In this document: one piece after another, positions 1-64,000 of the stretch
Position numbering within the stretch: the first letter of the stretch is position 1
How the letters are laid out: the number at the start of each line of letters is the position of its first letter
Source: Ilex aquifolium
Taxonomy: Eukaryota > Streptophyta > Magnoliopsida > Aquifoliales > Aquifoliaceae
Assembly (NCBI GenBank): GCA_951799425.1
Contig: OX637393.1
Span: 36,033,744-36,097,743 of the forward strand
Length of the DNA stretch: 64,000 bases
Direction of reading: 5' to 3'
Made by a program: the position numbers and the translations under genes
Notes under the pieces: model-generated
Seen by the model: the letters and a program-made list of their open reading frames with translations, nothing else
What the model was told of the DNA's origin: nothing
Databases searched by the model: none

Positions 1-158
1 GGAAGTTGAATGCATTTAGGACTTTCAAAATTCTACTTCCATTGAAACTTCTCTTTCTTTGTCTTTTATACGTTTTTGTGTGTGTTGTCTTCTCTTCCTC
101 AGATAACCAAACAAACAAATATTTTTGTTTTGTTTTTCGAGGTATGTTGTATTTCACT

Positions 159-185
159 TATATATATATATATATATATATATAT
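159..185. repeat. (TA)n microsatellite
   Basis: An uninterrupted TA dinucleotide run of about 13 units is seen directly in the sequence. Confidence 0.95.
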
Positions 186-320
186 CTTAGTTTGATGTTA
201 TTATTTTAGCTTACCAATTTTAAAACGTACCGATGAGGACTCTATTGTATTTGAATTGACAATTCATATATTTGAGGTTATGAATGGAAAATTATTTACT
301 ATATCAAAGTAGAACCTGGA

Positions 321-600
321 TCAAATAAAACATTGGAAATGACGGTTGCATACTCCAATTGATGCAATTGCGTTTTATTTTAATAAGCATCGTAGAGACA
401 TTATTCAGAAAAGATGAAAATGAGGTACTATTATGTTCATTCATTTTATTTTTTCTCGAAATTCATTGAGTTTATTTTTGCTCTACCTTGAATCTCACAT
501 TTTTTAAGGGAAAAAAAACATAAATATCAAACAAAACCTTGGAAATGGCGGCTGCATACTCCAATTGATGCAATTGCGTTTTTGTTTTGAGAAGCATCAT
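321..600. repeat. Spaced direct repeat, two ~70-bp copies
   Basis: Two copies of a segment containing the phrase GCATACTCCAATTGATGCAA lie at about 321-395 and 527-600, with about 130 bp between them. They differ at scattered positions, so the duplication is old. Each copy has a short inverted repeat (TTGATGCAATTGCG around a palindromic CAATTG). I do not recognise the source element. Confidence 0.8.
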
Positions 601-1557
601 CATGTATCGCAAAGGTTAAGATTTTGATATGTTATCGAGAAGCTACATCTCTTCTCAATATGAAATACGAGGTTTATATATGCATCTCCTTGTGGAAATT
701 TAATTTGCAGATTTAAAGTATTGATAAGGTATTTTCAGGTCATTATTGAGGTATTTTTTTTGTTGTTGATAATTTGTGAGATCCATTGTATCTTAACGTC
801 GGACCCAAGGTGTAAGGTATATTTATCCTTGGTTTGTGTTGGTTTTGGGGTGTATTTCAAAAGAAGGTATTTTTCAAGTTGAACACTTTGTTTTTTGTCT
901 ATGGGATTTGTTAGCTAACCTTGTTTTGTTTTGGCTACTGATGCGTGAAACAATTGTAGCACATCTAAAAAATGGACTATGTAAAGATTGAGTAGTTTAT
1001 GGATTTTTTTAGGTTTGGCAGCAAAATATTTTAAATATTTATCATTTGAAGTGTGAATCATAGCTCAATGTAGCAGTCATCTAATTATATGCAAGCTACA
1101 AGAGGGTGATAACGAAGTATGAACTATGATACTAATAAATAATGTATGACAAGCTTGAATATTATTTTCCCTAAACACGACGAATAAGAGCAAAAGAAAA
1201 ATACAAACATCTTTCTCTCAATATCATAAATCAATGGCATTTTATCAAAATCTCAATACAACTCCTAAGCTTACACATTCTCTTAGAGCTCATGCACAAA
1301 TTATTTGCCGACAAAAGAAAATCTATATAGGGGAAATGTTCAAAGTTGGCCTCATGACAAATATGTGAAAAGAATAATGACGCTTTAGAACATATACTTT
1401 TTAGTTTTGAATGAACACACAACAGTTGTTTGCTACTGATATAAGATACATAATTAATTAACAATGTTCAACTGTCAATGTTTACTTAAGTTGTGAATTT
1501 TCAAGAAAAATGATCCACTGTATTTATTTGATTTTTAATACTTAAAATTAAAATAAC

Positions 1558-1587
1558 CCATGTGCAACGCACGTGTACACTAACTAG
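1558..1587 (+). mobile_element. Helitron-like 3' terminus
   Basis: The segment has a short hairpin, GTGC-AAC-GCAC, followed about 10 bp later by CTAG and then a T. Plant Helitrons end in CTRR preceded by a small hairpin about 10-12 bp upstream and insert between A and T. The hairpin loop AAC flanked by GTGC/GCAC matches the general form I recall for plant Helitron ends. No 5' TC terminus or helicase coding was found, so the extent to the left is unknown and this could be a chance match. Confidence 0.45.
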
Positions 1588-1588
1588 T

Positions 1589-1624
1589 ATGTATGTGTGT
1601 GTGTGTGTGTATATATATATATAC
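1589..1624. repeat. Compound (TG)n(TA)n microsatellite
   Basis: TATG units pass into about ten TG units and then about seven AT units, immediately after the Helitron-like CTAG end. Confidence 0.95.
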
Positions 1625-2230
1625 AATAATGAAACTCTCCACGAAGGAAGACATGCAAAAGATCTAACTACATGCATGATGATGAAAATTCCATTTAGGA
1701 AATGAATGGAGGGGATTTAGAGGGAGGGGGAGATAGGAAGCTAAGGAGGGGGAAGTGATGGAGAGAGAAACCACTAAATGCATGTGGGGAGAAAAAAAAA
1801 AGGGGGGGGGGGAATAAAAAAAACAAGGGGAAGACTCTCACTATAGCAATTCTCGGCTAAGAAGAAAAAGTATAGGAAAGAAGAAGAAACAAAGGAAAGA
1901 AGAACAAAAAAAAGAAAGAAGAGAAAAAAACAAAGATTGGGTTCCAAGACTAAGTTTTGGCTAAGAGGGAAGGATGGAAAACTAGTGGTGGTGCTAGGTG
2001 GTGTAGGAAGTGGATACCAACAGTTTGGAGACAAGCACTGAAAAGAACGCCGCACAAAAAAGCTCTAGCGGAGGGGTCATCTACGAGATATAATTTTTCA
2101 CAAGGTAGGTGCACTACCCTACGTTTTCTTTATGTATAAATAATTAAGTATTGTTTGACTACTTATCATATGATTTTTTTTGTTGTGATTCAACGAATTG
2201 AGTGTCGTAGTATTGTGATGGATACGAGAT
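1625..2230. other. Purine-rich tract, no gene seen
   Basis: From about 1690 to 1980 the plus strand is strongly A/G-rich, including an A10-G12 block at about 1792-1813 and long GAAA/AAGA runs. The short frame on the minus strand here is just a low-complexity reading of the complement. The right part (about 2050-2230) may be the left fragment of the LTR-like relic that continues after the copia insertion, because the copia target duplication GTCTA sits at its end. Confidence 0.6.
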
Positions 2231-2235
2231 GTCTA

Positions 2236-2963
2236 TGTTGGCAGTGGCTCAAATTTTTCTTTTGATTGGTTTGGTGACATCATTGTTAAAAAGACCTATT
2301 TTGATTGGTTAGCTGATATCATTGCTAAAAGCTTATTGGATGATACAAGTGGAGCAATTTCATTGCTTGAATAAGATGAGAGTTCTTTTGTAATTGGTTA
2401 GATGATGTCATTGCTAAAATCTGATTGAAAGATACAAGTGGAGCAATTTCATTACTTGAATGAGATGAGAGTTCCTTTATAATTGGTTAGATGATGTTGT
2501 TACTAAAATCTTATTGGAGGATATAAGTGGAGCAATCAAATGCATTGCTTAAATGCAAAGAAGTTCATCTGCTACCACCTTGAGATGCCTATAAATAGAC
2601 ATGGGTCTATTGGTTTTGAGATCATCCCGAAAATTGTATTTGTTCAATTTTCATTCTCTTGTTGAGAGTACGAGAAGTTTTCTTTACTGGGGGTTTGAGA
2701 GGGTAAGGTTGAGTGGGTTGTACAAGGGGTTAAGGGCTTGGGTTTGGGATTTAAACTTGAGTGGTGAGACTTGTACCATTGTACCCATTTTCTCTCAATA
2801 GTAAAAAAAGGAGACCGGATCACGTCTTGTGGACGTAGGCAAAATAATTTTGCTGAACTACGTAAATCTTAGTGTTGTAAGTTGTGTTTTGATTTTCTTT
2901 ATTCCGCTTATTTATTTTCTTATCGTTGTACTGACCAAATTGCTGCGAAGTTAATTCCCAACA
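2236..2963 (+). repeat. Copia 5' LTR
   Basis: 728-bp LTR with TG...CA ends. A TATA box (TATAAATA, 2590-2597) places the transcription start near 2620. The upstream U3 part is built from imperfect tandem repeats of 89 bp. The LTR ends at the A before AGTGGTATCAGAGC, the primer-binding region. Confidence 0.96.
2304..2545 (+). repeat. 89-bp tandem repeats in copia U3
   Basis: The phrase ATTGGTTAG recurs at 2304, 2393 and 2482, a period of exactly 89 bp, with AGTGGAGCAATTTCATT in the units. The same repeats are in the right LTR. Repeated U3 blocks upstream of a TATA box often act as enhancers in plant copia LTRs; here this is inferred from position only. Confidence 0.85.
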
Positions 2964-2965
2964 AG

Positions 2966-2977
2966 TGGTATCAGAGC
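2966..2977 (+). promoter_or_regulatory. Copia primer-binding site (initiator tRNA-Met)
   Basis: TGGTATCAGAGC starts 2 bp after the 5' LTR. This is the standard plant copia primer-binding sequence complementary to the 3' end of initiator methionine tRNA. Confidence 0.95.
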
Positions 2978-3048
2978 TCCAGGTTTGTTCGGGAGGATTG
3001 TAATTAACAACAAGTGCGCATAGTTCTTGATTACCGACGCTCAGTACA

Positions 3049-3920
3049 ATGATGGGAAAAGGCATCTCGATTGGCAAATTTGATGTGGAGCCCTTTGATG
3101 GGAAACCAAACTTTAGTCTGTGACAAAGCACGATTAAAGACATTTTGGTGCAACAAGGACTGCCCAAAGCAATACTCGAGAAAGACAAAAAATCAGTGGA
3201 CATGAAAAAGGAGGACTGGGAGGAACTTGAGATGAAAGTTGTGAGTACCATCCGTTTATCTCTTGCACCAGAGGTAAAATATAATTTTTTGAATGAAACT
3301 TCTGATCCAGATTTATGGAAAAAATTGGAAAAGATTTATATGTCAAAATCTCTCACAAACAAATTGTTCCTAAAGAAACAATTACATCAATTGCGGATGG
3401 TAGAAGGAACAAATATTGTTGATCATCTCAACCAATTTAATAAAATTGTTACTCAACTTTCTAGTGTTGAGGTTAAAATTGTAGAGGAGGAGAAGACTAT
3501 TCTCCTCTTGGCTTCTCTTCCATATTCTTTTGATACACTTCTGACTACACTTTTGGTTGGAAAAGATACACTCAGGGTTGATGAGGTGACGACGGCTCTC
3601 TTGGAGACTGAAACACTCTGAAGGCCAGGAAATGGTTCCCAAGTAGAAGGGTTGATGGCCAATGATGAACCAAGCCAGCAACAAGGAAGAAGTAAAAACA
3701 AAGGCTCTGGAAACAGAGGAAGGTCCCGCTCAAAATCAAAAGGGAAGAGTGGCAGCAAAATCAAGTGTTACTACTGCCACAAGGAAGTACATATGAAAGG
3801 GATTTCTATCAAAGAAAGCGAGATCTGGAGTACAAAGGAAAATCTGCGAATTCAGATCAAGCAGACATTGCACAAGATGGTTCAGACGATAATGGTGATT
3901 TATTGTCAGTCACCGCAGGT
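3049..3920 (+). pseudogene. Copia gag with zinc knuckle (broken)
   Basis: The reading starts at the ATG at 3049 and encodes a copia gag of the UBN2 type (conserved stretch WKKLEKIY, then NKLFLKKQLHQLRM). It is broken by TGA at 3121-3123, where copia gag normally has tryptophan, and by TGA at 3619-3621. A basic, Ser/Arg-rich linker leads to the nucleocapsid zinc knuckle beginning CYYCHKE. Inside the knuckle the frame shifts: the first half reads in frame 1 and the continuation (YERDFYQRKRD) in frame 3. Gag would coat the genomic RNA in cytoplasmic particles; this copy cannot make a full protein. Confidence 0.9.
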
Positions 3921-5140
3921 ATGAATTATCTTGCTGACAAATGGATATTGGATTCTGGATTTTCTTACCACATGTGTCTGTATAGGGAATTGTTTGATAC
4001 TTATAAACCCTATAATAGAGAAACTGTTCTAATGGGCTATAATGCAGTTTGTAGTACCGTTGGGATTAGGACCATTAAAATTAAAAGGTTTGATAGTATG
4101 GTGAGAACATTGGGTGATGTATGGCATGTCCCTGACCTGAAAAAGAATTTAATTTCTTTAAGTACACTTGAGACAAATGGTTTTACTTTTATGGCAACGG
4201 GTGGAGTTCTAAAAGTTGTTAAGGGGGCCATGGTTATCATGAAAGGGAAAAGGCAGGGTAACTTATACATTGGTAAAGAGTACTGTTACAAGTGGGGCAG
4301 ATGTGACAACTCCGTTGGATCTAGGTACTGATAACACTACTCTATGGCATTTACGCCTTGGCCATATAAGTGAGAAATGACTACAAGAACTTCACAGACG
4401 AAAGCAGCTTGATGGGGTAAAAGTTTGTAAATTTAATTTTTGCAAATATTGCTTGTATGGTAGACAGTGCAGGGTGAGCTTCAAAACCAAGAAGTATAGA
4501 AGCAAGGATGTGTTAGAGTACATATACTCGGATGTATGGGGACCCGTGCCAGTTCAATCCAAAGGTGGAGCAATATATTTCATGACATTTATTGATGACT
4601 TCTCCATGAAAGTATGGGTCTACTTTATGAAAAACAAAAATGAAGTTTTCGACAAATTCAAGTAATGGAAAGCTGAAGTTGAAAAGTAGACAAGTAAGCA
4701 GGTCAAGTACTTACAGACGGACAATGACATGGAGTATAAACTCTAGGAATTCAGGAAGTTTTGCCAGAAAGAAGGGATCACTCGACATTATACTACACTA
4801 GGTGGGCCACAACAAAACGGTGTAGCAAAAAAAATGAATAGAACCCTTTTAGAAAAAGCAAGATGTATGAGACTTCTTGCAGGTTTGCCAAAATTATTTT
4901 GGGCTGAGGCTGTTAACATGGCATTCTATATTGTTAACAGGTCACCGTGTCCAGCTATTGATGCAAAAGTCCCTGAGGAGGTATGGATAGGTAAACCAGT
5001 TGATTATTCTAATTCAAGAATATTTGGTTGTCCTGCTTATGTTCACGTGCAGGAGCAACAACGATCGAAGTTGGATCCAAAGTCCAAACAGTGCATATTT
5101 ATTGGTTACGAAAAAGGCGTGAAAGGTTAATTAGCAGGGA
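3765..5140 (+). pseudogene. Copia protease and integrase (broken)
   Basis: The aspartic protease active site reads DSGFSYHM at about 3950-3973, in the usual copia position after the zinc knuckle. Next come the GAG-pre-integrase segment (WHLRLGHIS) with its zinc-binding cysteines (CKYC), and the integrase core with SDVWGPVP and FIDDFSMKVWVYFM. The second catalytic region reads QTDNDMEY and is followed by several in-frame stops (about 4663-4745). A further open block from 4834 holds NRTLLEKARCM and the conserved FGCPAYVHV end of the core. The order protease-integrase-RT defines the copia superfamily. Confidence 0.9.
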
Positions 5141-6664
5141 TGTTGTCTTCAATGAAGAACATATGCTAAACTTTAACAGGGAAGATGTTGATAAGCAGGT
5201 GAAGGGTCATGTAGAAAAATTCTCAGTCCAGATAGAGCCAGATGAAACACAACGACCCAATGAAGAGGATGATGTACCAACGTCCTCTCAGGAAGATACA
5301 TCTGGTGGTGATGACAAGCAACAAGAATCCACAACTCTAGCTGTTGGAAGAGAGAAAAGAACCCACAAGGCACCAGTCAGGTATGTTTTTGAGGATATGG
5401 TTTCTTTTGCATTGGTTGTTGGTAGTAGAGATCCATCTTCTTTTCAGGAGGCTGTCAATGACAAAGAAAGTGAAAAGTGGATGATAGCAATGAAGGATGA
5501 GATGGAGTCTTTACACAAAAAAAACACTTGGGAGCTTGTTGAAAAACCCAAGGGGCGAAAGATGATTGGTTGCAAATGGGTATATCGAAAAAAAGAACCT
5601 ACAATAGAAAATGAAGGAGAAAAATTTCAAGCTCGTCTTGTAGCAAAAGGATATAGGCAAGTCGAAGGGATTGACTATAATGAAATTTTTTCTCCCATTA
5701 TAAAGCATTCTTCTATTCGTGTTATGTTAGCCATGGTAGCTATGTTTGACCTTGAGTTGCAGCTGCAACTTGATGTCAAGACAGTGTTCCTTCACAGAGA
5801 ATTGGAGTAGAAAATATATATGGAGCAACTAGAAGGATTCAAGGTGCAAGGTAAAGAGAATCTGGTATGTAAATTGAAACAGTCTCCTATGCAGTGGTAT
5901 AGGAGGTTTGATTCCTTTATGGTGCATGTTGGCTACATGGTTAATTCAAAGCCGATTAGTACACCTCTAGCTAACCACTTTAAATTATCTGATAGATTAT
6001 GTTCGTCTACAGGTGATGAGGTGGAGGAAATGTCCCGAGTTCCGTATGCTAGTGCAATGGGACGCTTAATGTATGTCATGGTTTGCAATCAGCCAGATAT
6101 CTCACATGCAGTTAGCTTTGTAAGTAAGTACATGAAAAATTCGGGAAAGGAGCACTGGAATGCAGTTAAATGGATTTTCAGATACTTGAAAGGTACGGTG
6201 GGTTTTGGCATCTTGTATCAGAGACAAGATGAGACAAGACATGTTGTGGGCTATGTAGATTCAGACTATGCAGGTGATCTGGATAAGCGGAGGTTTACTA
6301 CAGGTTATATTTTCACTCTTGTAGGTGGACCTATCAGTAGGAAAGCTATGCTTCAATCAATCCCCGCTTTATCCACAACTGAAGCGGAGTATATGGCAAT
6401 GGTGGAAGCTACCAAATAGGCTTTGTGGTTGACAAGGTTAGTCAAAGAATTAGGATTGAAGTAGGAAAGCTTGGAACTATATTGTGATAGTCAAAGTTCT
6501 ATTCACTTAGCAAAGAATCAAGTTTATCATGCCAGGATGAAACACATCGATGTGAGGTATCACACTATCAGAGAATGGGTGGAGGATGGTAAGATAAGTT
6601 TGATGAAAGTACACAAGGAGAATAATGCAGCCGATATATTGAAAAGCCAGTGACTACACAGAAG
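5141..6664 (+). pseudogene. Copia reverse transcriptase and RNase H, RT core deleted
   Basis: The N-terminal RT block is clear (KNTWELVEKPKGRKMIGCKW, then ARLVAKGYRQVEGIDY, then QLDVKTVFLHRELE). A TAG follows at 5808-5810. The frame then runs to QSPMQWYRRFDSFMVHVGY and jumps directly at about 5940 to NSKPISTPLANHFKLS. In intact copia pol roughly 150 residues, including the YVDD catalytic motif, lie between these blocks, so the RT active site is missing. RNase H follows with DSDYAGDLDKRR, LSTTEAEYMA and KHIDVRYHTIRE, with further stops at 6418 and 6461. The end of pol is frameshifted. Confidence 0.92.
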
Positions 6665-6809
6665 TTCAAGCATTGATTGGACTTGATCAATCTTTCACAC
6701 TGTTAAAGATTGACGAGGTATCCCAAGGCGTGGGGATGGGCATCTCAAATTGAGATGCAAGCTTGAAGTTTCAGGTGGAGGTTATGAAATTTTCGCCAAG
6801 GTGGAGATT

Positions 6810-7536
6810 TGTTGGCAGTGGCTCAAATTTTTGTTTTAATTAGTTTGATGACATCATTGCTAAAAAGACCTATTTTGATTGGTTAGCTGACATCATTGCT
6901 AAAAGCTTATTGGATGATACAAATGGAACAATTTCATTGCTTTAATGAGATAAGAGTTCCTTTGTAATGGGTTAAATGATGTCATTGCTAAAATCTGATT
7001 GGAAGATACAAGTGGAGCAATTTCATTGCTTGAATGAGATGAGAGTTCCTTTGTAATTGGTTAGATGATGTCATTTTTAAAATCTTATGGAGGATATAAG
7101 TGAAGCAATCAAATGCATTGCTTAAATGCAAAAAAGTTCATCTGCTACCACCTTGAGATGCCTATAAATAGGCATGGGTCTCTTGGTTTTAAGATCATCC
7201 TGAAAATTGTATTTGTTCAATTTTTATTCTCTTGTTGAGAGTACGAGAGGTTTTCTTTACTAGGGGTTTGAGACGGTAAGGTTGAGTGGGTTGTACAAGG
7301 GGTTAAGGGCTTGAGTTTGGGATTTAAACCTGAGTGGTGAAGCTTGTACCATTGTACCCATTTTTTCTCAATAGTAAGGAAATGAGACTGGATCATGTCT
7401 CGTAGACCTAGGCAAAATAATTTTGCCGAACCACATAAATTTTAGTGTTGTGAGTTGTGCTTTGATTTTCTTTATTCCGCTTATTTATTTTCTTGTCATT
7501 GTACTGACCAAATTACTGCGAAGTTAATTCCCAACA
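6810..7536 (+). repeat. Copia 3' LTR
   Basis: 727-bp LTR matching 2236-2963, preceded by the purine-rich tract CCAAGGTGGAGATT and followed by the target duplication GTCTA. It retains the 89-bp U3 repeats and the TATA box (TATAAATA). Confidence 0.96.
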
Positions 7537-7541
7537 GTCTA

Positions 7542-8275
7542 TGTGATAGAATCCAATGTTCGGATTCGAGTTATCTGTGTGAGGTATTGAAAAAAACCTT
7601 AAGTGGTTTGAGTCATCTAAACGATGTATGTTTACGTGACGTAAATTGTCTATGAAGTTAAGACGTCTAAGAGACGAAAGTTTACTATTGGGATAGATAG
7701 TCTAAGTGACTAAAAATAAATTAAGTGTTTCGAGTCTTCTTCGTGATTGAAATAAGTTATGTGCAGGATTTGTCTAAGTGACGATAACTAGAGTTGATGT
7801 TGTGCTATGAGTCGTCTGGGAGACGAACACAAAATAATATTATGCTTTGAGTTGTCTGAGTGACGAAATTTATACTGATATGATGATCTATCTTGCCTGG
7901 GTGACCAAACGGTTATCTCTGTGTGAGGCTGTAGAGCAATAGAATGGGATATCGGGATAAAATTATGGAATTGCGAATAATAGATTCCTACTGATGAAAA
8001 AGTGTGTGTGTGTGTGTGTTTTTTTTGGGTGCTATTTATGGAAATCTAATGAGTACTCACTGAAAAATTTCCTTGCAGGTAATTTGCACACAAGCCTGAA
8101 ATCCACTGTCGAAACTAGAGGTCCAGTTAGGAGTTGTCGGGAAAAAAAAAATAGAAAGGCTTGTGTCAGTTTTTGTTCTTTTTCCTTTTGGTTTTGTAAA
8201 TAACTTAAGTATTTATTTTTGGTGTGTAAACGAAACTTTAAAAATATTTTGGGATATGAATATTTTGTATGGTAG
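7542..8275. repeat. LTR-like relic with GTC-N5-GAC repeats, left part
   Basis: About 730 bp of non-coding DNA between the copia TSD and element A. A degenerate motif GTCTRAGTGAC(GA) recurs at irregular 40-80-bp spacing from 7630 to 7910. A (TG)n run lies at about 8001-8020. The sequence continues after element A (from 20996) and ends at about 21138 in GGGGTGTTACA, which resembles the terminus of Tekay/Del-type gypsy LTRs. I infer that the copia element and element A both inserted into one old LTR or LTR fragment; its 5' end was not found. Confidence 0.4.
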
Positions 8276-9293
8276 TGTGCACGACGATTTTCGCATAATA
8301 AAGAAATAGAAACAGATCTCTCCCTTGGTGAGCTCGTGTTCGTCTCGAGAGTCGACGATCTCGTGCCAAAGAAAGGCACAAGATGGCCAAAGGGGGCCTA
8401 AGGAGTGGTGATGAATTGCTCTAGGGGCTGTCCGATTGATCCCGACGGCCAAAAGAGGTTCCTGGTACACAGAAAATAGATTAGAAGGGCGCATGAGTGT
8501 TTTCTGACGTATCCCCTCCGACAATCAAGTTAGTTCTTTGAGAGAGGGGAAGGAGAAAGCACAGTTTAGTGTTCTTGAGAAGTGAATTTATGTACATTTG
8601 CATTACATTTTTGAGAGCTATTTATACCTCCAAAGACTCATCATTACTGATGGTTTAGACAGTAGGTAGTGTCCAGATATGGGACAGTGTGCCTCCTATT
8701 TTGCATGGGGGAGACCTCGTTATTAATTTCCCGGGTTTCTGAGCATTTAATGCTCTTTCTCCAATGTAGAGGCACTAAATGCTCGGGGTCCTGGAGCATT
8801 TAATGCTCCTTCTTCTCGGCTTCCTAAGCCATCATGGATGTCTCATCAACTGGGGGTTTATTAAATGCTTGCTTGAAGTTGTCGTGTGTCAGCAGGGGTA
8901 TTATTGTCCATTTATCCCTCATCCTGTACTTTATGTCACGTGTCTAACTCCTCTTGGGTGAGTGTCTTGTTCTTCCTGCCATTCTGACTTCATTGGGGAA
9001 GGTAAACCAATGATTCATAGCATGTCCTTGAGATTGATGGGCTGTAACTGTCAGTGACCCCTCCAGAAGAAGAGGTGACATGTCCACAACTAGTCCTCAG
9101 AGTCCAATAACGTATGGAATGTGTGGATCCATCAGGGAGCAAGGGGTGCCTCGGTGCCGAGGGCACGTGGCTCCATCAGAGAGAAGGATGTGCATCGGTG
9201 CCGAGGACACGTGGTTTCATCAGAGAAAAGGATATGCCCTCGGTGCCGAGGACACATGTCAGAATCCTATCTTGTCTCAGAAGTGTCCCATCA
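8276..9293 (-). repeat. Element A 3' LTR (1018 bp)
   Basis: The left LTR reads TGTGCACGACG at its left edge and ends TCCCATCA. It retains a minus-strand TATA box (TATAAATA, plus positions 8619-8626) that the partner LTR has lost. The polypurine tract lies just outside at 9294-9312 (minus strand GGGCTGGGGGCAG). Near the U3 end are three ~48-bp repeats carrying a CCTCGG-TG-CCGAGG palindrome beside ACACGTGG-type G-boxes. Confidence 0.95.
9137..9262. promoter_or_regulatory. Three ~48-bp U3 repeats with G-box (ACGTG) cores
   Basis: CATCAGRGAGMARG followed by a GGTGCCGAGG palindrome half and GGCACGTGG, GACACGTGG and GACACATG recur three times. The same block is in the right LTR at about 20838-20956. 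CACGTG is the core bound by plant bZIP and bHLH factors and ACGTGG is the ABA-response core. A role in LTR transcription is inferred from position in U3. Confidence 0.55.
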
Positions 9294-9372
9294 ACTGCCC
9301 CCAGCCCTTGATCTTCGTACGAAAGGGGAGACGTGTCGTCGGAAGATGAAAGGGCTTAACCACTTCCATCAT

Positions 9373-12283
9373 TATATAGCTGCAATCCTGACCTTGGAGA
9401 TTGTGTCGCATTAAATGTGTCGATAGTCGTGTCTCTGCGTAATGATGGGGACATGCTCTAGATAAACAGAGCCCTGTCTTCCCTTCGTCACTTTTGAATC
9501 CTTTGCCATTTTAGAGACTTTCGTCGGAGAACTCGTCGGAGCATCCTACTACTTGCCTGAAGAACCCACCGTCTTTTTCTAGTCGCCATCGAAGGAGAAA
9601 AGCCCCCAAGCCTTCAGTCCATTCCTCCAGTCTCTGTCTGGTGAGTATTTGCTCTCTTTTCTTCCTTTTTCATTTTTTCGGCGACTGGTCACCTCCCAGG
9701 CCTTCATTTTCTCAGTTCTGAGATCACAGGATAGTCCCCCTGCCCTCCCTTATCGTCGTTTCACGTTCTGAAGTGCCCCTTAGGATTCCCATCTTAGAGA
9801 ACGTACCTTGAACCCCTTTCCTTCCTTCTGTAAGAGATGTCGAGACGTCACTAACCTGTCGCCAAGGTCCAAGAGGCTAGAACCTCTAGGCCGAGGAAGT
9901 ACACAATTAGGGGTGCCCAGCAAATTACCAACTTCAAAACTCTTTACGACATCCCTCGTAGCGTCGGCGTGGATGAGTTTGATCCAACACGTCATCATTT
10001 CAACGTCGGCGCCGACGACGCCATGCCTTTCTACACCAAGGCTATCATGGAGGGAGGATCAGATTCCCCCTTCATCCACTCCTCTTACAGTTCTTACCTC
10101 AGTTTCATATCTTCCCGGGCCAGTGTTGTCTCAACACTCTTAGAATAATCATGGGGGTGGTCGAGCTCAATAGGCGCCTCGGGGTCAACCTTGGTCTCGA
10201 GGACATCCTTTTCTACTACTCCTTACTGAGGGTGATGCCCCAACAAAATTTCTATCTCAAAGCCTGGGACACTTCCATGTACCTTGTAATGTACCTCCCG
10301 GATTCCAACAAAGGGTACAAGGATGACCTGTTTCAGCGGCGACTAGGAGAGGGGGGTCGGCCCCGAGTACAACAACTTGTCTTGCCCCAAGGAGTGGCGA
10401 ACAACACGTACGTCGGCTTCTCCCTTTTCTCAGTCTCCATAGTTTTTGGTGAAATCTATGCAAGTTCTAATGTCTTCTTTTTGTGCAGGAGTCTCCAACG
10501 CCAAAGTTGCTCATCTTCCTCGGAACTTGGTGAATTTTGAAGACTTAGTCATCATCTGGGGGTACATTGGCGACGGGTTTGGCCGCACAGCTCACGTACT
10601 CTTAGACTACGTACCGGGGTACAAGAAGTTCTCCTAGACTCAACCTTACGATCCCTTAAGGTGGTCTGAGCTTTTCTAGCAGAACTTGGAGGAGGACCCT
10701 GACAGGGCCACTGAAGCCGAACTAGAAGGGGCTGCTGAGGGAGGTGAAGAAGAGGTGGCGGAAGTTAGGGATCCTTCCATCACAGTCCACGCTGAGGCTA
10801 GTACTTCTGGGAGGGAGACTTGGCCTGATTTCAACATCCTTCAAAGTCTAGACGAGGAGGACGCGTTTGAGGTAGCAATGTCTCGCAGGCCTCGCATCTC
10901 TCTCGATTTCTTGAATCAGAGGTCCGCCTTGGCTGTCGGGAGGGGCCGGGGGTCCTTCACCAACGACCCTTCACCTCCTCCAAGAAAGACAACCAATATC
11001 AATGCTCATCCCCCTCCCCTGGTGCCGCCGAGATCCACTGGCCTGGGCCAGGTCCGTGACAGGGATCCTCAACTCGAGGAAGAGATGAGGATTAAACAAA
11101 GGCACGATGGAACGGGCCGAGGCAGGAGCCCTCAACAACAACAACAACAACAACATCAACAATAACAGCAAACTTCTACTCCCCTGACGCCGACGTTAAC
11201 CGCTGAGGAGTGGCGCCCCCGGACCCGAGATTGAGAAAACTGGCCGATCCGGGTCAATGACTCCATCGTCCATTCTCCTCACGTGGCTTATGCCGTGAGT
11301 GAGATGCTCATCTTTAGAGCCGATATGGAGGAACACCGGGGGAGGCCAAACAACCAGCTCTTCCGCTCAATCATCCAGAGTTCTCTAGTGGTAAGTTTAT
11401 GTAACAATTCTCCTTGTTTTTCTATCTTCTTTGCATCGGCGTGGCTTTTCTTCCTTCCCTTTAACAGACTGCCCAGCAAATCTCGGTTATTGTCGAGTGC
11501 TTCCATTCCCAGAAGGAGAGGCTTCAACAATCCGAGAGGCTGAAGGCCGAAGCCGAGGGAGCTCTTGCCGCCGCGAGAGAAGACGTGGCTGCCAGGGATA
11601 TTACACTGTCTTCCCAGGCAGCCCAAATTGCCTAGCTCTTGAGGGACGACGAGGCTACGAGGGTCAGCACTGAAAAGCTAAGCGCATCCCTCGCCGACGT
11701 CGAGAGGAAGATAACTGAGGCGACGGAGCGGCTGTCTTCGGCAGAGACAAAGGTTGAGTAGTCAGAGCAGACCTGCTCAACTCTCACCTAGGAGCTGGAC
11801 AGGGTCAGGGCACAAATGAAGGTCGATAAGAAGACGGAGCAAGATATTGTCGATGCCTGCGCCGACGACATCGTGCTTGCCCTTAAAGAAAATAAAAGGG
11901 AGTTCTTCAAGAAGGGCTAGGATGAGGCACTAAAGGCTGCAGGTGTTCTTCCCGAGTCTTCTCTGTTCCTGATGCACTAGTACGTGCCCTCGAAGGCCAT
12001 GCTGTAGGCCGCGACTGAGGTGGCAGCTGAAGACGCTGCAAACGTCCAAGTGCCAGGCTCGGCACAACCTTCTGATTCTGCAGCCTCGGCCCCAGCTGCT
12101 ACTATTCTCGTCCAGGACCCTCCCGCTCCAGAGATGGCGGTGGCCCCTACTCCTACTCCTACTCCTGCTCCTGCCCCGCCGCTCCAGGCCGACACCCCCA
12201 ATGTTGACTCCTCCCCTAGCATTGAAGAGCTATTCGGGAAGTTCTTTATTTTCCTTGTACTCCTCTTCTTTTTTTTTTTGTAG
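9373..12283 (+). pseudogene. Element A antisense gene: coiled-coil 'gypsy-type transposon' protein (broken)
   Basis: Plus-strand coding DNA opposite to gag-pol. A TATA box (TATATAG, 9373-9379) lies upstream. The conserved N-terminal domain starts near LYDIPRSVGVDEF (about 9930) and continues, after a frameshift around 10045-10150, as MGVVELNRRLGVNLGLEDIL and YLPDSNKGYKDDL, matching the homologous gene of element C. Introns with GT-AG ends are visible at about 10409-10488 and 11390-11467. Downstream comes a Gln-rich stretch (CAA repeats, 11130-11165), then a coiled-coil region (SQKERLQQSERLKAEAEGA). From 11468 to 12283 one frame is open except for six TAG codons. From memory the N-terminal domain resembles the plant 'putative gypsy type transposon' family (Pfam Transposase_28); the function is unknown. 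Confidence 0.75.
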
Positions 12284-13235
12284 CCTGGGGGACGCAAAGC
12301 CCTAACTTCTTTTGGAATGAAAAACGACTTTGCTTTATTCATGTGCTCTTCTTTTTTTTTTTTTTTAGCGTACTTGTAACTTCTAACTCCAAAACTCCCA
12401 AGTGTCGTACCTCGGGGCTACAAGAAAGCAACTCTGAAAACTCAAACTTGTGTGCCTTTCGGACAAAGTAAGGTCCAGATGTCCATCGATGCCGAGGGAT
12501 TCGATGAATGTTTATGCCGAGGATAAGTACTGATGGTAGATGACTCCGAGGTGCATTGAAGTCGAGTTTCCCTCACCATCGTTTGGTCTTATGCTTCCTT
12601 TGTAGCAAACTTGGTAGTTGCAGCATGTCCCTCCTGCCTCCATGTACTTTCTCTGGTTATCATCGCCCTCCTTGGTTGTTGAATTTGAGAAGAGTGTTGA
12701 TCTCTCATCCACTATTATCCAGCTCGGACTCCTCGATAAATGGATTGCTGTAACCAAACACTTCCACCTATATACTTGTGCAAGCAGTCACCAATGCCTT
12801 ACATTAAAGTTTTCATTCCCAAACCTATCAATCACTGTCGTAGGAAGACTCTAGGAGGTCCTTGAGCAAGTGACACCGCAATTTTTGCGTCCTTTGTTCC
12901 AACAAAACTAATCAGTCTTGAAGTGTATTAAGAAACATTAGAGACAATCACACCCACACTAGGTGTCGGCCATTTTCCTGAGGTCTCCCTTCTCTTAACT
13001 CCCAGTAGTGAAGTTACCATGGCATCAGGACAGAAAAACGTATCGTTTGGATAACCCATTTTCAGGTCCCATTTACTTAGCCTGGCATGTATTCAGGAAT
13101 CTCAGACAAGATGAACTTTCAACGATTCACGTTTGATTTGCAAAGTACTGCATGACCAGGTATCCCCACTCTAAGCAATGTATTTGATGAGAGGTATTCT
13201 GTCAAGACCTTCAAGTGCTTCCCTCGGGGTCACCC
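12284..13235. other. Element A non-coding spacer
   Basis: Sequence between the end of the antisense gene and the hairpin array. It contains two T-rich runs (12270-12283 and 12350-12366), which on the plus strand follow the antisense stop codon. No reading frame here has coding character. Confidence 0.6.
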
Positions 13236-13695
13236 CCCATCCAGGAGGCCATGTTACCTCTGTCTTCCTACGGATGGAGTGTTGAACTCCGCCTCCGGGA
13301 CCACGTCCCTTCTAGGAGGCAAGCTCTGGTTTCTTTATTTGGAGGCAAGAGTCTTTAGCACTCTGTCTCCAGGGCCATGCCCCCTCCAGGAGGCAATTTC
13401 CTTATTTCTTTATTTGGAGGCAGGGGTCTCCAAGACTTTGCCTCCAGGGCCATGCCCTTTCCAGGAGACAAGCTCATGTTTCTTTATTTGGAGGCAAGAG
13501 TCTCCAAGACTTTGCCTCCAAGGCCGTGCCCCCTGTAGGAGGCAAGCTCCTGTTTCTTTATTTGGAGGCAAGAGTCTCCAACACTCTGCCTCCAGGGTCG
13601 TGCCCCTTCCAAGAGGCAAGCTCCTGTTTCTTTATTTAGAGGCAGGAGTCTCCAACACTCTTACCCCCGGGGCCATGCCCCTACCAAGATAGTAC
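13236..13695. repeat. Element A tandem array, ~74-bp hairpin units
   Basis: TTCTTTATTTGGAGGCA recurs at 13331, 13406, 13480, 13554 and 13628, a period of 74-75 bp, about six copies. Each unit contains inverted repeats: TGGAGGCAA pairs with TTGCCTCCA (clearest at 13489-13520, with AGTCT/AGACT nested inside around a CCA loop), GGGC pairs with GCCC around CAT, and CCTCC with GGAGG. The array lies exactly between the end of the plus-strand antisense gene and the end of minus-strand integrase. The 137-codon frame across it is only the repeat being translated. Confidence 0.92.
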
Positions 13696-13723
13696 ACTTA
13701 GCATGAAAATGAGCTTTGACTTA

Positions 13724-15043
13724 TCAAAAGTAGTATTTCTTCAAATTCATTACATTCCAAGGTCGTATTACAGCACATCCACCCATGTCTTCTAGTCTAT
13801 ACGATCCGGAGCTTCCCACCGTCGTGACTTTGTATGGTCCCTCCCAGTTGGGTCCCATTTTTCCTTCTGCTGGATCTCGGGTATTTCCCACTACCCTTAT
13901 GAGCACCAGATCGCCTATTTGGAACTCTAGGGGCTTAACCCTCCTATTGTAGAGTCTGGATACCCCCTCTTGGTACTTAGCCAATTTCAAGGTTGCCACT
14001 TCCCTTCTCTCCTCCATGAGGTCCGTATCCAAGCTAAGTTGGCTATCGTTGCTCCCAGTGTTGAAGGCTTGTGTCCTTATGGTAGGGAGTCCTACTTCAA
14101 GCGGGATAACTGCTTCTACGCCATATGCGATGGCATAAGGCGTTTCTCCTATCGAGCTTCAAGGGGTGGTCCTGTTTTCCCAAAGGACGTTTAGGAGTTC
14201 ATCCACCCACTTTTTCTTAGCCTTCTCCAATCTCTTCTTGATTCCATTGATGATTGTCTTGTTCGAGGACTCCGCCTTTCCGTTGGCTTGCGGATACGCG
14301 GGGGTGGAGTAGTAGTTCCGGACACCAAGACGCTCACAAAAAGACTTGAAAGGCCCGCCGTTGAACTGGGTGCCGTTGTCTGACACGATCGCCCGGGGGA
14401 CACCAAACCTTATCACTATGTTCTTCCACACGAACTTCTTGGTGTCCACGTCTCTGATATGAGTCAAGGGCTCCTCCTCGACCCACTTTGTAAAATAGTC
14501 GGTTCCTACTATCAGGAACCTCTTGTCTCTAGGAGCCCACAGGAGGGTCCAACCAGGTCAAGCCCCCATTAAGAAAACGACCAAGGACTCGTCAGGGGAT
14601 GCAAGTCACCAGTTGGCTGCCTAATGACTGGGGTGAACCTTTGACATTGATCGCATTTTCGGACGTAAGCCTGTGCGTCTTTCTACATCCGAGGCCACCA
14701 ATACCCTTGGGACATGATTCGATGGGTCATGGATCATCCACCTGAGTGCCCCCCCCCCACATATTCTCTCATGTACCTCATACAGGAGAGGTTCTACTTT
14801 ATCTTCGTGGACGCAAAGCAGGTACGGTCCGAAGAATGACCTTCGGTACAACTTCTGATCCAGGGAGACCCAAAACCTTGGGGCCCTTAACTTTATCTTT
14901 CTAGCCTCCTTGGGGCACCCAGGGAGTTCCCCCGACAGGAGGAACTTGAGTAACGGGTCAGTCCAGTTGGGGGACTCCTCTCCTTCCTGGATGACTGCCA
15001 CTCTGGAGGCCTCATCTATGCTGGAGTTGGAAAGGTACTCCAC
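13724..15043 (-). pseudogene. Element A integrase (broken)
   Basis: Minus-strand integrase in three open pieces. The N-terminal piece has the zinc-binding region (WMIHDPSNHVPRVLVASDVE and surrounding, frameshifted). The core piece reads FGVPRAIVSDNGTQFNGGPF followed by YYSTPAYPQANGKAE, with the second Asp and the Glu of the DDE triad visible. The C-terminal piece ends GPYKVTTVGSSGSYRLEDM and then WNVMNLKKYYF, the usual C-terminus of Tat-lineage integrase without a chromodomain. It would insert element cDNA into host chromosomes; frameshifts between pieces prevent this. Confidence 0.9.
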
Positions 15044-15047
15044 CGTG

Positions 15048-16112
15048 TTACATCGAAATCCAGTGCGAGGCTAGACAAGCCAGTGCGTCAGCATGGGCAT
15101 TCTTGTCTCGCGGGACTTGTTTGACTTCAACTTTCTTGAATCCGCGGAGCAAGGCTATTGTTTCATGGTGATAGGCTTTCATCCTTGAGTCCCTCGCTTC
15201 GAACTCCCCATTAATCTGGTTGACCACCAACATAGAATCACAATGGACCATCCACTCTGTGGTCCCCGCTGCTCCGGAAAGTCTAAGTCCGAAAATAAGG
15301 GCCTCATATTCCGCTTCATTGTTTGATACCTTAAAACCTAACTGGACGACTTGCTCTATGGCTAATCCTTCCGGGGAGACTAACAGTACCCCAATTCCAG
15401 AGCCCTTGCAATTGGAGGATCCGTCCACGTAGAGACTCTAGGCGGGTCCTTGGATGCTTGCGGAGGGCTCCCCCTCGGGGAGAGGTAATTTTTCCTTGGG
15501 GAGAGATGGCTCTCCCTTGGTAAACTCGGCGATGAAATCTGCCAACACCTGCCCCTTGATGGCAGTCCGAGGCTTGTAGTGAATGTCATGTTCCGCCATC
15601 TCCACCGCCCACTTGGCTATTCTTACCGAAAGGTCTGCCTTCCTCAGAATTGCTTTCAAGGGATGATCCATCCGGACGGTGATCGGGTGGGCTTGAAAGT
15701 AATGCCTCAACTTCCTTGCGGCTGTAGCCAAGGCCAATGCCAGTTTCTCCAGGGGCAAGTATCTCGTCTCCGCATCCAATAGTGCCTTGCTCATATAGTA
15801 TACTGGCTTCTATTCTCGTTCATGCTCATGAATCAGTACACCACTGACAGCGAACTCCGACACGGCCAAGTAAAGGAACAACATTTCCCCCCTTGCTGGT
15901 ACCAACAGGGTTGGAAGGACCCTGAGGTACTCCTTGATTCCACCGAGCGCATCCTCGCACTCTTGATTCCAAGTATCCTTCCCCGACCTTCTAATAGCCC
16001 CGAAGAAGGGCTTACACTTGTCCGACGATCGAGAGATAAAATGATTTAACGCAGCCAGCATTCCTGTAAATTTCTGAACTTCCCGGACCGTCCGGGGGCT
16101 CCGTACGTCCAT
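15048..16112 (-). pseudogene. Element A RNase H and second (archaeal-type) RNase H (broken)
   Basis: The first RNase H piece carries VREVQKFTGMLAALNHFIS, then YLAVSEFAVSGVL and YKPRTAIKGQVLADFIAEFT. After a stop at about 15438 a second RNase H domain follows: DGSSNCKGSGIGVLLVSPEG, NNEAEYEALIFGLRL and DSMLVVNQI, ending with DKNAHADALACLAS. The DGSS, NEAEYEAL, DS and NxxADALA motifs are those of the archaeal-type RNase H that Tat/Ogre elements carry in addition to the retroviral one. Both would remove RNA from RNA:DNA hybrids during reverse transcription. Confidence 0.9.
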
Positions 16113-16151
16113 GATGGCTTGTATCTGCTCTAGATTGGCTTCAATACCACG

Positions 16152-16954
16152 TCAACTCACTAAGTACCCAAGGAACTTCCTGGAGCCAACTCCAAAGACA
16201 CACTTCGCCGCGTTCAATTTCAGCCCGTATTCCCAGAGAGTAGAGAAGGTATCTTCCAGGTCCATAATGTGATCGTCTTTTCTCCTACTCTTGACCAACA
16301 TGTCGTCAATATACACCTCCATGGTGTTCCCTATCTTCCATTTGAACATTCGATTCATAAGCCTCTGGTACGTGGCCCCAATATTCTTTAGACCGAATGG
16401 CATAACCGTGTAACAGTAAACCCCTCTTGGAGTGATGAATGCAGTCTTTCCTGGTCAAGCGGATGGAGAGGAATCTGGTGGTAGTCAGCCCTGGCGTCCA
16501 GGAAGGTCATGCGCTGGTGCCCTGCCGTGGCATCCACTAGCTGATCCACCTTTGGGAGAGGAAAGTCATTCTTGGGGCAAGCTTTGTTCAGGTCAGTGAA
16601 ATCCACACAAACGCACCATTTTTCGTCCTTTTTTTTTGCACAAATCGTGTTTGATAACCATTCTGAGAACTGTACCTCCCGGATAGTGTTAGCCTCCAGG
16701 AGTTTCTCTATCTCCTCATTCACCTCTTGGGTGTGATGCAACGCTGTGCGCGGTGGCTTTTGCTTCACCGGCTTGTAAGCAGGGTCAACATGAAACCTGT
16801 GGGTTATAACATTGGGGCTTATGCCCTTCATCTCCGTGGCATCCCATGCAAACACATCCGCGTTCCTTCTCAAAAAATTTGTCATCTCCTCCTGCTCGGC
16901 TGCGAACATGGTGGAGCCGACCAGGAAGTACCTCTCTTCACTTCCCTCCACCAA
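16152..16954 (-). pseudogene. Element A reverse transcriptase (frameshifted)
   Basis: The first piece (16954 to 16388) holds the N-terminal RT motifs: ADVFAWDATEMKGISP, CVCVDFTDLNKACPKNDFPL and FLDARADYHQIPL. The second piece (16403 to 16152) holds MPFGLKNIGATYQRLMNRMF and the catalytic YIDDMLVKS. The two are in different frames with a short overlap, so there is a frameshift just before the MPFGLKN block. The catalytic aspartates are present. Confidence 0.92.
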
Positions 16955-17221
16955 AAGTACCTTCTAGAGATCCTCCACAGAGCGGTCTGCTAGATCGACC
17001 CGTGGCTCGTCGACCCTCAGCCGCCCGGATTATAATTGCTATTTATTCAGGACCTCCTTCGGGGCTTGCTCCTTCTCCTTGGAGGCGACCCCCGCTTTTA
17101 CTACTGCGTAGAATAAAATTTTGGCGGAAGCCTGGTCTCCGCGGACCTCCCTTACTCCTTCAGGGGTGGGGAACTTCAATTTCTGGTGATAGGTAGAATG
17201 TACTACTCCGAGTGTATGTAG

Positions 17222-17797
17222 TCATGTCCGGCTTATGATTATGTTGTAAGGTGAATCGGAGTCGATTACCACAAACTCTGTGTCGGTTATGATGGGCCCT
17301 ATGGTGACCGACAGCGTGTTCTTTCCTAAGGGCAAGACATACGAATCATTGAATCCGAAGAGGGGCATGCTGACTTTGGTAAGATTCTGGGAACCCAGAC
17401 TCATGCGTTTCAGGACTTCAAAGTACATCACTTCCGAAGAACTCCCGCAGTCCACCAACATCCTCTTAACGTCATAGGTACCAACCTTCAAAGTTAGGAT
17501 CAAGGCGTATTCATGGGGGAGGACTATGCCCGCCAAGTCGGCATTGGAGAAAGTGATCCCTCCCTCATTCGTCCAGGGCATCTTGCTGGGCCGGCCCCCC
17601 TCCCCTTCGTCCACCTTCCTGGTAAAGGCTACCCTCTTAAGGTCGGATCTGAGAGTATTAGAAGTTGGTCGATCCAGTGCGTAGACGTGGATGACATCAA
17701 TGACATTGTCCCAAATAGTGGCTGGATTATTGGCACCATGGGCTTCTACTGGCACTACCTCAACGATGTATTCCTTCAAGTGTCCGTCTTGTACCAA
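17222..17797 (-). pseudogene. Element A aspartic protease
   Basis: A Tat-type protease domain. The active site reads VDCGSSSEVMYFEVLKRM where the family has D-(T/P/N)-G-SS; here Cys replaces the middle residue, although the Asp and Gly are kept. The flap-side and C-terminal parts read FGFNDSYVLPLGKNTLSVTI and DSDSPYNIIISRT, after which the frame stops. It would process the gag-pol polyprotein. Confidence 0.85.
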
Positions 17798-18603
17798 TCT
17801 CTCCAGGAAAGACTTATAGACCCTGCAATCTTCGGTGAGGTGTCCAAAGTCCTGGTGGTATGAACATTTAACCTTCTGGTTTGTGGTGGATGGATCACCC
17901 TACATCTTGGGTGGCCATTTGAAGAATGGGTCTTTCTTGATCTTGTGGAGCAGCTTATAAATGGGTTCCTTAAACGCCCCTTTGAAGGAACTTCCAGATG
18001 GAGGCATCAACCCCTGCTGGAAAGGGACTCCATCTTTCTCCTTTTCCTTCTTCTTTGGGGCGAGAGTCTTCCCTTTGCCCCCCACCGTCTCATCCTCTAT
18101 CCGAAAATATTTGTTAATTCGGGCCATCAGCTCTCCCATATCTATTGGTGTCTTCTTGATTAGGGAACGGTAGAGGTCAGTGTCCCGTGAGAGGCCAAGT
18201 CTGAAGAAGGCAGCTGCCATGACCTCGGAGCATCCCTCCACCTCATTTACTTCCTCCCAGTATCGAGCGGCGTACTAGCGGAGTGTTTCACCTTCCTTTC
18301 ATCTCAGGGTCAGTAGTGACCCAACATCCTTAGGGCTCCCTGTAATGAATCGAATGGAGAACTGTTTGGTTAACTCTTTCCAATATCCTATGCTGTTAGG
18401 CAGAAGGGCTTCAAACCATTTCATGGCGGAGTCTCCTAGGCTCATTGAGAACACCCGGCATAATAGTCGTTGATCTGAGTGGTACAGGGACATCATTTGC
18501 TTGTATTGTCTGAGATGAGCTTTCGGGTCGGAACGCCCATCATAGACTTTGAATCTTGGTACCGCGAACTTCTTTGGTACCTCCATTTCTACGATACTCC
18601 TGG

Positions 18604-19322
18604 TAGGGCTGTCAAAATTCGACACGACACGATTAATCGACACGAATTAAACGGGTTTGGGTGAGATCTTAACGGGTTTGGGTGATAAACGGGTTAACAC
18701 ACCAAACACGTTTAATAAACGGGTCGTGTTCGGGTGAGACCTGTCAAACCGTTTATCACACGTTTACCAGTTTAAATAAAATTAATATAATAATAAATTA
18801 ATAATTATTTTGAAAAAATTATCAAGAAAAAAGAAGTAAAAAAATTAATACAAAAAAAAAAAGAAGTAAAATAGTAGTTCAAACTTCAAAGACAAAGGAG
18901 GGGAGATGGGGAGCACTTCAAAGACAAAGGCAAACCAATGCCTTTTGTTTTTGTCCCACATTGGAAAATGAGAGGAGAGGGAGAGGGTTGAGTTGCCTAT
19001 AAAAAGACAATGACCTCTTGCCTTTTTTTTAAGCCTTCAAGTCTAATTTTTTATGAGATTTAGCTAAAAATTCCTCTTTTTTGAGGTAAGTACAATTGGA
19101 AGTAAAAAAAAGTGTAGTATTAAAATTTATTGATATAATTATTTCAAAATTAAATGGGTTAAATGAGTCGTGTCATGTTACCCGTTTATTAAACGGGTCG
19201 TGTTCGTGTTGAGATTTTTCACCCGTTTATTAAACGTGTCGTGTACGGGTTTACATATTTTTCACCCGTCACCCATTTAACCCGACACGTAACCGTTTAA
19301 CCCGACACGTTTGACACCCCTA
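18604..19322. mobile_element. hAT-type MITE inserted in element A gag
   Basis: A 719-bp non-autonomous DNA transposon. Terminal inverted repeats are TAGGGCTGTCAAA at the left and TAGGGGTGTCAAA (read from the right). The 8-bp target duplication ACTCCTGG is exact (18596-18603 and 19323-19330), which defines the hAT superfamily. Subterminal regions are packed with ACGGGT/CGGGTT and GTCGTGT/ACACGAC-like short repeats, typical transposase-binding arrays. The AT-rich centre has no coding capacity but holds a promoter-like module. Confidence 0.95.
18953..19004 (+). promoter_or_regulatory. snRNA-type promoter module (USE + TATA) inside the MITE
   Basis: GTCCCACATTG at 18953-18963 matches the plant upstream sequence element (consensus RTCCCACATCG) at 10 of 11 positions, and TATAAAA lies at 18998-19004. 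The 34-bp gap equals the 33-34-bp spacing known for RNA polymerase II snRNA promoters in plants; Pol III genes use about ten fewer. No U1, U2, U4 or U5 RNA sequence is recognisable downstream. Confidence 0.45.
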
Positions 19323-20054
19323 ACTCCTGGTGGAGGGTGACTGGATGGCCTCATCATCCGTGTCGTCTTCCGGCGTGGTTCTAGTTCTTCTAGTAGAATC
19401 TAGTCGTACCCTGAGGTCTGCCCCTTGCGTGGGGCGCACCTCTCCACCTTCTCGGTATTTGTCAACATTCCCCCTGGTTCCAGGGTGCCGGACGGAGAGA
19501 GTTGACCCCTCCTCGGATTCCTCCATGCCCCCTCGCCCGGACAGTCCCCGACGGAGGTCGTTCCAAGCCAATGGCCTAGCCCTCTTGGCTGGAACCTCCG
19601 GGAGCTGTCCATTGGCCCTCAGGCGCTTCGGAGCCTTGGAACTCCTAGCTTTGTTGCTCAGGCAGTTTCTCAAGTCCACAGGTCCCACCTCCCTGACGAA
19701 GGGTTCATGGGACTGTCGCAAGTCTCAAGTCCTCCGCCGGAGAGCGCAAATTCGTCGAGCCGGTTTAAGACATTGACGTTGTCCTCCTCTAACTGTCGTA
19801 ATCGATCCCTAAATTTTTTCTCGATCACGTCAGCAAGTTGACGGGCCAAGGGGGTTGATTTTCCAGCCCCAATGCTCAAGCTAGTTTGGCGGGTTTTCTC
19901 CCTAGAACGATCCGAAAGTTCCTTGTTGACACTTTCGACACGGTCTTTGGTTCTCGACATAGAGGGAGTTGGTAAATCGATATTCCTTTGTTGAGGACCC
20001 TTTCCCTTTTGATGAGTATTCACCATAGTCACTATTCTTCATAAAACTTGGTTG

Positions 20055-20076
20055 TTTCCCACAGACGACGCTAGAT
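20055..20076 (-). promoter_or_regulatory. Element A primer-binding site
   Basis: Read on the minus strand, the sequence next to the 5' LTR is a diverged form of TGGCGCCGTCTGTGGGAA, the primer-binding region of elements B, C and D. Its first bases in the intact copies (TGGCGCCGT) match the 3' end of plant tRNA-Asp as I recall it. Element A has two substitutions in this core. Confidence 0.85.
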
Positions 20077-20990
20077 TGTGCGCGACGATTTTCGCACAAT
20101 AAAGAAATAGAAACAGATATCTCCCTTGGTGAGCTCGTGTTCGCCTCGAGAGTCGACAATCTCGTGCCAAAGAAAGGCACAAGATGGCCAAAGGGGGCCT
20201 AAGGAGTGGTGATGAATTGCTCTAGGGGCTGTCCGATCGATCTTGACGGCGAAAAAAAGGTTCCTGGTACACAGAAAATGGGTTAGAAGGGCGCTAGAGT
20301 GTTTTTCGGCGTATCCCCTCTGACGATCAAGTCAGTTCGAGACTCATCATTACTGATGGTTTAGACAGTAGGTAGTGTCCAGACATGGGGCAGTGTGCCT
20401 TCTATTTTGCATGGGGGAGACCCCGTTATTAATTGCCCGGGTTTTCAAGCATTTAATGCTCTTTCTCCAATGTAGAGGCACTAAATGCTCGGGTCCTGGA
20501 GCATTTAATGCTCCTTCTTCTCGGCTTCCTAAGCCATCATGGATGTCCCATCAACTGAGGGTTTATTAAATGCTTGCTTGAAGTTGTCGTGTGTCAGCAG
20601 GGGTATTATTATCCATTTACCCCTCATCCTGTACTTTATGCCACGTGTCTAACTCCTCTTGGGTGAGTGTCTTGTTCTTCCTGCCATTCTGACTTCATTG
20701 GGGAAGGTAAACCAATGATTCATAGCATGTCCTTGAGATTGATGGGTTGTAACTATCAGTGACCCGTCCATAAGAAGAGGTGACGTGTCCACAACTAGTC
20801 CTTAGAGTCCAGTAACGTATAGAATGTGTGGATCCATCAGGGAGCAAGGGGTGCCGAGGGCACGTGGCTCCATCAGAGAGAAGGATGTGCCTCGGTGCCG
20901 AGGACACGTGGTTTCATCAGAGAGAAGGATGTGCCCTCGGCGACGAGGACACGTGTTAAAATCCTATCCTGTCTCAGAAGTGTTCCATCA
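20077..20990 (-). repeat. Element A 5' LTR (914 bp, promoter deleted)
   Basis: Matches 8276-9293 across its length but lacks a block of about 97 bp corresponding to 8537-8633. That block contains the minus-strand TATA box and the expected transcription start, so this 5' LTR cannot initiate normal genomic RNA. It is flanked on the right by the target duplication GGTAG. Confidence 0.95.
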
Positions 20991-20995
20991 GGTAG

Positions 20996-22518
20996 CGAGT
21001 CGGTATGCTTGCACTCATGTGACTTTTTATTTAATGGGTGGACTGTGTTATACATTTTTACCAGGGTTGGTATTTAAGTATTATGTGCTATGCCTAAATT
21101 ATATTTTCGATGAAAAAAAAATTAGAACGGGGTGTTACAGTGCCGATCAAAATTGCAATGATGCCGAGCAGGTTCCAAGGTATGCTGAGCATATTTGCTT
21201 GGCTCAAATATCATTTGGGTGATAGATCAAACTTCTGGGTTTTGTAGAAGCCGATGAATGCCCGTCTTCTTGTGCGAGAATAGGCTTTAAGCATCACATT
21301 GTGACCAAAAGTTGAAGCTTGAGGTTGATGGGTTGTAACTCACCAGAAGGCCAACTATATAATTGTGAAAGATTGACCAACGGTTGGCTGATTGATCAAT
21401 TGGACAGCTGGATTTCAATGGGCTCGCGAATCACCTTAGAGATGTTTTCCCCCTTTGTCGCTGTGGTTTTTGAAAGCAAAGGCCCTCGCCCTTCATGCTT
21501 CAGCAAATAGTTGTCCTTTGACTTGATTACTATAATGTGCATGCTATAGGCTAATTCCACTTTCAATTTCGCAACTGCTTCATATTGATACGGAGGGATG
21601 GCTTTAATCGTTCCAATAATGTATAGTTCTTGATCACTGTATGTGATGTCGAGCCAATCCTGAACTGTTTTTGTAAACGAGCATGAAGGGATGTCGTGAT
21701 ATAGCATTCTTTGGTTCAGACTACTATGGGCCTAGCTACATGGTCTGAGGGAGATGAAGTTGTAGGTTCTGGGTGCTCCTGTACAAAGACCCAGCAACTT
21801 CTTGCGGACATCTAAAGATCGATAGCTCAACAAGTTGTTTTATATTATCCTGGTTGTTGCGCCGAACATAGGGCTTAACCTCCATCAATGGCGATACCAA
21901 ATTCGAAGGAGTACTACTAGTCACAAAGGACATTCAAAAAGAGAGCTAAAAAGAGAGTCGAGCAAGGTCTCTTGCCCATCGGCGAGGCCAAACAACATTT
22001 GTTAGTGAAGTCTCAACTGCAAAGTATAAATCAAGATTAACCCGCAGCGAATACTCTGATGTTGTGACCCCAAACTAGGCATCGATTCGACGTACTGGTA
22101 CTCAACGTTATTTATTTTGAACTCTATTGTGACCAAGAGACAATCTTGCGACTGCTGTGAGCTGAGGTAGTTCTGAATCTTGGGGACTCGAAGTGACTAC
22201 TGATTTATAATAAGCCACGAACAGGTATGCCGACCACCCGCATGGCTGATGCATCTAATTGGCAATGATGTCGATTAGTGTTATGATGGCTCCGACCATC
22301 ATCTAAGTGATGCCAAGCATGTTTGAAAAGCTTCCAAGGACGGAGAACCTGAACGAAGATATGCCGATCAAGTGATTGGTTTCAGTTGATAGTTGAGTTG
22401 CTGAAGACATAAATTTTTCTCAATTTTCGGCGGTGCGTCATTGCTGACTTCTTTGAGTACTTGGCTAAACATGCTGCATAGAGAACAAATCTTTGGCGAT
22501 AGCCCGATACCAGTTGGT
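20996..22518. other. Relic DNA between element A and element E
   Basis: The first ~140 bp continue the LTR-like relic found left of element A and end with GGGGTGTTACA at about 21138. From there to 22518 the DNA has no clear coding. A 103-codon minus-strand frame (21707-21396) is the longest and is not recognisable. A short block around 21790-21815 (AGCAACTTCTTGCGGACATC) resembles 57605-57628, suggesting both belong to the older relic F that E, B and D later split. Confidence 0.45.
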
Positions 22519-23081
22519 CTTCCTGTTAGTAATATACTCTAAAACCAATCTAAAACCAATCATATAGATGATGTTTTGGGGTTGTACTAGCAACATTCAT
22601 TACTTAATTAAATAAAAGGGCAAATTTATTTATCATGTTTCTGCTTTATTTCATTTTAATATACATAATATAGTCTATAGAATATAAGTTAAGAAAATAG
22701 TTTCTCAAGGAGTTGAGCAGAAGAGACATATACTTCTTAGTACTTAACTCTTAGATGTTCATAGTCATAGGATTACTATGTGGGTACTATGTAATCCGGA
22801 TAGACTAGCATACACTATATTTATTCATATTTGATGTGAGGTGACTCGTTCAAGTCACTAGTGTAGAGACATTGAAGCAGTTCTGTAGGTGTTTGTTAAA
22901 GAACAAATACACTGACCGTGACCATTGACTAACGTAGGATTTTTCATATGGAGTTTTACATACCTGTTAATGTTAAATCTTAAAGTTATAGTTATGCAAC
23001 TGATCCTTAGGCTTGAGACACCATGATTGTCTTGTGCATGGACTTCTATGCTTTAACTGTACAACATATTTATTTACTAAC

Positions 23082-23787
23082 TGATGATTCCTCGGAAATC
23101 AATCTCCCAGGCCTGAGTTGATTAGGCCCTTCTAGGATCTTATGAGATGGGTTTCAGAGAAGTTGAAATTAAGCGATGACAAACAAGCAAATGTGAGTGG
23201 TTCACCCTAGCCAAAAGACTTGGGTTACGTCCACTGTAATGGAGGCTCTTGCTCCTGGGTTGTGTATATTGATTCCAACTGATTACAAGAGGATAATTGG
23301 CTTTGGGCCAACAACGATGCTCTCTACTGAGGCTGTCCTAGGGTTCTTGATGAAAATACCAGCTAGAAGACGGGGAAGAAGACCCAGGAATTCGATCCCC
23401 TTTCCTCCTTTTACTGTTCTATTTATATGGTGTCCGCTCCTAGGGTTTTGTTGTCTCTGCTGTTCTTTCCTTGATCTTGTGGGGACCGTTCGTCCTTTCT
23501 CTGCAAGCCACTCTGACCGCCGGCGATTCTGTGCCCACGATCGCCTGGGCTCGTTTGACACTACCCCTCTGTTTCTGCAGGGAGTAACTCTGAGAAATCA
23601 GAGCCGGTTTCCTTTGTCCTTGGAGCACGTGGCGTAACAGGCTTTAACTCGGGTCAGGGGCTAAGAAACAAAGGCGGGCCGGTTGGGACCACTCCTGTTT
23701 GGGCTTCGGGGCTCTCATCCAACATTTTCTGGAGGTCTTTGGGCTTGGTCCTAATGGCAGCCCAGGCCCAAAAACCTATTCTCATCA
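23082..23787 (-). repeat. Element B 3' LTR
   Basis: 706 bp from TGATGATTCC to CTCATCA on the plus strand, followed at 23788-23805 by the complement of the polypurine tract (CCCCCAGCCCC). A G-box CACGTG lies at 23626-23631 in U3. Confidence 0.97.
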
Positions 23788-24040
23788 GTTGCCCCCAGCC
23801 CCTGGTCACGAGAATGACGTCTTCTCTGACCTGGGGATAGAAAGTGTCTTTTCTGAATTCATCATAGTCATCACTCGTGGCAGAACGCGTGGTCAGGGGG
23901 CTTTGCGTTGGTTTGGTATGCTCTGGTATTTGCCGGCTGCGATGGGATGGTTTTTACACGTGTCATCATCGGGTGAGCCCAACGGTACGGTTCCTGAGGC
24001 GAGTCCTGTAGTCACGCCTTTCAGGGCATTAAATGTTTCG

Positions 24041-24048
24041 TATAAAAG
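24041..24048 (+). promoter_or_regulatory. TATA box of antisense gene B1
   Basis: TATAAAAG in the spacer between the 3' LTR and the first antisense gene, on the gene's strand, about 430 bp before the chosen ATG. A 5'-UTR intron beginning at AG-GTACGT (about 24207) is possible and would shorten the leader. Confidence 0.6.
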
Positions 24049-24472
24049 CGGGGAAGTCCCCTCGCCTACGTCGTTCTTGCGTTTTTTGAATTTCCTTGCG
24101 TTTCTCTTTCCTTCGTTGGCTCTCGAGGTGCTTTGCTTCAGACTTTCAGGCGGCTCTTAGGATTTCTGCGTCCTTGGTCATTTTCTGCATCTAGCACCCT
24201 AACTAGGTACGTCTTTCCTCTTTTCTTTATTCTTGCTCGATCTGGATCCCTTTAACCCTCCTTGGTGGGGTTTTGGGTTTCGCTTCTTGATATGGAGGTT
24301 TAGTTACTTCAGAAACCATTCCGACGACCTTTCTCCCCTTATGTGTTTTGTGGACCATCCTACTTCGCTTTGGATATCCTTCCTTCGAAGTCGGTGTCTG
24401 AGACCTGCATTTTTGACGGACTGTGCTTTACACTTTCCTTCCCTTCACTCCGGCTTACGGCCTGGATCTTTG

Positions 24473-26652
24473 ATGGGGAAGTGGGTCGTTTCCTCCTCAG
24501 AATCGGATTCCGAGGATCTAGTAGACGAGGAGGTCGAGATAAGTTCTCAGAGCGGTAGTTCTGTTGATAGGGCCGCCTCCAGGTCCGCTCACGGAGTTTC
24601 TGCCTCTGGGTCCGCCCTTGTAGAAGAAGCTCGTCCTCTTTCCTCCCTTCCTCCTGATTCTTTTGTTACGCCGAAGACTAAGAAGTCCAAACCGGCTCCT
24701 CCCCCAATTCCTAGGAAAAGAGCTCGTCGGGACCAGGCCGACCTGGCCTGTTGCGCAACATCGACTCCCAGTTGTCTCAGCGACGAGGACTTAGGCGAAC
24801 TGAGGCGGGAGTATTGCTTTCCCGACTCCGTCCTCTTACACTCTCCTGAAGAACACGAGAGGTGCAATTCTTCTGTTCCCAGATTGGTCTGTTTTTACGA
24901 ATCCGCCTTCCGAGCTGGTTTGCGGTTCCCTGTTCATCCTTTTATCCGGATCGTTCTTTCTTTTTATAACATATATCCTGCCCGGCTTTCTCCAAACGGA
25001 TGGGGTCTCCTGATCGGATTTCTTGTCCATTGGTTGAAGAGTGGGAATGACTCTCAGCCCTCCATTAATGAATTTGCCTCCCTTTTTCAACTTAAGTCCT
25101 CCCCTTCTGCTGGTTTCCTTTATTTTTCGAAAAGGGTCAGGGCGAGGAATCTGATCACCGGGCTTCCTTCTTCCAACAAAGGGTGGAAACCCAAGTTCTT
25201 CTTTGTTAGAGGTGATTCCTGGGAGCTTTCCGGGAAACCAGGGGACGTCCCTCTCATTCCCCGGTCTTGGGGGGCCCCAAGGAATATAGGTAAGGCCCTT
25301 CAGTTTAGCTGCATCTTTTTCCTTCCCTATTCTTCTTTTTCTGACTTAACTTCTGATGTGCAGATTACCGTCCTGTCCTTGGGGTCGAGGAAGCGGCAAG
25401 GGTTGCTAGAACCGAGGATTTGGGGTCGCAGTCCTTCTTCGATTTGGTGACGGATGAGAATTTAGCCCTCTACGAACTCGGGCCTCCAGTTGAGCAACCC
25501 TCAGTGCCTTCATCACCCCCTGCTGCCCCAACTGCCCCCATGAAGAAAGATTTGATAATGGTGGTATTCTCAGATGCCGAGAAGTCGAGGAAGAAAAGGA
25601 AGGTGGTGAAGGATTCCCAGCTGTTATCTACTGGTGCGTCGGTATCCTACCCCCCACCTGCTACTTCTGTGCAGAAGGAAGAGACCCTCCTTCCCCGCGA
25701 GGATGCGCCTCCCCCCCTGCTCCCTGTTGAGGCTTCTAGGGGCAAATCATCGACCGAGGGAGGTTCAGAAAAAGGACGCGAGGTTCCAGCAGTTCTTCCT
25801 TACTTTACCCCTCAGGAAGGTGGGAAGGTGGGCCTCGCTCGATTTGCGTCTAAGGATCAAGGGGATGGTTTCCTGCGTGACCCTGAGGTCGCAGTTGCTG
25901 CCTTGTCCGACCTCGTCTCAACTTCAGATCCCAGGGCAGCCATGCGGGTTCCTTTCGACAAGAAGGTCGATCGCGCTATCCGGGGCATGGCAGAGGTACT
26001 TTCTATCCTTGTCTTTCCTCTTCTCCTGTATTTCTTTATGCCAAGGTCTCCAGGGATTTTTTGTTTGACCCTTTTTTCTTCTCAGACGCTCGCCTGCGTA
26101 AAGATGCTAGGATTCCACTACAACGAGGAGCTTTCAAAGGCAAAGGAGTCCAGGGCTGCCCTGTTAGTAAGCAAGGAGGCTGCAGAGGAGAAGGTGAAGA
26201 TTTTGGCCTCAGAGGCCGCTGAATTGAAGATGATTAACGACGAGATGGATGCTCGCCTTCAGGATTTTGTCAAGGTCATGGACTCCAAGGAGAACAAACT
26301 CAAGGCCGCCGAGGCTGACCTGGTTGCCAAGGATTCCGAGCTGTTGTCTTTGCGGTCTCGTGTTTCGCAGCTCGAGAAAGACTGCGCCTCCGGCTTTGTG
26401 AAGGGTTTTCTAAACCTTAAGGATCAACTTGAGGAGGCTCATCCTGACCTGGACTTGGATCCTTTTGTACCAGTGTTGGACTCCGAGGAGGCCGCCGTGG
26501 TGGCTGAGGAGGCCGGGACCTCTGATCTCCCTGAGGGTGTGGCTCTTGATGCGGAGAAGGTGCCTGGACTTGTGGTGGCAGCGGCGGAGGGACCATGCAT
26601 GCCAGCAGGGGCATCTGGTGAGGGGGCAGGTGATGAAGAGATTGCTTCTTGA
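24473..26652 (+). CDS. Element B antisense gene B1, coiled-coil protein (~671 aa)
   Basis: An open gene on the strand opposite to gag-pol. Exons 24473-25289, 25364-25995 and 26086-26652 join in frame through GT-AG introns of 74 and 90 bp, giving about 671 residues. Order: an acidic Ser/Glu-rich N-terminus, a basic linker (KKSKPAPPPIPRKRARR), a conserved domain (RREYCFPDSVLLHSPEEHER to FFVRGDSWELSGKPGD), a Pro-rich linker with a second basic patch (SRKKRKVV, a possible nuclear signal), then a heptad-rich coiled coil (residues about 430-560) and an acidic tail. The start is the first ATG of the clean coding stretch; an in-frame ATG near 24341 is an alternative. It resembles, from memory, plant 'putative gypsy type transposon' proteins. 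Function unknown. Confidence 0.75.
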
Positions 26653-27141
26653 GGTTGATTTGAGGCCTTCCTGCAGTTTCCAACTTCCTTGTGACTCTCC
26701 AAGTAGTTTCTTTGTGGAACGCTTGATTGTAACTTCTTTAAGTGCTGAAATGAGAACTCTTGTGGTTTTTCCTTTTTATGATTGTTGTGTGATGTTTTGC
26801 TACAAACTTCTTTGACTTGTGGTTGCGTTGTATTTTCCTTAGGCGCTGACTTCTGCTTTTTCACTTATGGCTGAGCTTCTTTGAACCGAGCTAACCTTCA
26901 CGCTTTCCCCTTGGGTCTCTTGAACTTCTTTAGGGCTATTTTGGTCTTTTCCCGCTGTTTTACTTGTAGTGGAGACCTGACGGTTTTGTTCGTTTGAGAA
27001 CGTGCGCCGTCAGAGGGTTTAGTGGTCCCTCGATCGTGGCGCCTGAAAAGGCCCCACGACGCCATGTGTCCACTTCATTAATGGCGAGAGACGTGCATTA
27101 ACTTCCTTCGGCGTCAGTGACAAGGCTTGTCCTGCAGTGCC
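26653..27141. other. Spacer between antisense genes B1 and B2
   Basis: Non-coding. The first part is T-rich with a likely 3' UTR for B1. The last ~120 bp approach the B2 TATA box and act as its presumptive promoter. Confidence 0.6.
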
Positions 27142-27149
27142 TATAAATA
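27142..27149 (+). promoter_or_regulatory. TATA box of antisense gene B2
   Basis: TATAAATA 86 bp upstream of the ATG at 27228, a normal plant promoter distance. Confidence 0.7.
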
Positions 27150-27227
27150 GGCCTCCGGGGAATGATTGTTCTTCACGAATTGTGTAAAGTCCTAGCTTCT
27201 GAAAAGACCTCTATGATTCCTACATTC

Positions 27228-29191
27228 ATGGCTTCTCCTCCCTCTTCATACGAAATCATGGAGCGAGTTTTTGGCCATGTTGAAACAAGCGAGATCGATG
27301 GGGACGAGGCTCAGCTCCTTGCTAGGCGCTTCGATTTTCCCCCCGGTGTTATCGTGCGTTCTGCGGATTTGCGTAGGTTTCACAGCTCGGTGGTTGATGA
27401 AGCTTGTTTTTTCGAGGACCCCTTCTTGTTGGGGCTTCAATTTCCCCTTCCTGGCCTGATACGAGACGTTCTTCACTTTTTCAGCTTCTGTCCTGCCATG
27501 CTCCTCCCATCTGGCTGGGCGGTGTTAATGACCTTTACTGCGGCGTGGGAAAGGATGTTTCCTCAGGCTAGGGCTAACTTGAAAGAGTTTCTTCACTTTT
27601 TCCGCCCCGAGGAGGTATCCGAATTCTACCACTTTGTCCCTAGGCGAGGGGGTGAGATTCCCATCCGGGATCTCCCGCCGAGCCCTGAGGGGTGGATAAG
27701 GAGATATTTCTTCATCTCTGGAGACGGCTGGGAGTTTGGTTCCCAATTCCCGGGTTCTGTCAGAGTTCCTATCGCCTGGGGGAGCCGTAGAAACTTAAGT
27801 AAGCTATTTACCTTAATTTCTGTTGACGCTTGTGCTTGTGTACTAACAGTGTCACCGGTTCCTAATGCAGGAGAGCTCCCGCCCCTTGACTCTTCCGAGC
27901 AAGCCCGAGTTGACCAAGCCCGCGCTCGTCTGCCCTTTTCTTATGTTGAGCTGATGCACCCCGGGGTCCCCTTGGCGTCAGGTGATTGCATATAGACAAT
28001 GTCTTTTATCTCTCTGCTCCTTAGTTCGGAACCTTGCTAAGTTTTTGATCTTGTCTGCGTAGTTCCTTCCTACTTGGTGACTCAGCGCCACATGATCATG
28101 GAGCGCGTAGATGAAAGAAGGCGGGGTAGGGCCGTAGGACCTCCGGCGAAGAGGACGAGGTTGGAAGTGGGTACCACTTCTGGCGAGGTCCCCGTTCCGG
28201 CCGCCGATGCTCCTGTTCCTGAATCCAGTGTTCCTGTTCCTTCACCCGAGGCCCCGAGGTTGACATCTGAGCCAGTCGTCAGTGAAGCCACTGCGGGTAC
28301 CGTGGCGATTGATCCCGTTGGAGGGCCTGTTCGGCGAGGCACTGCTTTATCTACTGCAGCTGGTTCCAGCTCGGCCCGTGCCCCCCAGGCTTTCATTGCT
28401 GACCCAGAGGCCGGCCTACTTCGGGATGTGAGTTTGAGCAGCCGGGCTCTGATGGAGTTGATTCCCCGAGCCGACCTGCGTCGCTCTGTAGACCTTCCAT
28501 TTCAAGTTCGAAGCCGTGATGCTCTTCACGCCTTGCTCGAGGTATGCCTTGGTGCTTTTATCTCTATTTCGAACTCCTCGGTTTCTTACATTGTCCCTTA
28601 TGTTTCCAGTCGGCAACGCATGTTTGTGCTCTTGGGAGGGAAATCTTTATGCTGAGGAGCGACGTTCAGAGGAGAAATGCCGAGGTTCTTGACTCCCGTC
28701 GGCAAGGCACCGAGCTGTTGGACTAGGGCTTGGCCACTGAGAGGGAATTGGAGCAGGTCCTTGAACAGCGGGCCCATACTTTCAGACAGCTGATTGCCAG
28801 CACTTCTGCTGAGGTGTCTCTAAGGGAGGAGCTGGCTCGTTTAAAGGAGGAGCGGGAGGCTGAGGAGGAGAGACTGCTAAACGCGGCCGTCGCCCACACT
28901 CTTTTGGAAGATGAGCTGAAGGAGTCCCGGGCTGAGGTATCTGAGCTGACCAGGTCTTTAGCTGCTGAACGTCGGCTCGTAGAAGATCAACGGAAAGAGC
29001 TTGAGAAAGCAAGATTGGAGGCGGCTAGGGCTTTTGTTGACGGGTTCTTCAATTTCGCTGACCAGGCGATGGAGAGATTCCCCGACCTAGACCTTGAGCA
29101 ATTTCAGCCAAGGTTTGATGCTTCTTCAAGTGGCTGTGCTGCTGATGTTACTCTTGCTCCCGACGCCACTCCTCTTGCAGATTGGTCTTGA
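27228..29191 (+). pseudogene. Element B antisense gene B2, one premature TAG
   Basis: Second copy of the antisense family. Exons 27228-27798, 27871-27981, 28063-28541 and 28610-29191 join in frame through GT-AG introns of 72, 81 and 68 bp. The conserved domain runs from LARRFDFPPGVIVRSADLRR to RRYFFISGDGWEFGSQFPGS. It is followed by a Pro/Ala/Val-rich linker containing VGPPAKRTRLE, then a long coiled coil (EELARLKEEREAEEERLLNA, later ERRLVEDQRKELEKARLEAA) and an acidic end. The only break is TAG at 28724-28726 (LLD-stop-GLATERE), in place of a likely CAG. An upstream in-frame ATG lies at 27213. Confidence 0.75.
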
Positions 29192-29596
29192 GTACCGGGA
29201 TTTTCATAGCTGATTTCTTTTGTAGATCTCTTTTTTTTTTTTTTTTGGCGCAACTTTGTAGTGGAACTTCCCCTTTGGAATGCAAAAATTTTTGTGGTGC
29301 TGTACTTGTGTTGTGCTGTACTGGGTGCTGTACTCGTTGCTGCACTCCCCTGCCCCCTCTACTCCGAAGAGGCCTTGGCCTGTTGGGAGTAGCGTCACCG
29401 CTCGGAATCTGGGCTTCCTTATATTGGATCTGCTGCGTGTATCATCCATACATATATATGTATATATATATATACTTCTTGCAATATACGATGTAGATTT
29501 AAGGAACTTTCTGGGTGGTTTACCAACCTCGTCGTAAGTTGAGCCAGCATTCAATGCTATCTTGATTGCGAGATTCCAACAGTCACCCTTGGATAC
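29192..29596. other. Spacer between antisense genes B2 and B3
   Basis: Non-coding, with a T17 run (29230-29246) soon after the B2 stop and a (TA)n/ATGTATA tract at about 29450-29474. The minus-strand frames crossing it are low-complexity readings. Confidence 0.6.
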
Positions 29597-29604
29597 TATT
29601 TATA
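29597..29604 (+). promoter_or_regulatory. TATA-like box of antisense gene B3
   Basis: TATTTATA 65 bp upstream of the ATG at 29662. Weaker than the other two but in the expected place. Confidence 0.5.
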
Positions 29605-29661
29605 CCCGTTCGTCTCATCGCTTTTCAGAAGAGTCTCTTTGTGTACTTGAACTTTGCAGTG

Positions 29662-30702
29662 ATGGATTCTTCTCCACTTTTCAAGCAACGAGCCCGTGAG
29701 TCGCTCAAGGGCGATTGGTGCTCTATCTTTCTTCTTCCCTCCCGGCTTACGGCCGCGGAAGCTGCTGATATGAAGGGTCGGTACGACCTTCCGGCGGATC
29801 TGGGAATTAGGGCTCCCACTCCTGATGAACCTTGCAGTATGCCTATTCCGGGCGAGGTCTCTTTTTTTGTGGACGCATTTGAGTGTGGTCTTCGACTCCC
29901 TCTTCATCCGGATTTCGCCCGGATATTGTCTCACCATGGCTTGTGTCCCTCTCGTCTTTCCCCCCAGGGGTGGGCTGCCATGGTTGGCTTCTTCATTTTC
30001 TGGCGCATGTAAGGCTTTGAGACCTTTCCTACAGTTTCTGAGTTCTTCTACTTCCTTGATCTCTCTTTCGACTTTCCACCTTTCTTTAGCTCTCTCTCTT
30101 TTAAGTGGTATTTTCATCCACCATTGATTGCCGATATCCCCACTTCCCCTGAGGGGTGGTCCCAACGCTTCTTTTTCGTCTCTGGGGACTCCTGGGAATC
30201 TGCTGTTGGGGATGATGGGCATGTTTGGGTCCCTCGTTCTTGGACAAGCTTCCGGGAGAGAGGTAGCCATTTTTCCTCAAGGTTATTCGTGTTTGAACGG
30301 CAACAACCTTGCTGATCTTGTTTGTGCTGTGCAGGTATTCCAGCTCTTACTCCATTGGAGGCGTTCCATGTCGGAATGGTGGAGAAAGCTTCTCCCCGTC
30401 CTTACTCTGCTCTGGTTACCCCTCAGAACCTAGTCCGTTATGGGATCGGGGGAAGTTCCACCAGAATCCAGCGTCCGCCCTCCCTTGTAGAAGAGCAGGA
30501 GGAAGCCGACTTGGCAGGTTCTGAGGTGGAGGTCCTGAAGAGGAAATTGGCAGAGGTGGAGAGAGAGAGAGATATTCTGAAAGAGGAGAATGCCAGGCTT
30601 AGGGTGGCGGCTGTTCATCTTCAGAAGGTGGAGGAGGGAGATACCCCGATGGAGGGGGAGGTTGCGGAAGTTTTGGGTGGGGTAGGAGGCCAGGGGGCCT
30701 GA
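29662..30702 (+). pseudogene. Element B antisense gene B3, one premature TAA
   Basis: Third and shortest copy. Exon 1 (29662-30262) holds the conserved domain: MKGRYDLPADLGIRAPTPDE, then LRLPLHPDFARILSHHGLCP, and DIPTSPEGWSQRFFFVSGDS. It is interrupted by TAA at 30010-30012 directly after FFIFWRM, with the frame open on both sides. A GT-AG intron (30263-30333, 71 bp) sits where B1 and B2 have their first intron. Exon 2 ends with a short coiled coil (EVLKRKLAEVERERDILKEE) and stops at 30702. It lacks the long linker and second coiled coil of B1 and B2. The minus-strand 224-codon frame here is its shadow. Confidence 0.72.
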
Positions 30703-30854
30703 TCTTTGTATAACTTCTATATACTTGTTCGTTGTTGTTTCTTTTGAACTGTTGACTTTCTACTCATGGTGCAATGAAATTCCGGGCTTTTGTCTTCCAG
30801 TTTTTTTTTTTTTGCTAAGAACGTGGTTATCTGTTGAACTAAGAAACCTGCCTG

Positions 30855-32171
30855 TCTTAGACTGAAGAGTTTGTAGTTCCTGAGCTTACGAGCTCTTGAG
30901 CTTACGAGCTCTTAGACTGAAGAGTCTGTAGTTAATGAGCTTACGAGCTCTTGAGCTTACGAGCTCTTAGACTGAAAAGTCTGTAGTTCCCGAGCTTACG
31001 AGCTCTTAGACTGAAAAGTCTGTTGATCTTGAGCTTACGAGCTCTTAGACTGAAAAGTCTGTAGTTCCTGAGCTTACGAGCTCTTGAGCTTACGAGCTCT
31101 TAGACTGAAAAGTCTGTAGATCCTGAGCTTACGAGCTCTTAGACTGAAAAGTCTGTAGTTCTTGAGCTTACGAGCTCTTAGACTGAAAAGTCTGTAGTTC
31201 CTGAGTTTACGAGCTCTTGAGCTTACGAGCTCTTAGACTGAAAAGTCTGTAGTTCCTGAGCTTACGAGCTCTTGAGCTTACGAGCTCTTAGACTGAAAAG
31301 TCTGTTGATCCTGAGCTTACGAGCTCTTAGACTGAAAAGTCTGTAGTTCCTGAGCTTACGAGCTCCTGAGCTTACGAGCTCTTAGACTGAAAAGTCTGTA
31401 GTTCCTGAGCTTACGAGCCCTTAGACTGAAAAGTCTGTTGATCCTGAGCTTACGAGCTCTTAGACTGAAAAGTCTGTAGTTCCTGAGCTTACGAGCTCTT
31501 GAGCTTACAAGCTCTTAGACTGAAAAGTCTGTAGTTCCTGAGCTTACGAGCTCTTGAGCTTACGAGCCCTTAGACTGAAAAGTCTGTTGATCCTGAGCTT
31601 ACGAGCTCTTGAGCTTACAAGCTCTTAGACTGAAAAGTCTGTAGTTCCTGAGCTTACGAGCTCTTGAGCTTACAAGCTCTTAGACTGAAAAGTCTGTAGT
31701 TCCTGAGCTTACGAGCTCTTGAGCTTACGAGCCCTTAGACTGAAAAGTCTGTTGATCCTGAGCTTACGAGCTCTTGAGCTTACGAGCTTTTAGACTGAAA
31801 AGTCTGTAGTTCCTGAGCTTACGAGCTCTTGAGCTTACAAGCTCTTAGACTGAAAAGTCTGTAGTTCCTGAGCTTACGAGCTCTTGAGCTTACGAGCTTT
31901 TAGACTGAAAAGTCTGTAGTTCCTGAGCTTACGAGCCCTTAGACTGAAAAGTCTGTTGATCCTGAGCTTACGAGCTCTTGAGCTTACGAGCTCTTAGACT
32001 GAAAAGTCTGTAGTTCCTGAGCTTACGAGCCCTTAGACTGAAAAGTCTGTTGATCCTGAGCTTACGAGCTCTTGAGCTTACGAGCTCTTAGACTGAAAAG
32101 TCTGTAGTTCCTGAGCTTACGAGCTCTTGAGCTTACGAGCTCTTAGACTGAAAAGTCTGTTGATCCTGAGC
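30855..32171. repeat. Element B tandem array of two alternating hairpin units
   Basis: About 1.3 kb made of two short units. One reads (T)GAGCTTACGAGCTC; its arms GAGCT/AGCTC flank TACG. The other reads AGACTGAAAAGTCT; its arms AGACT/AGTCT flank GAAA, followed by GTAGTTCC or GTTGATCC. The second unit occurs about 27 times, each preceded by one or two copies of the first. Variants mostly keep the arms (for example GAGCTTACAAGCTC). The array fills the gap between antisense gene B3 and the integrase end, where the two transcription directions converge. Confidence 0.95.
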
Positions 32172-32257
32172 AGGGAGAACTTTTGGGAAACTTTTGTATC
32201 TCTTCGTTGATAAAATCGGATCTTTTTACAATAATCTTCCATTCCTTGCTACAGACT

Positions 32258-33100
32258 CTACTGGTAATATTGCTTCAAGTGGTCCGCATTCCATGAGTGC
32301 TGTAGGTCCCTGCCCTCCTCAGTTTGCAACTGGTAGTTTCCAGGTCGGATAATCCTTTTCACTACGTACGGTCCTTCCCAGTTTGGTCCCAACTTGCCAT
32401 GGGCCGGGTCTTTCCTGGCTGGAAGCAATTTCTTCAACACTAGATCTCCTGGTTTAAAGCCTCTCCTTCTTACTCGTTTGTTATAGTATTTTGCTGTGCT
32501 CCTTTGATAGGAGGAGATTCGCTGCAGGGCCTCGTCTCTCTTCTCGTCTAGGAGGTCGAGGTTGACAAGCAGAGACCTTTCGTTCTGCGTAGGATTGAAC
32601 AGCTCGGTCCTCGCGGTGGACACTCCTACCTCGACGGGAGCCATGGCCTCCGTCCCGAACGCCAGGCTAAAAGGGGTTTCTCCAGTCGCAGTCCGAGTGG
32701 TCGTTCGGTATGCCCATAACACTGCGGGGAGGTGGTCTACCCATTGGGACTTAGACGCCTCCAGCCTGGTCTTGAGTGCCAGTTTGATAGTTCTGATGGT
32801 AACCTCGGCCTGCCCATTAGACTGCGGGTGGGCTGGTGCCGAGAAGAAATTTTTGATTCCCAGTCCGCTACAGAAATTCGTGAACATCGGATTATCGAAT
32901 TGCTTTCCGTTGTCAGAGACCAACGCTCTGGGGACTCCGAAGCGGCAAATTATAGACTTCCAAACGAAACTCTTGACCTTCTGAGCTGTGATCCTTGCCA
33001 GAGGTTCGGCTTCAGCCCACTTGGTGAAGTAGTCTACCGCGACCACGACGAATTTGCACTGGCCAACTCCTATTGGTAGGGGTCCTAGGATGTCCAAACC
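32258..33100 (-). CDS. Element B integrase core and C-terminus
   Basis: An open frame downstream of the TGA at 33101-33103. It contains the DDE integrase core: DILGPLPIG and VAVDYFTKWAEAEPL (first Asp), FGVPRALVSDNGKQFDNPMF (second Asp) and AHPQSNGQAEVTIR (Glu). It ends with GDLVLKKLLPARKDPAHGKL, GPYVVKRI and the terminal SWNADHLKQYYQ, the usual Tat-lineage end without chromodomain. Integrase acts in the nucleus to insert element cDNA. It would be made as the C-terminal part of the pol polyprotein if the single upstream stop were read through or absent. Confidence 0.9.
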   Translation of the reverse strand, partial: GLDILGPLPIGVGQCKFVVVAVDYFTKWAEAEPLARITAQKVKSFVWKSIICRFGVPRALVSDNGKQFDNPMFTNFCSGLGIKNFFSAPAHPQSNGQAEVTIRTIKLALKTRLEASKSQWVDHLPAVLWAYRTTTRTATGETPFSLAFGTEAMAPVEVGVSTARTELFNPTQNERSLLVNLDLLDEKRDEALQRISSYQRSTAKYYNKRVRRRGFKPGDLVLKKLLPARKDPAHGKLGPNWEGPYVVKRIIRPGNYQLQTEEGRDLQHSWNADHLKQYYQ

Positions 33101-34609
33101 TCACTGTTGAAAGGGCCAAGGGCTGACCACCGGGGTGAGGAGTTCTGGTGGGCAGTGTGGCAAGTTCCCGTGAACCTGACAAGCTTGGCATTTCTTCACT
33201 ATCTCTTTGGCGTCTTTGGACATGGTTGGCCAGAAGTAGCCTTGCCGTAGGGCTTTGCTGGCTAATGTCTTTGCACCGATGTGATTGCCGCACATGCCTT
33301 CGTGGATTTCTCTTAGGATGTAGTTCGCTTCCGTTCCTATCACACATTTCATTAAGGGAAAAGAAAAGCCTCTTTTGTATAGGTTACCTTGGATCAGTGT
33401 GAACCTTGCCGCCCTGGCCCTTAGTTTAGAGGCGCCCTTCGGGTCATCTGGCAGTACTCCGTCCTGTAAAAAGGATATGATGGGGTCCATCCATGAAGCC
33501 TCTTCTTCGACTGGCATAGCCTGGGTTTCTGTGGCTGCTTCGTCGTCAGGCTGAATGCTGGGCCGTGCTAGGACTTCGATGGGCATCCGCCCTGGTAAGT
33601 CTTTACTGCCGACAGTGGCCAGCTTGGCAAGGGCATCTGCCCGCTGATTGGCTTCTCTGGGGATTTGGATGAGCTCGGCTGAGACGAATTTCCTCAGTAG
33701 TCTTTGCACTTCTGTTAGGTATAGCGCCATCTTCTCGTCCCGGGCGGCATATTCTTCTTCGACTTGCCTGACTACCACTTGCAAGTCACTATACACCACG
33801 ATCTGTTGAGCTTCCATTGAAAGGGCCAGGTTCAGCCCGGCTATGAGGGCTTCATACTCTGCTTCGTTGTTAGACGCCTGAAAGTCAAACCTCAAGGCAT
33901 ACTCTAGGTCATACCCCTCCGGTGATGTTAAGATGAGCCCGGCTCCACTTCCCTGCACATTTGAAGCCCCATCTACGCTTAATTTCCAGGTGGGAACGTC
34001 GGGGACATGGTCTTGGCTTTCTTCGTTTTCCTCGGGTGGGGAGGTAAACTCAGCGAGAAAGTCAGCCAGGACTTGTCCCTTGATGGCGGTCCTAGGTTTG
34101 AACTTGATATCGAATTCGCTAAGCTCCATCGCCCACTTCATCAACCGTCCCGAGGCTTCAGGTTTGTGCAGGACCTGCCTCATTGGTTGGTCCGTTGGGA
34201 CTTCGATGGTGTGCGCCTGAAAATATGGTCTTAACCTCCGTGCGGCGACTAGCAGGGCCAGCACGAACTTTTCCATCTTCGGGTATCTTTCTTCGGCGCC
34301 TCGGAGGGCTTTGTTGCAGAAGTAGACAGGCAGCTGGATCCGATCTTTGTCTCTAACCAGTGCGGCGCTGACCGAGAAGTCTGAGACTGCGAGGTAGAGT
34401 GTCAGAACTTCTCCCTCTTGCGGGCTTACCAGCACGGGTGTGGACGCCAGGTACACCTTTAGGGCTTGGAAAGCCTCTTCGCATTTCTCATCCCACTGAA
34501 AGGCTGCCTTAAGAACCTTGAAGAACGGCTGGCATTTATCGCTGGAGCGTGATACAAAGCGGTTGAGCGCAGCTACTCTCCCGGTTAGGCGCTGGATTTC
34601 TCTGGTGGT
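33101..34609 (-). CDS. Element B RNase H, archaeal-type RNase H and integrase zinc finger
   Basis: The frame opens right after the poly-C slip at the end of RT. RNase H motifs include LYLAVSDFSVSAALVRDKDR and FKPRTAIKGQVLADFLAEFT. The second RNase H has DGASNVQGSGAGLILTSPEG, NNEAEYEALIAGLNLAL, SDLQVVVRQV and NQRADALAKLA. The integrase N-terminal zinc finger follows (H-x-H region HEGMCGNHIGAKTLA, then CQACQVHGNLPHCPP). The frame stops at TGA (33101-33103) in SPWPFQQ-stop-GLD, where the family has Trp. Dual RNase H supports Tat/Ogre assignment. Confidence 0.92.
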   Translation of the reverse strand, partial: TTREIQRLTGRVAALNRFVSRSSDKCQPFFKVLKAAFQWDEKCEEAFQALKVYLASTPVLVSPQEGEVLTLYLAVSDFSVSAALVRDKDRIQLPVYFCNKALRGAEERYPKMEKFVLALLVAARRLRPYFQAHTIEVPTDQPMRQVLHKPEASGRLMKWAMELSEFDIKFKPRTAIKGQVLADFLAEFTSPPEENEESQDHVPDVPTWKLSVDGASNVQGSGAGLILTSPEGYDLEYALRFDFQASNNEAEYEALIAGLNLALSMEAQQIVVYSDLQVVVRQVEEEYAARDEKMALYLTEVQRLLRKFVSAELIQIPREANQRADALAKLATVGSKDLPGRMPIEVLARPSIQPDDEAATETQAMPVEEEASWMDPIISFLQDGVLPDDPKGASKLRARAARFTLIQGNLYKRGFSFPLMKCVIGTEANYILREIHEGMCGNHIGAKTLASKALRQGYFWPTMSKDAKEIVKKCQACQVHGNLPHCPPELLTPVVSPWPFQQ

Positions 34610-37600
34610 AGGGGGGGCTTCATTTCGAGGACTGCTCTAACCTTTTCCGGGTTCGCCTCAATGCCTCGGCTGTTGACAATGAAGCCCAAAAACTTTCCAG
34701 CTAACACCCCGAAGGCGCATTTTGCGGGGTTCAGCTTCATTCGATACCTCCTCATGATCTCGAACGACTCCCTGAGGTGCTGAATGTGGGCCTCGGCTTT
34801 AAGCGATTTCACCAGCATATCATCTATATACACTTCCATGGTTGAGCCTAGTTTTTCTCTGAACATTCGATTAACCAACCTTTGGTAGGTGGCCCCCGCG
34901 TTCTTTAGTCCGAACGGCATCACTTGGTAGCAAAAGGTCCCCTGTTCTGTGACGAATGAGGTCTTCTCTTGGTCATTAGGGTCCATCCGGATTTGGTTGT
35001 ATCCTGAGAAGGCATCCATGAAGCTTAGGAGCTCGTGACCGGCTGTCGCGTCGACTATGAGGTCGATCCGAGGCAGTGGGAAACTGTCCTTTGGGCATGC
35101 TCGATTGAGGTCGGTAAAATCGATGCAGAGTCGCCACTTGCCGTTTACTTTCTTCACCAGAACGACGTTAGCTAGCCAGGTCGGGTAGTCGACTTCTCTG
35201 ATGGCTTTGGCGCGCGATAGCTTGGCTACCTCTTCTTTGATCGCCTTTTGCCTGTCCGGCGCGAAGCTTCTCCTCTTCTGCCTTACCGGCTTGCAGTTAG
35301 GATCTACGCTGAGACGGTGCACGATCACGGCGGGGTCTATCCCTTCCATGTCTTCTTGTTTCCAAGCGAAGGCGTCAGCGTTTTCTTTTAGGAAGGAGAT
35401 GAGTTTCTCCTTGATGACTGGTAACAGTGTGGAGCCTACGAAGACTACGTGCTCCGGGTCCTCACCCAGCTGCACTGGCTCCAACTGCTCCGAAGGGGAA
35501 GGTCGGGCTTCCACCTCATCCCTCATGTCCAAGTCCTCCAGCTGTACTGACTCCACCTCTTTTTGCCGCATGGAGGCTACGTAGCATTCCCTGGCGAGGC
35601 GTTGGTCTTCTTTCACCACCCCTACTCCACTTTCGGTTGGGAATTTCATCACCAAATGATACGCAGAGGGCACCGCCTTAATGGAGTTGAGGGACGGCCT
35701 CCCTAACAGGACGTTGTAGGCAGACGGGGCGTCCACCACTAGGAAACGGGTGGTGGTGGTGACTTGGCAGGGCGGATCTCCTATGGTGAGGACCAGCGGT
35801 AGTGATCCGACTGGCAAAACTCTTTCTCCCGAGAACCCCAAGAGGTGGGTTTTCACGGGTTCCAGTCTCGACTTCTCTATTCCAAGCTTCTCGAAGGCCG
35901 CTAAGAAGATGATATCTGCCGAGCTGCCGTTATCGACTAGTACCCGATGTATGGTCTTGTTTGTTATGATTGCTTTTATGACCAAAGGGTCATCATGGGG
36001 GTGCTGGCACCCTTCTAGGTCCGCGTCCGAGAAGGTGATTTCTGCATCTCGACGGGGCACCTTGTTGACAACATAAACCATGAGGAAGTCTTCCGAGCGG
36101 GCCCTTCTGGCGTGGGCTCTCCGGGCCGAACTCGATTCACCACCGCCAGCGAAGCCCCCCGAGATGACTCGGATCTCTCCGATGGCTTGTTGATGTTGTG
36201 GTGGCTTGGCAGCAGCTCGGGCTTCTCGCCCTTGATTGTTCTGTGCTCTCTGCTCTCCTGCTATGTATTGGCGCAGATGGCCTCTCTGAATTAAGTATTC
36301 GATCTCCTTCTTCAACTGAATGCAATCGTTCGTCTCGTGGCCTGTGTCTTTATGGTAAGCGCAGTATTTGGTGGCGTCCCTCCTGTTGGGATCTGACTTC
36401 ATCCGGGGTGGCCACCTTACGAACCTCTCGTTCTGCACCTCGTGAAGGACCTGGGCTATCGAGGTGACGAGGGGCGGGAGCCGTGCTGGCATATACCGCT
36501 GTTGTAGTTCTTGGGGAGGAGGTCCCAGGCGGTCTCGAACGTTCCCTCTCCTTTTAGGAGAAGGCTCTCTTCCTCTTCTCGGGGAGCGATCCCTCCTCAG
36601 AGATCGGTCGCGTCTCTTCTCCTTCTTGGGACTGTGATCCCTCCGTTTCTTCTCTCCGTCCGTCGTCGCCGTACTCCCCTTCAGGCGGAGGGCCTCTTCG
36701 CCGTTTATGTACTTCTCGGCTTTCGTCAATACCTCGGCCATAGTGGCTTGAGGATTCTTCGCAATCGAGAAGAGAAGGTCCTTGGACTGAACTCCGAGTC
36801 CTGACATGAAGGTAGTCAAGGCGAACTTGTCGTCCACGCTTTCTACTTTCAGGCACTCCTGGTTGAAGCGCTGCACGTAGCCTCGGAGGGATTCGTTGGG
36901 TCCCTGTTTGACGCTTAGTAGGTGGTAGGACGGCTTCCTATAAGTCCTTGCCCCAATGAAGTGGGACACGAACTGTATGGATAGTTCTCTGAAGGATGAG
37001 ATCGACGCTGGTCGTATCCGGTTAAACCAGGCTATGGCTGACCCTTTGAGGGTGATGGCGAATGCCCGGCAGCGGATAGGATCCGGGTATCCTTGAAGCT
37101 CCATCTGATTTTTATACAGGTTTAGATGGTCAACGGGGTCTTTGGTCCCGTCAAATGCCTCTATCGAAGGGGTCCTGGATTTTTGAGGGAGGGGGAAATG
37201 GAGGACCTCTGGGGTGAACGGTGACTCCGTCTGCTGAACCAAGGCGTTCATGGTGTCGGGGGTTCGCCCCTTAACCACTTCTTTCATATTGCCTAGCTCC
37301 CGTTGGAGTTCACGAATTTCTAGCTCCCAGGCATTGTCATTTATATTCTGGGGGTGGGGCCTATCTTCTTGGTAGGCGGCCCTAGCCCTACTGTGAGCTT
37401 CATCGTCACGTTCTTCAGGATGTCTTCTTCGGTGGTTTTCGCCAAAATGGTTGCGCTCATGGAGCTCAGTTACCCCGTTGGGTGGAGGTTTGCGTTCTTG
37501 AAGCGGAGGAGCGTCGTCGTGCTCCTCTTGGAGGGGAGGTGGCTCTTGTCGAGCCGGGGGAAATCGGGGAAGAGGGAACTGATGAGTTTGTATCCAATCC

Positions 37601-37791
37601 ATCAGCTCCTGGTTTTGTTTCATCAGCTGTATTGTGGTTCTATGGTAAGTTTCCAGTTCGTTGAGAGGAGGGACGTTCGCCGCTGGGGGATGACCCTCAA
37701 TGTCCTCCATGTGCGCCGGAAAGTTCTCCGGCAAGTTTGGGTGGCCTTGAGGATTGGCTGGAGCTTTACTCATATTCCGAGTGGAGACCAT
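34585..37791 (-). CDS. Element B gag-protease-RT polyprotein (~1068 aa)
   Basis: A single long frame starting at the ATG at 37791 (MVSTRN), about 40 bp after the primer-binding site; an upstream in-frame ATG lies inside the LTR and is less likely. Gag has a Pro/Glu/His-rich N-terminus, the core IEAFDGTKDPVDHLNLYKNQ to SLRGYVQRFNQECLKVESVD, and a basic RRDRSPKK-type region. The nucleocapsid knuckle is C-x2-H-x4-H-x4-C (CAYHKDTGHETNDC). Protease reads VLVDNGSSADIIF. RT carries LCIDFTDLNRACPKDSFPLP, FMDAFSGYNQI, MPFGLKNAGATYQRLVNRMF and catalytic YIDDMLVK about 80 residues from the end. The frame is lost in a run of seven G (34611-34617, plus strand), at the RT-RNase H junction. Confidence 0.95.
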   Translation of the reverse strand: MVSTRNMSKAPANPQGHPNLPENFPAHMEDIEGHPPAANVPPLNELETYHRTTIQLMKQNQELMDWIQTHQFPLPRFPPARQEPPPLQEEHDDAPPLQERKPPPNGVTELHERNHFGENHRRRHPEERDDEAHSRARAAYQEDRPHPQNINDNAWELEIRELQRELGNMKEVVKGRTPDTMNALVQQTESPFTPEVLHFPLPQKSRTPSIEAFDGTKDPVDHLNLYKNQMELQGYPDPIRCRAFAITLKGSAIAWFNRIRPASISSFRELSIQFVSHFIGARTYRKPSYHLLSVKQGPNESLRGYVQRFNQECLKVESVDDKFALTTFMSGLGVQSKDLLFSIAKNPQATMAEVLTKAEKYINGEEALRLKGSTATTDGEKKRRDHSPKKEKRRDRSLRRDRSPRRGREPSPKRRGNVRDRLGPPPQELQQRYMPARLPPLVTSIAQVLHEVQNERFVRWPPRMKSDPNRRDATKYCAYHKDTGHETNDCIQLKKEIEYLIQRGHLRQYIAGEQRAQNNQGREARAAAKPPQHQQAIGEIRVISGGFAGGGESSSARRAHARRARSEDFLMVYVVNKVPRRDAEITFSDADLEGCQHPHDDPLVIKAIITNKTIHRVLVDNGSSADIIFLAAFEKLGIEKSRLEPVKTHLLGFSGERVLPVGSLPLVLTIGDPPCQVTTTTRFLVVDAPSAYNVLLGRPSLNSIKAVPSAYHLVMKFPTESGVGVVKEDQRLARECYVASMRQKEVESVQLEDLDMRDEVEARPSPSEQLEPVQLGEDPEHVVFVGSTLLPVIKEKLISFLKENADAFAWKQEDMEGIDPAVIVHRLSVDPNCKPVRQKRRSFAPDRQKAIKEEVAKLSRAKAIREVDYPTWLANVVLVKKVNGKWRLCIDFTDLNRACPKDSFPLPRIDLIVDATAGHELLSFMDAFSGYNQIRMDPNDQEKTSFVTEQGTFCYQVMPFGLKNAGATYQRLVNRMFREKLGSTMEVYIDDMLVKSLKAEAHIQHLRESFEIMRRYRMKLNPAKCAFGVLAGKFLGFIVNSRGIEANPEKVRAVLEMKPPLPPEKSSA

Positions 37792-37827
37792 CAAGTATAT
37801 AAGATTCACAAGAGAACGATGAAAACC

Positions 37828-37848
37828 GTTCCCACAGACGGCGCCAAC
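37828..37848 (-). promoter_or_regulatory. Element B primer-binding site
   Basis: On the minus strand TTGGCGCCGTCTGTGGGAA directly follows the 5' LTR. It shares this with elements C and D. The leading TGGCGCCGT matches the 3' end of plant tRNA-Asp as I recall it. Confidence 0.9.
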
Positions 37849-38554
37849 TGATGATTCCTCGGAAATCAATCTCCCAGGCCCGAGTTGATTAGGCCCTTCT
37901 AGGATCTTATGAGATGGGTTTCAGAGAAGTTGAAATTAAGCGATGACAAACAAGCAAATGTGAGTGGTTCACCCTAGCCAAAAGACTTGGGTTACGTCCA
38001 CTGTAATGGAGGCTCTTGCTCCTGGGTTGTGTATATTGATTCCAACTGATTACAAGAGGATAATTGGCTCTGGGCCAACAACGATGCTCTCTACTGAGGC
38101 TGTCCTAGGGTTCTTGATGAAAATACCAGCTAGAAGACGGGGAAGAAGACCCAGGAATTCGATCCCCTTTCCTCCTTTTACTGTTCTATTTATATGGTGT
38201 CCGCTCCTAGGGTTTTGTTGTCCCTGCTGTTCTTTCCTTGATCTTGAGGGGACCGTTCGTCCTTTCTCTGCGAGCCACTCTGACCGCCGGCGATTCTGTG
38301 CCCACGATCGCCTGGGCTCGTTCGACACTACCCCTCTGTTTCTGCAGGGAGTAACTCTGAGAAATCAGAGCCGGTTTCCTTTGTCCTTGGAGCACGTGGC
38401 GTAACAGGCTTTAACTCGGGTCAGGGGCTAAGAAACAAAGGCGGGCCAGTTGGGACCACTCCTGTTTGGGCTTCGGGGCTCTCATCCAACATTTTCTGGA
38501 GGTCTTTGGGCTTGGTCCTAATGGCAGCCCAGGCCCAAAAACCTATTCTCATCA
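37849..38554 (-). repeat. Element B 5' LTR
   Basis: 706 bp, 7 substitutions from the 3' LTR (six transitions, one transversion) and no gaps. The right end CTCATCA is followed by the target duplication CTAAC. Confidence 0.97.
38187..38194 (-). promoter_or_regulatory. Element B LTR TATA box
   Basis: TATAAATA on the minus strand in the 5' LTR, positioned to start genomic RNA near 38160. Confidence 0.7.
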
Positions 38555-38620
38555 CTAACCATGTAACTTGGATATGTATTGTTGGGTATAGTTAGATATG
38601 CATTGAGACTTATAAGTGTA

Positions 38621-40009
38621 TGTAAGAAGCAAAAAATTGAGAGTACCTCCTACAGGAATTGAAAGATTGTTGTGCTTCTGAACTTGATTTCCCAATCTCC
38701 TTTGCCTGCAAAACGAACAAACTGCCCAAGATCGAAGTGCTTCGATCGAAGGCACTCCGATGCTTAAGTCAGTCATGGTACTGAGTAAATTGCAAGAAGA
38801 TAAGGAGATTTCAGCGTACCATTTACCATGACTCATTTTACTTTTTATAGACCCCTGTTCAGTTAGGGTTTCCATGAATTTCGATTCAAGGTGGCACACC
38901 TTCCTTTAATTGGGTGATTCTATTCAGGAAGTTGCTGAGATCTCTCCAGCAATTCCTTCCGTTAAGCCTATAATCATGCTTATTAGTTCAATCATAATGC
39001 CTGAATTACAGGCATTTTTTTAGCACCACGTTTACTGTTTAAACAGCTCGGTCGTGATCAGTTCGGTCGTGAACAATTCCTTCCTTTTCGAGCTTTCTGA
39101 TCAGCTTGGTTGCTATTTGATGACAGCTCGGTCGGATCTTAGTCTCGATTCGGCCGGGACAACCTAGTTGTCTGTTCGGTCGAGTTTTATTCTCTACTAG
39201 GTCGGGCCAATTATAGCTCGGCCCGGATAGCCTAGCTATCTGCTCTGCTTGGTTGGACTAACTTTAGCTCGGCCCGAATAGCCTAGCTATCTGCTCGGTC
39301 ATAGTAGGGTCATTGCCTATGAAGCACGGATACGGATACGGGATACAGATACGATACGATACGAATACGGCGATACGGCAAAACAAAAAAAAAATAGGAT
39401 ACGGGTACGGCTAGGATACGTCCATAAAATATATATTTTTTAAAATTTTATTATTATATTTAATTTAATAATTATGAATTTATTATATTTAATGTAATAA
39501 TCAAATACAGTTAGTCGATCGTCAGTGTGAGTGAGTGAGAGAGAGAGAGACGATCATTGACTGAAAGGGGGCTGTGGAATAAAAGAAGAGAGGGTTTCAT
39601 AATATATATATTTTTTTGCAAATAAGGGTCTAAGTATATTTGCTCTTGTGCCCCAATACTTTTTTAAAATTCGAATATTACCCCGCCGTATCCAAAACGT
39701 ATCCGGGCGTATCCAAAATGTCTTATGCGTATCCTAGGTGTATCCCACTCGTATCCAAAACATATCCGGCCGTATCCGAAAATCAATTTTATTTTTTTAA
39801 TTTTAGGATACTTTTCAGACGTATCCGGTACGTATCTGAGGCGTATCCGACGCGTATCCGTATCCAAAAGTATCCGATACGAATACGTTAACCCTTTTGA
39901 AGTATCCGTGCTTTATAGGTCATTGCAAATAACTTTTTTCAGCACGTGCAACCTACCACGTGTCCAAGTCAAATTGTCAGATGATGATCAGAATTTATCG
40001 ACCCCTTCA
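38621..40009 (-). repeat. Element D 3' LTR with MITE inside
   Basis: Matches 55242-56049 once the 602-bp MITE and one copy of its 8-bp duplication are removed (about 779 bp). It contains the GATCGAAG...CTTCGATC palindrome block (38730-38752) shared with element C, short GCTCGGTCGTGA repeats near 39046, and G-boxes at 39943 and 39957. The polypurine tract complement (TTTGCCCCCAGAGA) follows at 40011. Confidence 0.93.
39317..39918. mobile_element. hAT-type MITE in element D LTR, GGATACG subterminal repeats
   Basis: 602 bp with terminal inverted repeats CTATGAAGCACGGATAC and CTATAAAGCACGGATAC and an exact 8-bp target duplication GTCATTGC (39309-39316, 39919-39926). The empty site is preserved in the other LTR of element D. 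The left end has many GGATACG/GATACGG copies and the right end many CGTATCC copies, an inverted subterminal array typical of hAT transposase-binding sites. The short frames here are translations of these repeats. Confidence 0.95.
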
Positions 40010-43000
40010 TTTGCCCCCAGAGAATATTTTTCATGTGGCACACTGGAAGATATTCTCTGTTTACAATCCTCTCTCATTAATTGCCTTGCATTATTCGTTA
40101 TGAAAAGATGCTTTTTTGTGTCATTTTCCCGTAGCAAAGAGGTGTTACCTCAATGAAGGGCTTGAGAGTTCAATACTTAAAATTTTCCATCATGGCCCCC
40201 TTCCCCTAGCCAAGAGGACCTGCCTCTTTGAATGGTTCGGGCATCAGTTCTTGGTCACTTATTGTGACCCTTGAACCGATCCGCCGATCTAATCGGTCTT
40301 CAAAATTTACCCGTTTGGCTTACACCGTCGTGCCTAGCCGTGGGCCTAAGTTTGATCGGATGGCTGCACCTGAGCTAGGTCCCTGCCTCTGTCAGGATTT
40401 TTTCCTCTCTGCCTTAGCACTAGGTTGTCTTATGCCCGAGCCTTCTCGGGTCTTTCATGTGGTAGGTACTCCACAAACGGATTAGCTTTGAAGCTCAATC
40501 TTATCCATTCGCGGGAGGTACTCCGCCGTTAAGCATCTTTCCTGTGGTAGGTACTCCACAAAAATATTAGCTTTGAAGCTCAATCTTATTCATTCGCAGG
40601 AGGTACTCTGCTGAAGGTGCAACTCAAAAACTCAATCATGTCTGTATATGGGAGGCACTCCCTTGAAGTGATATGGCATCAGTTATCCCAACGCAAGAGC
40701 TCAAGCATATCATAAAAGAATGTTGATTCTTATTTTGGCTTGTATCGGTTGTTTGGTCCAAATAGAGGGGTTGAGCACGGTACGACCCAACCCATAATTT
40801 TTCCGTACTTGAGGATCTCGGCCCCCCATGTCAACTTGTTTTTGTGGTAGATAAGAATTATAAGTGCGTGTGTAACATGAAGCCTCATAAAAATTTCTTC
40901 AATATCAACAATGGAATCATGATTGCTCGGGCTTCGTGTCGCTTATTTATCTTTGATCTTTCAACCTCCTCCTCTGGTCCAGATGTCCTCTTGACCTATC
41001 TCCAATTGTTGGTGTCGGAGTAAAAGTTTCTAGATGCTTTGAAAGGATTTTCAAGACTAATGGAAGTCATGGGCACTAGCACGAGAGGCGCTGCTGGTAT
41101 TCGTCCAAATGCCTCAATGGTTCTTTCGCATGACTAGTTTTGGCAATAGTACATACTTTTTGGTTACTAAAAGTCTTGTTGCAAGCACCCCTTGTTGCTG
41201 ATCTCTTGTGGAAACAACTCAGGTTGTCAAAACTCCACTAAGTTTTCACCTGTTTTGCTTTATTCAAGGTAGTCTCTGAAACTCTGACATATACGGACAA
41301 GCTATGCTCTTGGTTACTCTGCAATACATGACAAGTCCTTGCCAAATATTGTATCCCTTGGGTGTCTTTTTCTAATTGATTAATCCTCATTCGTCATTGC
41401 GATAAGCAGGTGGCTTTAATAAATCTGTTATGAGATTCTGACCCATGATCCATGTGTGATGCAAGCTCAAATAGATAATCAAACCAAAGCTTTCTAAGAA
41501 TTCTTCATAGTTCATAATCCGGTGGGCTAAGAGAAGACCCTTTAGACTCTTGAAGCCACAAGAGAGTTTATTTGGAAATGTAGAACCATCATAACAATGT
41601 ATCTCCACAGATTTGTAACTTGAGTAATATTCCATTTAGGAGAAGTTTGATCTTAAGCCAATGTTCATCGGGCATAGTGGAACACTACACCGACAATGGA
41701 TGTTGCTTACTTCCAACGAGATCATGTGTAAATAAATTCTTGAGTCTCATCAATGTCCATAGAGAGTTTCACCGATGTCCATAGAGAGTTAATTTCTACT
41801 CATGTAGATCCTTCATATTAGGAATTGAGTGGTACACTCTAACTTGCCTCGAATTCATAAAATTTAATTCTCATTGATTGACACTTCAAGTCAAATATCA
41901 AGCAATTGACCCTCTTGAATTTCTTTCGGTATCAAATAATTGATCCTCTTGAATCTCTGTCATATCGATTTCTACGTCTTCTTGGATCTCTTTCTCATTG
42001 GCCAACTTCATCATAAAAATTGGATCATCTCAAAGACTCCATGTGTCATTATTTATAGCATAGATAATAGAGTTATCTCCGAAACATAATATAGCAAAAT
42101 GGAAAAAATCAAATATCATGACAATCAAATTATCTTCGGAAAAATTCATATTTTTCTCTTAGACCTCTTACCCATCAAAGCATGCCAGATTATGGGTGTC
42201 ACACATTCATCACACATATGCACACTCCTCAGATTATGAGCATGTCAAATATGCAAAGTCAAGTCAAAGGATTCTCATACCATGGGGTAGCCGAGTAGGG
42301 CTTATATGAAGAGATCCAACTTCCTTTTATTTCCATAGATGTCTAATACACAATAGATTTTGATCGCAGCCATCTTTGCGGTATTGATTACTCACTCTAA
42401 CGAGGGAGTCATACTCCACTAATTTCTCATGCAGCCTGTGAGTACTTGGTTCAATACCAAAACCACCAATTTGGTAGAGAGTTAGTCTCTATTTATGTAT
42501 GTCCTGTCTACTAGGAATCAATGAATCAAGTGGCACACTTGGATCCCTCTTTATAGTCATCTTATATAATTCTCATTGATTGACCTCTTCGGTTGAATAT
42601 CAATTAAGTAATTGACCCTCTTGGGTCTCTTTCTCGTAGGCCGACTCTATTAGTCAAGTACTTCCTCGTGTTTGGATCAAGATTGGTCACAAACCATTAT
42701 AAAAATTAAATCATCTAAAAGGCACCATTTGTAACACATCTTCCATGTGCGATATTAATGCCGAACATGTTTATGAAATAAATCAACATATATATAAATT
42801 CTTTCACCTGGTGTTGACTCTATGGGACCCAAATAAAGGGTATTTGGCTTTCTATGAAAGATTCTTTACTGGAATCATGTGACCATAAGTGATCTTCAGT
42901 GTGTCTAATATTACTCGTCGATCAAGCATGATTTTTCGCCAATGTTCACCTCGACTATGCCAAAGGGAATGCTTCCCTCATGGTTCGTATGTTAAGATAG

Positions 43001-44454
43001 CTGAATTCTTGGGGCTCAGATTCTAATAGAGAGTCAATCTCTACTCATGTAAGTCCTAATTACTGGAAATTAAGTGATACACTTTGATTCTTCTTAGAGT
43101 CATCACATTTAATTTTTATTAGTTGACACCTATGTTAGTTCGAGTAATTGTCCCTCTTGGGTCTTTTTACAGTATCAAATAATTGACCCTCTTGGGTCTC
43201 TTTGTTATATTATCGAGATAATTCAACTATGTTAAAGACATTATGTATCATCATTTAGGCCAACCACGCCCAATAATGCCCAGCCACAAATTAACTAGTC
43301 TCATATCATAATTAAACTAGCCTTGAAAATATTTTTGTAGCAGTGTAAGAACTCTAAAGCTTGTGGTACACAATTATATGGTGAGATTAGCTCGGCACGG
43401 GTCATTCTCAAAGGGTCATGGTAAGACTCGTTGTGGGGAGCCTTTTGTGAGCTCAATCTTATGAGTTACCGACCTCTTTATCCTTATTTTTGTAAGTCGT
43501 TATTTTGCTCTTTAAATGGGCCTGAGTATTTGGTTACGTAAAGTGGAATTCTCGTCAATTTTCTTGGCCAACACAATTGCTATTGGTTTGGTTCAGATGA
43601 AGTTTGGGTGAGCTCGTATTCCAAATTTTGGGTTTGGCTCGTTTATATTTTGAGATCAGAGAAAAGTCAAGTCCTTGATAATAGTAGTTAGAAGGGCCTT
43701 TCTATGACTCGTCCGTATTGCTGTATAACGATCATTTAGGCCTGCATCAATTTTTTATTTTTTATTTTATATATATATATATATATATTTTAGTGAAGAC
43801 CAACTGATGGGATCAGCTCCTACTCTTTTCCTTGTCTTGGAAGGAGTTCAGTCCTGACATCTTATACGTCAGTTTTGCTTGCTCGGTAACTCTGCTTTTG
43901 GGCTTTTATTGAGCTCGGTTCAAGTCGAGACCTGGGCAACAAACGGCTGTGCTAAAGGGTGGCTCGGTTACCTTTATTGAGCATGACTCGTTTGACGGAC
44001 CGAGGTGATACAAAGATTACTATAAATTCCTAGTGATGCGAGTCCCTTGTGTCCTAAGACCCAAGGCGAGGGTGTGCTACTAGGATGTTGTTCGGCTCGG
44101 CTCTGTCCTGTTAATTATTGTTTTATAGCATTTGGACCTAATTTCGATCCTGGGCATTTTTTTTTTTTTGTTGATGTGACTGGTCGTATTGTCGATTACG
44201 GGTCTACTGTGCTCTAGTCTCGTTTTCACGAGCCAAGGTAGGACAGGCATTTGGTTATGGTCAGTTCGATTTGGTGAGTTGCCGACCACTGGTCAGTTTA
44301 ACCGAGTTCAAGGCCATAGGTAGATTATGATGATATTAACAGAGATCAGGCCAAAGGTCATGCTTATACATAGACTTATGGGTATAATAGTGGGCGTGTA
44401 GTTTGGTGGAAAGCTAAATAAAAAAGGCTGCGAAAAGCTATGGCAGCCTTCATT
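40010..44454 (-). other. Element D internal region, non-coding
   Basis: About 4.4 kb between the D 3' LTR and the insertion point of element C. No gag, pol or antisense-gene homology is recognisable and no frame exceeds about 85 codons. It includes short GGTAGGTACTCCAC repeats at 40460-40620, a set of diverged ~550-690-bp repeats (41760-43260), and a (TA)n run at about 43770-43788. Confidence 0.75.
41760..43265. repeat. Three diverged ~0.55-0.7-kb repeats in element D
   Basis: The sequence GAGAGTYARTYTCTAYTYATGTA starting near 41787, 42477 and 43031 is each time followed about 100-150 bp later by AATTGACCCTCTTG-type text. Spacing is about 690 and 555 bp. The copies are heavily diverged, so the duplication predates element C's arrival. 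Coding is absent. Confidence 0.7.
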
Positions 44455-44459
44455 ATTTC

Positions 44460-45148
44460 TGTAGAGGCAAAAAATAGAGATTACCTCTGACAAGATGAAA
44501 TTAAGGATTATGATTTATGAGATTTTCTGAACCTGATCTCCCAGCCTTCTCCCTGCAAAACGAACAAACTGCCCAAGATCGAAGTCCTTCGATCGAAGGC
44601 ACTCCGATGCTTAAGTCAGTACTTGAATGATATGAACTGTGCGAAGACTAGGAGAGTTCAGCGTCCCTTTCACCTTGGTTTCGCGTTCCTTTTATAGCTT
44701 GTATTCCCCTTAGGGTTTCCGTTAATTCAGAGGCAAGGTGGCACACCTTCCTTTCTTTCAGTGTTTGAGTTTGGGAAGTTTCTAATCCTTCTCCAATAAT
44801 TTCTCTGAATGCCTTTATTCTAGCAGATCTCGTTCATCCGATTTGCTTAAGTTTTAGGCAAATCTTTATGTATCTTCTGCTTTCGAAAAGGTCGGACTTT
44901 CTTAATGCCGAGCATATCCTCTGTTTGCCGATCCATTAACGAGCTCGGTTTGGCACGACATCCCTTTCTCTTGCCGTGCTGATCTCATTCAATAGCTCGG
45001 CTGAGTTCAAGCCGAGCTATTCCATTGTTCGGATCGGATAAGGGACACTTACGAATTCTTCATTTGTAAGCACGTGTTTAGTCTTTTCAGCCTCACGTGA
45101 GCACATTAAATGCCAGGACACGTGTAACGCTGGGGTCTAACCCCTTCA
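44460..45148 (-). repeat. Element C 3' LTR
   Basis: 689 bp from TGTAGAGGC to CCCCTTCA on the plus strand, followed by the polypurine tract complement TTTGCCCCCAGA. Contains a TATA box (TATAAAA, minus strand, 44690-44696), the palindrome block 44577-44599, a 12-bp perfect inverted repeat (44991-45021) and three CACGTG G-boxes (45071, 45094, 45119). Confidence 0.97.
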
Positions 45149-45290
45149 TTTGCCCCCAGAAAACGTCTGACAGACGTTCTCTTCGTCTGTCAGCCGTTTT
45201 CCTTCTTAATCATTATTGCCTTGGGCTCTGCGTCTCTCAGTTTTGGCGGTACATTCATTGTACGCAATCTGTCTTTTGAAATTCTTCTCC

Positions 45291-45298
45291 TATATAAA
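45291..45298 (+). promoter_or_regulatory. TATA box of element C antisense gene
   Basis: TATATAAA 113 bp upstream of the ATG at 45404, just inside the 3' LTR boundary on the internal side. It faces the antisense gene. Confidence 0.7.
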
Positions 45299-45403
45299 CC
45301 GCCTTTTCTTTCTTTTTGTACACTCTGCACTTCTTGCTTTGCTCACTCCCTCTCTTGCATCTTTTTCATTCTGTGTTCATCCTTGCGTGCCCTGTCTTTG
45401 TCA

Positions 45404-47349
45404 ATGGCTCCTCTTCAGCCTTCGGATATCCCAGCATTCAGAACTAAGTACAACATCCCTGATGACGTGGAGGTCAAGGTTGCCGGGAAGGATGAACCTT
45501 TGGTAGGTACGAGGGAATCAATCCCCATTCCCACTAGGGCCATCACTGAAGGGGGGGTGAGATTCCCTCTTGACCCCCTTCTCATCTGGGTGTTGTCAGC
45601 TGCCAAACTGTGCCCTCTTCAGTGCTGCCTGAATCTCTTCAGGATCGTCATGGGGGTAGCTTCTTTGAACAAAGTCTTAGGTTTAAGCCTTGGGCTATGG
45701 GAGATCCTCTACTGCTATATTCTGAAGGCAGCAGGGGACAGCTTCTATCTATCTGTAAGGAAGAAGGATCGGTATCTGGTCACCCATCTTCCAGATTCCA
45801 ACAAGGGCCATGAGAACGACATTGTGTTCGTGTCTGGGAACTGGGAGTACGCTGCCGGAGTTGCACCATCCTATCGTTGTCCCTATGAAGAGGGCATGCC
45901 AGGTATTTGATGTCTCGCTCTACTTGAGTTGCTTCTTTTATTACTCATTTTTCAAATTCTTGTCTTGCTGTTGTTTTTGTGCAGGTGAGACTGTGAAGGG
46001 TAGAGTCCCAGACTCCTCTGTTAAGTTAGATCAACTTTAGAGGGTCTGGGATTTCAATGAAACTCTGTTTTGCCGAGCCGCTCATACTTTGCTCGGTTAT
46101 GTCCCGACTTATTCGTCTTTTATTGCGGTGCCGAACCGTCCCAATGCCACACTGGCAGCAGATCGGGAAGCCATCCAGGCTGCTAGGGAGCAAACCCCAC
46201 GAGCCCGCAAGAAGTCTTCCCTTGCTGCTTCTGGGCGCAGAACCGTGAAGAACTTCCTGGATTTCCTGTCTACTGTTGAACCGAGCCTAACTTCTGATCC
46301 TACTCCTCCACCCGTCATACCTTCGATAACTGTACTGGACGATGCCGATGCCGAGGTCCCTGCTGAAGATGTTCCATCAGCTGCTGAGGTCGGTCCGAGC
46401 AGCGAAGCACCAGACTTAGTTAGAACAACGGATCTTTTGATACCAGAGGGATTGGAGCCTTTGAATCTTGTTCAGTCCCCTGCACCCGAAGATGACTCGC
46501 TCTTTGAGCTCGCCGAGGCCCCAGCATTTAAAAGGCGAAGGACCGCTGAAGCCGAACCGAGTGCTTCTCCAAAGCCATCTGAGACCCCTTTCCGTCCTAT
46601 TCTCAGATCAAAAAAGAAAGAGATCACAACCAAGGACTCTGCCATTGAAGACTTCAATGTCGCAGTTGGGATCGCCAGGGGGGTTATTTTGCCTCGGGAC
46701 CTTGCTATGAATGAGGCACTGACTGATGACGAAGTGTCCCGCCAAGCAATTCAGCACATGGTGTTGGTAAGTTTTTGTCTTCTCTCTTTGGCAAAATTTG
46801 TAAGTTAAACTTAGCCTTTTTCTGCTCCCCAACTTACAGGGTCTTCAAAAAGTACACGAGGTCGGGGCCAGGATAGCGAGGAAGGATAAGGCCATGAGAG
46901 ATGCAATCCATGCTCGGGCCTCAGCGCTCGCCAAGAAGGAGTCGATAGATGAAGAGTATGCCAAAGTCTGTGAAGAGGCTAAGGTTCTGCAGGCTGACAA
47001 TCAGAGCCTTACCGAAGAGAACCGCCAGCTGAAAGCAGATATTGGCAAACTTAAGGATTCTGAACATGAAGCCATCTTGGAGCTTTCCCAGTCCCAACTT
47101 GACTATGCCAGTATCCTTGAGGAGTTCGATAAATTCAAAGCCGAGGCAAAAGTTAGAGAAGATGCCGCCTATGATGAAGGGGTTGAAAAAGCAGAGAACG
47201 ATCTATCTTTGCAGATTCCCCAGCTGAAGGATGCGTTCTTTAGCAAGGGTTGGCATGCTGCACTGATCGCTGCTGGGGTCCCTTCTTCGTCCGAGCTTTA
47301 TTCCCAGCACTCCCCTCCTAGCTCATCTCAGCCTCCTGAAAGTACTTGA
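45404..47349 (+). pseudogene. Element C antisense gene, coiled-coil protein, one TAG
   Basis: Plus-strand gene opposite to gag-pol. Exons 45404-45902, 45985-46766 and 46840-47349 join in frame through GT-AG introns of 82 and 73 bp (about 596 codons). The conserved N-terminal domain runs from FRTKYNIPDDVEVK through LFRIVMGVASLNKVLGLSLG to YLVTHLPDSNKGHENDI. A basic linker (RARKKSS, later FKRRRT) and an acidic Pro-rich region follow. The C-terminal third is a coiled coil (ADNQSLTEENRQLKADIGKL), ending SQPPEST. The single break is TAG at 46038-46040 (LDQL-stop-RVWDF), fitting loss of a CAG. Without it the gene would be intact, so it was under coding constraint until recently. Confidence 0.78.
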
Positions 47350-47519
47350 GAAAGTTTACAATTTCTTCTGTTACAATCTCTTCTGGGTTTCTGGATGTAA
47401 TGACCTTTTATTGTAACAACTTTTTTGAAGTTTTAATGCAAGTAACTTTTTGATTTTGAGGATATTTGTTTTTTAGTATATATAATTTGATCAAATCTGA
47501 ACAATCACTCTAATAGTTT
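47350..47519 (+). other. Probable 3' UTR of element C antisense gene
   Basis: T-rich sequence directly after the stop codon, leading into the hairpin array. No other feature. Confidence 0.4.
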
Positions 47520-48290
47520 TGTCCATTTAGTCTATCCAAAGAGCTCGTCATTTTAAGTGAGCGGTTCCTCATAGGAACTTTTTACTTGTTTGATTCATAG
47601 GAATTATGTCCTGCACGGCACTTTCTTGTTAGAGTTTGGTTCCTTATAGGAACTATTTACTAATTCGACTTTCTAGAAGTTATGGCCTGCTCGGCACTTT
47701 CTTGCTAGTGTTTGGTTCCTTATAAGAACTATTTACTAATTCGACTCTCTAGAAGTTATGGCCTGCTCGGCACTTTCTTGTTAGAGTTCGGTTCCTTATA
47801 GGAACTGTCTACTCCTTCGATTCTCTAGAAGTTATGGCCTGCTCGGCACTTTCTTGCTAGAGTTCGGTTCCTTATAGGAACTGTCTACTCCTTCGATTCT
47901 CTAGAAGTTATGGCCTGCTCGGCACTTTCTTGCTAGAGTTCGGTTCCTTATAGGAACAGTCTACTCCTTCGTTTCTCTAGAAGTTATGGCCTGCTCGGCA
48001 CTTTCTTGCTAGAGTTCGGTTCCTTATAGGAACAGTTTACTGGTTCGATTCTCTAGAAGTTATGGCCTGCTCGGCACTTTCTTGCTAGAGTTCGGTTCCT
48101 TATAGGAACAGTCTACTCCTTCGATTCTCTAGAAGTTATGGCCTGCTCGGCACTTTCTTGCTAGAGTTCGGTTCCTTATAGGAACAGTTTACTTGTTCGA
48201 TTCTCTAGAAGTTATGGCCTGCTCGGCACTTTCTTGCTAGAGTTCGGTTCCTTATAGGAACTGTTTACTTGTTCCCTTCTTTGTAATAGT
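47520..48290. repeat. Element C tandem array, ~76-bp hairpin units
   Basis: TTATGGCCTGCTCGGCAC recurs at 47680, 47756, 47832 and onward, a period of 76 bp, with about nine full or partial units. Each carries GTTCCT-TAT-AGGAAC (6-bp stem), a GCC/GGC pair in GGCCTGCTCGGC, and TTC-TCTA-GAA. Early copies are more diverged than later ones. It lies between the antisense gene stop (47349) and the integrase end (48363). Confidence 0.93.
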
Positions 48291-48362
48291 ATAAACATGC
48301 GATTTGGAAGAATTCTTGACTTTTTATTAGATGCTCCAAATGTCACAATTGGTGCTAATACA

Positions 48363-51300
48363 TTAGAAATAAAATTTTCTGAGGTTTGCCGTGTTCCAAG
48401 GGCGCGGTACGGCCTTTTGGTCAGGCGTTTCAAGCTCATAGTATCCGCTGCCTCCAACTCTGGTGATTCTGTAAGGTCCTTCCCAGTTTGCTCCGAGCTT
48501 TCCGTCTGCTGGGTTTTTCGCCGATCCCAGCACACGTCTGAGTACTAGATCCCCCACTGCAAAAGAACGAGGGTTCACATTCTTGTTATAGGCTCGGGAC
48601 ATCTGACTTCGGTATGAGGCCATTCTTATTGCGGCCTGATCCCTCTTCTCCTCGAGTAGATCCAAATCTCCACTGATAACAGCATCGTTGCTACCCGTTT
48701 CGACCAGCTCGGCTCTTAGAGTTGGTAAGTCAATTTCAAGTGGAATAACAGCCTCCATGCCATATGCCAAGGCGAAGGGGGTCTCTCCAGTTGAACGCCG
48801 AGGTGTGGTTCGGTATGACCACAGAACACTAGGGAGCTCCTCTACCCACCTTCCTTTGGCATTCTCCAGCTTCTTCTTGATTCCATCCAAAATCGTTTTA
48901 TTGGAGATTTCGGCTTGCCCATTACTTTGAGGATAGGCCGGGGTGGAGTAGTAGTTACGAATACCATACTGCTGACAGAATGCTTTGAAAGGCCCACTAT
49001 CGAACTGAGTGCCGTTATCCGATTTAAGTGCGTATGGAATGCCGAACCTGGTAATAATGTTCTTCCAGACGAATTTCCTTGTATCAGTGTCCCTGATGTT
49101 AGCCAGCGGCTCGGCTTCAATCCACTTCGTGAAATAGTCGGTAGCCACCAACAAGTACTTCTTATTGCTCGGGGCCCGGGGCAAAGGACCAACAATGTCC
49201 AATCCCCATTGGGCGAATGGCCATGCGCTTGACAAAGGATGGAGCTCGTTTGATGGCTTTCTTGGGATCGGAGAGAACCTTTGACATTTTTCACATCGCC
49301 GAACGAACTGCTGAGCGTCCTTCTGCATGTAAGGCCACCAGTATCCTTGTGAGATGGCTCGGTGAGCTAAAGACCTGCCTCCAGTATGTGCTCCGCAACT
49401 TCCTTCATGTATTTCTGACAAAAAGTCCTGAATTAGGCTGGGATGTACGCATTTCAAGTACGGACCCCCAAATGAGCGTCTGTATAGCTCGTCTTTCGGG
49501 GACAACCAAAATCTGGTCGCTTTCAATCGTAGTTTGCGAGCCTCCTTTTCATCCTGGGGCAATTCACCAGTTTTCAAAAAACCAACTATCTGATCCATCC
49601 AGCTCGGACCAATAATGTTGCATAATACTTCGTCCGTGCCGGACAAATGGATGCTCGGCTCTGCTAGAAACTCAACAGTAATTGATCTCTCGGATTCCTG
49701 CTCAACTGCCGAGGCCAACGAAGCTAAAGCGTCGGCGTGAGAGTTCCTAGCTCTACCCACTTGCTGGATTGAGTACTCTGCTATCTTGCTCAATTCTTTC
49801 TCCGCAACTGCCTGATATGCTATCATCCTTTCATCTTTAGCCATGTACTCCCCTATTATCTGATTCACTACTAACTGTGAGTCAGAAAATATTTGGAGCC
49901 TCAACGCACCGAGCTCACTTGCCAGCCTTACACCAGCTATCAAGGCTTCGTACTCTGCCTCATTATTGGAAGCGCCAAATCCTAACCTTATTGCTTTCTC
50001 CAGTATGCACCCGTCTGGACTAACAAGAATGATGCCAACTCCTGCACCTTTCTGGTTTGAGGAACCGTCAACTGATAGAGTCCAGTTGCAGTCGAGTTCT
50101 GCTAGTTTATTATCATTGGCCCCTTCCTGGGATCTTTCTGGCTGAAATTCAGCAATGAAGTCTGCAACTATCTGTCCCTTGATGGCTTTCCTCGGCTCGA
50201 ATCGGATGTCAAACTCCCCTAGCTCAACTGCCCATTTGGCAATACGCCCAGATAGGTCGGCTTTCAGAAAGAGTGACCTAAGCGGCTGGTCAGTTAGGAC
50301 TGTGATCTGATGGGCCTGGAAGTAGTGTCTAAGCTTTCTTGCCGAGCTAACCAGCGCCAGTGCCAATTTCTCCAACGAGGTGTATCTTGATTCTGCGTCT
50401 AAGAGCACCTTACTCACATAGTAAGTAGGTTTGAATTTGCCATTATCATTCCTCATTAAAGCTCCGCTGACAGCCTGTTTTGAAACAGCCAAATAAAGGA
50501 ATAGATTCTCCCCGGGTAAGGGAGTGGATAAGATCGGCGGGGATGCCAAATACTCTTTTAGTCTTGCAAAAGCCTCTTCACATTCTTGGTTCCAGTGCGC
50601 CCCTTTCTGCCCTTTAATGGACTGAAAAAAGGGTCTGCATTTGTCAGAGGCTCGGGAGATAAATCTCCCAAGCGCTGCAGCCATGCCGGTCAATCGCTGG
50701 ACCTCTTTAACCGTCCGAGGTGACTGTAACTCAGTAATTGTCTTTACCTGCTCGGGACTTACCTCTATTCCGCGGTGTGTAACAAGAAATCCTAAAAATT
50801 TCCCGGAGCCCACACCGAACGCGCACTTGGATGCGTTCAACTTCATGTTATACTTTCGGAGGACCTCAAAAGTTTCCTTGAGGTCGGCACAATGGGAACT
50901 GGCCTTTTTACTTTTTATTACCATATCATCAATATAAACTTCAACAGTACGACCAAGCATATTTGAAAACATTCGGGTTACTAACCTCTGGTATGTCGCC
51001 CCGGCGTTCTTTAGTCCGAACGGCATCACTCTATAGCAATACGTCCCTTCGGGGGTTATGAAGGCAGTTTTCTCTTGGTCCTCCTCGGCGAGAGGGATCT
51101 GATGATATCCTCTGAAAGCGTCCAGGAAACTCATCTGCTTGTGCCCCGCTGTTGTATCCACCATCTGATCTATCTTTGGCAGTGGAAAGCTGTCCTTTGG
51201 ACAAGCTTTATTCAGATCTGTAAAATCGACACACACCCTCCATTTACCATTCTTTTTCTTCACCACCACTGTGTTCGACAGCCAAGTCGGGTATTTAACT

Positions 51301-51704
51301 TCCCTTATCGTTTTGGACTCCAGCAACCGTGCCACCTCCTCTTTTACTGCCTCCTGGTGCTGCGGCGACGATCTCCTCAGTTTCTGGCTGATCGGCCTAT
51401 GACTCGGATTGATATTCAAATGATGACACGCCAACTCGGGAGGTACTCCGACCATATCATTAGTATTCCATGCAAATACATCGGCATATGTCTGCAACAG
51501 TTCTACTAACTCTACCTTCTGTTCGGTACTGAGTGCTGCCCCCACCATAAAATATTTTTCTGGGTCTACATTCTTGTCTAGAGGTACTTTTGTCAAGTCT
51601 TCGATGGTTCGCTCTGTAATTTCATTTTCTGATCCCAAAGGTTGGCCAGGACTTCCTTTGACAGCTACGTCGTCTAGATGGACCGTGCTGTCAGTGGCTA
51701 ATTG
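48363..51704 (-). CDS. Element C RT, RNase H, archaeal-type RNase H and integrase
   Basis: An open frame of about 1100 codons with no internal stop, beginning after TAG at 51705-51707; the first ATG is at 51638. Counting from that ATG, RT carries VCVDFTDLNKACPKDSFPLP (about 136-155), FLDAFRGYHQIPL, MPFGLKNAGATYQRL (about 205-219) and catalytic YIDDM at 235-239. RNase H includes FEPRKAIKGQIVADFIAEFQ. The second RNase H has DGSSNQKGAGVGIILVSPDG, NNEAEYEALIAGVRL and NSHADALASLAS. Integrase shows the zinc finger (HEGSCGAHTGGRSLA, CEKCQRF), DIVGPLP, ATDYFTKWIEAEPL, SDNGTQFDSGPF and YPQSNGQAEISN, and ends WNTANLRKFYF. All catalytic motifs I can check are present. Confidence 0.95.
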   Translation of the reverse strand, partial: QLATDSTVHLDDVAVKGSPGQPLGSENEITERTIEDLTKVPLDKNVDPEKYFMVGAALSTEQKVELVELLQTYADVFAWNTNDMVGVPPELACHHLNINPSHRPISQKLRRSSPQHQEAVKEEVARLLESKTIREVKYPTWLSNTVVVKKKNGKWRVCVDFTDLNKACPKDSFPLPKIDQMVDTTAGHKQMSFLDAFRGYHQIPLAEEDQEKTAFITPEGTYCYRVMPFGLKNAGATYQRLVTRMFSNMLGRTVEVYIDDMVIKSKKASSHCADLKETFEVLRKYNMKLNASKCAFGVGSGKFLGFLVTHRGIEVSPEQVKTITELQSPRTVKEVQRLTGMAAALGRFISRASDKCRPFFQSIKGQKGAHWNQECEEAFARLKEYLASPPILSTPLPGENLFLYLAVSKQAVSGALMRNDNGKFKPTYYVSKVLLDAESRYTSLEKLALALVSSARKLRHYFQAHQITVLTDQPLRSLFLKADLSGRIAKWAVELGEFDIRFEPRKAIKGQIVADFIAEFQPERSQEGANDNKLAELDCNWTLSVDGSSNQKGAGVGIILVSPDGCILEKAIRLGFGASNNEAEYEALIAGVRLASELGALRLQIFSDSQLVVNQIIGEYMAKDERMIAYQAVAEKELSKIAEYSIQQVGRARNSHADALASLASAVEQESERSITVEFLAEPSIHLSGTDEVLCNIIGPSWMDQIVGFLKTGELPQDEKEARKLRLKATRFWLSPKDELYRRSFGGPYLKCVHPSLIQDFLSEIHEGSCGAHTGGRSLAHRAISQGYWWPYMQKDAQQFVRRCEKCQRFSPIPRKPSNELHPLSSAWPFAQWGLDIVGPLPRAPSNKKYLLVATDYFTKWIEAEPLANIRDTDTRKFVWKNIITRFGIPYALKSDNGTQFDSGPFKAFCQQYGIRNYYSTPAYPQSNGQAEISNKTILDGIKKKLENAKGRWVEELPSVLWSYRTTPRRSTGETPFALAYGMEAVIPLEIDLPTLRAELVETGSNDAVISGDLDLLEEKRDQAAIRMASYRSQMSRAYNKNVNPRSFAVGDLVLRRVLGSAKNPADGKLGANWEGPYRITRVGGSGYYELETPDQKAVPRPWNTANLRKFYF

Positions 51705-52343
51705 CTATTTCATACTTTCCTCGACCGAGCCAGGTTCTCGGGACGGATCTTTTGTCTTAACCGAGGTCAAAAGGCAGGTTCTGGAACAGACTTGATCTCC
51801 ACGAACGTTCACTATTCCATTAGCCGACGGGAATCTTAGCATCTGGTGGTATGTTGACGGCACGGCCCTCATGTCATGCAGCCAGGATCTCCCCATTATC
51901 GCGTTGTATGCCGAGACTGTGTCCACAACCAGGAACTCGGTCATCACGCAAACTGGTCCTGTTTTTACTGGAAGCGTGATCCTCCCTTTAGGAAGTACTG
52001 TTTTTCCACTGAAGCCGATGAGTGGCGTGTTTGACGGCTTGAGGTCGTGATTCTTGAGCCCGAGCTTCTGGAACAAATCCCAATACATTATCTCTGAAGA
52101 GCTCCCTGGATCGATTAGAACTCTTCTGACATCAAAGTTAGCGATCCGAAGGGTGACGACTAGGGCATCGTTATGAGGCTGGTGAACGCCGACCAAATCC
52201 TGTTCGGTAAAGCATATTGCCTCAGCTGATTCCTCTAATTTGATTCTTTTATTGGTGACCTCGGGTGTCATTCTCAACTCGTAAACCTCCCTTTCCTTTG
52301 CTGCCTTTTGAATGTAGGCCCGAGCAGAGTTATTGGTGGACAT
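51705..52343 (-). CDS. Element C protease region, ending at TAG
   Basis: Begins at ATG 52343 just after a TAG (52344-52346) and ends at TAG 51705-51707. The aspartic protease active site is VLIDPGSSSEIMYWDLFQKL; the flanks read FSGKTVLPKGRITLPV and DTVSAYNAIMGRSWLHDM. It would cleave the polyprotein. The closing stop reads AAA-TAG-CAA-TTA on the minus strand, the hexanucleotide context known for leaky UAG codons in tobamoviruses. The frame continues directly into RT without a shift. Confidence 0.9.
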   Translation of the reverse strand: MSTNNSARAYIQKAAKEREVYELRMTPEVTNKRIKLEESAEAICFTEQDLVGVHQPHNDALVVTLRIANFDVRRVLIDPGSSSEIMYWDLFQKLGLKNHDLKPSNTPLIGFSGKTVLPKGRITLPVKTGPVCVMTEFLVVDTVSAYNAIMGRSWLHDMRAVPSTYHQMLRFPSANGIVNVRGDQVCSRTCLLTSVKTKDPSREPGSVEESMK

Positions 52344-53921
52344 CTAGGGATTAGTTGCGGCGTGGATCACATCAATTACTCCCGCTGGGGTGTTGCGCTC
52401 CCCAGCTTGCTCGGTCATTCCTTCCTCTGCCTTTCGCCCACCTTCGATGAACTCTGCTAGGTGCCCAGCCTGCACCAACTCCTCCAAATGCTGTTTCAAG
52501 TGTCGGCAGTTCTCTGTCTTATGACCTACGTCCTTATGGTATGAACACCTAAAATTAGGGTTCCTTTTAGAAGGGTCTCCCATTAGCTTGCTCGGCCATT
52601 TGAAAAAAGGCTTTTCTTTGATCTGCCCCAATATTTTGTAAATAGGCTCCTTGAACACCGTGTTCACCCCTAGGAAGGACGACCTTTGGGGAAAGCCATC
52701 CTTTTCAGTCTTCCTTCCTCCTTCTCTGCTCGGCTCGGATTGCCTTTCTCTACCGAACTGCCTCCTGTTCGGTTGCTCCTTCACCACTTCCCTGGTCAGG
52801 TCGTCATCGACCTTGGCGTATTTCTCGATCCGCGCCATGAGTTCTTCTAAGTCTATTGCCGGCCTCCTGGTAAGCGACTGATAGAGAGGGTTCTCCTTTG
52901 GCAATCCCATTTTGAATGACGCAACCGCAATTTCAGGATTGCATCCCTCGACCTCGTTCATTGTCTCCCAGTATCGATGAGCGTATTCACGCAGTGTCTC
53001 GGTATTGCTCTTTTTTAGTGTGAGTAAAGCTCCAACATCTTTCGGCTGCTTGCTACTGGTGATGAACCGAGCCGTGAATTGCTCGGCTAACTGGGCCCAG
53101 CCATCAATTGTTCCCCTCGGCAGGCTGTCAAACCACTTCATGGCCGACTCCCCTAGGCTGCTAGGGGAGATAGTGCACTACAGCGGCTCGTTTCTTCTAT
53201 GGACGGTCATGAGCTGTCTGAAGTGCCTGATATGGGAGGACGGATCTGTCTTTCCGTCGTACAATCTGAAGCTCGGGACGGTGAATTTACTCGGGATTCG
53301 CCCCTTTTCAATCCATGTGGTGAATGGAGATGACTCCCATCCGTCTCCGTACTCCCCTGTTGCTCTCCTGGCTAGGTCCCTAGCCGACCTTTGCTCTGGT
53401 CTCCTCAAGCGGCTGTTGAGCTCATCGTTAATATATTGTTTCCATGCGTCCACTTCGTGTACCCTTGGCTTCTTTGGTTGGTATCTGTCATCATCAGCTA
53501 TTGTGATACGGCTAGGCTTTCTCTCCGGGCTCTCACGCCGGCCTTCTCTCGAGCGCTTTTCCTTTTTGGTCATCTCGTTTAGTCTGTCTTTCAACTCCTT
53601 GTTCTCCTTGATCAGATCCTTTTCCTTGGCATACGATTTCTTGAAGAGACTGTCATGAGCGTCCAAACGGTCCAGGAACGATTGGATCAGCTTTGCTAAC
53701 GAACGGTTTTCCCCCTCAGCACCTTGGTTTTCAACCCCCTGGTTCCGGCTTTTCGAAGGTTTGAAACTCGCAGAAGAAGCTTCGTCTCTTTCGGGGGTCC
53801 CAGATGGGTTTCTGACTGCATGCAACCTCCTATTGCTGTCAGTCGGAACGTACGCAGGATCAGAATCGCCTAGGGGAGGACTGCCCCTTGGTGATCCAAC
53901 TGCGCTTCTGAGTCTTGACAT
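52344..53921 (-). pseudogene. Element C gag, one internal TAG
   Basis: Starts at ATG 53921 (MSRLRSAVG), about 30 bp after the primer-binding site. The N-terminal half has a coiled-coil stretch (LDAHDSLFKKSYAKEKDLIK) and RRPEQRSARDLARR. The core follows: VPSFRLYDGKTDPSSHIRHF, then TAG at 53178-53180, then MKWFDSLPRGTIDGWAQLAE and FKMGLPKENPLYQSLTRRP. The nucleocapsid knuckle is C-x2-H-x4-H-x4-C (CSYHKDVGHKTENC). It ends at TAG 52344-52346, before protease. The frame is otherwise unbroken across both stops. Confidence 0.9.
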
Positions 53922-53950
53922 TATAGCTTTTTGTTCGAAAGATTAAGATC

Positions 53951-53972
53951 TTTCCCACAGACGGCGCCAAAA
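53951..53972 (-). promoter_or_regulatory. Element C primer-binding site
   Basis: Minus-strand TGGCGCCGTCTGTGGGAAA lies 3 bp from the 5' LTR, identical in core to elements B and D. Confidence 0.9.
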
Positions 53973-54661
53973 TGTAGAGGCAAAAAATAGAGATTACCTC
54001 TGACAAGATGAAATTAAGGATTATGATTTATGAGATTTTCTGAACCTGATCTCCCAGCCTTCTCCCGGCAAAACGAACAAACTGCCCAAGATCGAAGTCC
54101 TTCGATCGAAGGCACTCCGATGCTTAAGTCAGTACTTGAATGATATGAACTGTGCGAAGACTAGGAGAGTTCAGTGTCCCTTTCACCTTGGTTTCGCGTT
54201 CCTTTTATAGCTTGTATTCCCCTTAGGGTTTCCGTTAATTCAGAGGCAAGGTGGCACACCTTCCTTTCTTTCATTGTTTGAGTTTGGGAAGTTTCTAATC
54301 CTTCTCCAATAATTTCTCTGAATGTCTTTATTCTAGCAGATCTCGTTCATCCGATTTGCCTAAGTTTTAGGCAAATCTTTCTGTATCTTCTGCTTTCGAA
54401 AAGGTCGGACTTTCTTAATGCCGAGCATATCCTCTGTTTGCCGATCCGTTAACGAGCTCGGTTTGGCACGACAGCCCTTTCTCTTGCCGTGCTGATCTCA
54501 TTCAATAGCTCGGCTGAGTTCAAGCCGAGCTATTCCATTGTTCGGATCGGATAAGGGACACTTACGAATTCTTCATTTGTAAGCACGTGTTTAGTCTTTT
54601 CAGCCTCACGTGAGCACATTAAATGTCAGGACACGTGTAACGCTGGGGTCTAACCCCTTCA
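53973..54661 (-). repeat. Element C 5' LTR
   Basis: 689 bp, 9 substitutions and no gaps relative to 44460-45148. Right end CCCCTTCA followed by target duplication ATTTC. TATAAAA on the minus strand at 54203-54209 places the start of genomic RNA near 54175. Confidence 0.97.
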
Positions 54662-54666
54662 ATTTC

Positions 54667-55241
54667 CTTGGTATGGGTCAGTCCTTATCCTTATTCTACT
54701 TTCCACTAGCAAACAAGTTATTATAATTGGACATTATAAAAATGAAGCTAAATTGGTGAAGAAAAATCAGTGAGTTTTTTCAATGGAGTGGATGACCACT
54801 TTTTAGTAAACCACTCCTCTATTACCCCTCTCTTTTTTTTTTTTTTTTTTTTTTCTGCAGAGCAACAGTACGCGCAGGACTTTAATATCAGAAGTGTGTA
54901 ATGCATAGATAAATGTGAGGACGAAATAGAACCCGTTTAAAGGAGGCTTTCCTTGTTGAGAGCTCGGTCCTTAGCTTCGAGTGGGCCGCATCTGACCTCG
55001 GGCAAATATGTTCTTGCAGTTTGTTTGCACCATGGATCTGTTTGTTTTGCCTTAGCAATATGGTTTCTTGGTAGGCTTTCGGCTCTTTCTCTAGAGGCAG
55101 ATTCGCTGGTGGGGTTGGAGCTCGTGGCTGATTTTTGGGATTTCGATTCATACTTCTCGTCAAGACCATCCATCTCAGGAATGTAGAAAATTCAGATTCA
55201 AAGGAGAAACGGAGACCTTCGTTTCCCACAGACGGCGCCGA
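54667..55241 (-). pseudogene. Element D gag N-terminal stub, leader and primer-binding site
   Basis: The primer-binding site (minus strand GGCGCCGTCTGTGGGAAA, 55221-55239) lies next to the 5' LTR. A gag-like start (MVLTRSMNRNPKNQ, from about 55172) resembles the MVSTRN start of element B. It runs through ANLPLEKEPKAYQETILLRQ and then loses similarity; the frame ends near 54888. A T22 run lies at about 54833-54854. The rest of gag-pol is absent. Confidence 0.7.
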
Positions 55242-56049
55242 ATTTAAGAAGCAAAAAATTGAGAGTACCTCCTACAGGAATTGAAAGATTGCTGTGCTTC
55301 TGAACTTGATTTCCCAATCTCCTTTGCCTGCAAAACGAACAAACTGCCCAAGATCGAAATGCTTCGATCGAAGGCACTCCGATGCTTAAGTCAGTCATGG
55401 TACTGAGTAAATTGCAAGAAGATAAGGAGAGTTCAGCGTACCGTTTACCATGACTCCTTTTACTTTTTATAGACCCCTGTTCAGTTAGGGTTTCCATGAA
55501 TTTCGATTCAAGGTGGCACACCTTCCTTTAATTGGGTGATTCTATTCAGGAAGTTGCTGAGATCTCTCCAGCAATTCCTTCCGTTGAGCCTATAATCATG
55601 CTTATTAGTTCAATCATAATGCCTGAATTATAGGCATCTTTTTAGCACCACGTTTACTCTTTAAACAGCTCGGTCGTAACAGTTCGGTTGTGATCAGCTC
55701 GGTCGTGATTAGTTCGGTCGTGAACAATTCCTTCCTTTTCGAGCTTTCTGATCAGCTTGGTTGCTATTTGATGACAGCTCGGTCGGATCTTAGCCTCGGT
55801 TCGGCCGGAACAACCTAGCTGTCTGTTCGGTCGAGTTTTATTCTCTACTAGGTTGGGCCAATTTTAGCTCGGCCCGGATAGCCTAGCTATCTGCTCTGCT
55901 TGGTTGGACTAACTTTAGCTCGGCCCGAATAGCCTAGCTATCTGCTCGGTCATAGTAGGGTCATTGCAAATAACTTTTTTCAGCACGTGCAACCTGCCAC
56001 GTGTCCAAGTCAAATTGTCAGATGATGATCAGAATTTATCGACCCTTCA
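55242..56049 (-). repeat. Element D 5' LTR
   Basis: About 808 bp; the terminal TG of the partner LTR is TT here. A TATA box (TATAAAA, minus, 55465-55471) is present. It has about 27 bp more than its partner because of extra GCTCGGTCGTGA-type repeats near 55675-55735. The right end CCCTTCA is followed by GTGTA. Confidence 0.93.
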
Positions 56050-57042
56050 GTGTACAACATGGAATCTATCACCCTTAGTAAATAAAGGGAAGAATGTCCT
56101 ATGTGATCTTCTGTGATATGACTCAAGGAGTCCTTAGCCAAGACAAAATAATAATTAAAAAAGAGTTTCTAATTAATCATTAAGAGTAATAGTCCTAATA
56201 TCGAACACATAAAACTGATTTAGAAGTTTGAAAGTAATTTCATACCCTAGTAATTCAATTAGGGCATTGTGTGATAGAATGATTGAATTGCATGGCAACT
56301 GCAGACTGAATGAGTTCTTTGCCTACTTCATGCTATCCGAAAGTTGATCATGATATGCTGCTACATGTCACTTATGATTAGTAGAAGCCCGACGAATAAA
56401 ATAAATATAAATATATTAATTGTTCTTCATAAAGGGAAAATTAAAACTCTTCTAATTCAAGTTAAATTAGAAAGAGATCTAATTTGAAATGCTACTTGTA
56501 GTTAGTATCAAATGCCTACAAATGGGTATGTTTGAACCCATAGGGTCACACACAATAGAATTGATTAGAAACTAAAGGATAAATGAGAGAAAACCAATGA
56601 AAAGTTAATTGGGGTGAAAACCTAATTAAGAGTTAATTAGGGATTTTATTATAATTAATAGTTAACAAATGGGTTATATGTAATTATGAGATAATTGCAA
56701 CTAGACCCAAATTAGGATTAGAGTCTTCTAAGGCTACCATCATTCTCTCTCTACTAGTTTATCAAATGTTGAGGTACATCCTTCAAGTTTATCAATTCGT
56801 GTGGATACCGATAGAGACCAAAAAATTGCGAGGATTGGGATAAAAATTAAATTTAGATTTGAAGATTCAAAGTTTTTGAGAAAACTTGAAGATCTTTAAA
56901 AGCATACTTTAAGAGGTAATTCTTAATCTTCTCTATAGATACAAGGTTTCTCGATTTATATTAAATATAAATAGATCTTAGAATGAAGAATTAAATTATT
57001 TTTAAATTCCGCTGCATTAATCATATGATTCATTTCATTTCC

Positions 57043-58900
57043 ATAATGGACTGACCCTTTGCAGCTCGACAAGCCGAGAGCTCCTCAATGAGCGCCAGAC
57101 CCATCTAAGTGCCGAGCGTATGAAGTACTAGACAGATAGTAACCGGTCGACATCTAGAGTGAGACCGAGCTATACAAATGTCATACAAAACAGGGAGAGA
57201 CTGAAGAAGGTCCTTTATGTTGGGTTTGCACTTGACTCGTGTTGGAAGCAGTGGGGGAGAGAGATACCATTCGACTCATTTCAAAAGCCAAAGAAAAGAT
57301 AAAAAAAAAAAAAGCTTCGTGATAGCGTTTAGGAGTTCAACCACTAGGCAGCTAAAAAATCACGTGAAGGCATGCATTACTTGAACTCATTATCATGACT
57401 TGTATAGGCAAGTCAAGTAACAGAGAGTATTAATATGCATCACATGGTAGAATATATGTTATTATTCGAACTTAGTTGAAAATCTTGAGATGTATGAGGA
57501 GAGAGATTATTTATTTTTGCGTTTGCTGAATTCTTTGGGCGGAGACATAAAATAGTGAGATATCCCAAGTTCCATCGACATGAACGGCATACATCGATCA
57601 TGACCAAGCAACTTCTTACGGACATCCGAACATTGTTTGCTCGGAGCTTGAACCAAAGAGAGGCCTTGACCATCGACAAGATTTTTATATTCTGGAAGAA
57701 GGTAGAGACGACCGAGTTCTATGTCTCACGCTAAAGGACAAACTTGGTTTGTCTTTTATTCGAATAATGAAAACTTTTGGCCTTGAAATGGAGGGAGGGA
57801 ATTATTGTAATGGCAGGATGTCATTTTACAGAAAAGGACAAATCAATACAATTTGTTAAAGAAGTCCAAGTGTAGCTGACATCTATATGTGGAAAGTTGA
57901 ACAACCAGTATGCCACCAATGCATATGGGACAAAGACCGAGTATACCCATTAATAGACAAAATTGAGCCTGGGCTCCATGAATTGAATAAATCTGAAGGT
58001 ATAGGGATGTACGAATGATACTGGGCAGTACTCACGGACTGGAGATACAAAGATTTCAGAGCGTGCATATTTTATTTCCCAAAGACGGCACCAAATTATA
58101 TGGACAAAAATATGACAATTACTAAAATATTGAAGATGCGCTTTAAGTATCTTATAGTCCATGAGCTTCAAAATCAAAAGAGGTTAGAGGGACCCCCGCG
58201 ATGCGTCGGGAGAGGCCTCTTCGATGCTTAAATCAATATTACAATCAATACATAAATAGACTAATGTATAAACTAAAAAAAATAATATGAGTGTGTGTGT
58301 GGAGTTTTTTTTTTTTTTTTTGATCCGTGTGTGTATGTGGAGTTGTGAGTTCTCTACCTTTAGGTTTTCACCCATCTTTATAGAGAAAATTCAGAGCTCC
58401 TTATTGGTGAGAGTTCATGCTCCTTGGGTTGCTATATTCTCGAGATGTGTATTTCTTTTGAGATATCAAAAATTGTGCTTGATTCCAATTGATTAGTCAA
58501 AAAAGTTGTCAACTTTGTGTTGTCTTGAGAAAATAAATTATGGGTCCTATCATGATATACCCATGTGATGTGAAGTCCTCTCCATTGATGCAAAATATGG
58601 TCTGTCAGTAGTAAACATCTCCTTCAACCATCTCACACAGCTTTTGTTCAAAGAGCATGAGAAGGACCCAAATCTATTCCATTCCGCTATTCGAATCACC
58701 TCTTCATAATAAACCTTCCGAAAGAACACTAAAATGTTTATGATCAATCTTGTTTTCCATCAACTTGTACTCAACTTTAAATAAAAAGAATGTAAAATTG
58801 GCTGTGCCTTTATTCCTATATTTGATCATACAGATTGAAGAAAGGAAGAATATATTTTTATTAGATTCCTAAATTTACTAATATACTATCATCAACTGGT
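57043..58900 (-). mobile_element. Old gypsy-like relic F
   Basis: At 58075-58095 the minus strand reads a diverged Tat-type primer-binding site (GGTGCCGTCTTTGGGAAA), followed rightward by TATATGGACAAAAATATG, which looks like a decayed version of the element C LTR start (TGTAGAGGCAAAAAATAG). To the left (57043-58074) is non-coding relic DNA with short frames only. This suggests an old minus-strand gypsy element whose 5' LTR started near 58096. Its 3' LTR was not found. A poly-T run with flanking GTGTGTG(T)GGAG repeats lies at 58285-58345. Confidence 0.4.
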
Positions 58901-59775
58901 GCACAAGGGAAGGAAGAAGCTTTTGTCCTGTTAAACTCTATGCATCGTAGATTTGTAGATTGTAGATTTAAGAGAAGAATATATTAGCTAGCTGGTGATC
59001 ATGTTGACCAAGGCACATATGGACGGACGCTCTCCATGTACAATTAGAGAAAACCTAACAGTTGCTGCGTTGGTTGCATATGGATTCACAGGATCTCAAA
59101 GAGACATCACGACACCAAAAGTCGACAATACCGAGCCAAAACCCTGGAACCCTACTGCAAGAGGGATGCATCGCAAGCCTGAATTGCCATCCAATGCCTA
59201 ACTTAACAGAATAGACACACATCTGCACTTTCAACCAGATGGAACCTAATATGTGCCCTAAAATGTGTGTAAGATGGCCAGCTTTTGTTTAAAAACCTGC
59301 AAATCAAAGTCATGGCAACTTCAATGTCTCAAATCCATTTGTAGGTTACAATGGATACGGCCATAGAGCAAAATGACGAAACAGATTTTATTTAACTTAC
59401 CCCCAAGCAGTTCACACGCAACTTTGTTCAGTTATAGCAACCCGAACACCACCTCAGAGGTCTAGGTTACTTTGACTCGATTCAGATGGGGTGCAAGAAT
59501 TCTATACTACTCCATTACTGCCAATCTGTCGGAAGCCAACACAGAGTATCTACCAATATATACAAAACTGTTCACTGAGACAAATGGTATAGCTAAAACA
59601 AGCGAAGGAAACACACCAGCCAAAAAAAAAACAAAAAAACAAACCGGTTAACAGATATAATTTACATCGAGAGAGACACCTTTAATTGAAGCCATTCGTC
59701 AATTTTTATTGTCTCCTGTCTCCTTTTCCCGGGTTCTTTTTCCTCTCCCCTCTCTCTTGAACAGAAGTCGGACTT
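58901..59775. other. Downstream flank and probable 3' UTR of the WRKY gene
   Basis: Non-coding. The part nearest the gene (about 59380-59775) is likely its 3' UTR; AATAAA-type signals on the minus strand appear as TTTATT at about 59386 and 59705. The 68-codon plus-strand frame at 58995 shows no recognisable domain and I do not call it a gene. Confidence 0.5.
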
Positions 59776-62174
59776 TCAGCAAGGCTTAATTTCGAATCCA
59801 ATGCTCAAAAGAGTCCGAGCTGATTCCATTGCCCTCTCCCCTCCAACGTCCAATGCTTCACCTGTCAATTCACCTTCTGTCCCCACAGACCATTTGGTTG
59901 CAGATATTTGGTTCTCTAATGATTCAGTTTTCTTAAATTGCAAATTGTTCATGGAAGCAGGAGCAGCGGCAGCAACAAGAGGAGCACTTGGTAGGCCATG
60001 CCGCTTCTTTGGCACTGGCATGTCATGATCATGTACTCCTTTGTATGTTATTATGACAGCAGTTGTACTATCTGTGGCACTCTCGATGTGCTTTCGAACA
60101 GGACATCCAGCTGAAGTGCATCTGTAGTAGTTCCTGAAATTTCATACAAGAGAACGTTCAGGACAAAATAGAATGCAGGCCAATTTTATCAACACCAAAG
60201 TGAAAATGTCTGGTCAAAGAAATAGCTCGTAAGCTTTCAGCACAGTCATGTGGGATTATTTTCATTGCTCCACTTGATTAGACTATATTGATACTGATAG
60301 TAGCGACATGTTCAGAAACTGAAGCTAGATGATTGTTTACGACCAAAGGGGGTTAATTGGTCCACCCCCGCACAATTTCCAGTCGCTCTAGTAGTGCAAA
60401 CGTTATATAAGGGACTTGTTTTCAACTTTTAATAAACCTATTTCATTTTTCTACATCTCCTTATCCTGCAGAATATGACTCCACCTTGCGTAGATAAAGT
60501 AGAGCAATGTTGTTGATTCAATCTATACATTTAATCTAGGGTTGCATTTCAGCAACATTTTATTTTAGTACAAAGTGACATCATCTATTGAGGATATTAC
60601 CTCAGAAGGAAGTGTAGATGGAGAATGGAGCCTAAGCTAATATCCACAAACACCGAGGGAGAATCTGTTCACATCCCAAGTGAGGCAGAAAGATACTCCT
60701 AAACTCAATGTCCATGAAGCTAAAATATCATTACAAACTGACTACAAATAGCATGACCCCAATGAGAAAAGGATCCTACATGGTGTCCAAAGAGATGCTA
60801 AAAACCTATGAAAAAACAAACAGCTTTTGGACATTAGTCCACCGTCAAAAGAGTTGCTATTGAAATATCATGTTCTTGATAGTTCTTTTCATGTCGTAAC
60901 TTTAATCTTGATTGGACATATCATGACATACAAGATTCAGTGGCTGCAATATAGACTCACCAATACCATCACTTTTAAACTAAGGAATTGCATCGCTGGA
61001 CAATGGCATAAAAGAACTATACAATACAACTACAAAGAGCAACAAAAAAACAAAGTATAAGCCGAACAAGGCAGTATGAAAAAATGACTAACCAAAACCC
61101 TTGTTTTTTATGATTTAACTACAAAGTATATAAAATCGGGCATGGCATCCCAGTGATATAATCCCAATTGCAAGGGTAAAATACAAAAATAGGAATTCAC
61201 CTGGGGTGAGGATTCCCCTTCACCATCTTTTGTCCATATTTGCGCCACCTATAGCCATCTCCCGAAATTCCCACATCACCAGCCGCATGCACAACAAACT
61301 TAGGTTTCTTTCCAGGTTTCATAAGACCTGAGTCCACTGAGCTGCTTTTCTTCATTCTGGTAATCCAAGTTCCAAACAGTACAAATAAGTAAAAATTGTG
61401 CAACTCATAAGAAAGGTGACATCACATGAAAAACAAAAAGCAATGATCATTTTAATTGGCAACTTGCCTTCGTTTTGGTTCAGGTTCATCAACATGTTCC
61501 TCCTTGACATTAATTTCAGCATCCCCATCAGAAACTCTAGAGTCCTCTTGTTTTGTTTCATGTGTTGGCAGCATTTCTTGCACAGGTTCTTTTGAAGAAG
61601 TGGATGGATCTGAATCACTAAGTGCTCTGATAGGCTGAGCTGTATTATTATTCCCTAAAACAGGTACAACAGGTAATGGAAGCCTACTTTCCCTCGGGCT
61701 ATTAATTTTCCGAGGAGGATCATGACTGTGCCGACTTTTATAAATGATCTCTATGACACGGTTAGAGTGATCGCAGCACTCAATCTTCTTAGCAAAACAT
61801 TCAGAGTTTGTGCATCTGTAATAGCTTCGAGAACCTTGAGGACTCTTCACCTGCTTCTGACCATACTTGCGCCAGTTGTACCCATCAGGCGAATGTGTCT
61901 TCACAATAGGTGCAGCAGAAACAGATTTAGAGTCAGAAGAACTCTGCTTGTCCACCTCTGAAACGCATATGCTATTACCATTAGCTACTGTTGACAATCT
62001 CCGTGGAGTTGAATTTGGGACAGACAAAATCAACTTTGTATTAGAAGTTGGTGATAGATCCAATGACGTACGAAACTCATGCAACTGAAGCTGGTTCTGT
62101 ATGCGAGTTTGAGCAGCCTGCTCTGTAACATTAATCAAAGCTTCCTGGTGGGTCACTAACCCTTCAACTTGATC
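59776..62174 (-). CDS. WRKY32: WRKY32-like group I WRKY transcription factor (3' part)
   Basis: Three exons are visible: 62174-61468, 61356-61201 and 60133-59776, joining in frame to 406 residues and a TGA stop. The first carries the N-terminal WRKY domain ([20 protein letters not shown]) with C-x4-C-x22-H-x-H zinc ligands, then a Ser/Pro/Glu-rich linker. The second carries [20 protein letters not shown]. The third completes its C-x4-C-x23-H-x-H finger, followed by PVPKKRHG and AAAAPASM. Two WRKYGQK domains define group I, whose nuclear proteins bind W-boxes (TTGACY). The intron after the PR of the C-terminal domain is the usual R-type intron. The [18 protein letters not shown] text matches my memory of WRKY32. 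The N-terminal exons are beyond the window or unrecognised. Confidence 0.9.
60134..61200 (-). other. WRKY intron, R-type position (1067 bp)
   Basis: Bounded by GT (61200-61199) and AG (60135-60134) on the minus strand, splitting the Arg codon after NPHP. This is the conserved intron position of group I C-terminal WRKY domains. Nothing else is recognised inside it; the 77-codon plus-strand frame at 60827 is not supported. Confidence 0.9.
61357..61467 (-). other. WRKY GC-AG intron (111 bp)
   Basis: The donor reads AAG-GCAAGT and the acceptor TACCAG on the minus strand. Only this junction keeps the frame (EPKRR joined to MKKSSSVDS). Using the GT four bases downstream shifts the frame and destroys the second WRKY domain. 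AG-GCAAGT is the accepted strong context of the minor GC-AG intron class, spliced by the normal U2 machinery. Confidence 0.88.
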
Positions 62175-62871
62175 CTGAAAAATTATAATGATCAAGATAA
62201 AAATTACACAAACAAATGATATGAGAATGCCTAAATGCATAATACCGATGTTAACTCGTGGAACAGGGAATACAATAATTGAATACACACCAAGATACAA
62301 AGCACTCTTATAACAAATTTATGAAATAAAAAATCATCATAACTAGAACTGAAGTAGTAGAAGGGTGTTGTAAAAATGGTTGAGCAGCTGTCAAAATTAT
62401 AACCAGAGAAACAGAGCATCAATGTATAAGGAAACATGATTTAACAAAGTGAGACAGAAGAATATGAAATGAAACCACCAGGAATTTGCAAGGTTAAATC
62501 CACGACTTCTGTTTCCATCATTCTTTATAAATCTATGTTTTGCATTTTATAGAACATGGAGAACGATAGGTGCTTTTCCCCCCCTGCTTTGATCATCAAC
62601 AATGAGAATTGCACCCTTCACTTTTCCCCTACCTTTAGATGCCATGCCAACACATTCACCATATATGGTTAGCAGCAGTGGCACCTTATTTTAGTTAAAT
62701 CTAATTTAGAAAACATACCACAAAACTCTACTGTGCAACTAACACCTACTTCACATAAATCAAGACAAGTACCACTAACGAAATGCTAAAAATTTACTAC
62801 AGCATCAAATTTGACTTCCATGCAGCATGTACCAAGAATATAAGTTTCGCCAAAAAACTAAATAATTATGA

Positions 62872-62945
62872 AATTTTTTTTTGATAAGAAACAAAGCTTT
62901 CATTCATTAAATAAAGGTTTACAAACAACACTAATTGTTAGAGCA
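62872..62945 (-). mobile_element. Retroposon 3' tail (LINE-like)
   Basis: On the minus strand, AATGAATGAAAGCTTTGTTTC TTATC is followed by A10. This ending (AAGCTTTGTTTCTTATC plus poly-A) resembles the common 3' terminus of plant non-LTR retroposons. Only about 75 bp is identifiable. Confidence 0.35.
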
Positions 62946-63222
62946 TGATTTCACAATGATGGAATGTTAGAGCATTAATTCAAAATTATTAGTTTCAAAT
63001 GCAAAATACAAAGTTCTAAAAGAATAAATGTGACAACCATAGGCGTACACAAATATACAAACATGCATGTGTGCTATTGGGGTGGGCCCAAAGATACCTT
63101 GCTGTTATTTGGAGTTAGAAAGTAACAATCAACTCAATGCATCTTGTAAGAATATACTATTTATGGCCAATTTGAATCAAGCTTAATTGATCCCTATTAC
63201 TCCTGAAAGGAGAAGTAATAGG

Positions 63223-63296
63223 TAGGGATGATGGGATTTGGACCCGTGACATTTTTGTATCCAAAACAAAGCACTGCCAAGCTGCGCCACATTCCG
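63223..63296 (-). pseudogene. trnP-UGG: Fossil plastid tRNA-Pro (trnP-UGG) in WRKY intron
   Basis: The minus strand reads GGAATGTGGCGCAGCTTGGC at the 5' side, TTTTGGATA around the anticodon TGG, and TGTCACGGGTCCAAATCCC in the T arm, ending CATCATCCCTA. This matches the plastid trnP-UGG gene from memory with scattered changes. Flanking bases (CAATTGGCCTGCAG on the 5' side) also resemble plastid flank. The acceptor stem has mismatches, so it is a nuclear plastid-DNA (or plastid-via-mitochondrion) fossil, not an active tRNA gene. Confidence 0.75.
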
Positions 63297-64000
63297 TCAA
63301 TTGGCCTGCAGCATCATCATACTTGAACCTCCAAAAACAATCTCTAAGGAAACGTCAAACCGGATTTAGATTAGAATGAGATAATGGGTCACTTGGTGAC
63401 CATTCCCAAATGACATTCTTTCAGGAGTTTTTTTTATAAGCCAATAAAAATTTTGAAAAGCACACGAGTTCAGTTAGCATGGTATTCATGCCATCTTACC
63501 ATTATAAAGAAGCAAAAAAATAAAGCCATGTTAAAAGGAGGCAGGTGGCTCATTCTTGGTTGGGCAATAACCAGTGCCTAAACTGATGAAAAATGTCATG
63601 TGGCATACAGCTGGATTAATATGTTGCTGAATTATCCAGATCCACTTCATGTGAAAGAACTGCAGAAGGGAGGTCAAGGGTTTTTTTTCCTTTTTGTTTC
63701 TGATAAACAAGGCAGTTCAGGAGAATAAAACCACACAAATTTCATAGGATACATGCATAATAGAAATGCAGTAAATTCTATGCTTCTTCACATTATTTTA
63801 TGTCACCAAGAATAATAAAAGGAGAGTATGATCAACGATCCCAAAAGGGACAGCTTCTATTCTTTAAAAAGAAAAAAAAAAGGCTGCTTGATATAAACAA
63901 GATAATCCTAGCTTCTTGTCCAAATCAAATATTAGTATCTGAATCCTAAGCAGAGAGTAAAGCACCGCTGTAGCAAAATTTAGGCTGTTTCTTTTTCATT

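What the first reader, a model, noticed from the sequence alone, without database searches (positions are those of the whole stretch)
9373..48363. A shared module in three gypsy elements: antisense gene(s) converging on gag-pol at a tandem hairpin array
Elements A, B and C all have, between integrase and 3' LTR, plus-strand coiled-coil protein gene(s), and exactly at the convergence with minus-strand gag-pol a tandem array (13236-13695, 30855-32171, 47520-48290). The arrays share no obvious sequence or period (about 74 bp, compound ~16+24 bp, about 76 bp), yet every unit contains inverted repeats. Antisense extra ORFs are known in some Tat-lineage elements. A position-conserved, sequence-variable hairpin array at the junction is not something I know to be described. 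It could end or insulate two converging transcripts, prevent long double-stranded RNA, or be processed itself.
Basis: partly seen in the sequence, partly recalled or inferred. Interest (0 to 1): 0.8.

Follow-up and report, generated by a model that had tools for sequence, protein, structure and literature searches.

The report
Hairpin chains just after retrotransposon pol
In three families of plant jumping genes, the stretch just after the last enzyme gene is rich in short hairpins whose two arms change together; the repeat arrays and the opposite-facing genes beside them were already known, but the hairpins look like a new and testable RNA feature.

Summary
In detail: A, B and C are Tat/Retand-type Gypsy elements with related antisense genes (TRP28 type) and a tandem array 35-93 nt past the pol stop. 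That arrangement is known: Vicient 2025 reports antisense TRP28 ORFs and family-specific arrays, often adjacent to pol, in about half of recently active Retand clusters. Here, 11 of 28 relatives picked without regard to arrays have one close behind pol, so it is not obligatory.

What appears new is the hairpins. In 17 of 22 representatives the 250 nt after pol hold more perfect hairpins than shuffled sequence (C itself does not). Relatives with no array there still show about three times the expected number, and a control stretch further on about 1.4 times. In all three clades stem arms change together. Arrays look like tandem amplification of an older hairpin module.

Wobble pairs favour the gag-pol strand; folding energies do not settle it. 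My best mechanism, inferred only, is an RNA shield behind the stop codon of an mRNA with a very long 3' UTR, like the Rous sarcoma virus stability element. A neutral origin is the main rival. Termination of both transcripts is unlikely: genomic RNA must read through the array.

The parts
8276..9293 (-). element A, 3' LTR (gag-pol is on the minus strand); includes an LTR-internal 44-bp hairpin array 9123-9255
20077..20990 (-). element A, 5' LTR (92-94% identical to the 3' LTR in two blocks)
9983..10540 (+). element A, antisense ORF fragment related to the C antisense protein (broken gene)
13286..13689 (.). element A, 74-bp hairpin array
13724..14158 (-). element A, C-terminal integrase reading frame; stop at 13724-13726
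23079..23787 (-). element B, 3' LTR
   Evidence: 99.0% to 37846-38554
37846..38554 (-). element B, 5' LTR
24233..25450 (+). element B, antisense ORF with PF04195 (TRP28), domain about 24887-25096
   Evidence: E 2.7e-10
25420..26652 (+). element B, antisense ORF, weak leucine-zipper match below the curated cut-off
27162..27995 (+). element B, second antisense ORF with sub-threshold PF04195
   Evidence: 19.5 bits against cut-off 26.2
28730..29191 (+). element B, antisense ORF with coiled-coil-like sub-threshold matches
30855..32171 (.). element B, compound hairpin array (two hairpins: stems AGACT/AGTCT and GAGCT/AGCTC, read in pol sense)
32172..32257 (-). element B, leader between pol stop and array; the motif TATTGTAA is seen in all 9 B-type sequences
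   Evidence: read by eye
32258..33097 (-). element B, integrase C-terminal part of pol and its stop
44460..45151 (-). element C, 3' LTR
   Evidence: 98.6% to 53973-54665
53973..54665 (-). element C, 5' LTR
45221..45910 (+). element C, antisense ORF related to the A and B TRP28-type proteins; no Pfam match of its own
46089..46808 (+). element C, antisense ORF without Pfam match
46894..47349 (+). element C, antisense ORF with sub-threshold bZIP/coiled-coil matches
47562..48274 (.). element C, 76-bp hairpin array (stem GTTCCT/AGGAAC, loop ATA in pol sense)
48363..51638 (-). element C, pol; the stop codon lies at the low end

Best explanation
The stretch just past the pol stop codon of these Tat/Retand elements is a structured RNA module: a chain of short stem-loops kept by selection on base pairing. 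SHOWN: location, excess of hairpins in most representatives, persistence in most of the array-free ones, arms that change together. INFERRED: that selection and not only mutation keeps the pairing; that the acting molecule is the gag-pol (genomic) RNA; and that its job is to shield the stop codon of an mRNA with a roughly 3-6.5 kb 3' UTR (the antisense genes plus LTR) from nonsense-mediated decay, the way the Rous sarcoma virus stability element does. A nuclear-export element is the closest functional alternative.
For: Hairpin counts (stem >=5, loop 3-7) in the 250 nt after pol exceed 200 dinucleotide shuffles at p<=0.05 in 17 of 22 representatives. In the 11 representatives without an array in that stretch the sum is 41 against 13.2 expected (7 of 11 significant), while their 700-950 nt control gives 21 against 14.6 (sums mine). 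In 18 A-type loci, which do carry the array, the observed/expected ratio is 3.41, 3.16, 2.32, 1.46 in successive 250-nt bins from the stop and 0.31-1.54 in the other bins except the last, near the LTR (1.94). Compensatory change, B: stem I middle pair A-T 77, G-C 21, one G-T, one C-A, 7 other mismatches; WC 501 against 465.0 sd 3.4 in shuffles; stem II 868 against 829.3 sd 4.7. A, pol-sense structure: 2574 WC against 2488.7 sd 9.2 in 171 units from 31 loci. C relatives: 58 of 80 flank positions pair around a shared AAG-TRC-CTT core against 30.8 sd 5.8, none of 2000 shuffles reaching it. The hairpin GGAGGC..GCCTCC of A is GGAAGC..GCTTCC in L079, L083 and L084. Wobble on the pol strand against wobble on the other strand: B 53 to 24, A 29 to 3 in locus majority rows and 243 to 165 in all units; unpaired A columns show no such mutational bias (32 to 37). 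Position tight behind the stop, with a long 3' UTR (Vicient 2025: 2,933-6,566 bp), is what a stop-codon insulator needs; the Rous element sits immediately behind the gag stop, and the pol 3' UTR of that virus may act likewise (PMC2925335 abstract). Six chromovirus pol ends show no significant hairpin excess (p 0.09 to 1).
Against: No expression or probing data. Whole-region folding energy does not single out the pol strand (mean z -2.10 sense, -1.85 antisense; sense lower in 14 of 22; B folds better antisense, -4.57 against -1.57). Five of 22 representatives, C of the window among them, show no significant hairpin excess, and the A control stretch at 700-950 nt does (4 against 1.06, p 0.015). 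RNAalifold does not reward the covariation: its covariation term is +0.51 (unfavourable) for the A locus rows and +0.47 for C relatives, and on all 171 A units it keeps hardly any pairs (-3.98 kcal/mol). A structure from the other strand in the same A alignment also shows some covariation (434 against 429.6 sd 1.4), while an earlier other-strand structure showed none (2253 against 2252.9): the A result depends on the structure chosen, and the one used was found by folding the pol strand. B stem I covariation is mostly a difference between subfamilies (within-locus shuffle 497.4 sd 1.7 against 501). Hairpins also occur in other arrays (7 of 20 clusters), as expected if hairpins merely promote duplication. 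One chromovirus control folds strongly (L091, z -4.25), and for two controls the stop may not be the true pol stop. Copies are related, so shuffle scores overstate independence: there are three clades. In a plant virus, lack of structure behind the stop gave decay resistance, though a readthrough structure behind another stop also did (PMC6277124 abstract). The function itself was not tested.
Confidence: 0.37

Rival explanations
1. Neutral by-product. Hairpins in the untranslated stretch make reverse transcriptase pause and switch template, which duplicates units and corrects imperfect palindromes. Arrays and perfect stems arise without function and persist because the region is free of coding constraint.
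For: Tandem arrays elsewhere in the same sequences also carry strong hairpins (7 of 20 clusters with z <= -2). Abnormal strand transfer was proposed for such arrays (Vondrak 2020 citing Macas 2009). Copy number and period vary among relatives (71-77 bp, about 3-12 copies). Palindrome correction also gives paired changes. RNAalifold's covariation term is not favourable.
Against: It predicts hairpins throughout non-coding parts, but in A-type loci the excess is confined to the first 750-1000 nt past pol and to the LTR end. Relatives without an array there mostly keep chains of hairpins (7 of 11 significant). Correction is strand-neutral, yet wobble pairs lean to the pol strand. In B and in the C relatives loops are kept while stems change; in the A clade loops change too.
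Confidence: 0.32
2. RNA export or packaging element. The chain acts in the genomic RNA as a multi-copy transport element (like those of IAP, MusD or simple retroviruses), or as a dimerisation/packaging signal.
For: Structured, repeated, in the 3' part of the genomic RNA. Mouse IAP and MusD elements carry structured export elements, and export of plant LTR-element RNA has not been studied directly (PMC12786077 passages). Same strand evidence as the best explanation.
Against: Such elements need not sit tightly behind a stop codon. No shared loop or motif among A, B and C seen by eye. No Rfam family matches window 8200-56100.
Confidence: 0.15
3. Terminator or insulator of the antisense gene: the array stops antisense transcription from entering pol and so limits double-stranded RNA.
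For: Exact place where the antisense gene meets pol. B units fold better as antisense RNA.
Against: Wobble pairs lean to the pol strand in A and B. Hairpins with a following U-run are a bacterial, not a Pol II, terminator (established knowledge). Relatives without the array exist.
Confidence: 0.1
4. DNA-level palindromic binding sites of the element's own antisense-encoded TRP28/coiled-coil dimer.
For: TRP28 was predicted to bind DNA (Vicient 2025). Antisense proteins are related in all three elements and some have coiled-coil-like stretches (sub-threshold). Palindromes with fixed spacers suit dimers.
Against: Within one element stems differ widely round the same centre in the C relatives and B stems alternate A-T with G-C, which a sequence-specific protein would not be expected to tolerate; complementarity is what is kept.
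Confidence: 0.05

Closest known systems
Retand lineage of Tat Gypsy elements (Vicient 2025, PMC11963269; Kejnovsky 2006 and Monfort 1995 seen as titles in reference lists only)
   Same: Long POL-3'LTR region, antisense TRP28 ORFs, family-specific tandem arrays often next to pol
   Different: Hairpins and compensatory change are not mentioned in what was seen: the word starts 'hairpin' and 'inverted' occur 0 times in its main text; its supplements were not seen
Hypervariable 3' UTR arrays of Ogre/Tat elements that seed satellite DNA (Vondrak 2020, PMC7004042; Macas 2009 as cited there)
   Same: Short arrays downstream of gag-pol, variable monomers
   Different: No structure claimed in the passages seen; here units carry covarying stems
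Rous sarcoma virus RNA stability element (PMC2925335)
   Same: RNA element immediately behind a retroelement stop codon in an mRNA with a long 3' UTR; structural features matter (title and abstract)
   Different: No sequence kinship tested; function in the plant elements untested; no array or antisense gene there is mentioned in the abstract
IAP RTE / MusD MTE / retroviral CTE export elements (PMC12786077 passages)
   Same: Cis-acting structured RNA of LTR elements
   Different: Mammalian; not defined by nearness to a stop codon; no shared motif found

Membership tests
Tat/Retand Gypsy retrotransposon | LTR pair enclosing gag-pol with integrase last | tested here: met
Tat/Retand Gypsy retrotransposon | antisense ORF with TRP28 (PF04195) between pol and 3' LTR | tested here: met
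   B over cut-off; C and A only by similarity to each other and of C to B
Tat/Retand Gypsy retrotransposon | additional archaeal-type RNase H (aRH) between RH and INT; placement in the RT tree | not tested
   feature taken from PMC6317226 passages; no tree was built, so Retand as against Ogre is not proven
known POL-3'LTR tandem array | array of >=3 copies in POL-3'LTR, next to pol, family-specific | tested here: met
   A, B and C of the window; A-type copies; 11 of 28 relatives picked without regard to arrays
RSV-like RNA stability element | located directly behind a stop codon | tested here: met
RSV-like RNA stability element | protects RNA from UPF1-dependent decay | not testable with these tools
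   needs a reporter assay
curated RNA families | match to any of 4227 Rfam models at gathering score | tested here: not met
   window 8200-56100, 0 matches

The most novel reading that the evidence does not exclude
Tat/Retand elements carry a previously undescribed class of cis-acting RNA: chains of stem-loops directly behind the pol stop codon, fast-evolving in sequence but held in pairing, which let a gag-pol RNA with a giant gene-bearing 3' UTR survive host RNA surveillance. The long-known hypervariable arrays, and the satellite DNAs derived from them, would then be amplified remains of this RNA module.
Probability: 0.2. Interest if true: 0.8.

Novelty: new variant of a known kind. Interest (0 to 1): 0.55.

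Why it matters
Vicient 2025 states that origin and function of these arrays remain unknown. If they are amplified RNA hairpins under pairing selection, the array stops being junk, there is a reason why it sits beside pol, and a direct reporter test becomes possible. It would also tie a source of plant satellite DNA to an RNA function of the parent element, and suggest how elements with antisense genes downstream of pol keep a very long 3' UTR.

Tried and rejected
Fold of the plus-strand (antisense) A unit as the conserved structure: two neat hairpins in the majority unit but no covariation (158 of 205 hits used; 28 loci); dropped for the pol-sense structure (171 of 232 hits used). In one search the locus-majority units have z <= -1 on the pol strand in 26 of 28 and on the other strand in 20 of 28, but where the other strand folds it is often the more stable one.

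Poly(A) signals in the array as a common theme: A units contain TTTATTT (AATAAA on the pol strand), B and C units do not (read by eye).

Kissing loops or a shared loop motif: loops differ between A, B and C (by eye). Arrays near the TRP28 domain: none with period >=10 in 30 TRP28 loci of about 3.2 kb, most of them one subfamily. Whole-region MFE as strand evidence: inconclusive. A known RNA family: none. A paper on enod40 insertions from transposable elements looked related but was not (passages).

Wider survey: 93 planned 10-kb regions round TRP28 hits could not be fetched, so the survey rests on 28 short stretches chosen by integrase similarity (10 of the 150 hits scored, 8 of 150, 10 of 150; each search scored only 150 of 13,000-20,000 candidates), plus 28 A-type loci chosen by array similarity. 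No other plant genome could be searched here. Arrays of 3 or more copies that C relatives have further from pol (L062 at 594, L064 at 411, an 11-bp run in L061 at 532) were not counted as close behind pol.


Full report
What was checked. The window lies in an 800-Mb plant genome (G000:C3). It holds three Gypsy elements with gag-pol on the minus strand, each enclosed by LTRs. Pol stops at 13724, 32258 and 48363, so the arrays begin about 35, 86 and 89-93 nt behind the stop. The plus-strand genes are related: B has the Pfam domain PF04195 (TRP28), and the C protein matches A (E 1e-26) and B (E 5e-11). The integrase ends of A and B are 56% and 47% identical to that of C. These are distinct families with one gene plan.

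What was already known. Vicient 2025 (PMC11963269; outline, passages and part 1 of 2 of section 11) surveyed recently active Retand elements: antisense coding regions in all clusters, TRP28 in 97%, tandem arrays in about half, most often next to pol or next to the 3' LTR, with variable units of 8-100 bp, origin and function unknown. Vondrak 2020 (PMC7004042, passages) describes hypervariable arrays downstream of gag-pol as common in Tat elements and as a source of satellites. The arrangement in the finding is therefore not new. The word starts hairpin and inverted occur 0 times in the main text of the Vicient paper. Searches (8 to 20 titles listed for each) showed no title or abstract on covarying hairpins behind pol. 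The library holds open-licence papers only, so this is weak evidence of absence; Macas 2009, Kejnovsky 2006 and Monfort 1995 were not read.

Are arrays the constant feature? Relatives were picked by integrase similarity, not by arrays: 10 of C type (80-87% identity), 8 of B type (88-97%) and 10 of A type (78-83%). An array of three or more copies within about 200 nt of the pol stop is present in 0, 8 and 3 of them, so 11 of 28. Two C relatives have one further on (L062 at 594, L064 at 411 of the fetched stretch) and L061 an 11-bp run at 532. In the B type the array starts roughly 90-200 nt past the stop. Among the 28 A-type copies picked by the array itself, the integrase end was found in 26, and there the array edge is 31-53 nt from the last matched pol codon.

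Are hairpins the constant feature? In 22 of the 31 sequences available (A, B, C and 28 relatives; 9 near-duplicates or close relatives left out), I counted perfect hairpins (stem 5 or more, loop 3-7) in the 250 nt behind pol. 17 of 22 exceed 200 dinucleotide shuffles at p<=0.05; the five that do not are L080, L081, L085, C itself and L066. In the 11 relatives without an array in that stretch the sum is 41 hairpins against 13.2 expected, 7 of 11 significant; in their control stretch at 700-950 nt it is 21 against 14.6 (sums mine). Among the other 11, the control stretch is significant in five: B, L071, L073, L076 and A (4 against 1.06, p 0.015). In B and L076 the array still runs through that stretch and in L071 and L073 through part of it; in A it does not. 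Along 18 A-type loci, all with the array, the ratio of observed to expected is 3.41, 3.16, 2.32 and 1.46 in the first four 250-nt bins behind pol. Elsewhere it is 0.31-1.54, rising to 1.94 in the last bin towards the LTR (14 loci). Six chromovirus pol ends (two nearly the same, one with only 57 nt left, two with an uncertain stop) show no significant hairpin excess, though one folds strongly (L091, z -4.25). The coding end of pol in A, B and C shows none.

Do the stems change together? B type: two hairpins per unit. The middle pair of stem I is A-T 77 times (six loci) and G-C 21 times (three loci), with one G-T, one C-A and seven other mismatches. Watson-Crick pairs number 501 against 465.0 (sd 3.4) when partners are shuffled across loci, but 497.4 (sd 1.7) when shuffled within loci, so that signal lies mostly between subfamilies. 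Stem II has 868 against 829.3 (sd 4.7) across and 836.5 (sd 4.7) within loci. These instances were selected by loop and by nearness to paired references, which favours pairing; without the loop filter stem I still has 536 against 500.6 (sd 3.7) and stem II 1073 against 1045.1 (sd 5.6), again among sequences near a paired reference; counting each distinct sequence once, the excess shrinks to 101 against 94.4 (sd 2.8) and 188 against 184.7 (sd 3.5). A type, structure found on the pol strand: 2574 against 2488.7 (sd 9.2) in 171 units of 31 loci, and 469 against 459.4 (sd 2.5) in 27 distinct locus majority rows; a structure from the other strand in the same alignment gives 434 against 429.6 (sd 1.4). 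An earlier structure, from folding the other strand in another register, gave no covariation. RNAalifold's own covariation term is not favourable (+0.51 for A rows, +0.47 for C relatives), and on all 171 A units it keeps hardly any pairs. The long A hairpin reads GGAGGC..GCCTCC in A, GGAAGC..GCTTCC in L079, L083 and L084, and the pattern matches once in L077, L078 and L080; it did not match in L081, L082, L085 and L086. C relatives: right behind pol stand three to six perfect hairpins 18-35 nt apart in 9 of 10 (one in L066), round a shared AAG-TRC-CTT centre with different but complementary flanks; in L060-L068 except for L061 the stop codon lies within the first predicted hairpin. Of 80 flank positions in 20 distinct units 58 pair, against 30.8 (sd 5.8) with shuffled partners and at most 50 in 2000 shuffles. 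Three clades thus show the same behaviour with unrelated sequences. Within clades, copies are related and the shuffle scores are not probabilities.

Which strand? G-U pairs on the pol strand outnumber pairs that would be G-U only on the other strand: 53 to 24 in B (stems chosen as symmetric palindromes), 29 to 3 in A locus rows and 243 to 165 in all A units (structure chosen on the pol strand, so biased). Unpaired A columns show no mutational bias in that direction (32 to 37). Folding energy does not decide: mean z of the 200 nt behind pol is -2.10 on the pol strand and -1.85 on the other (control stretch -1.03 and -1.42), the pol strand is better in 14 of 22, and B is clearly better on the antisense strand. 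I lean to the pol strand without calling it settled.

How it most likely works. The pol stop of such elements is followed by 2.9-6.6 kb before the 3' LTR (Vicient 2025), a 3' UTR long enough to invite nonsense-mediated decay. An element directly behind the stop is the known remedy in Rous sarcoma virus: a 155-nt minimal element immediately behind the gag stop, with hints that the pol 3' UTR does the same (PMC2925335, abstract and outline). The hairpin chain has the right place and character. Against this, unstructured sequence behind a stop gave resistance in Turnip crinkle virus, although a readthrough structure behind another stop also did (PMC6277124, abstract and outline). A nuclear-export role is the next candidate (PMC12786077 passages). 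Termination of the gag-pol transcript at the array can be set aside, because reverse transcription needs RNA that reaches the 3' LTR (established knowledge). A purely mutational origin, with hairpins seeding template switching, is the strongest rival: arrays elsewhere also bear hairpins (7 of 20 clusters). Local confinement, survival without arrays and the wobble lean speak against it as the whole story.

Verdict. The array beside an antisense gene is known biology. The hairpins behind pol, more widespread than the close arrays in the sequences examined and changing by compensation, appear to be the new part, shown here in one plant genome, in three clades, by sequence alone.

Noticed in passing
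window 38620-40009 and 55242-56049: LTR-like direct repeats about 97% identical (three blocks) flank element C: C seems nested in a fourth, related element, whose LTR is 76-79% similar to C's in one block
   Followed up: no
window 9123-9255 and 20850-20955: A 44-bp array with a strong hairpin (CCTCGGTGCCGAGG) inside both LTRs of element A; L010 and other A-type loci have a similar 45-bp array
   Followed up: partly
window 2236-7536: Copia-like element with 92.6% identical LTRs, each with an internal 89-bp duplication; its type is judged by eye from the ORFs
   Followed up: no
B-type loci L069-L076 and window 32172-32257: Leader between pol stop and array with recurring motifs TATTGTAA (9 of 9 by eye) and a variant of TTATCAATGAA; L075, L076 and L070 also have a small hairpin about 5 nt behind the pol end whose arms differ but pair
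   Followed up: no
L060 and L062-L068 (C relatives), first 60 nt: The pol stop codon lies inside the first predicted hairpin, formed with the last codons of pol
   Followed up: partly
L029-L058: 22 of the 30 best TRP28 loci share the score 52 bits and a 360-aa open frame, a sign of a recently multiplied family
   Followed up: no
window 61452-62300: Minus-strand ORF that looks like a WRKY transcription factor by eye
   Followed up: no
L059 (C relative) 695-796: Two copies of a 53-bp unit built on the palindrome AACCTTCCGGAAGGTT; the stretch 720-920 nt past pol there folds with z -8.45
   Followed up: no
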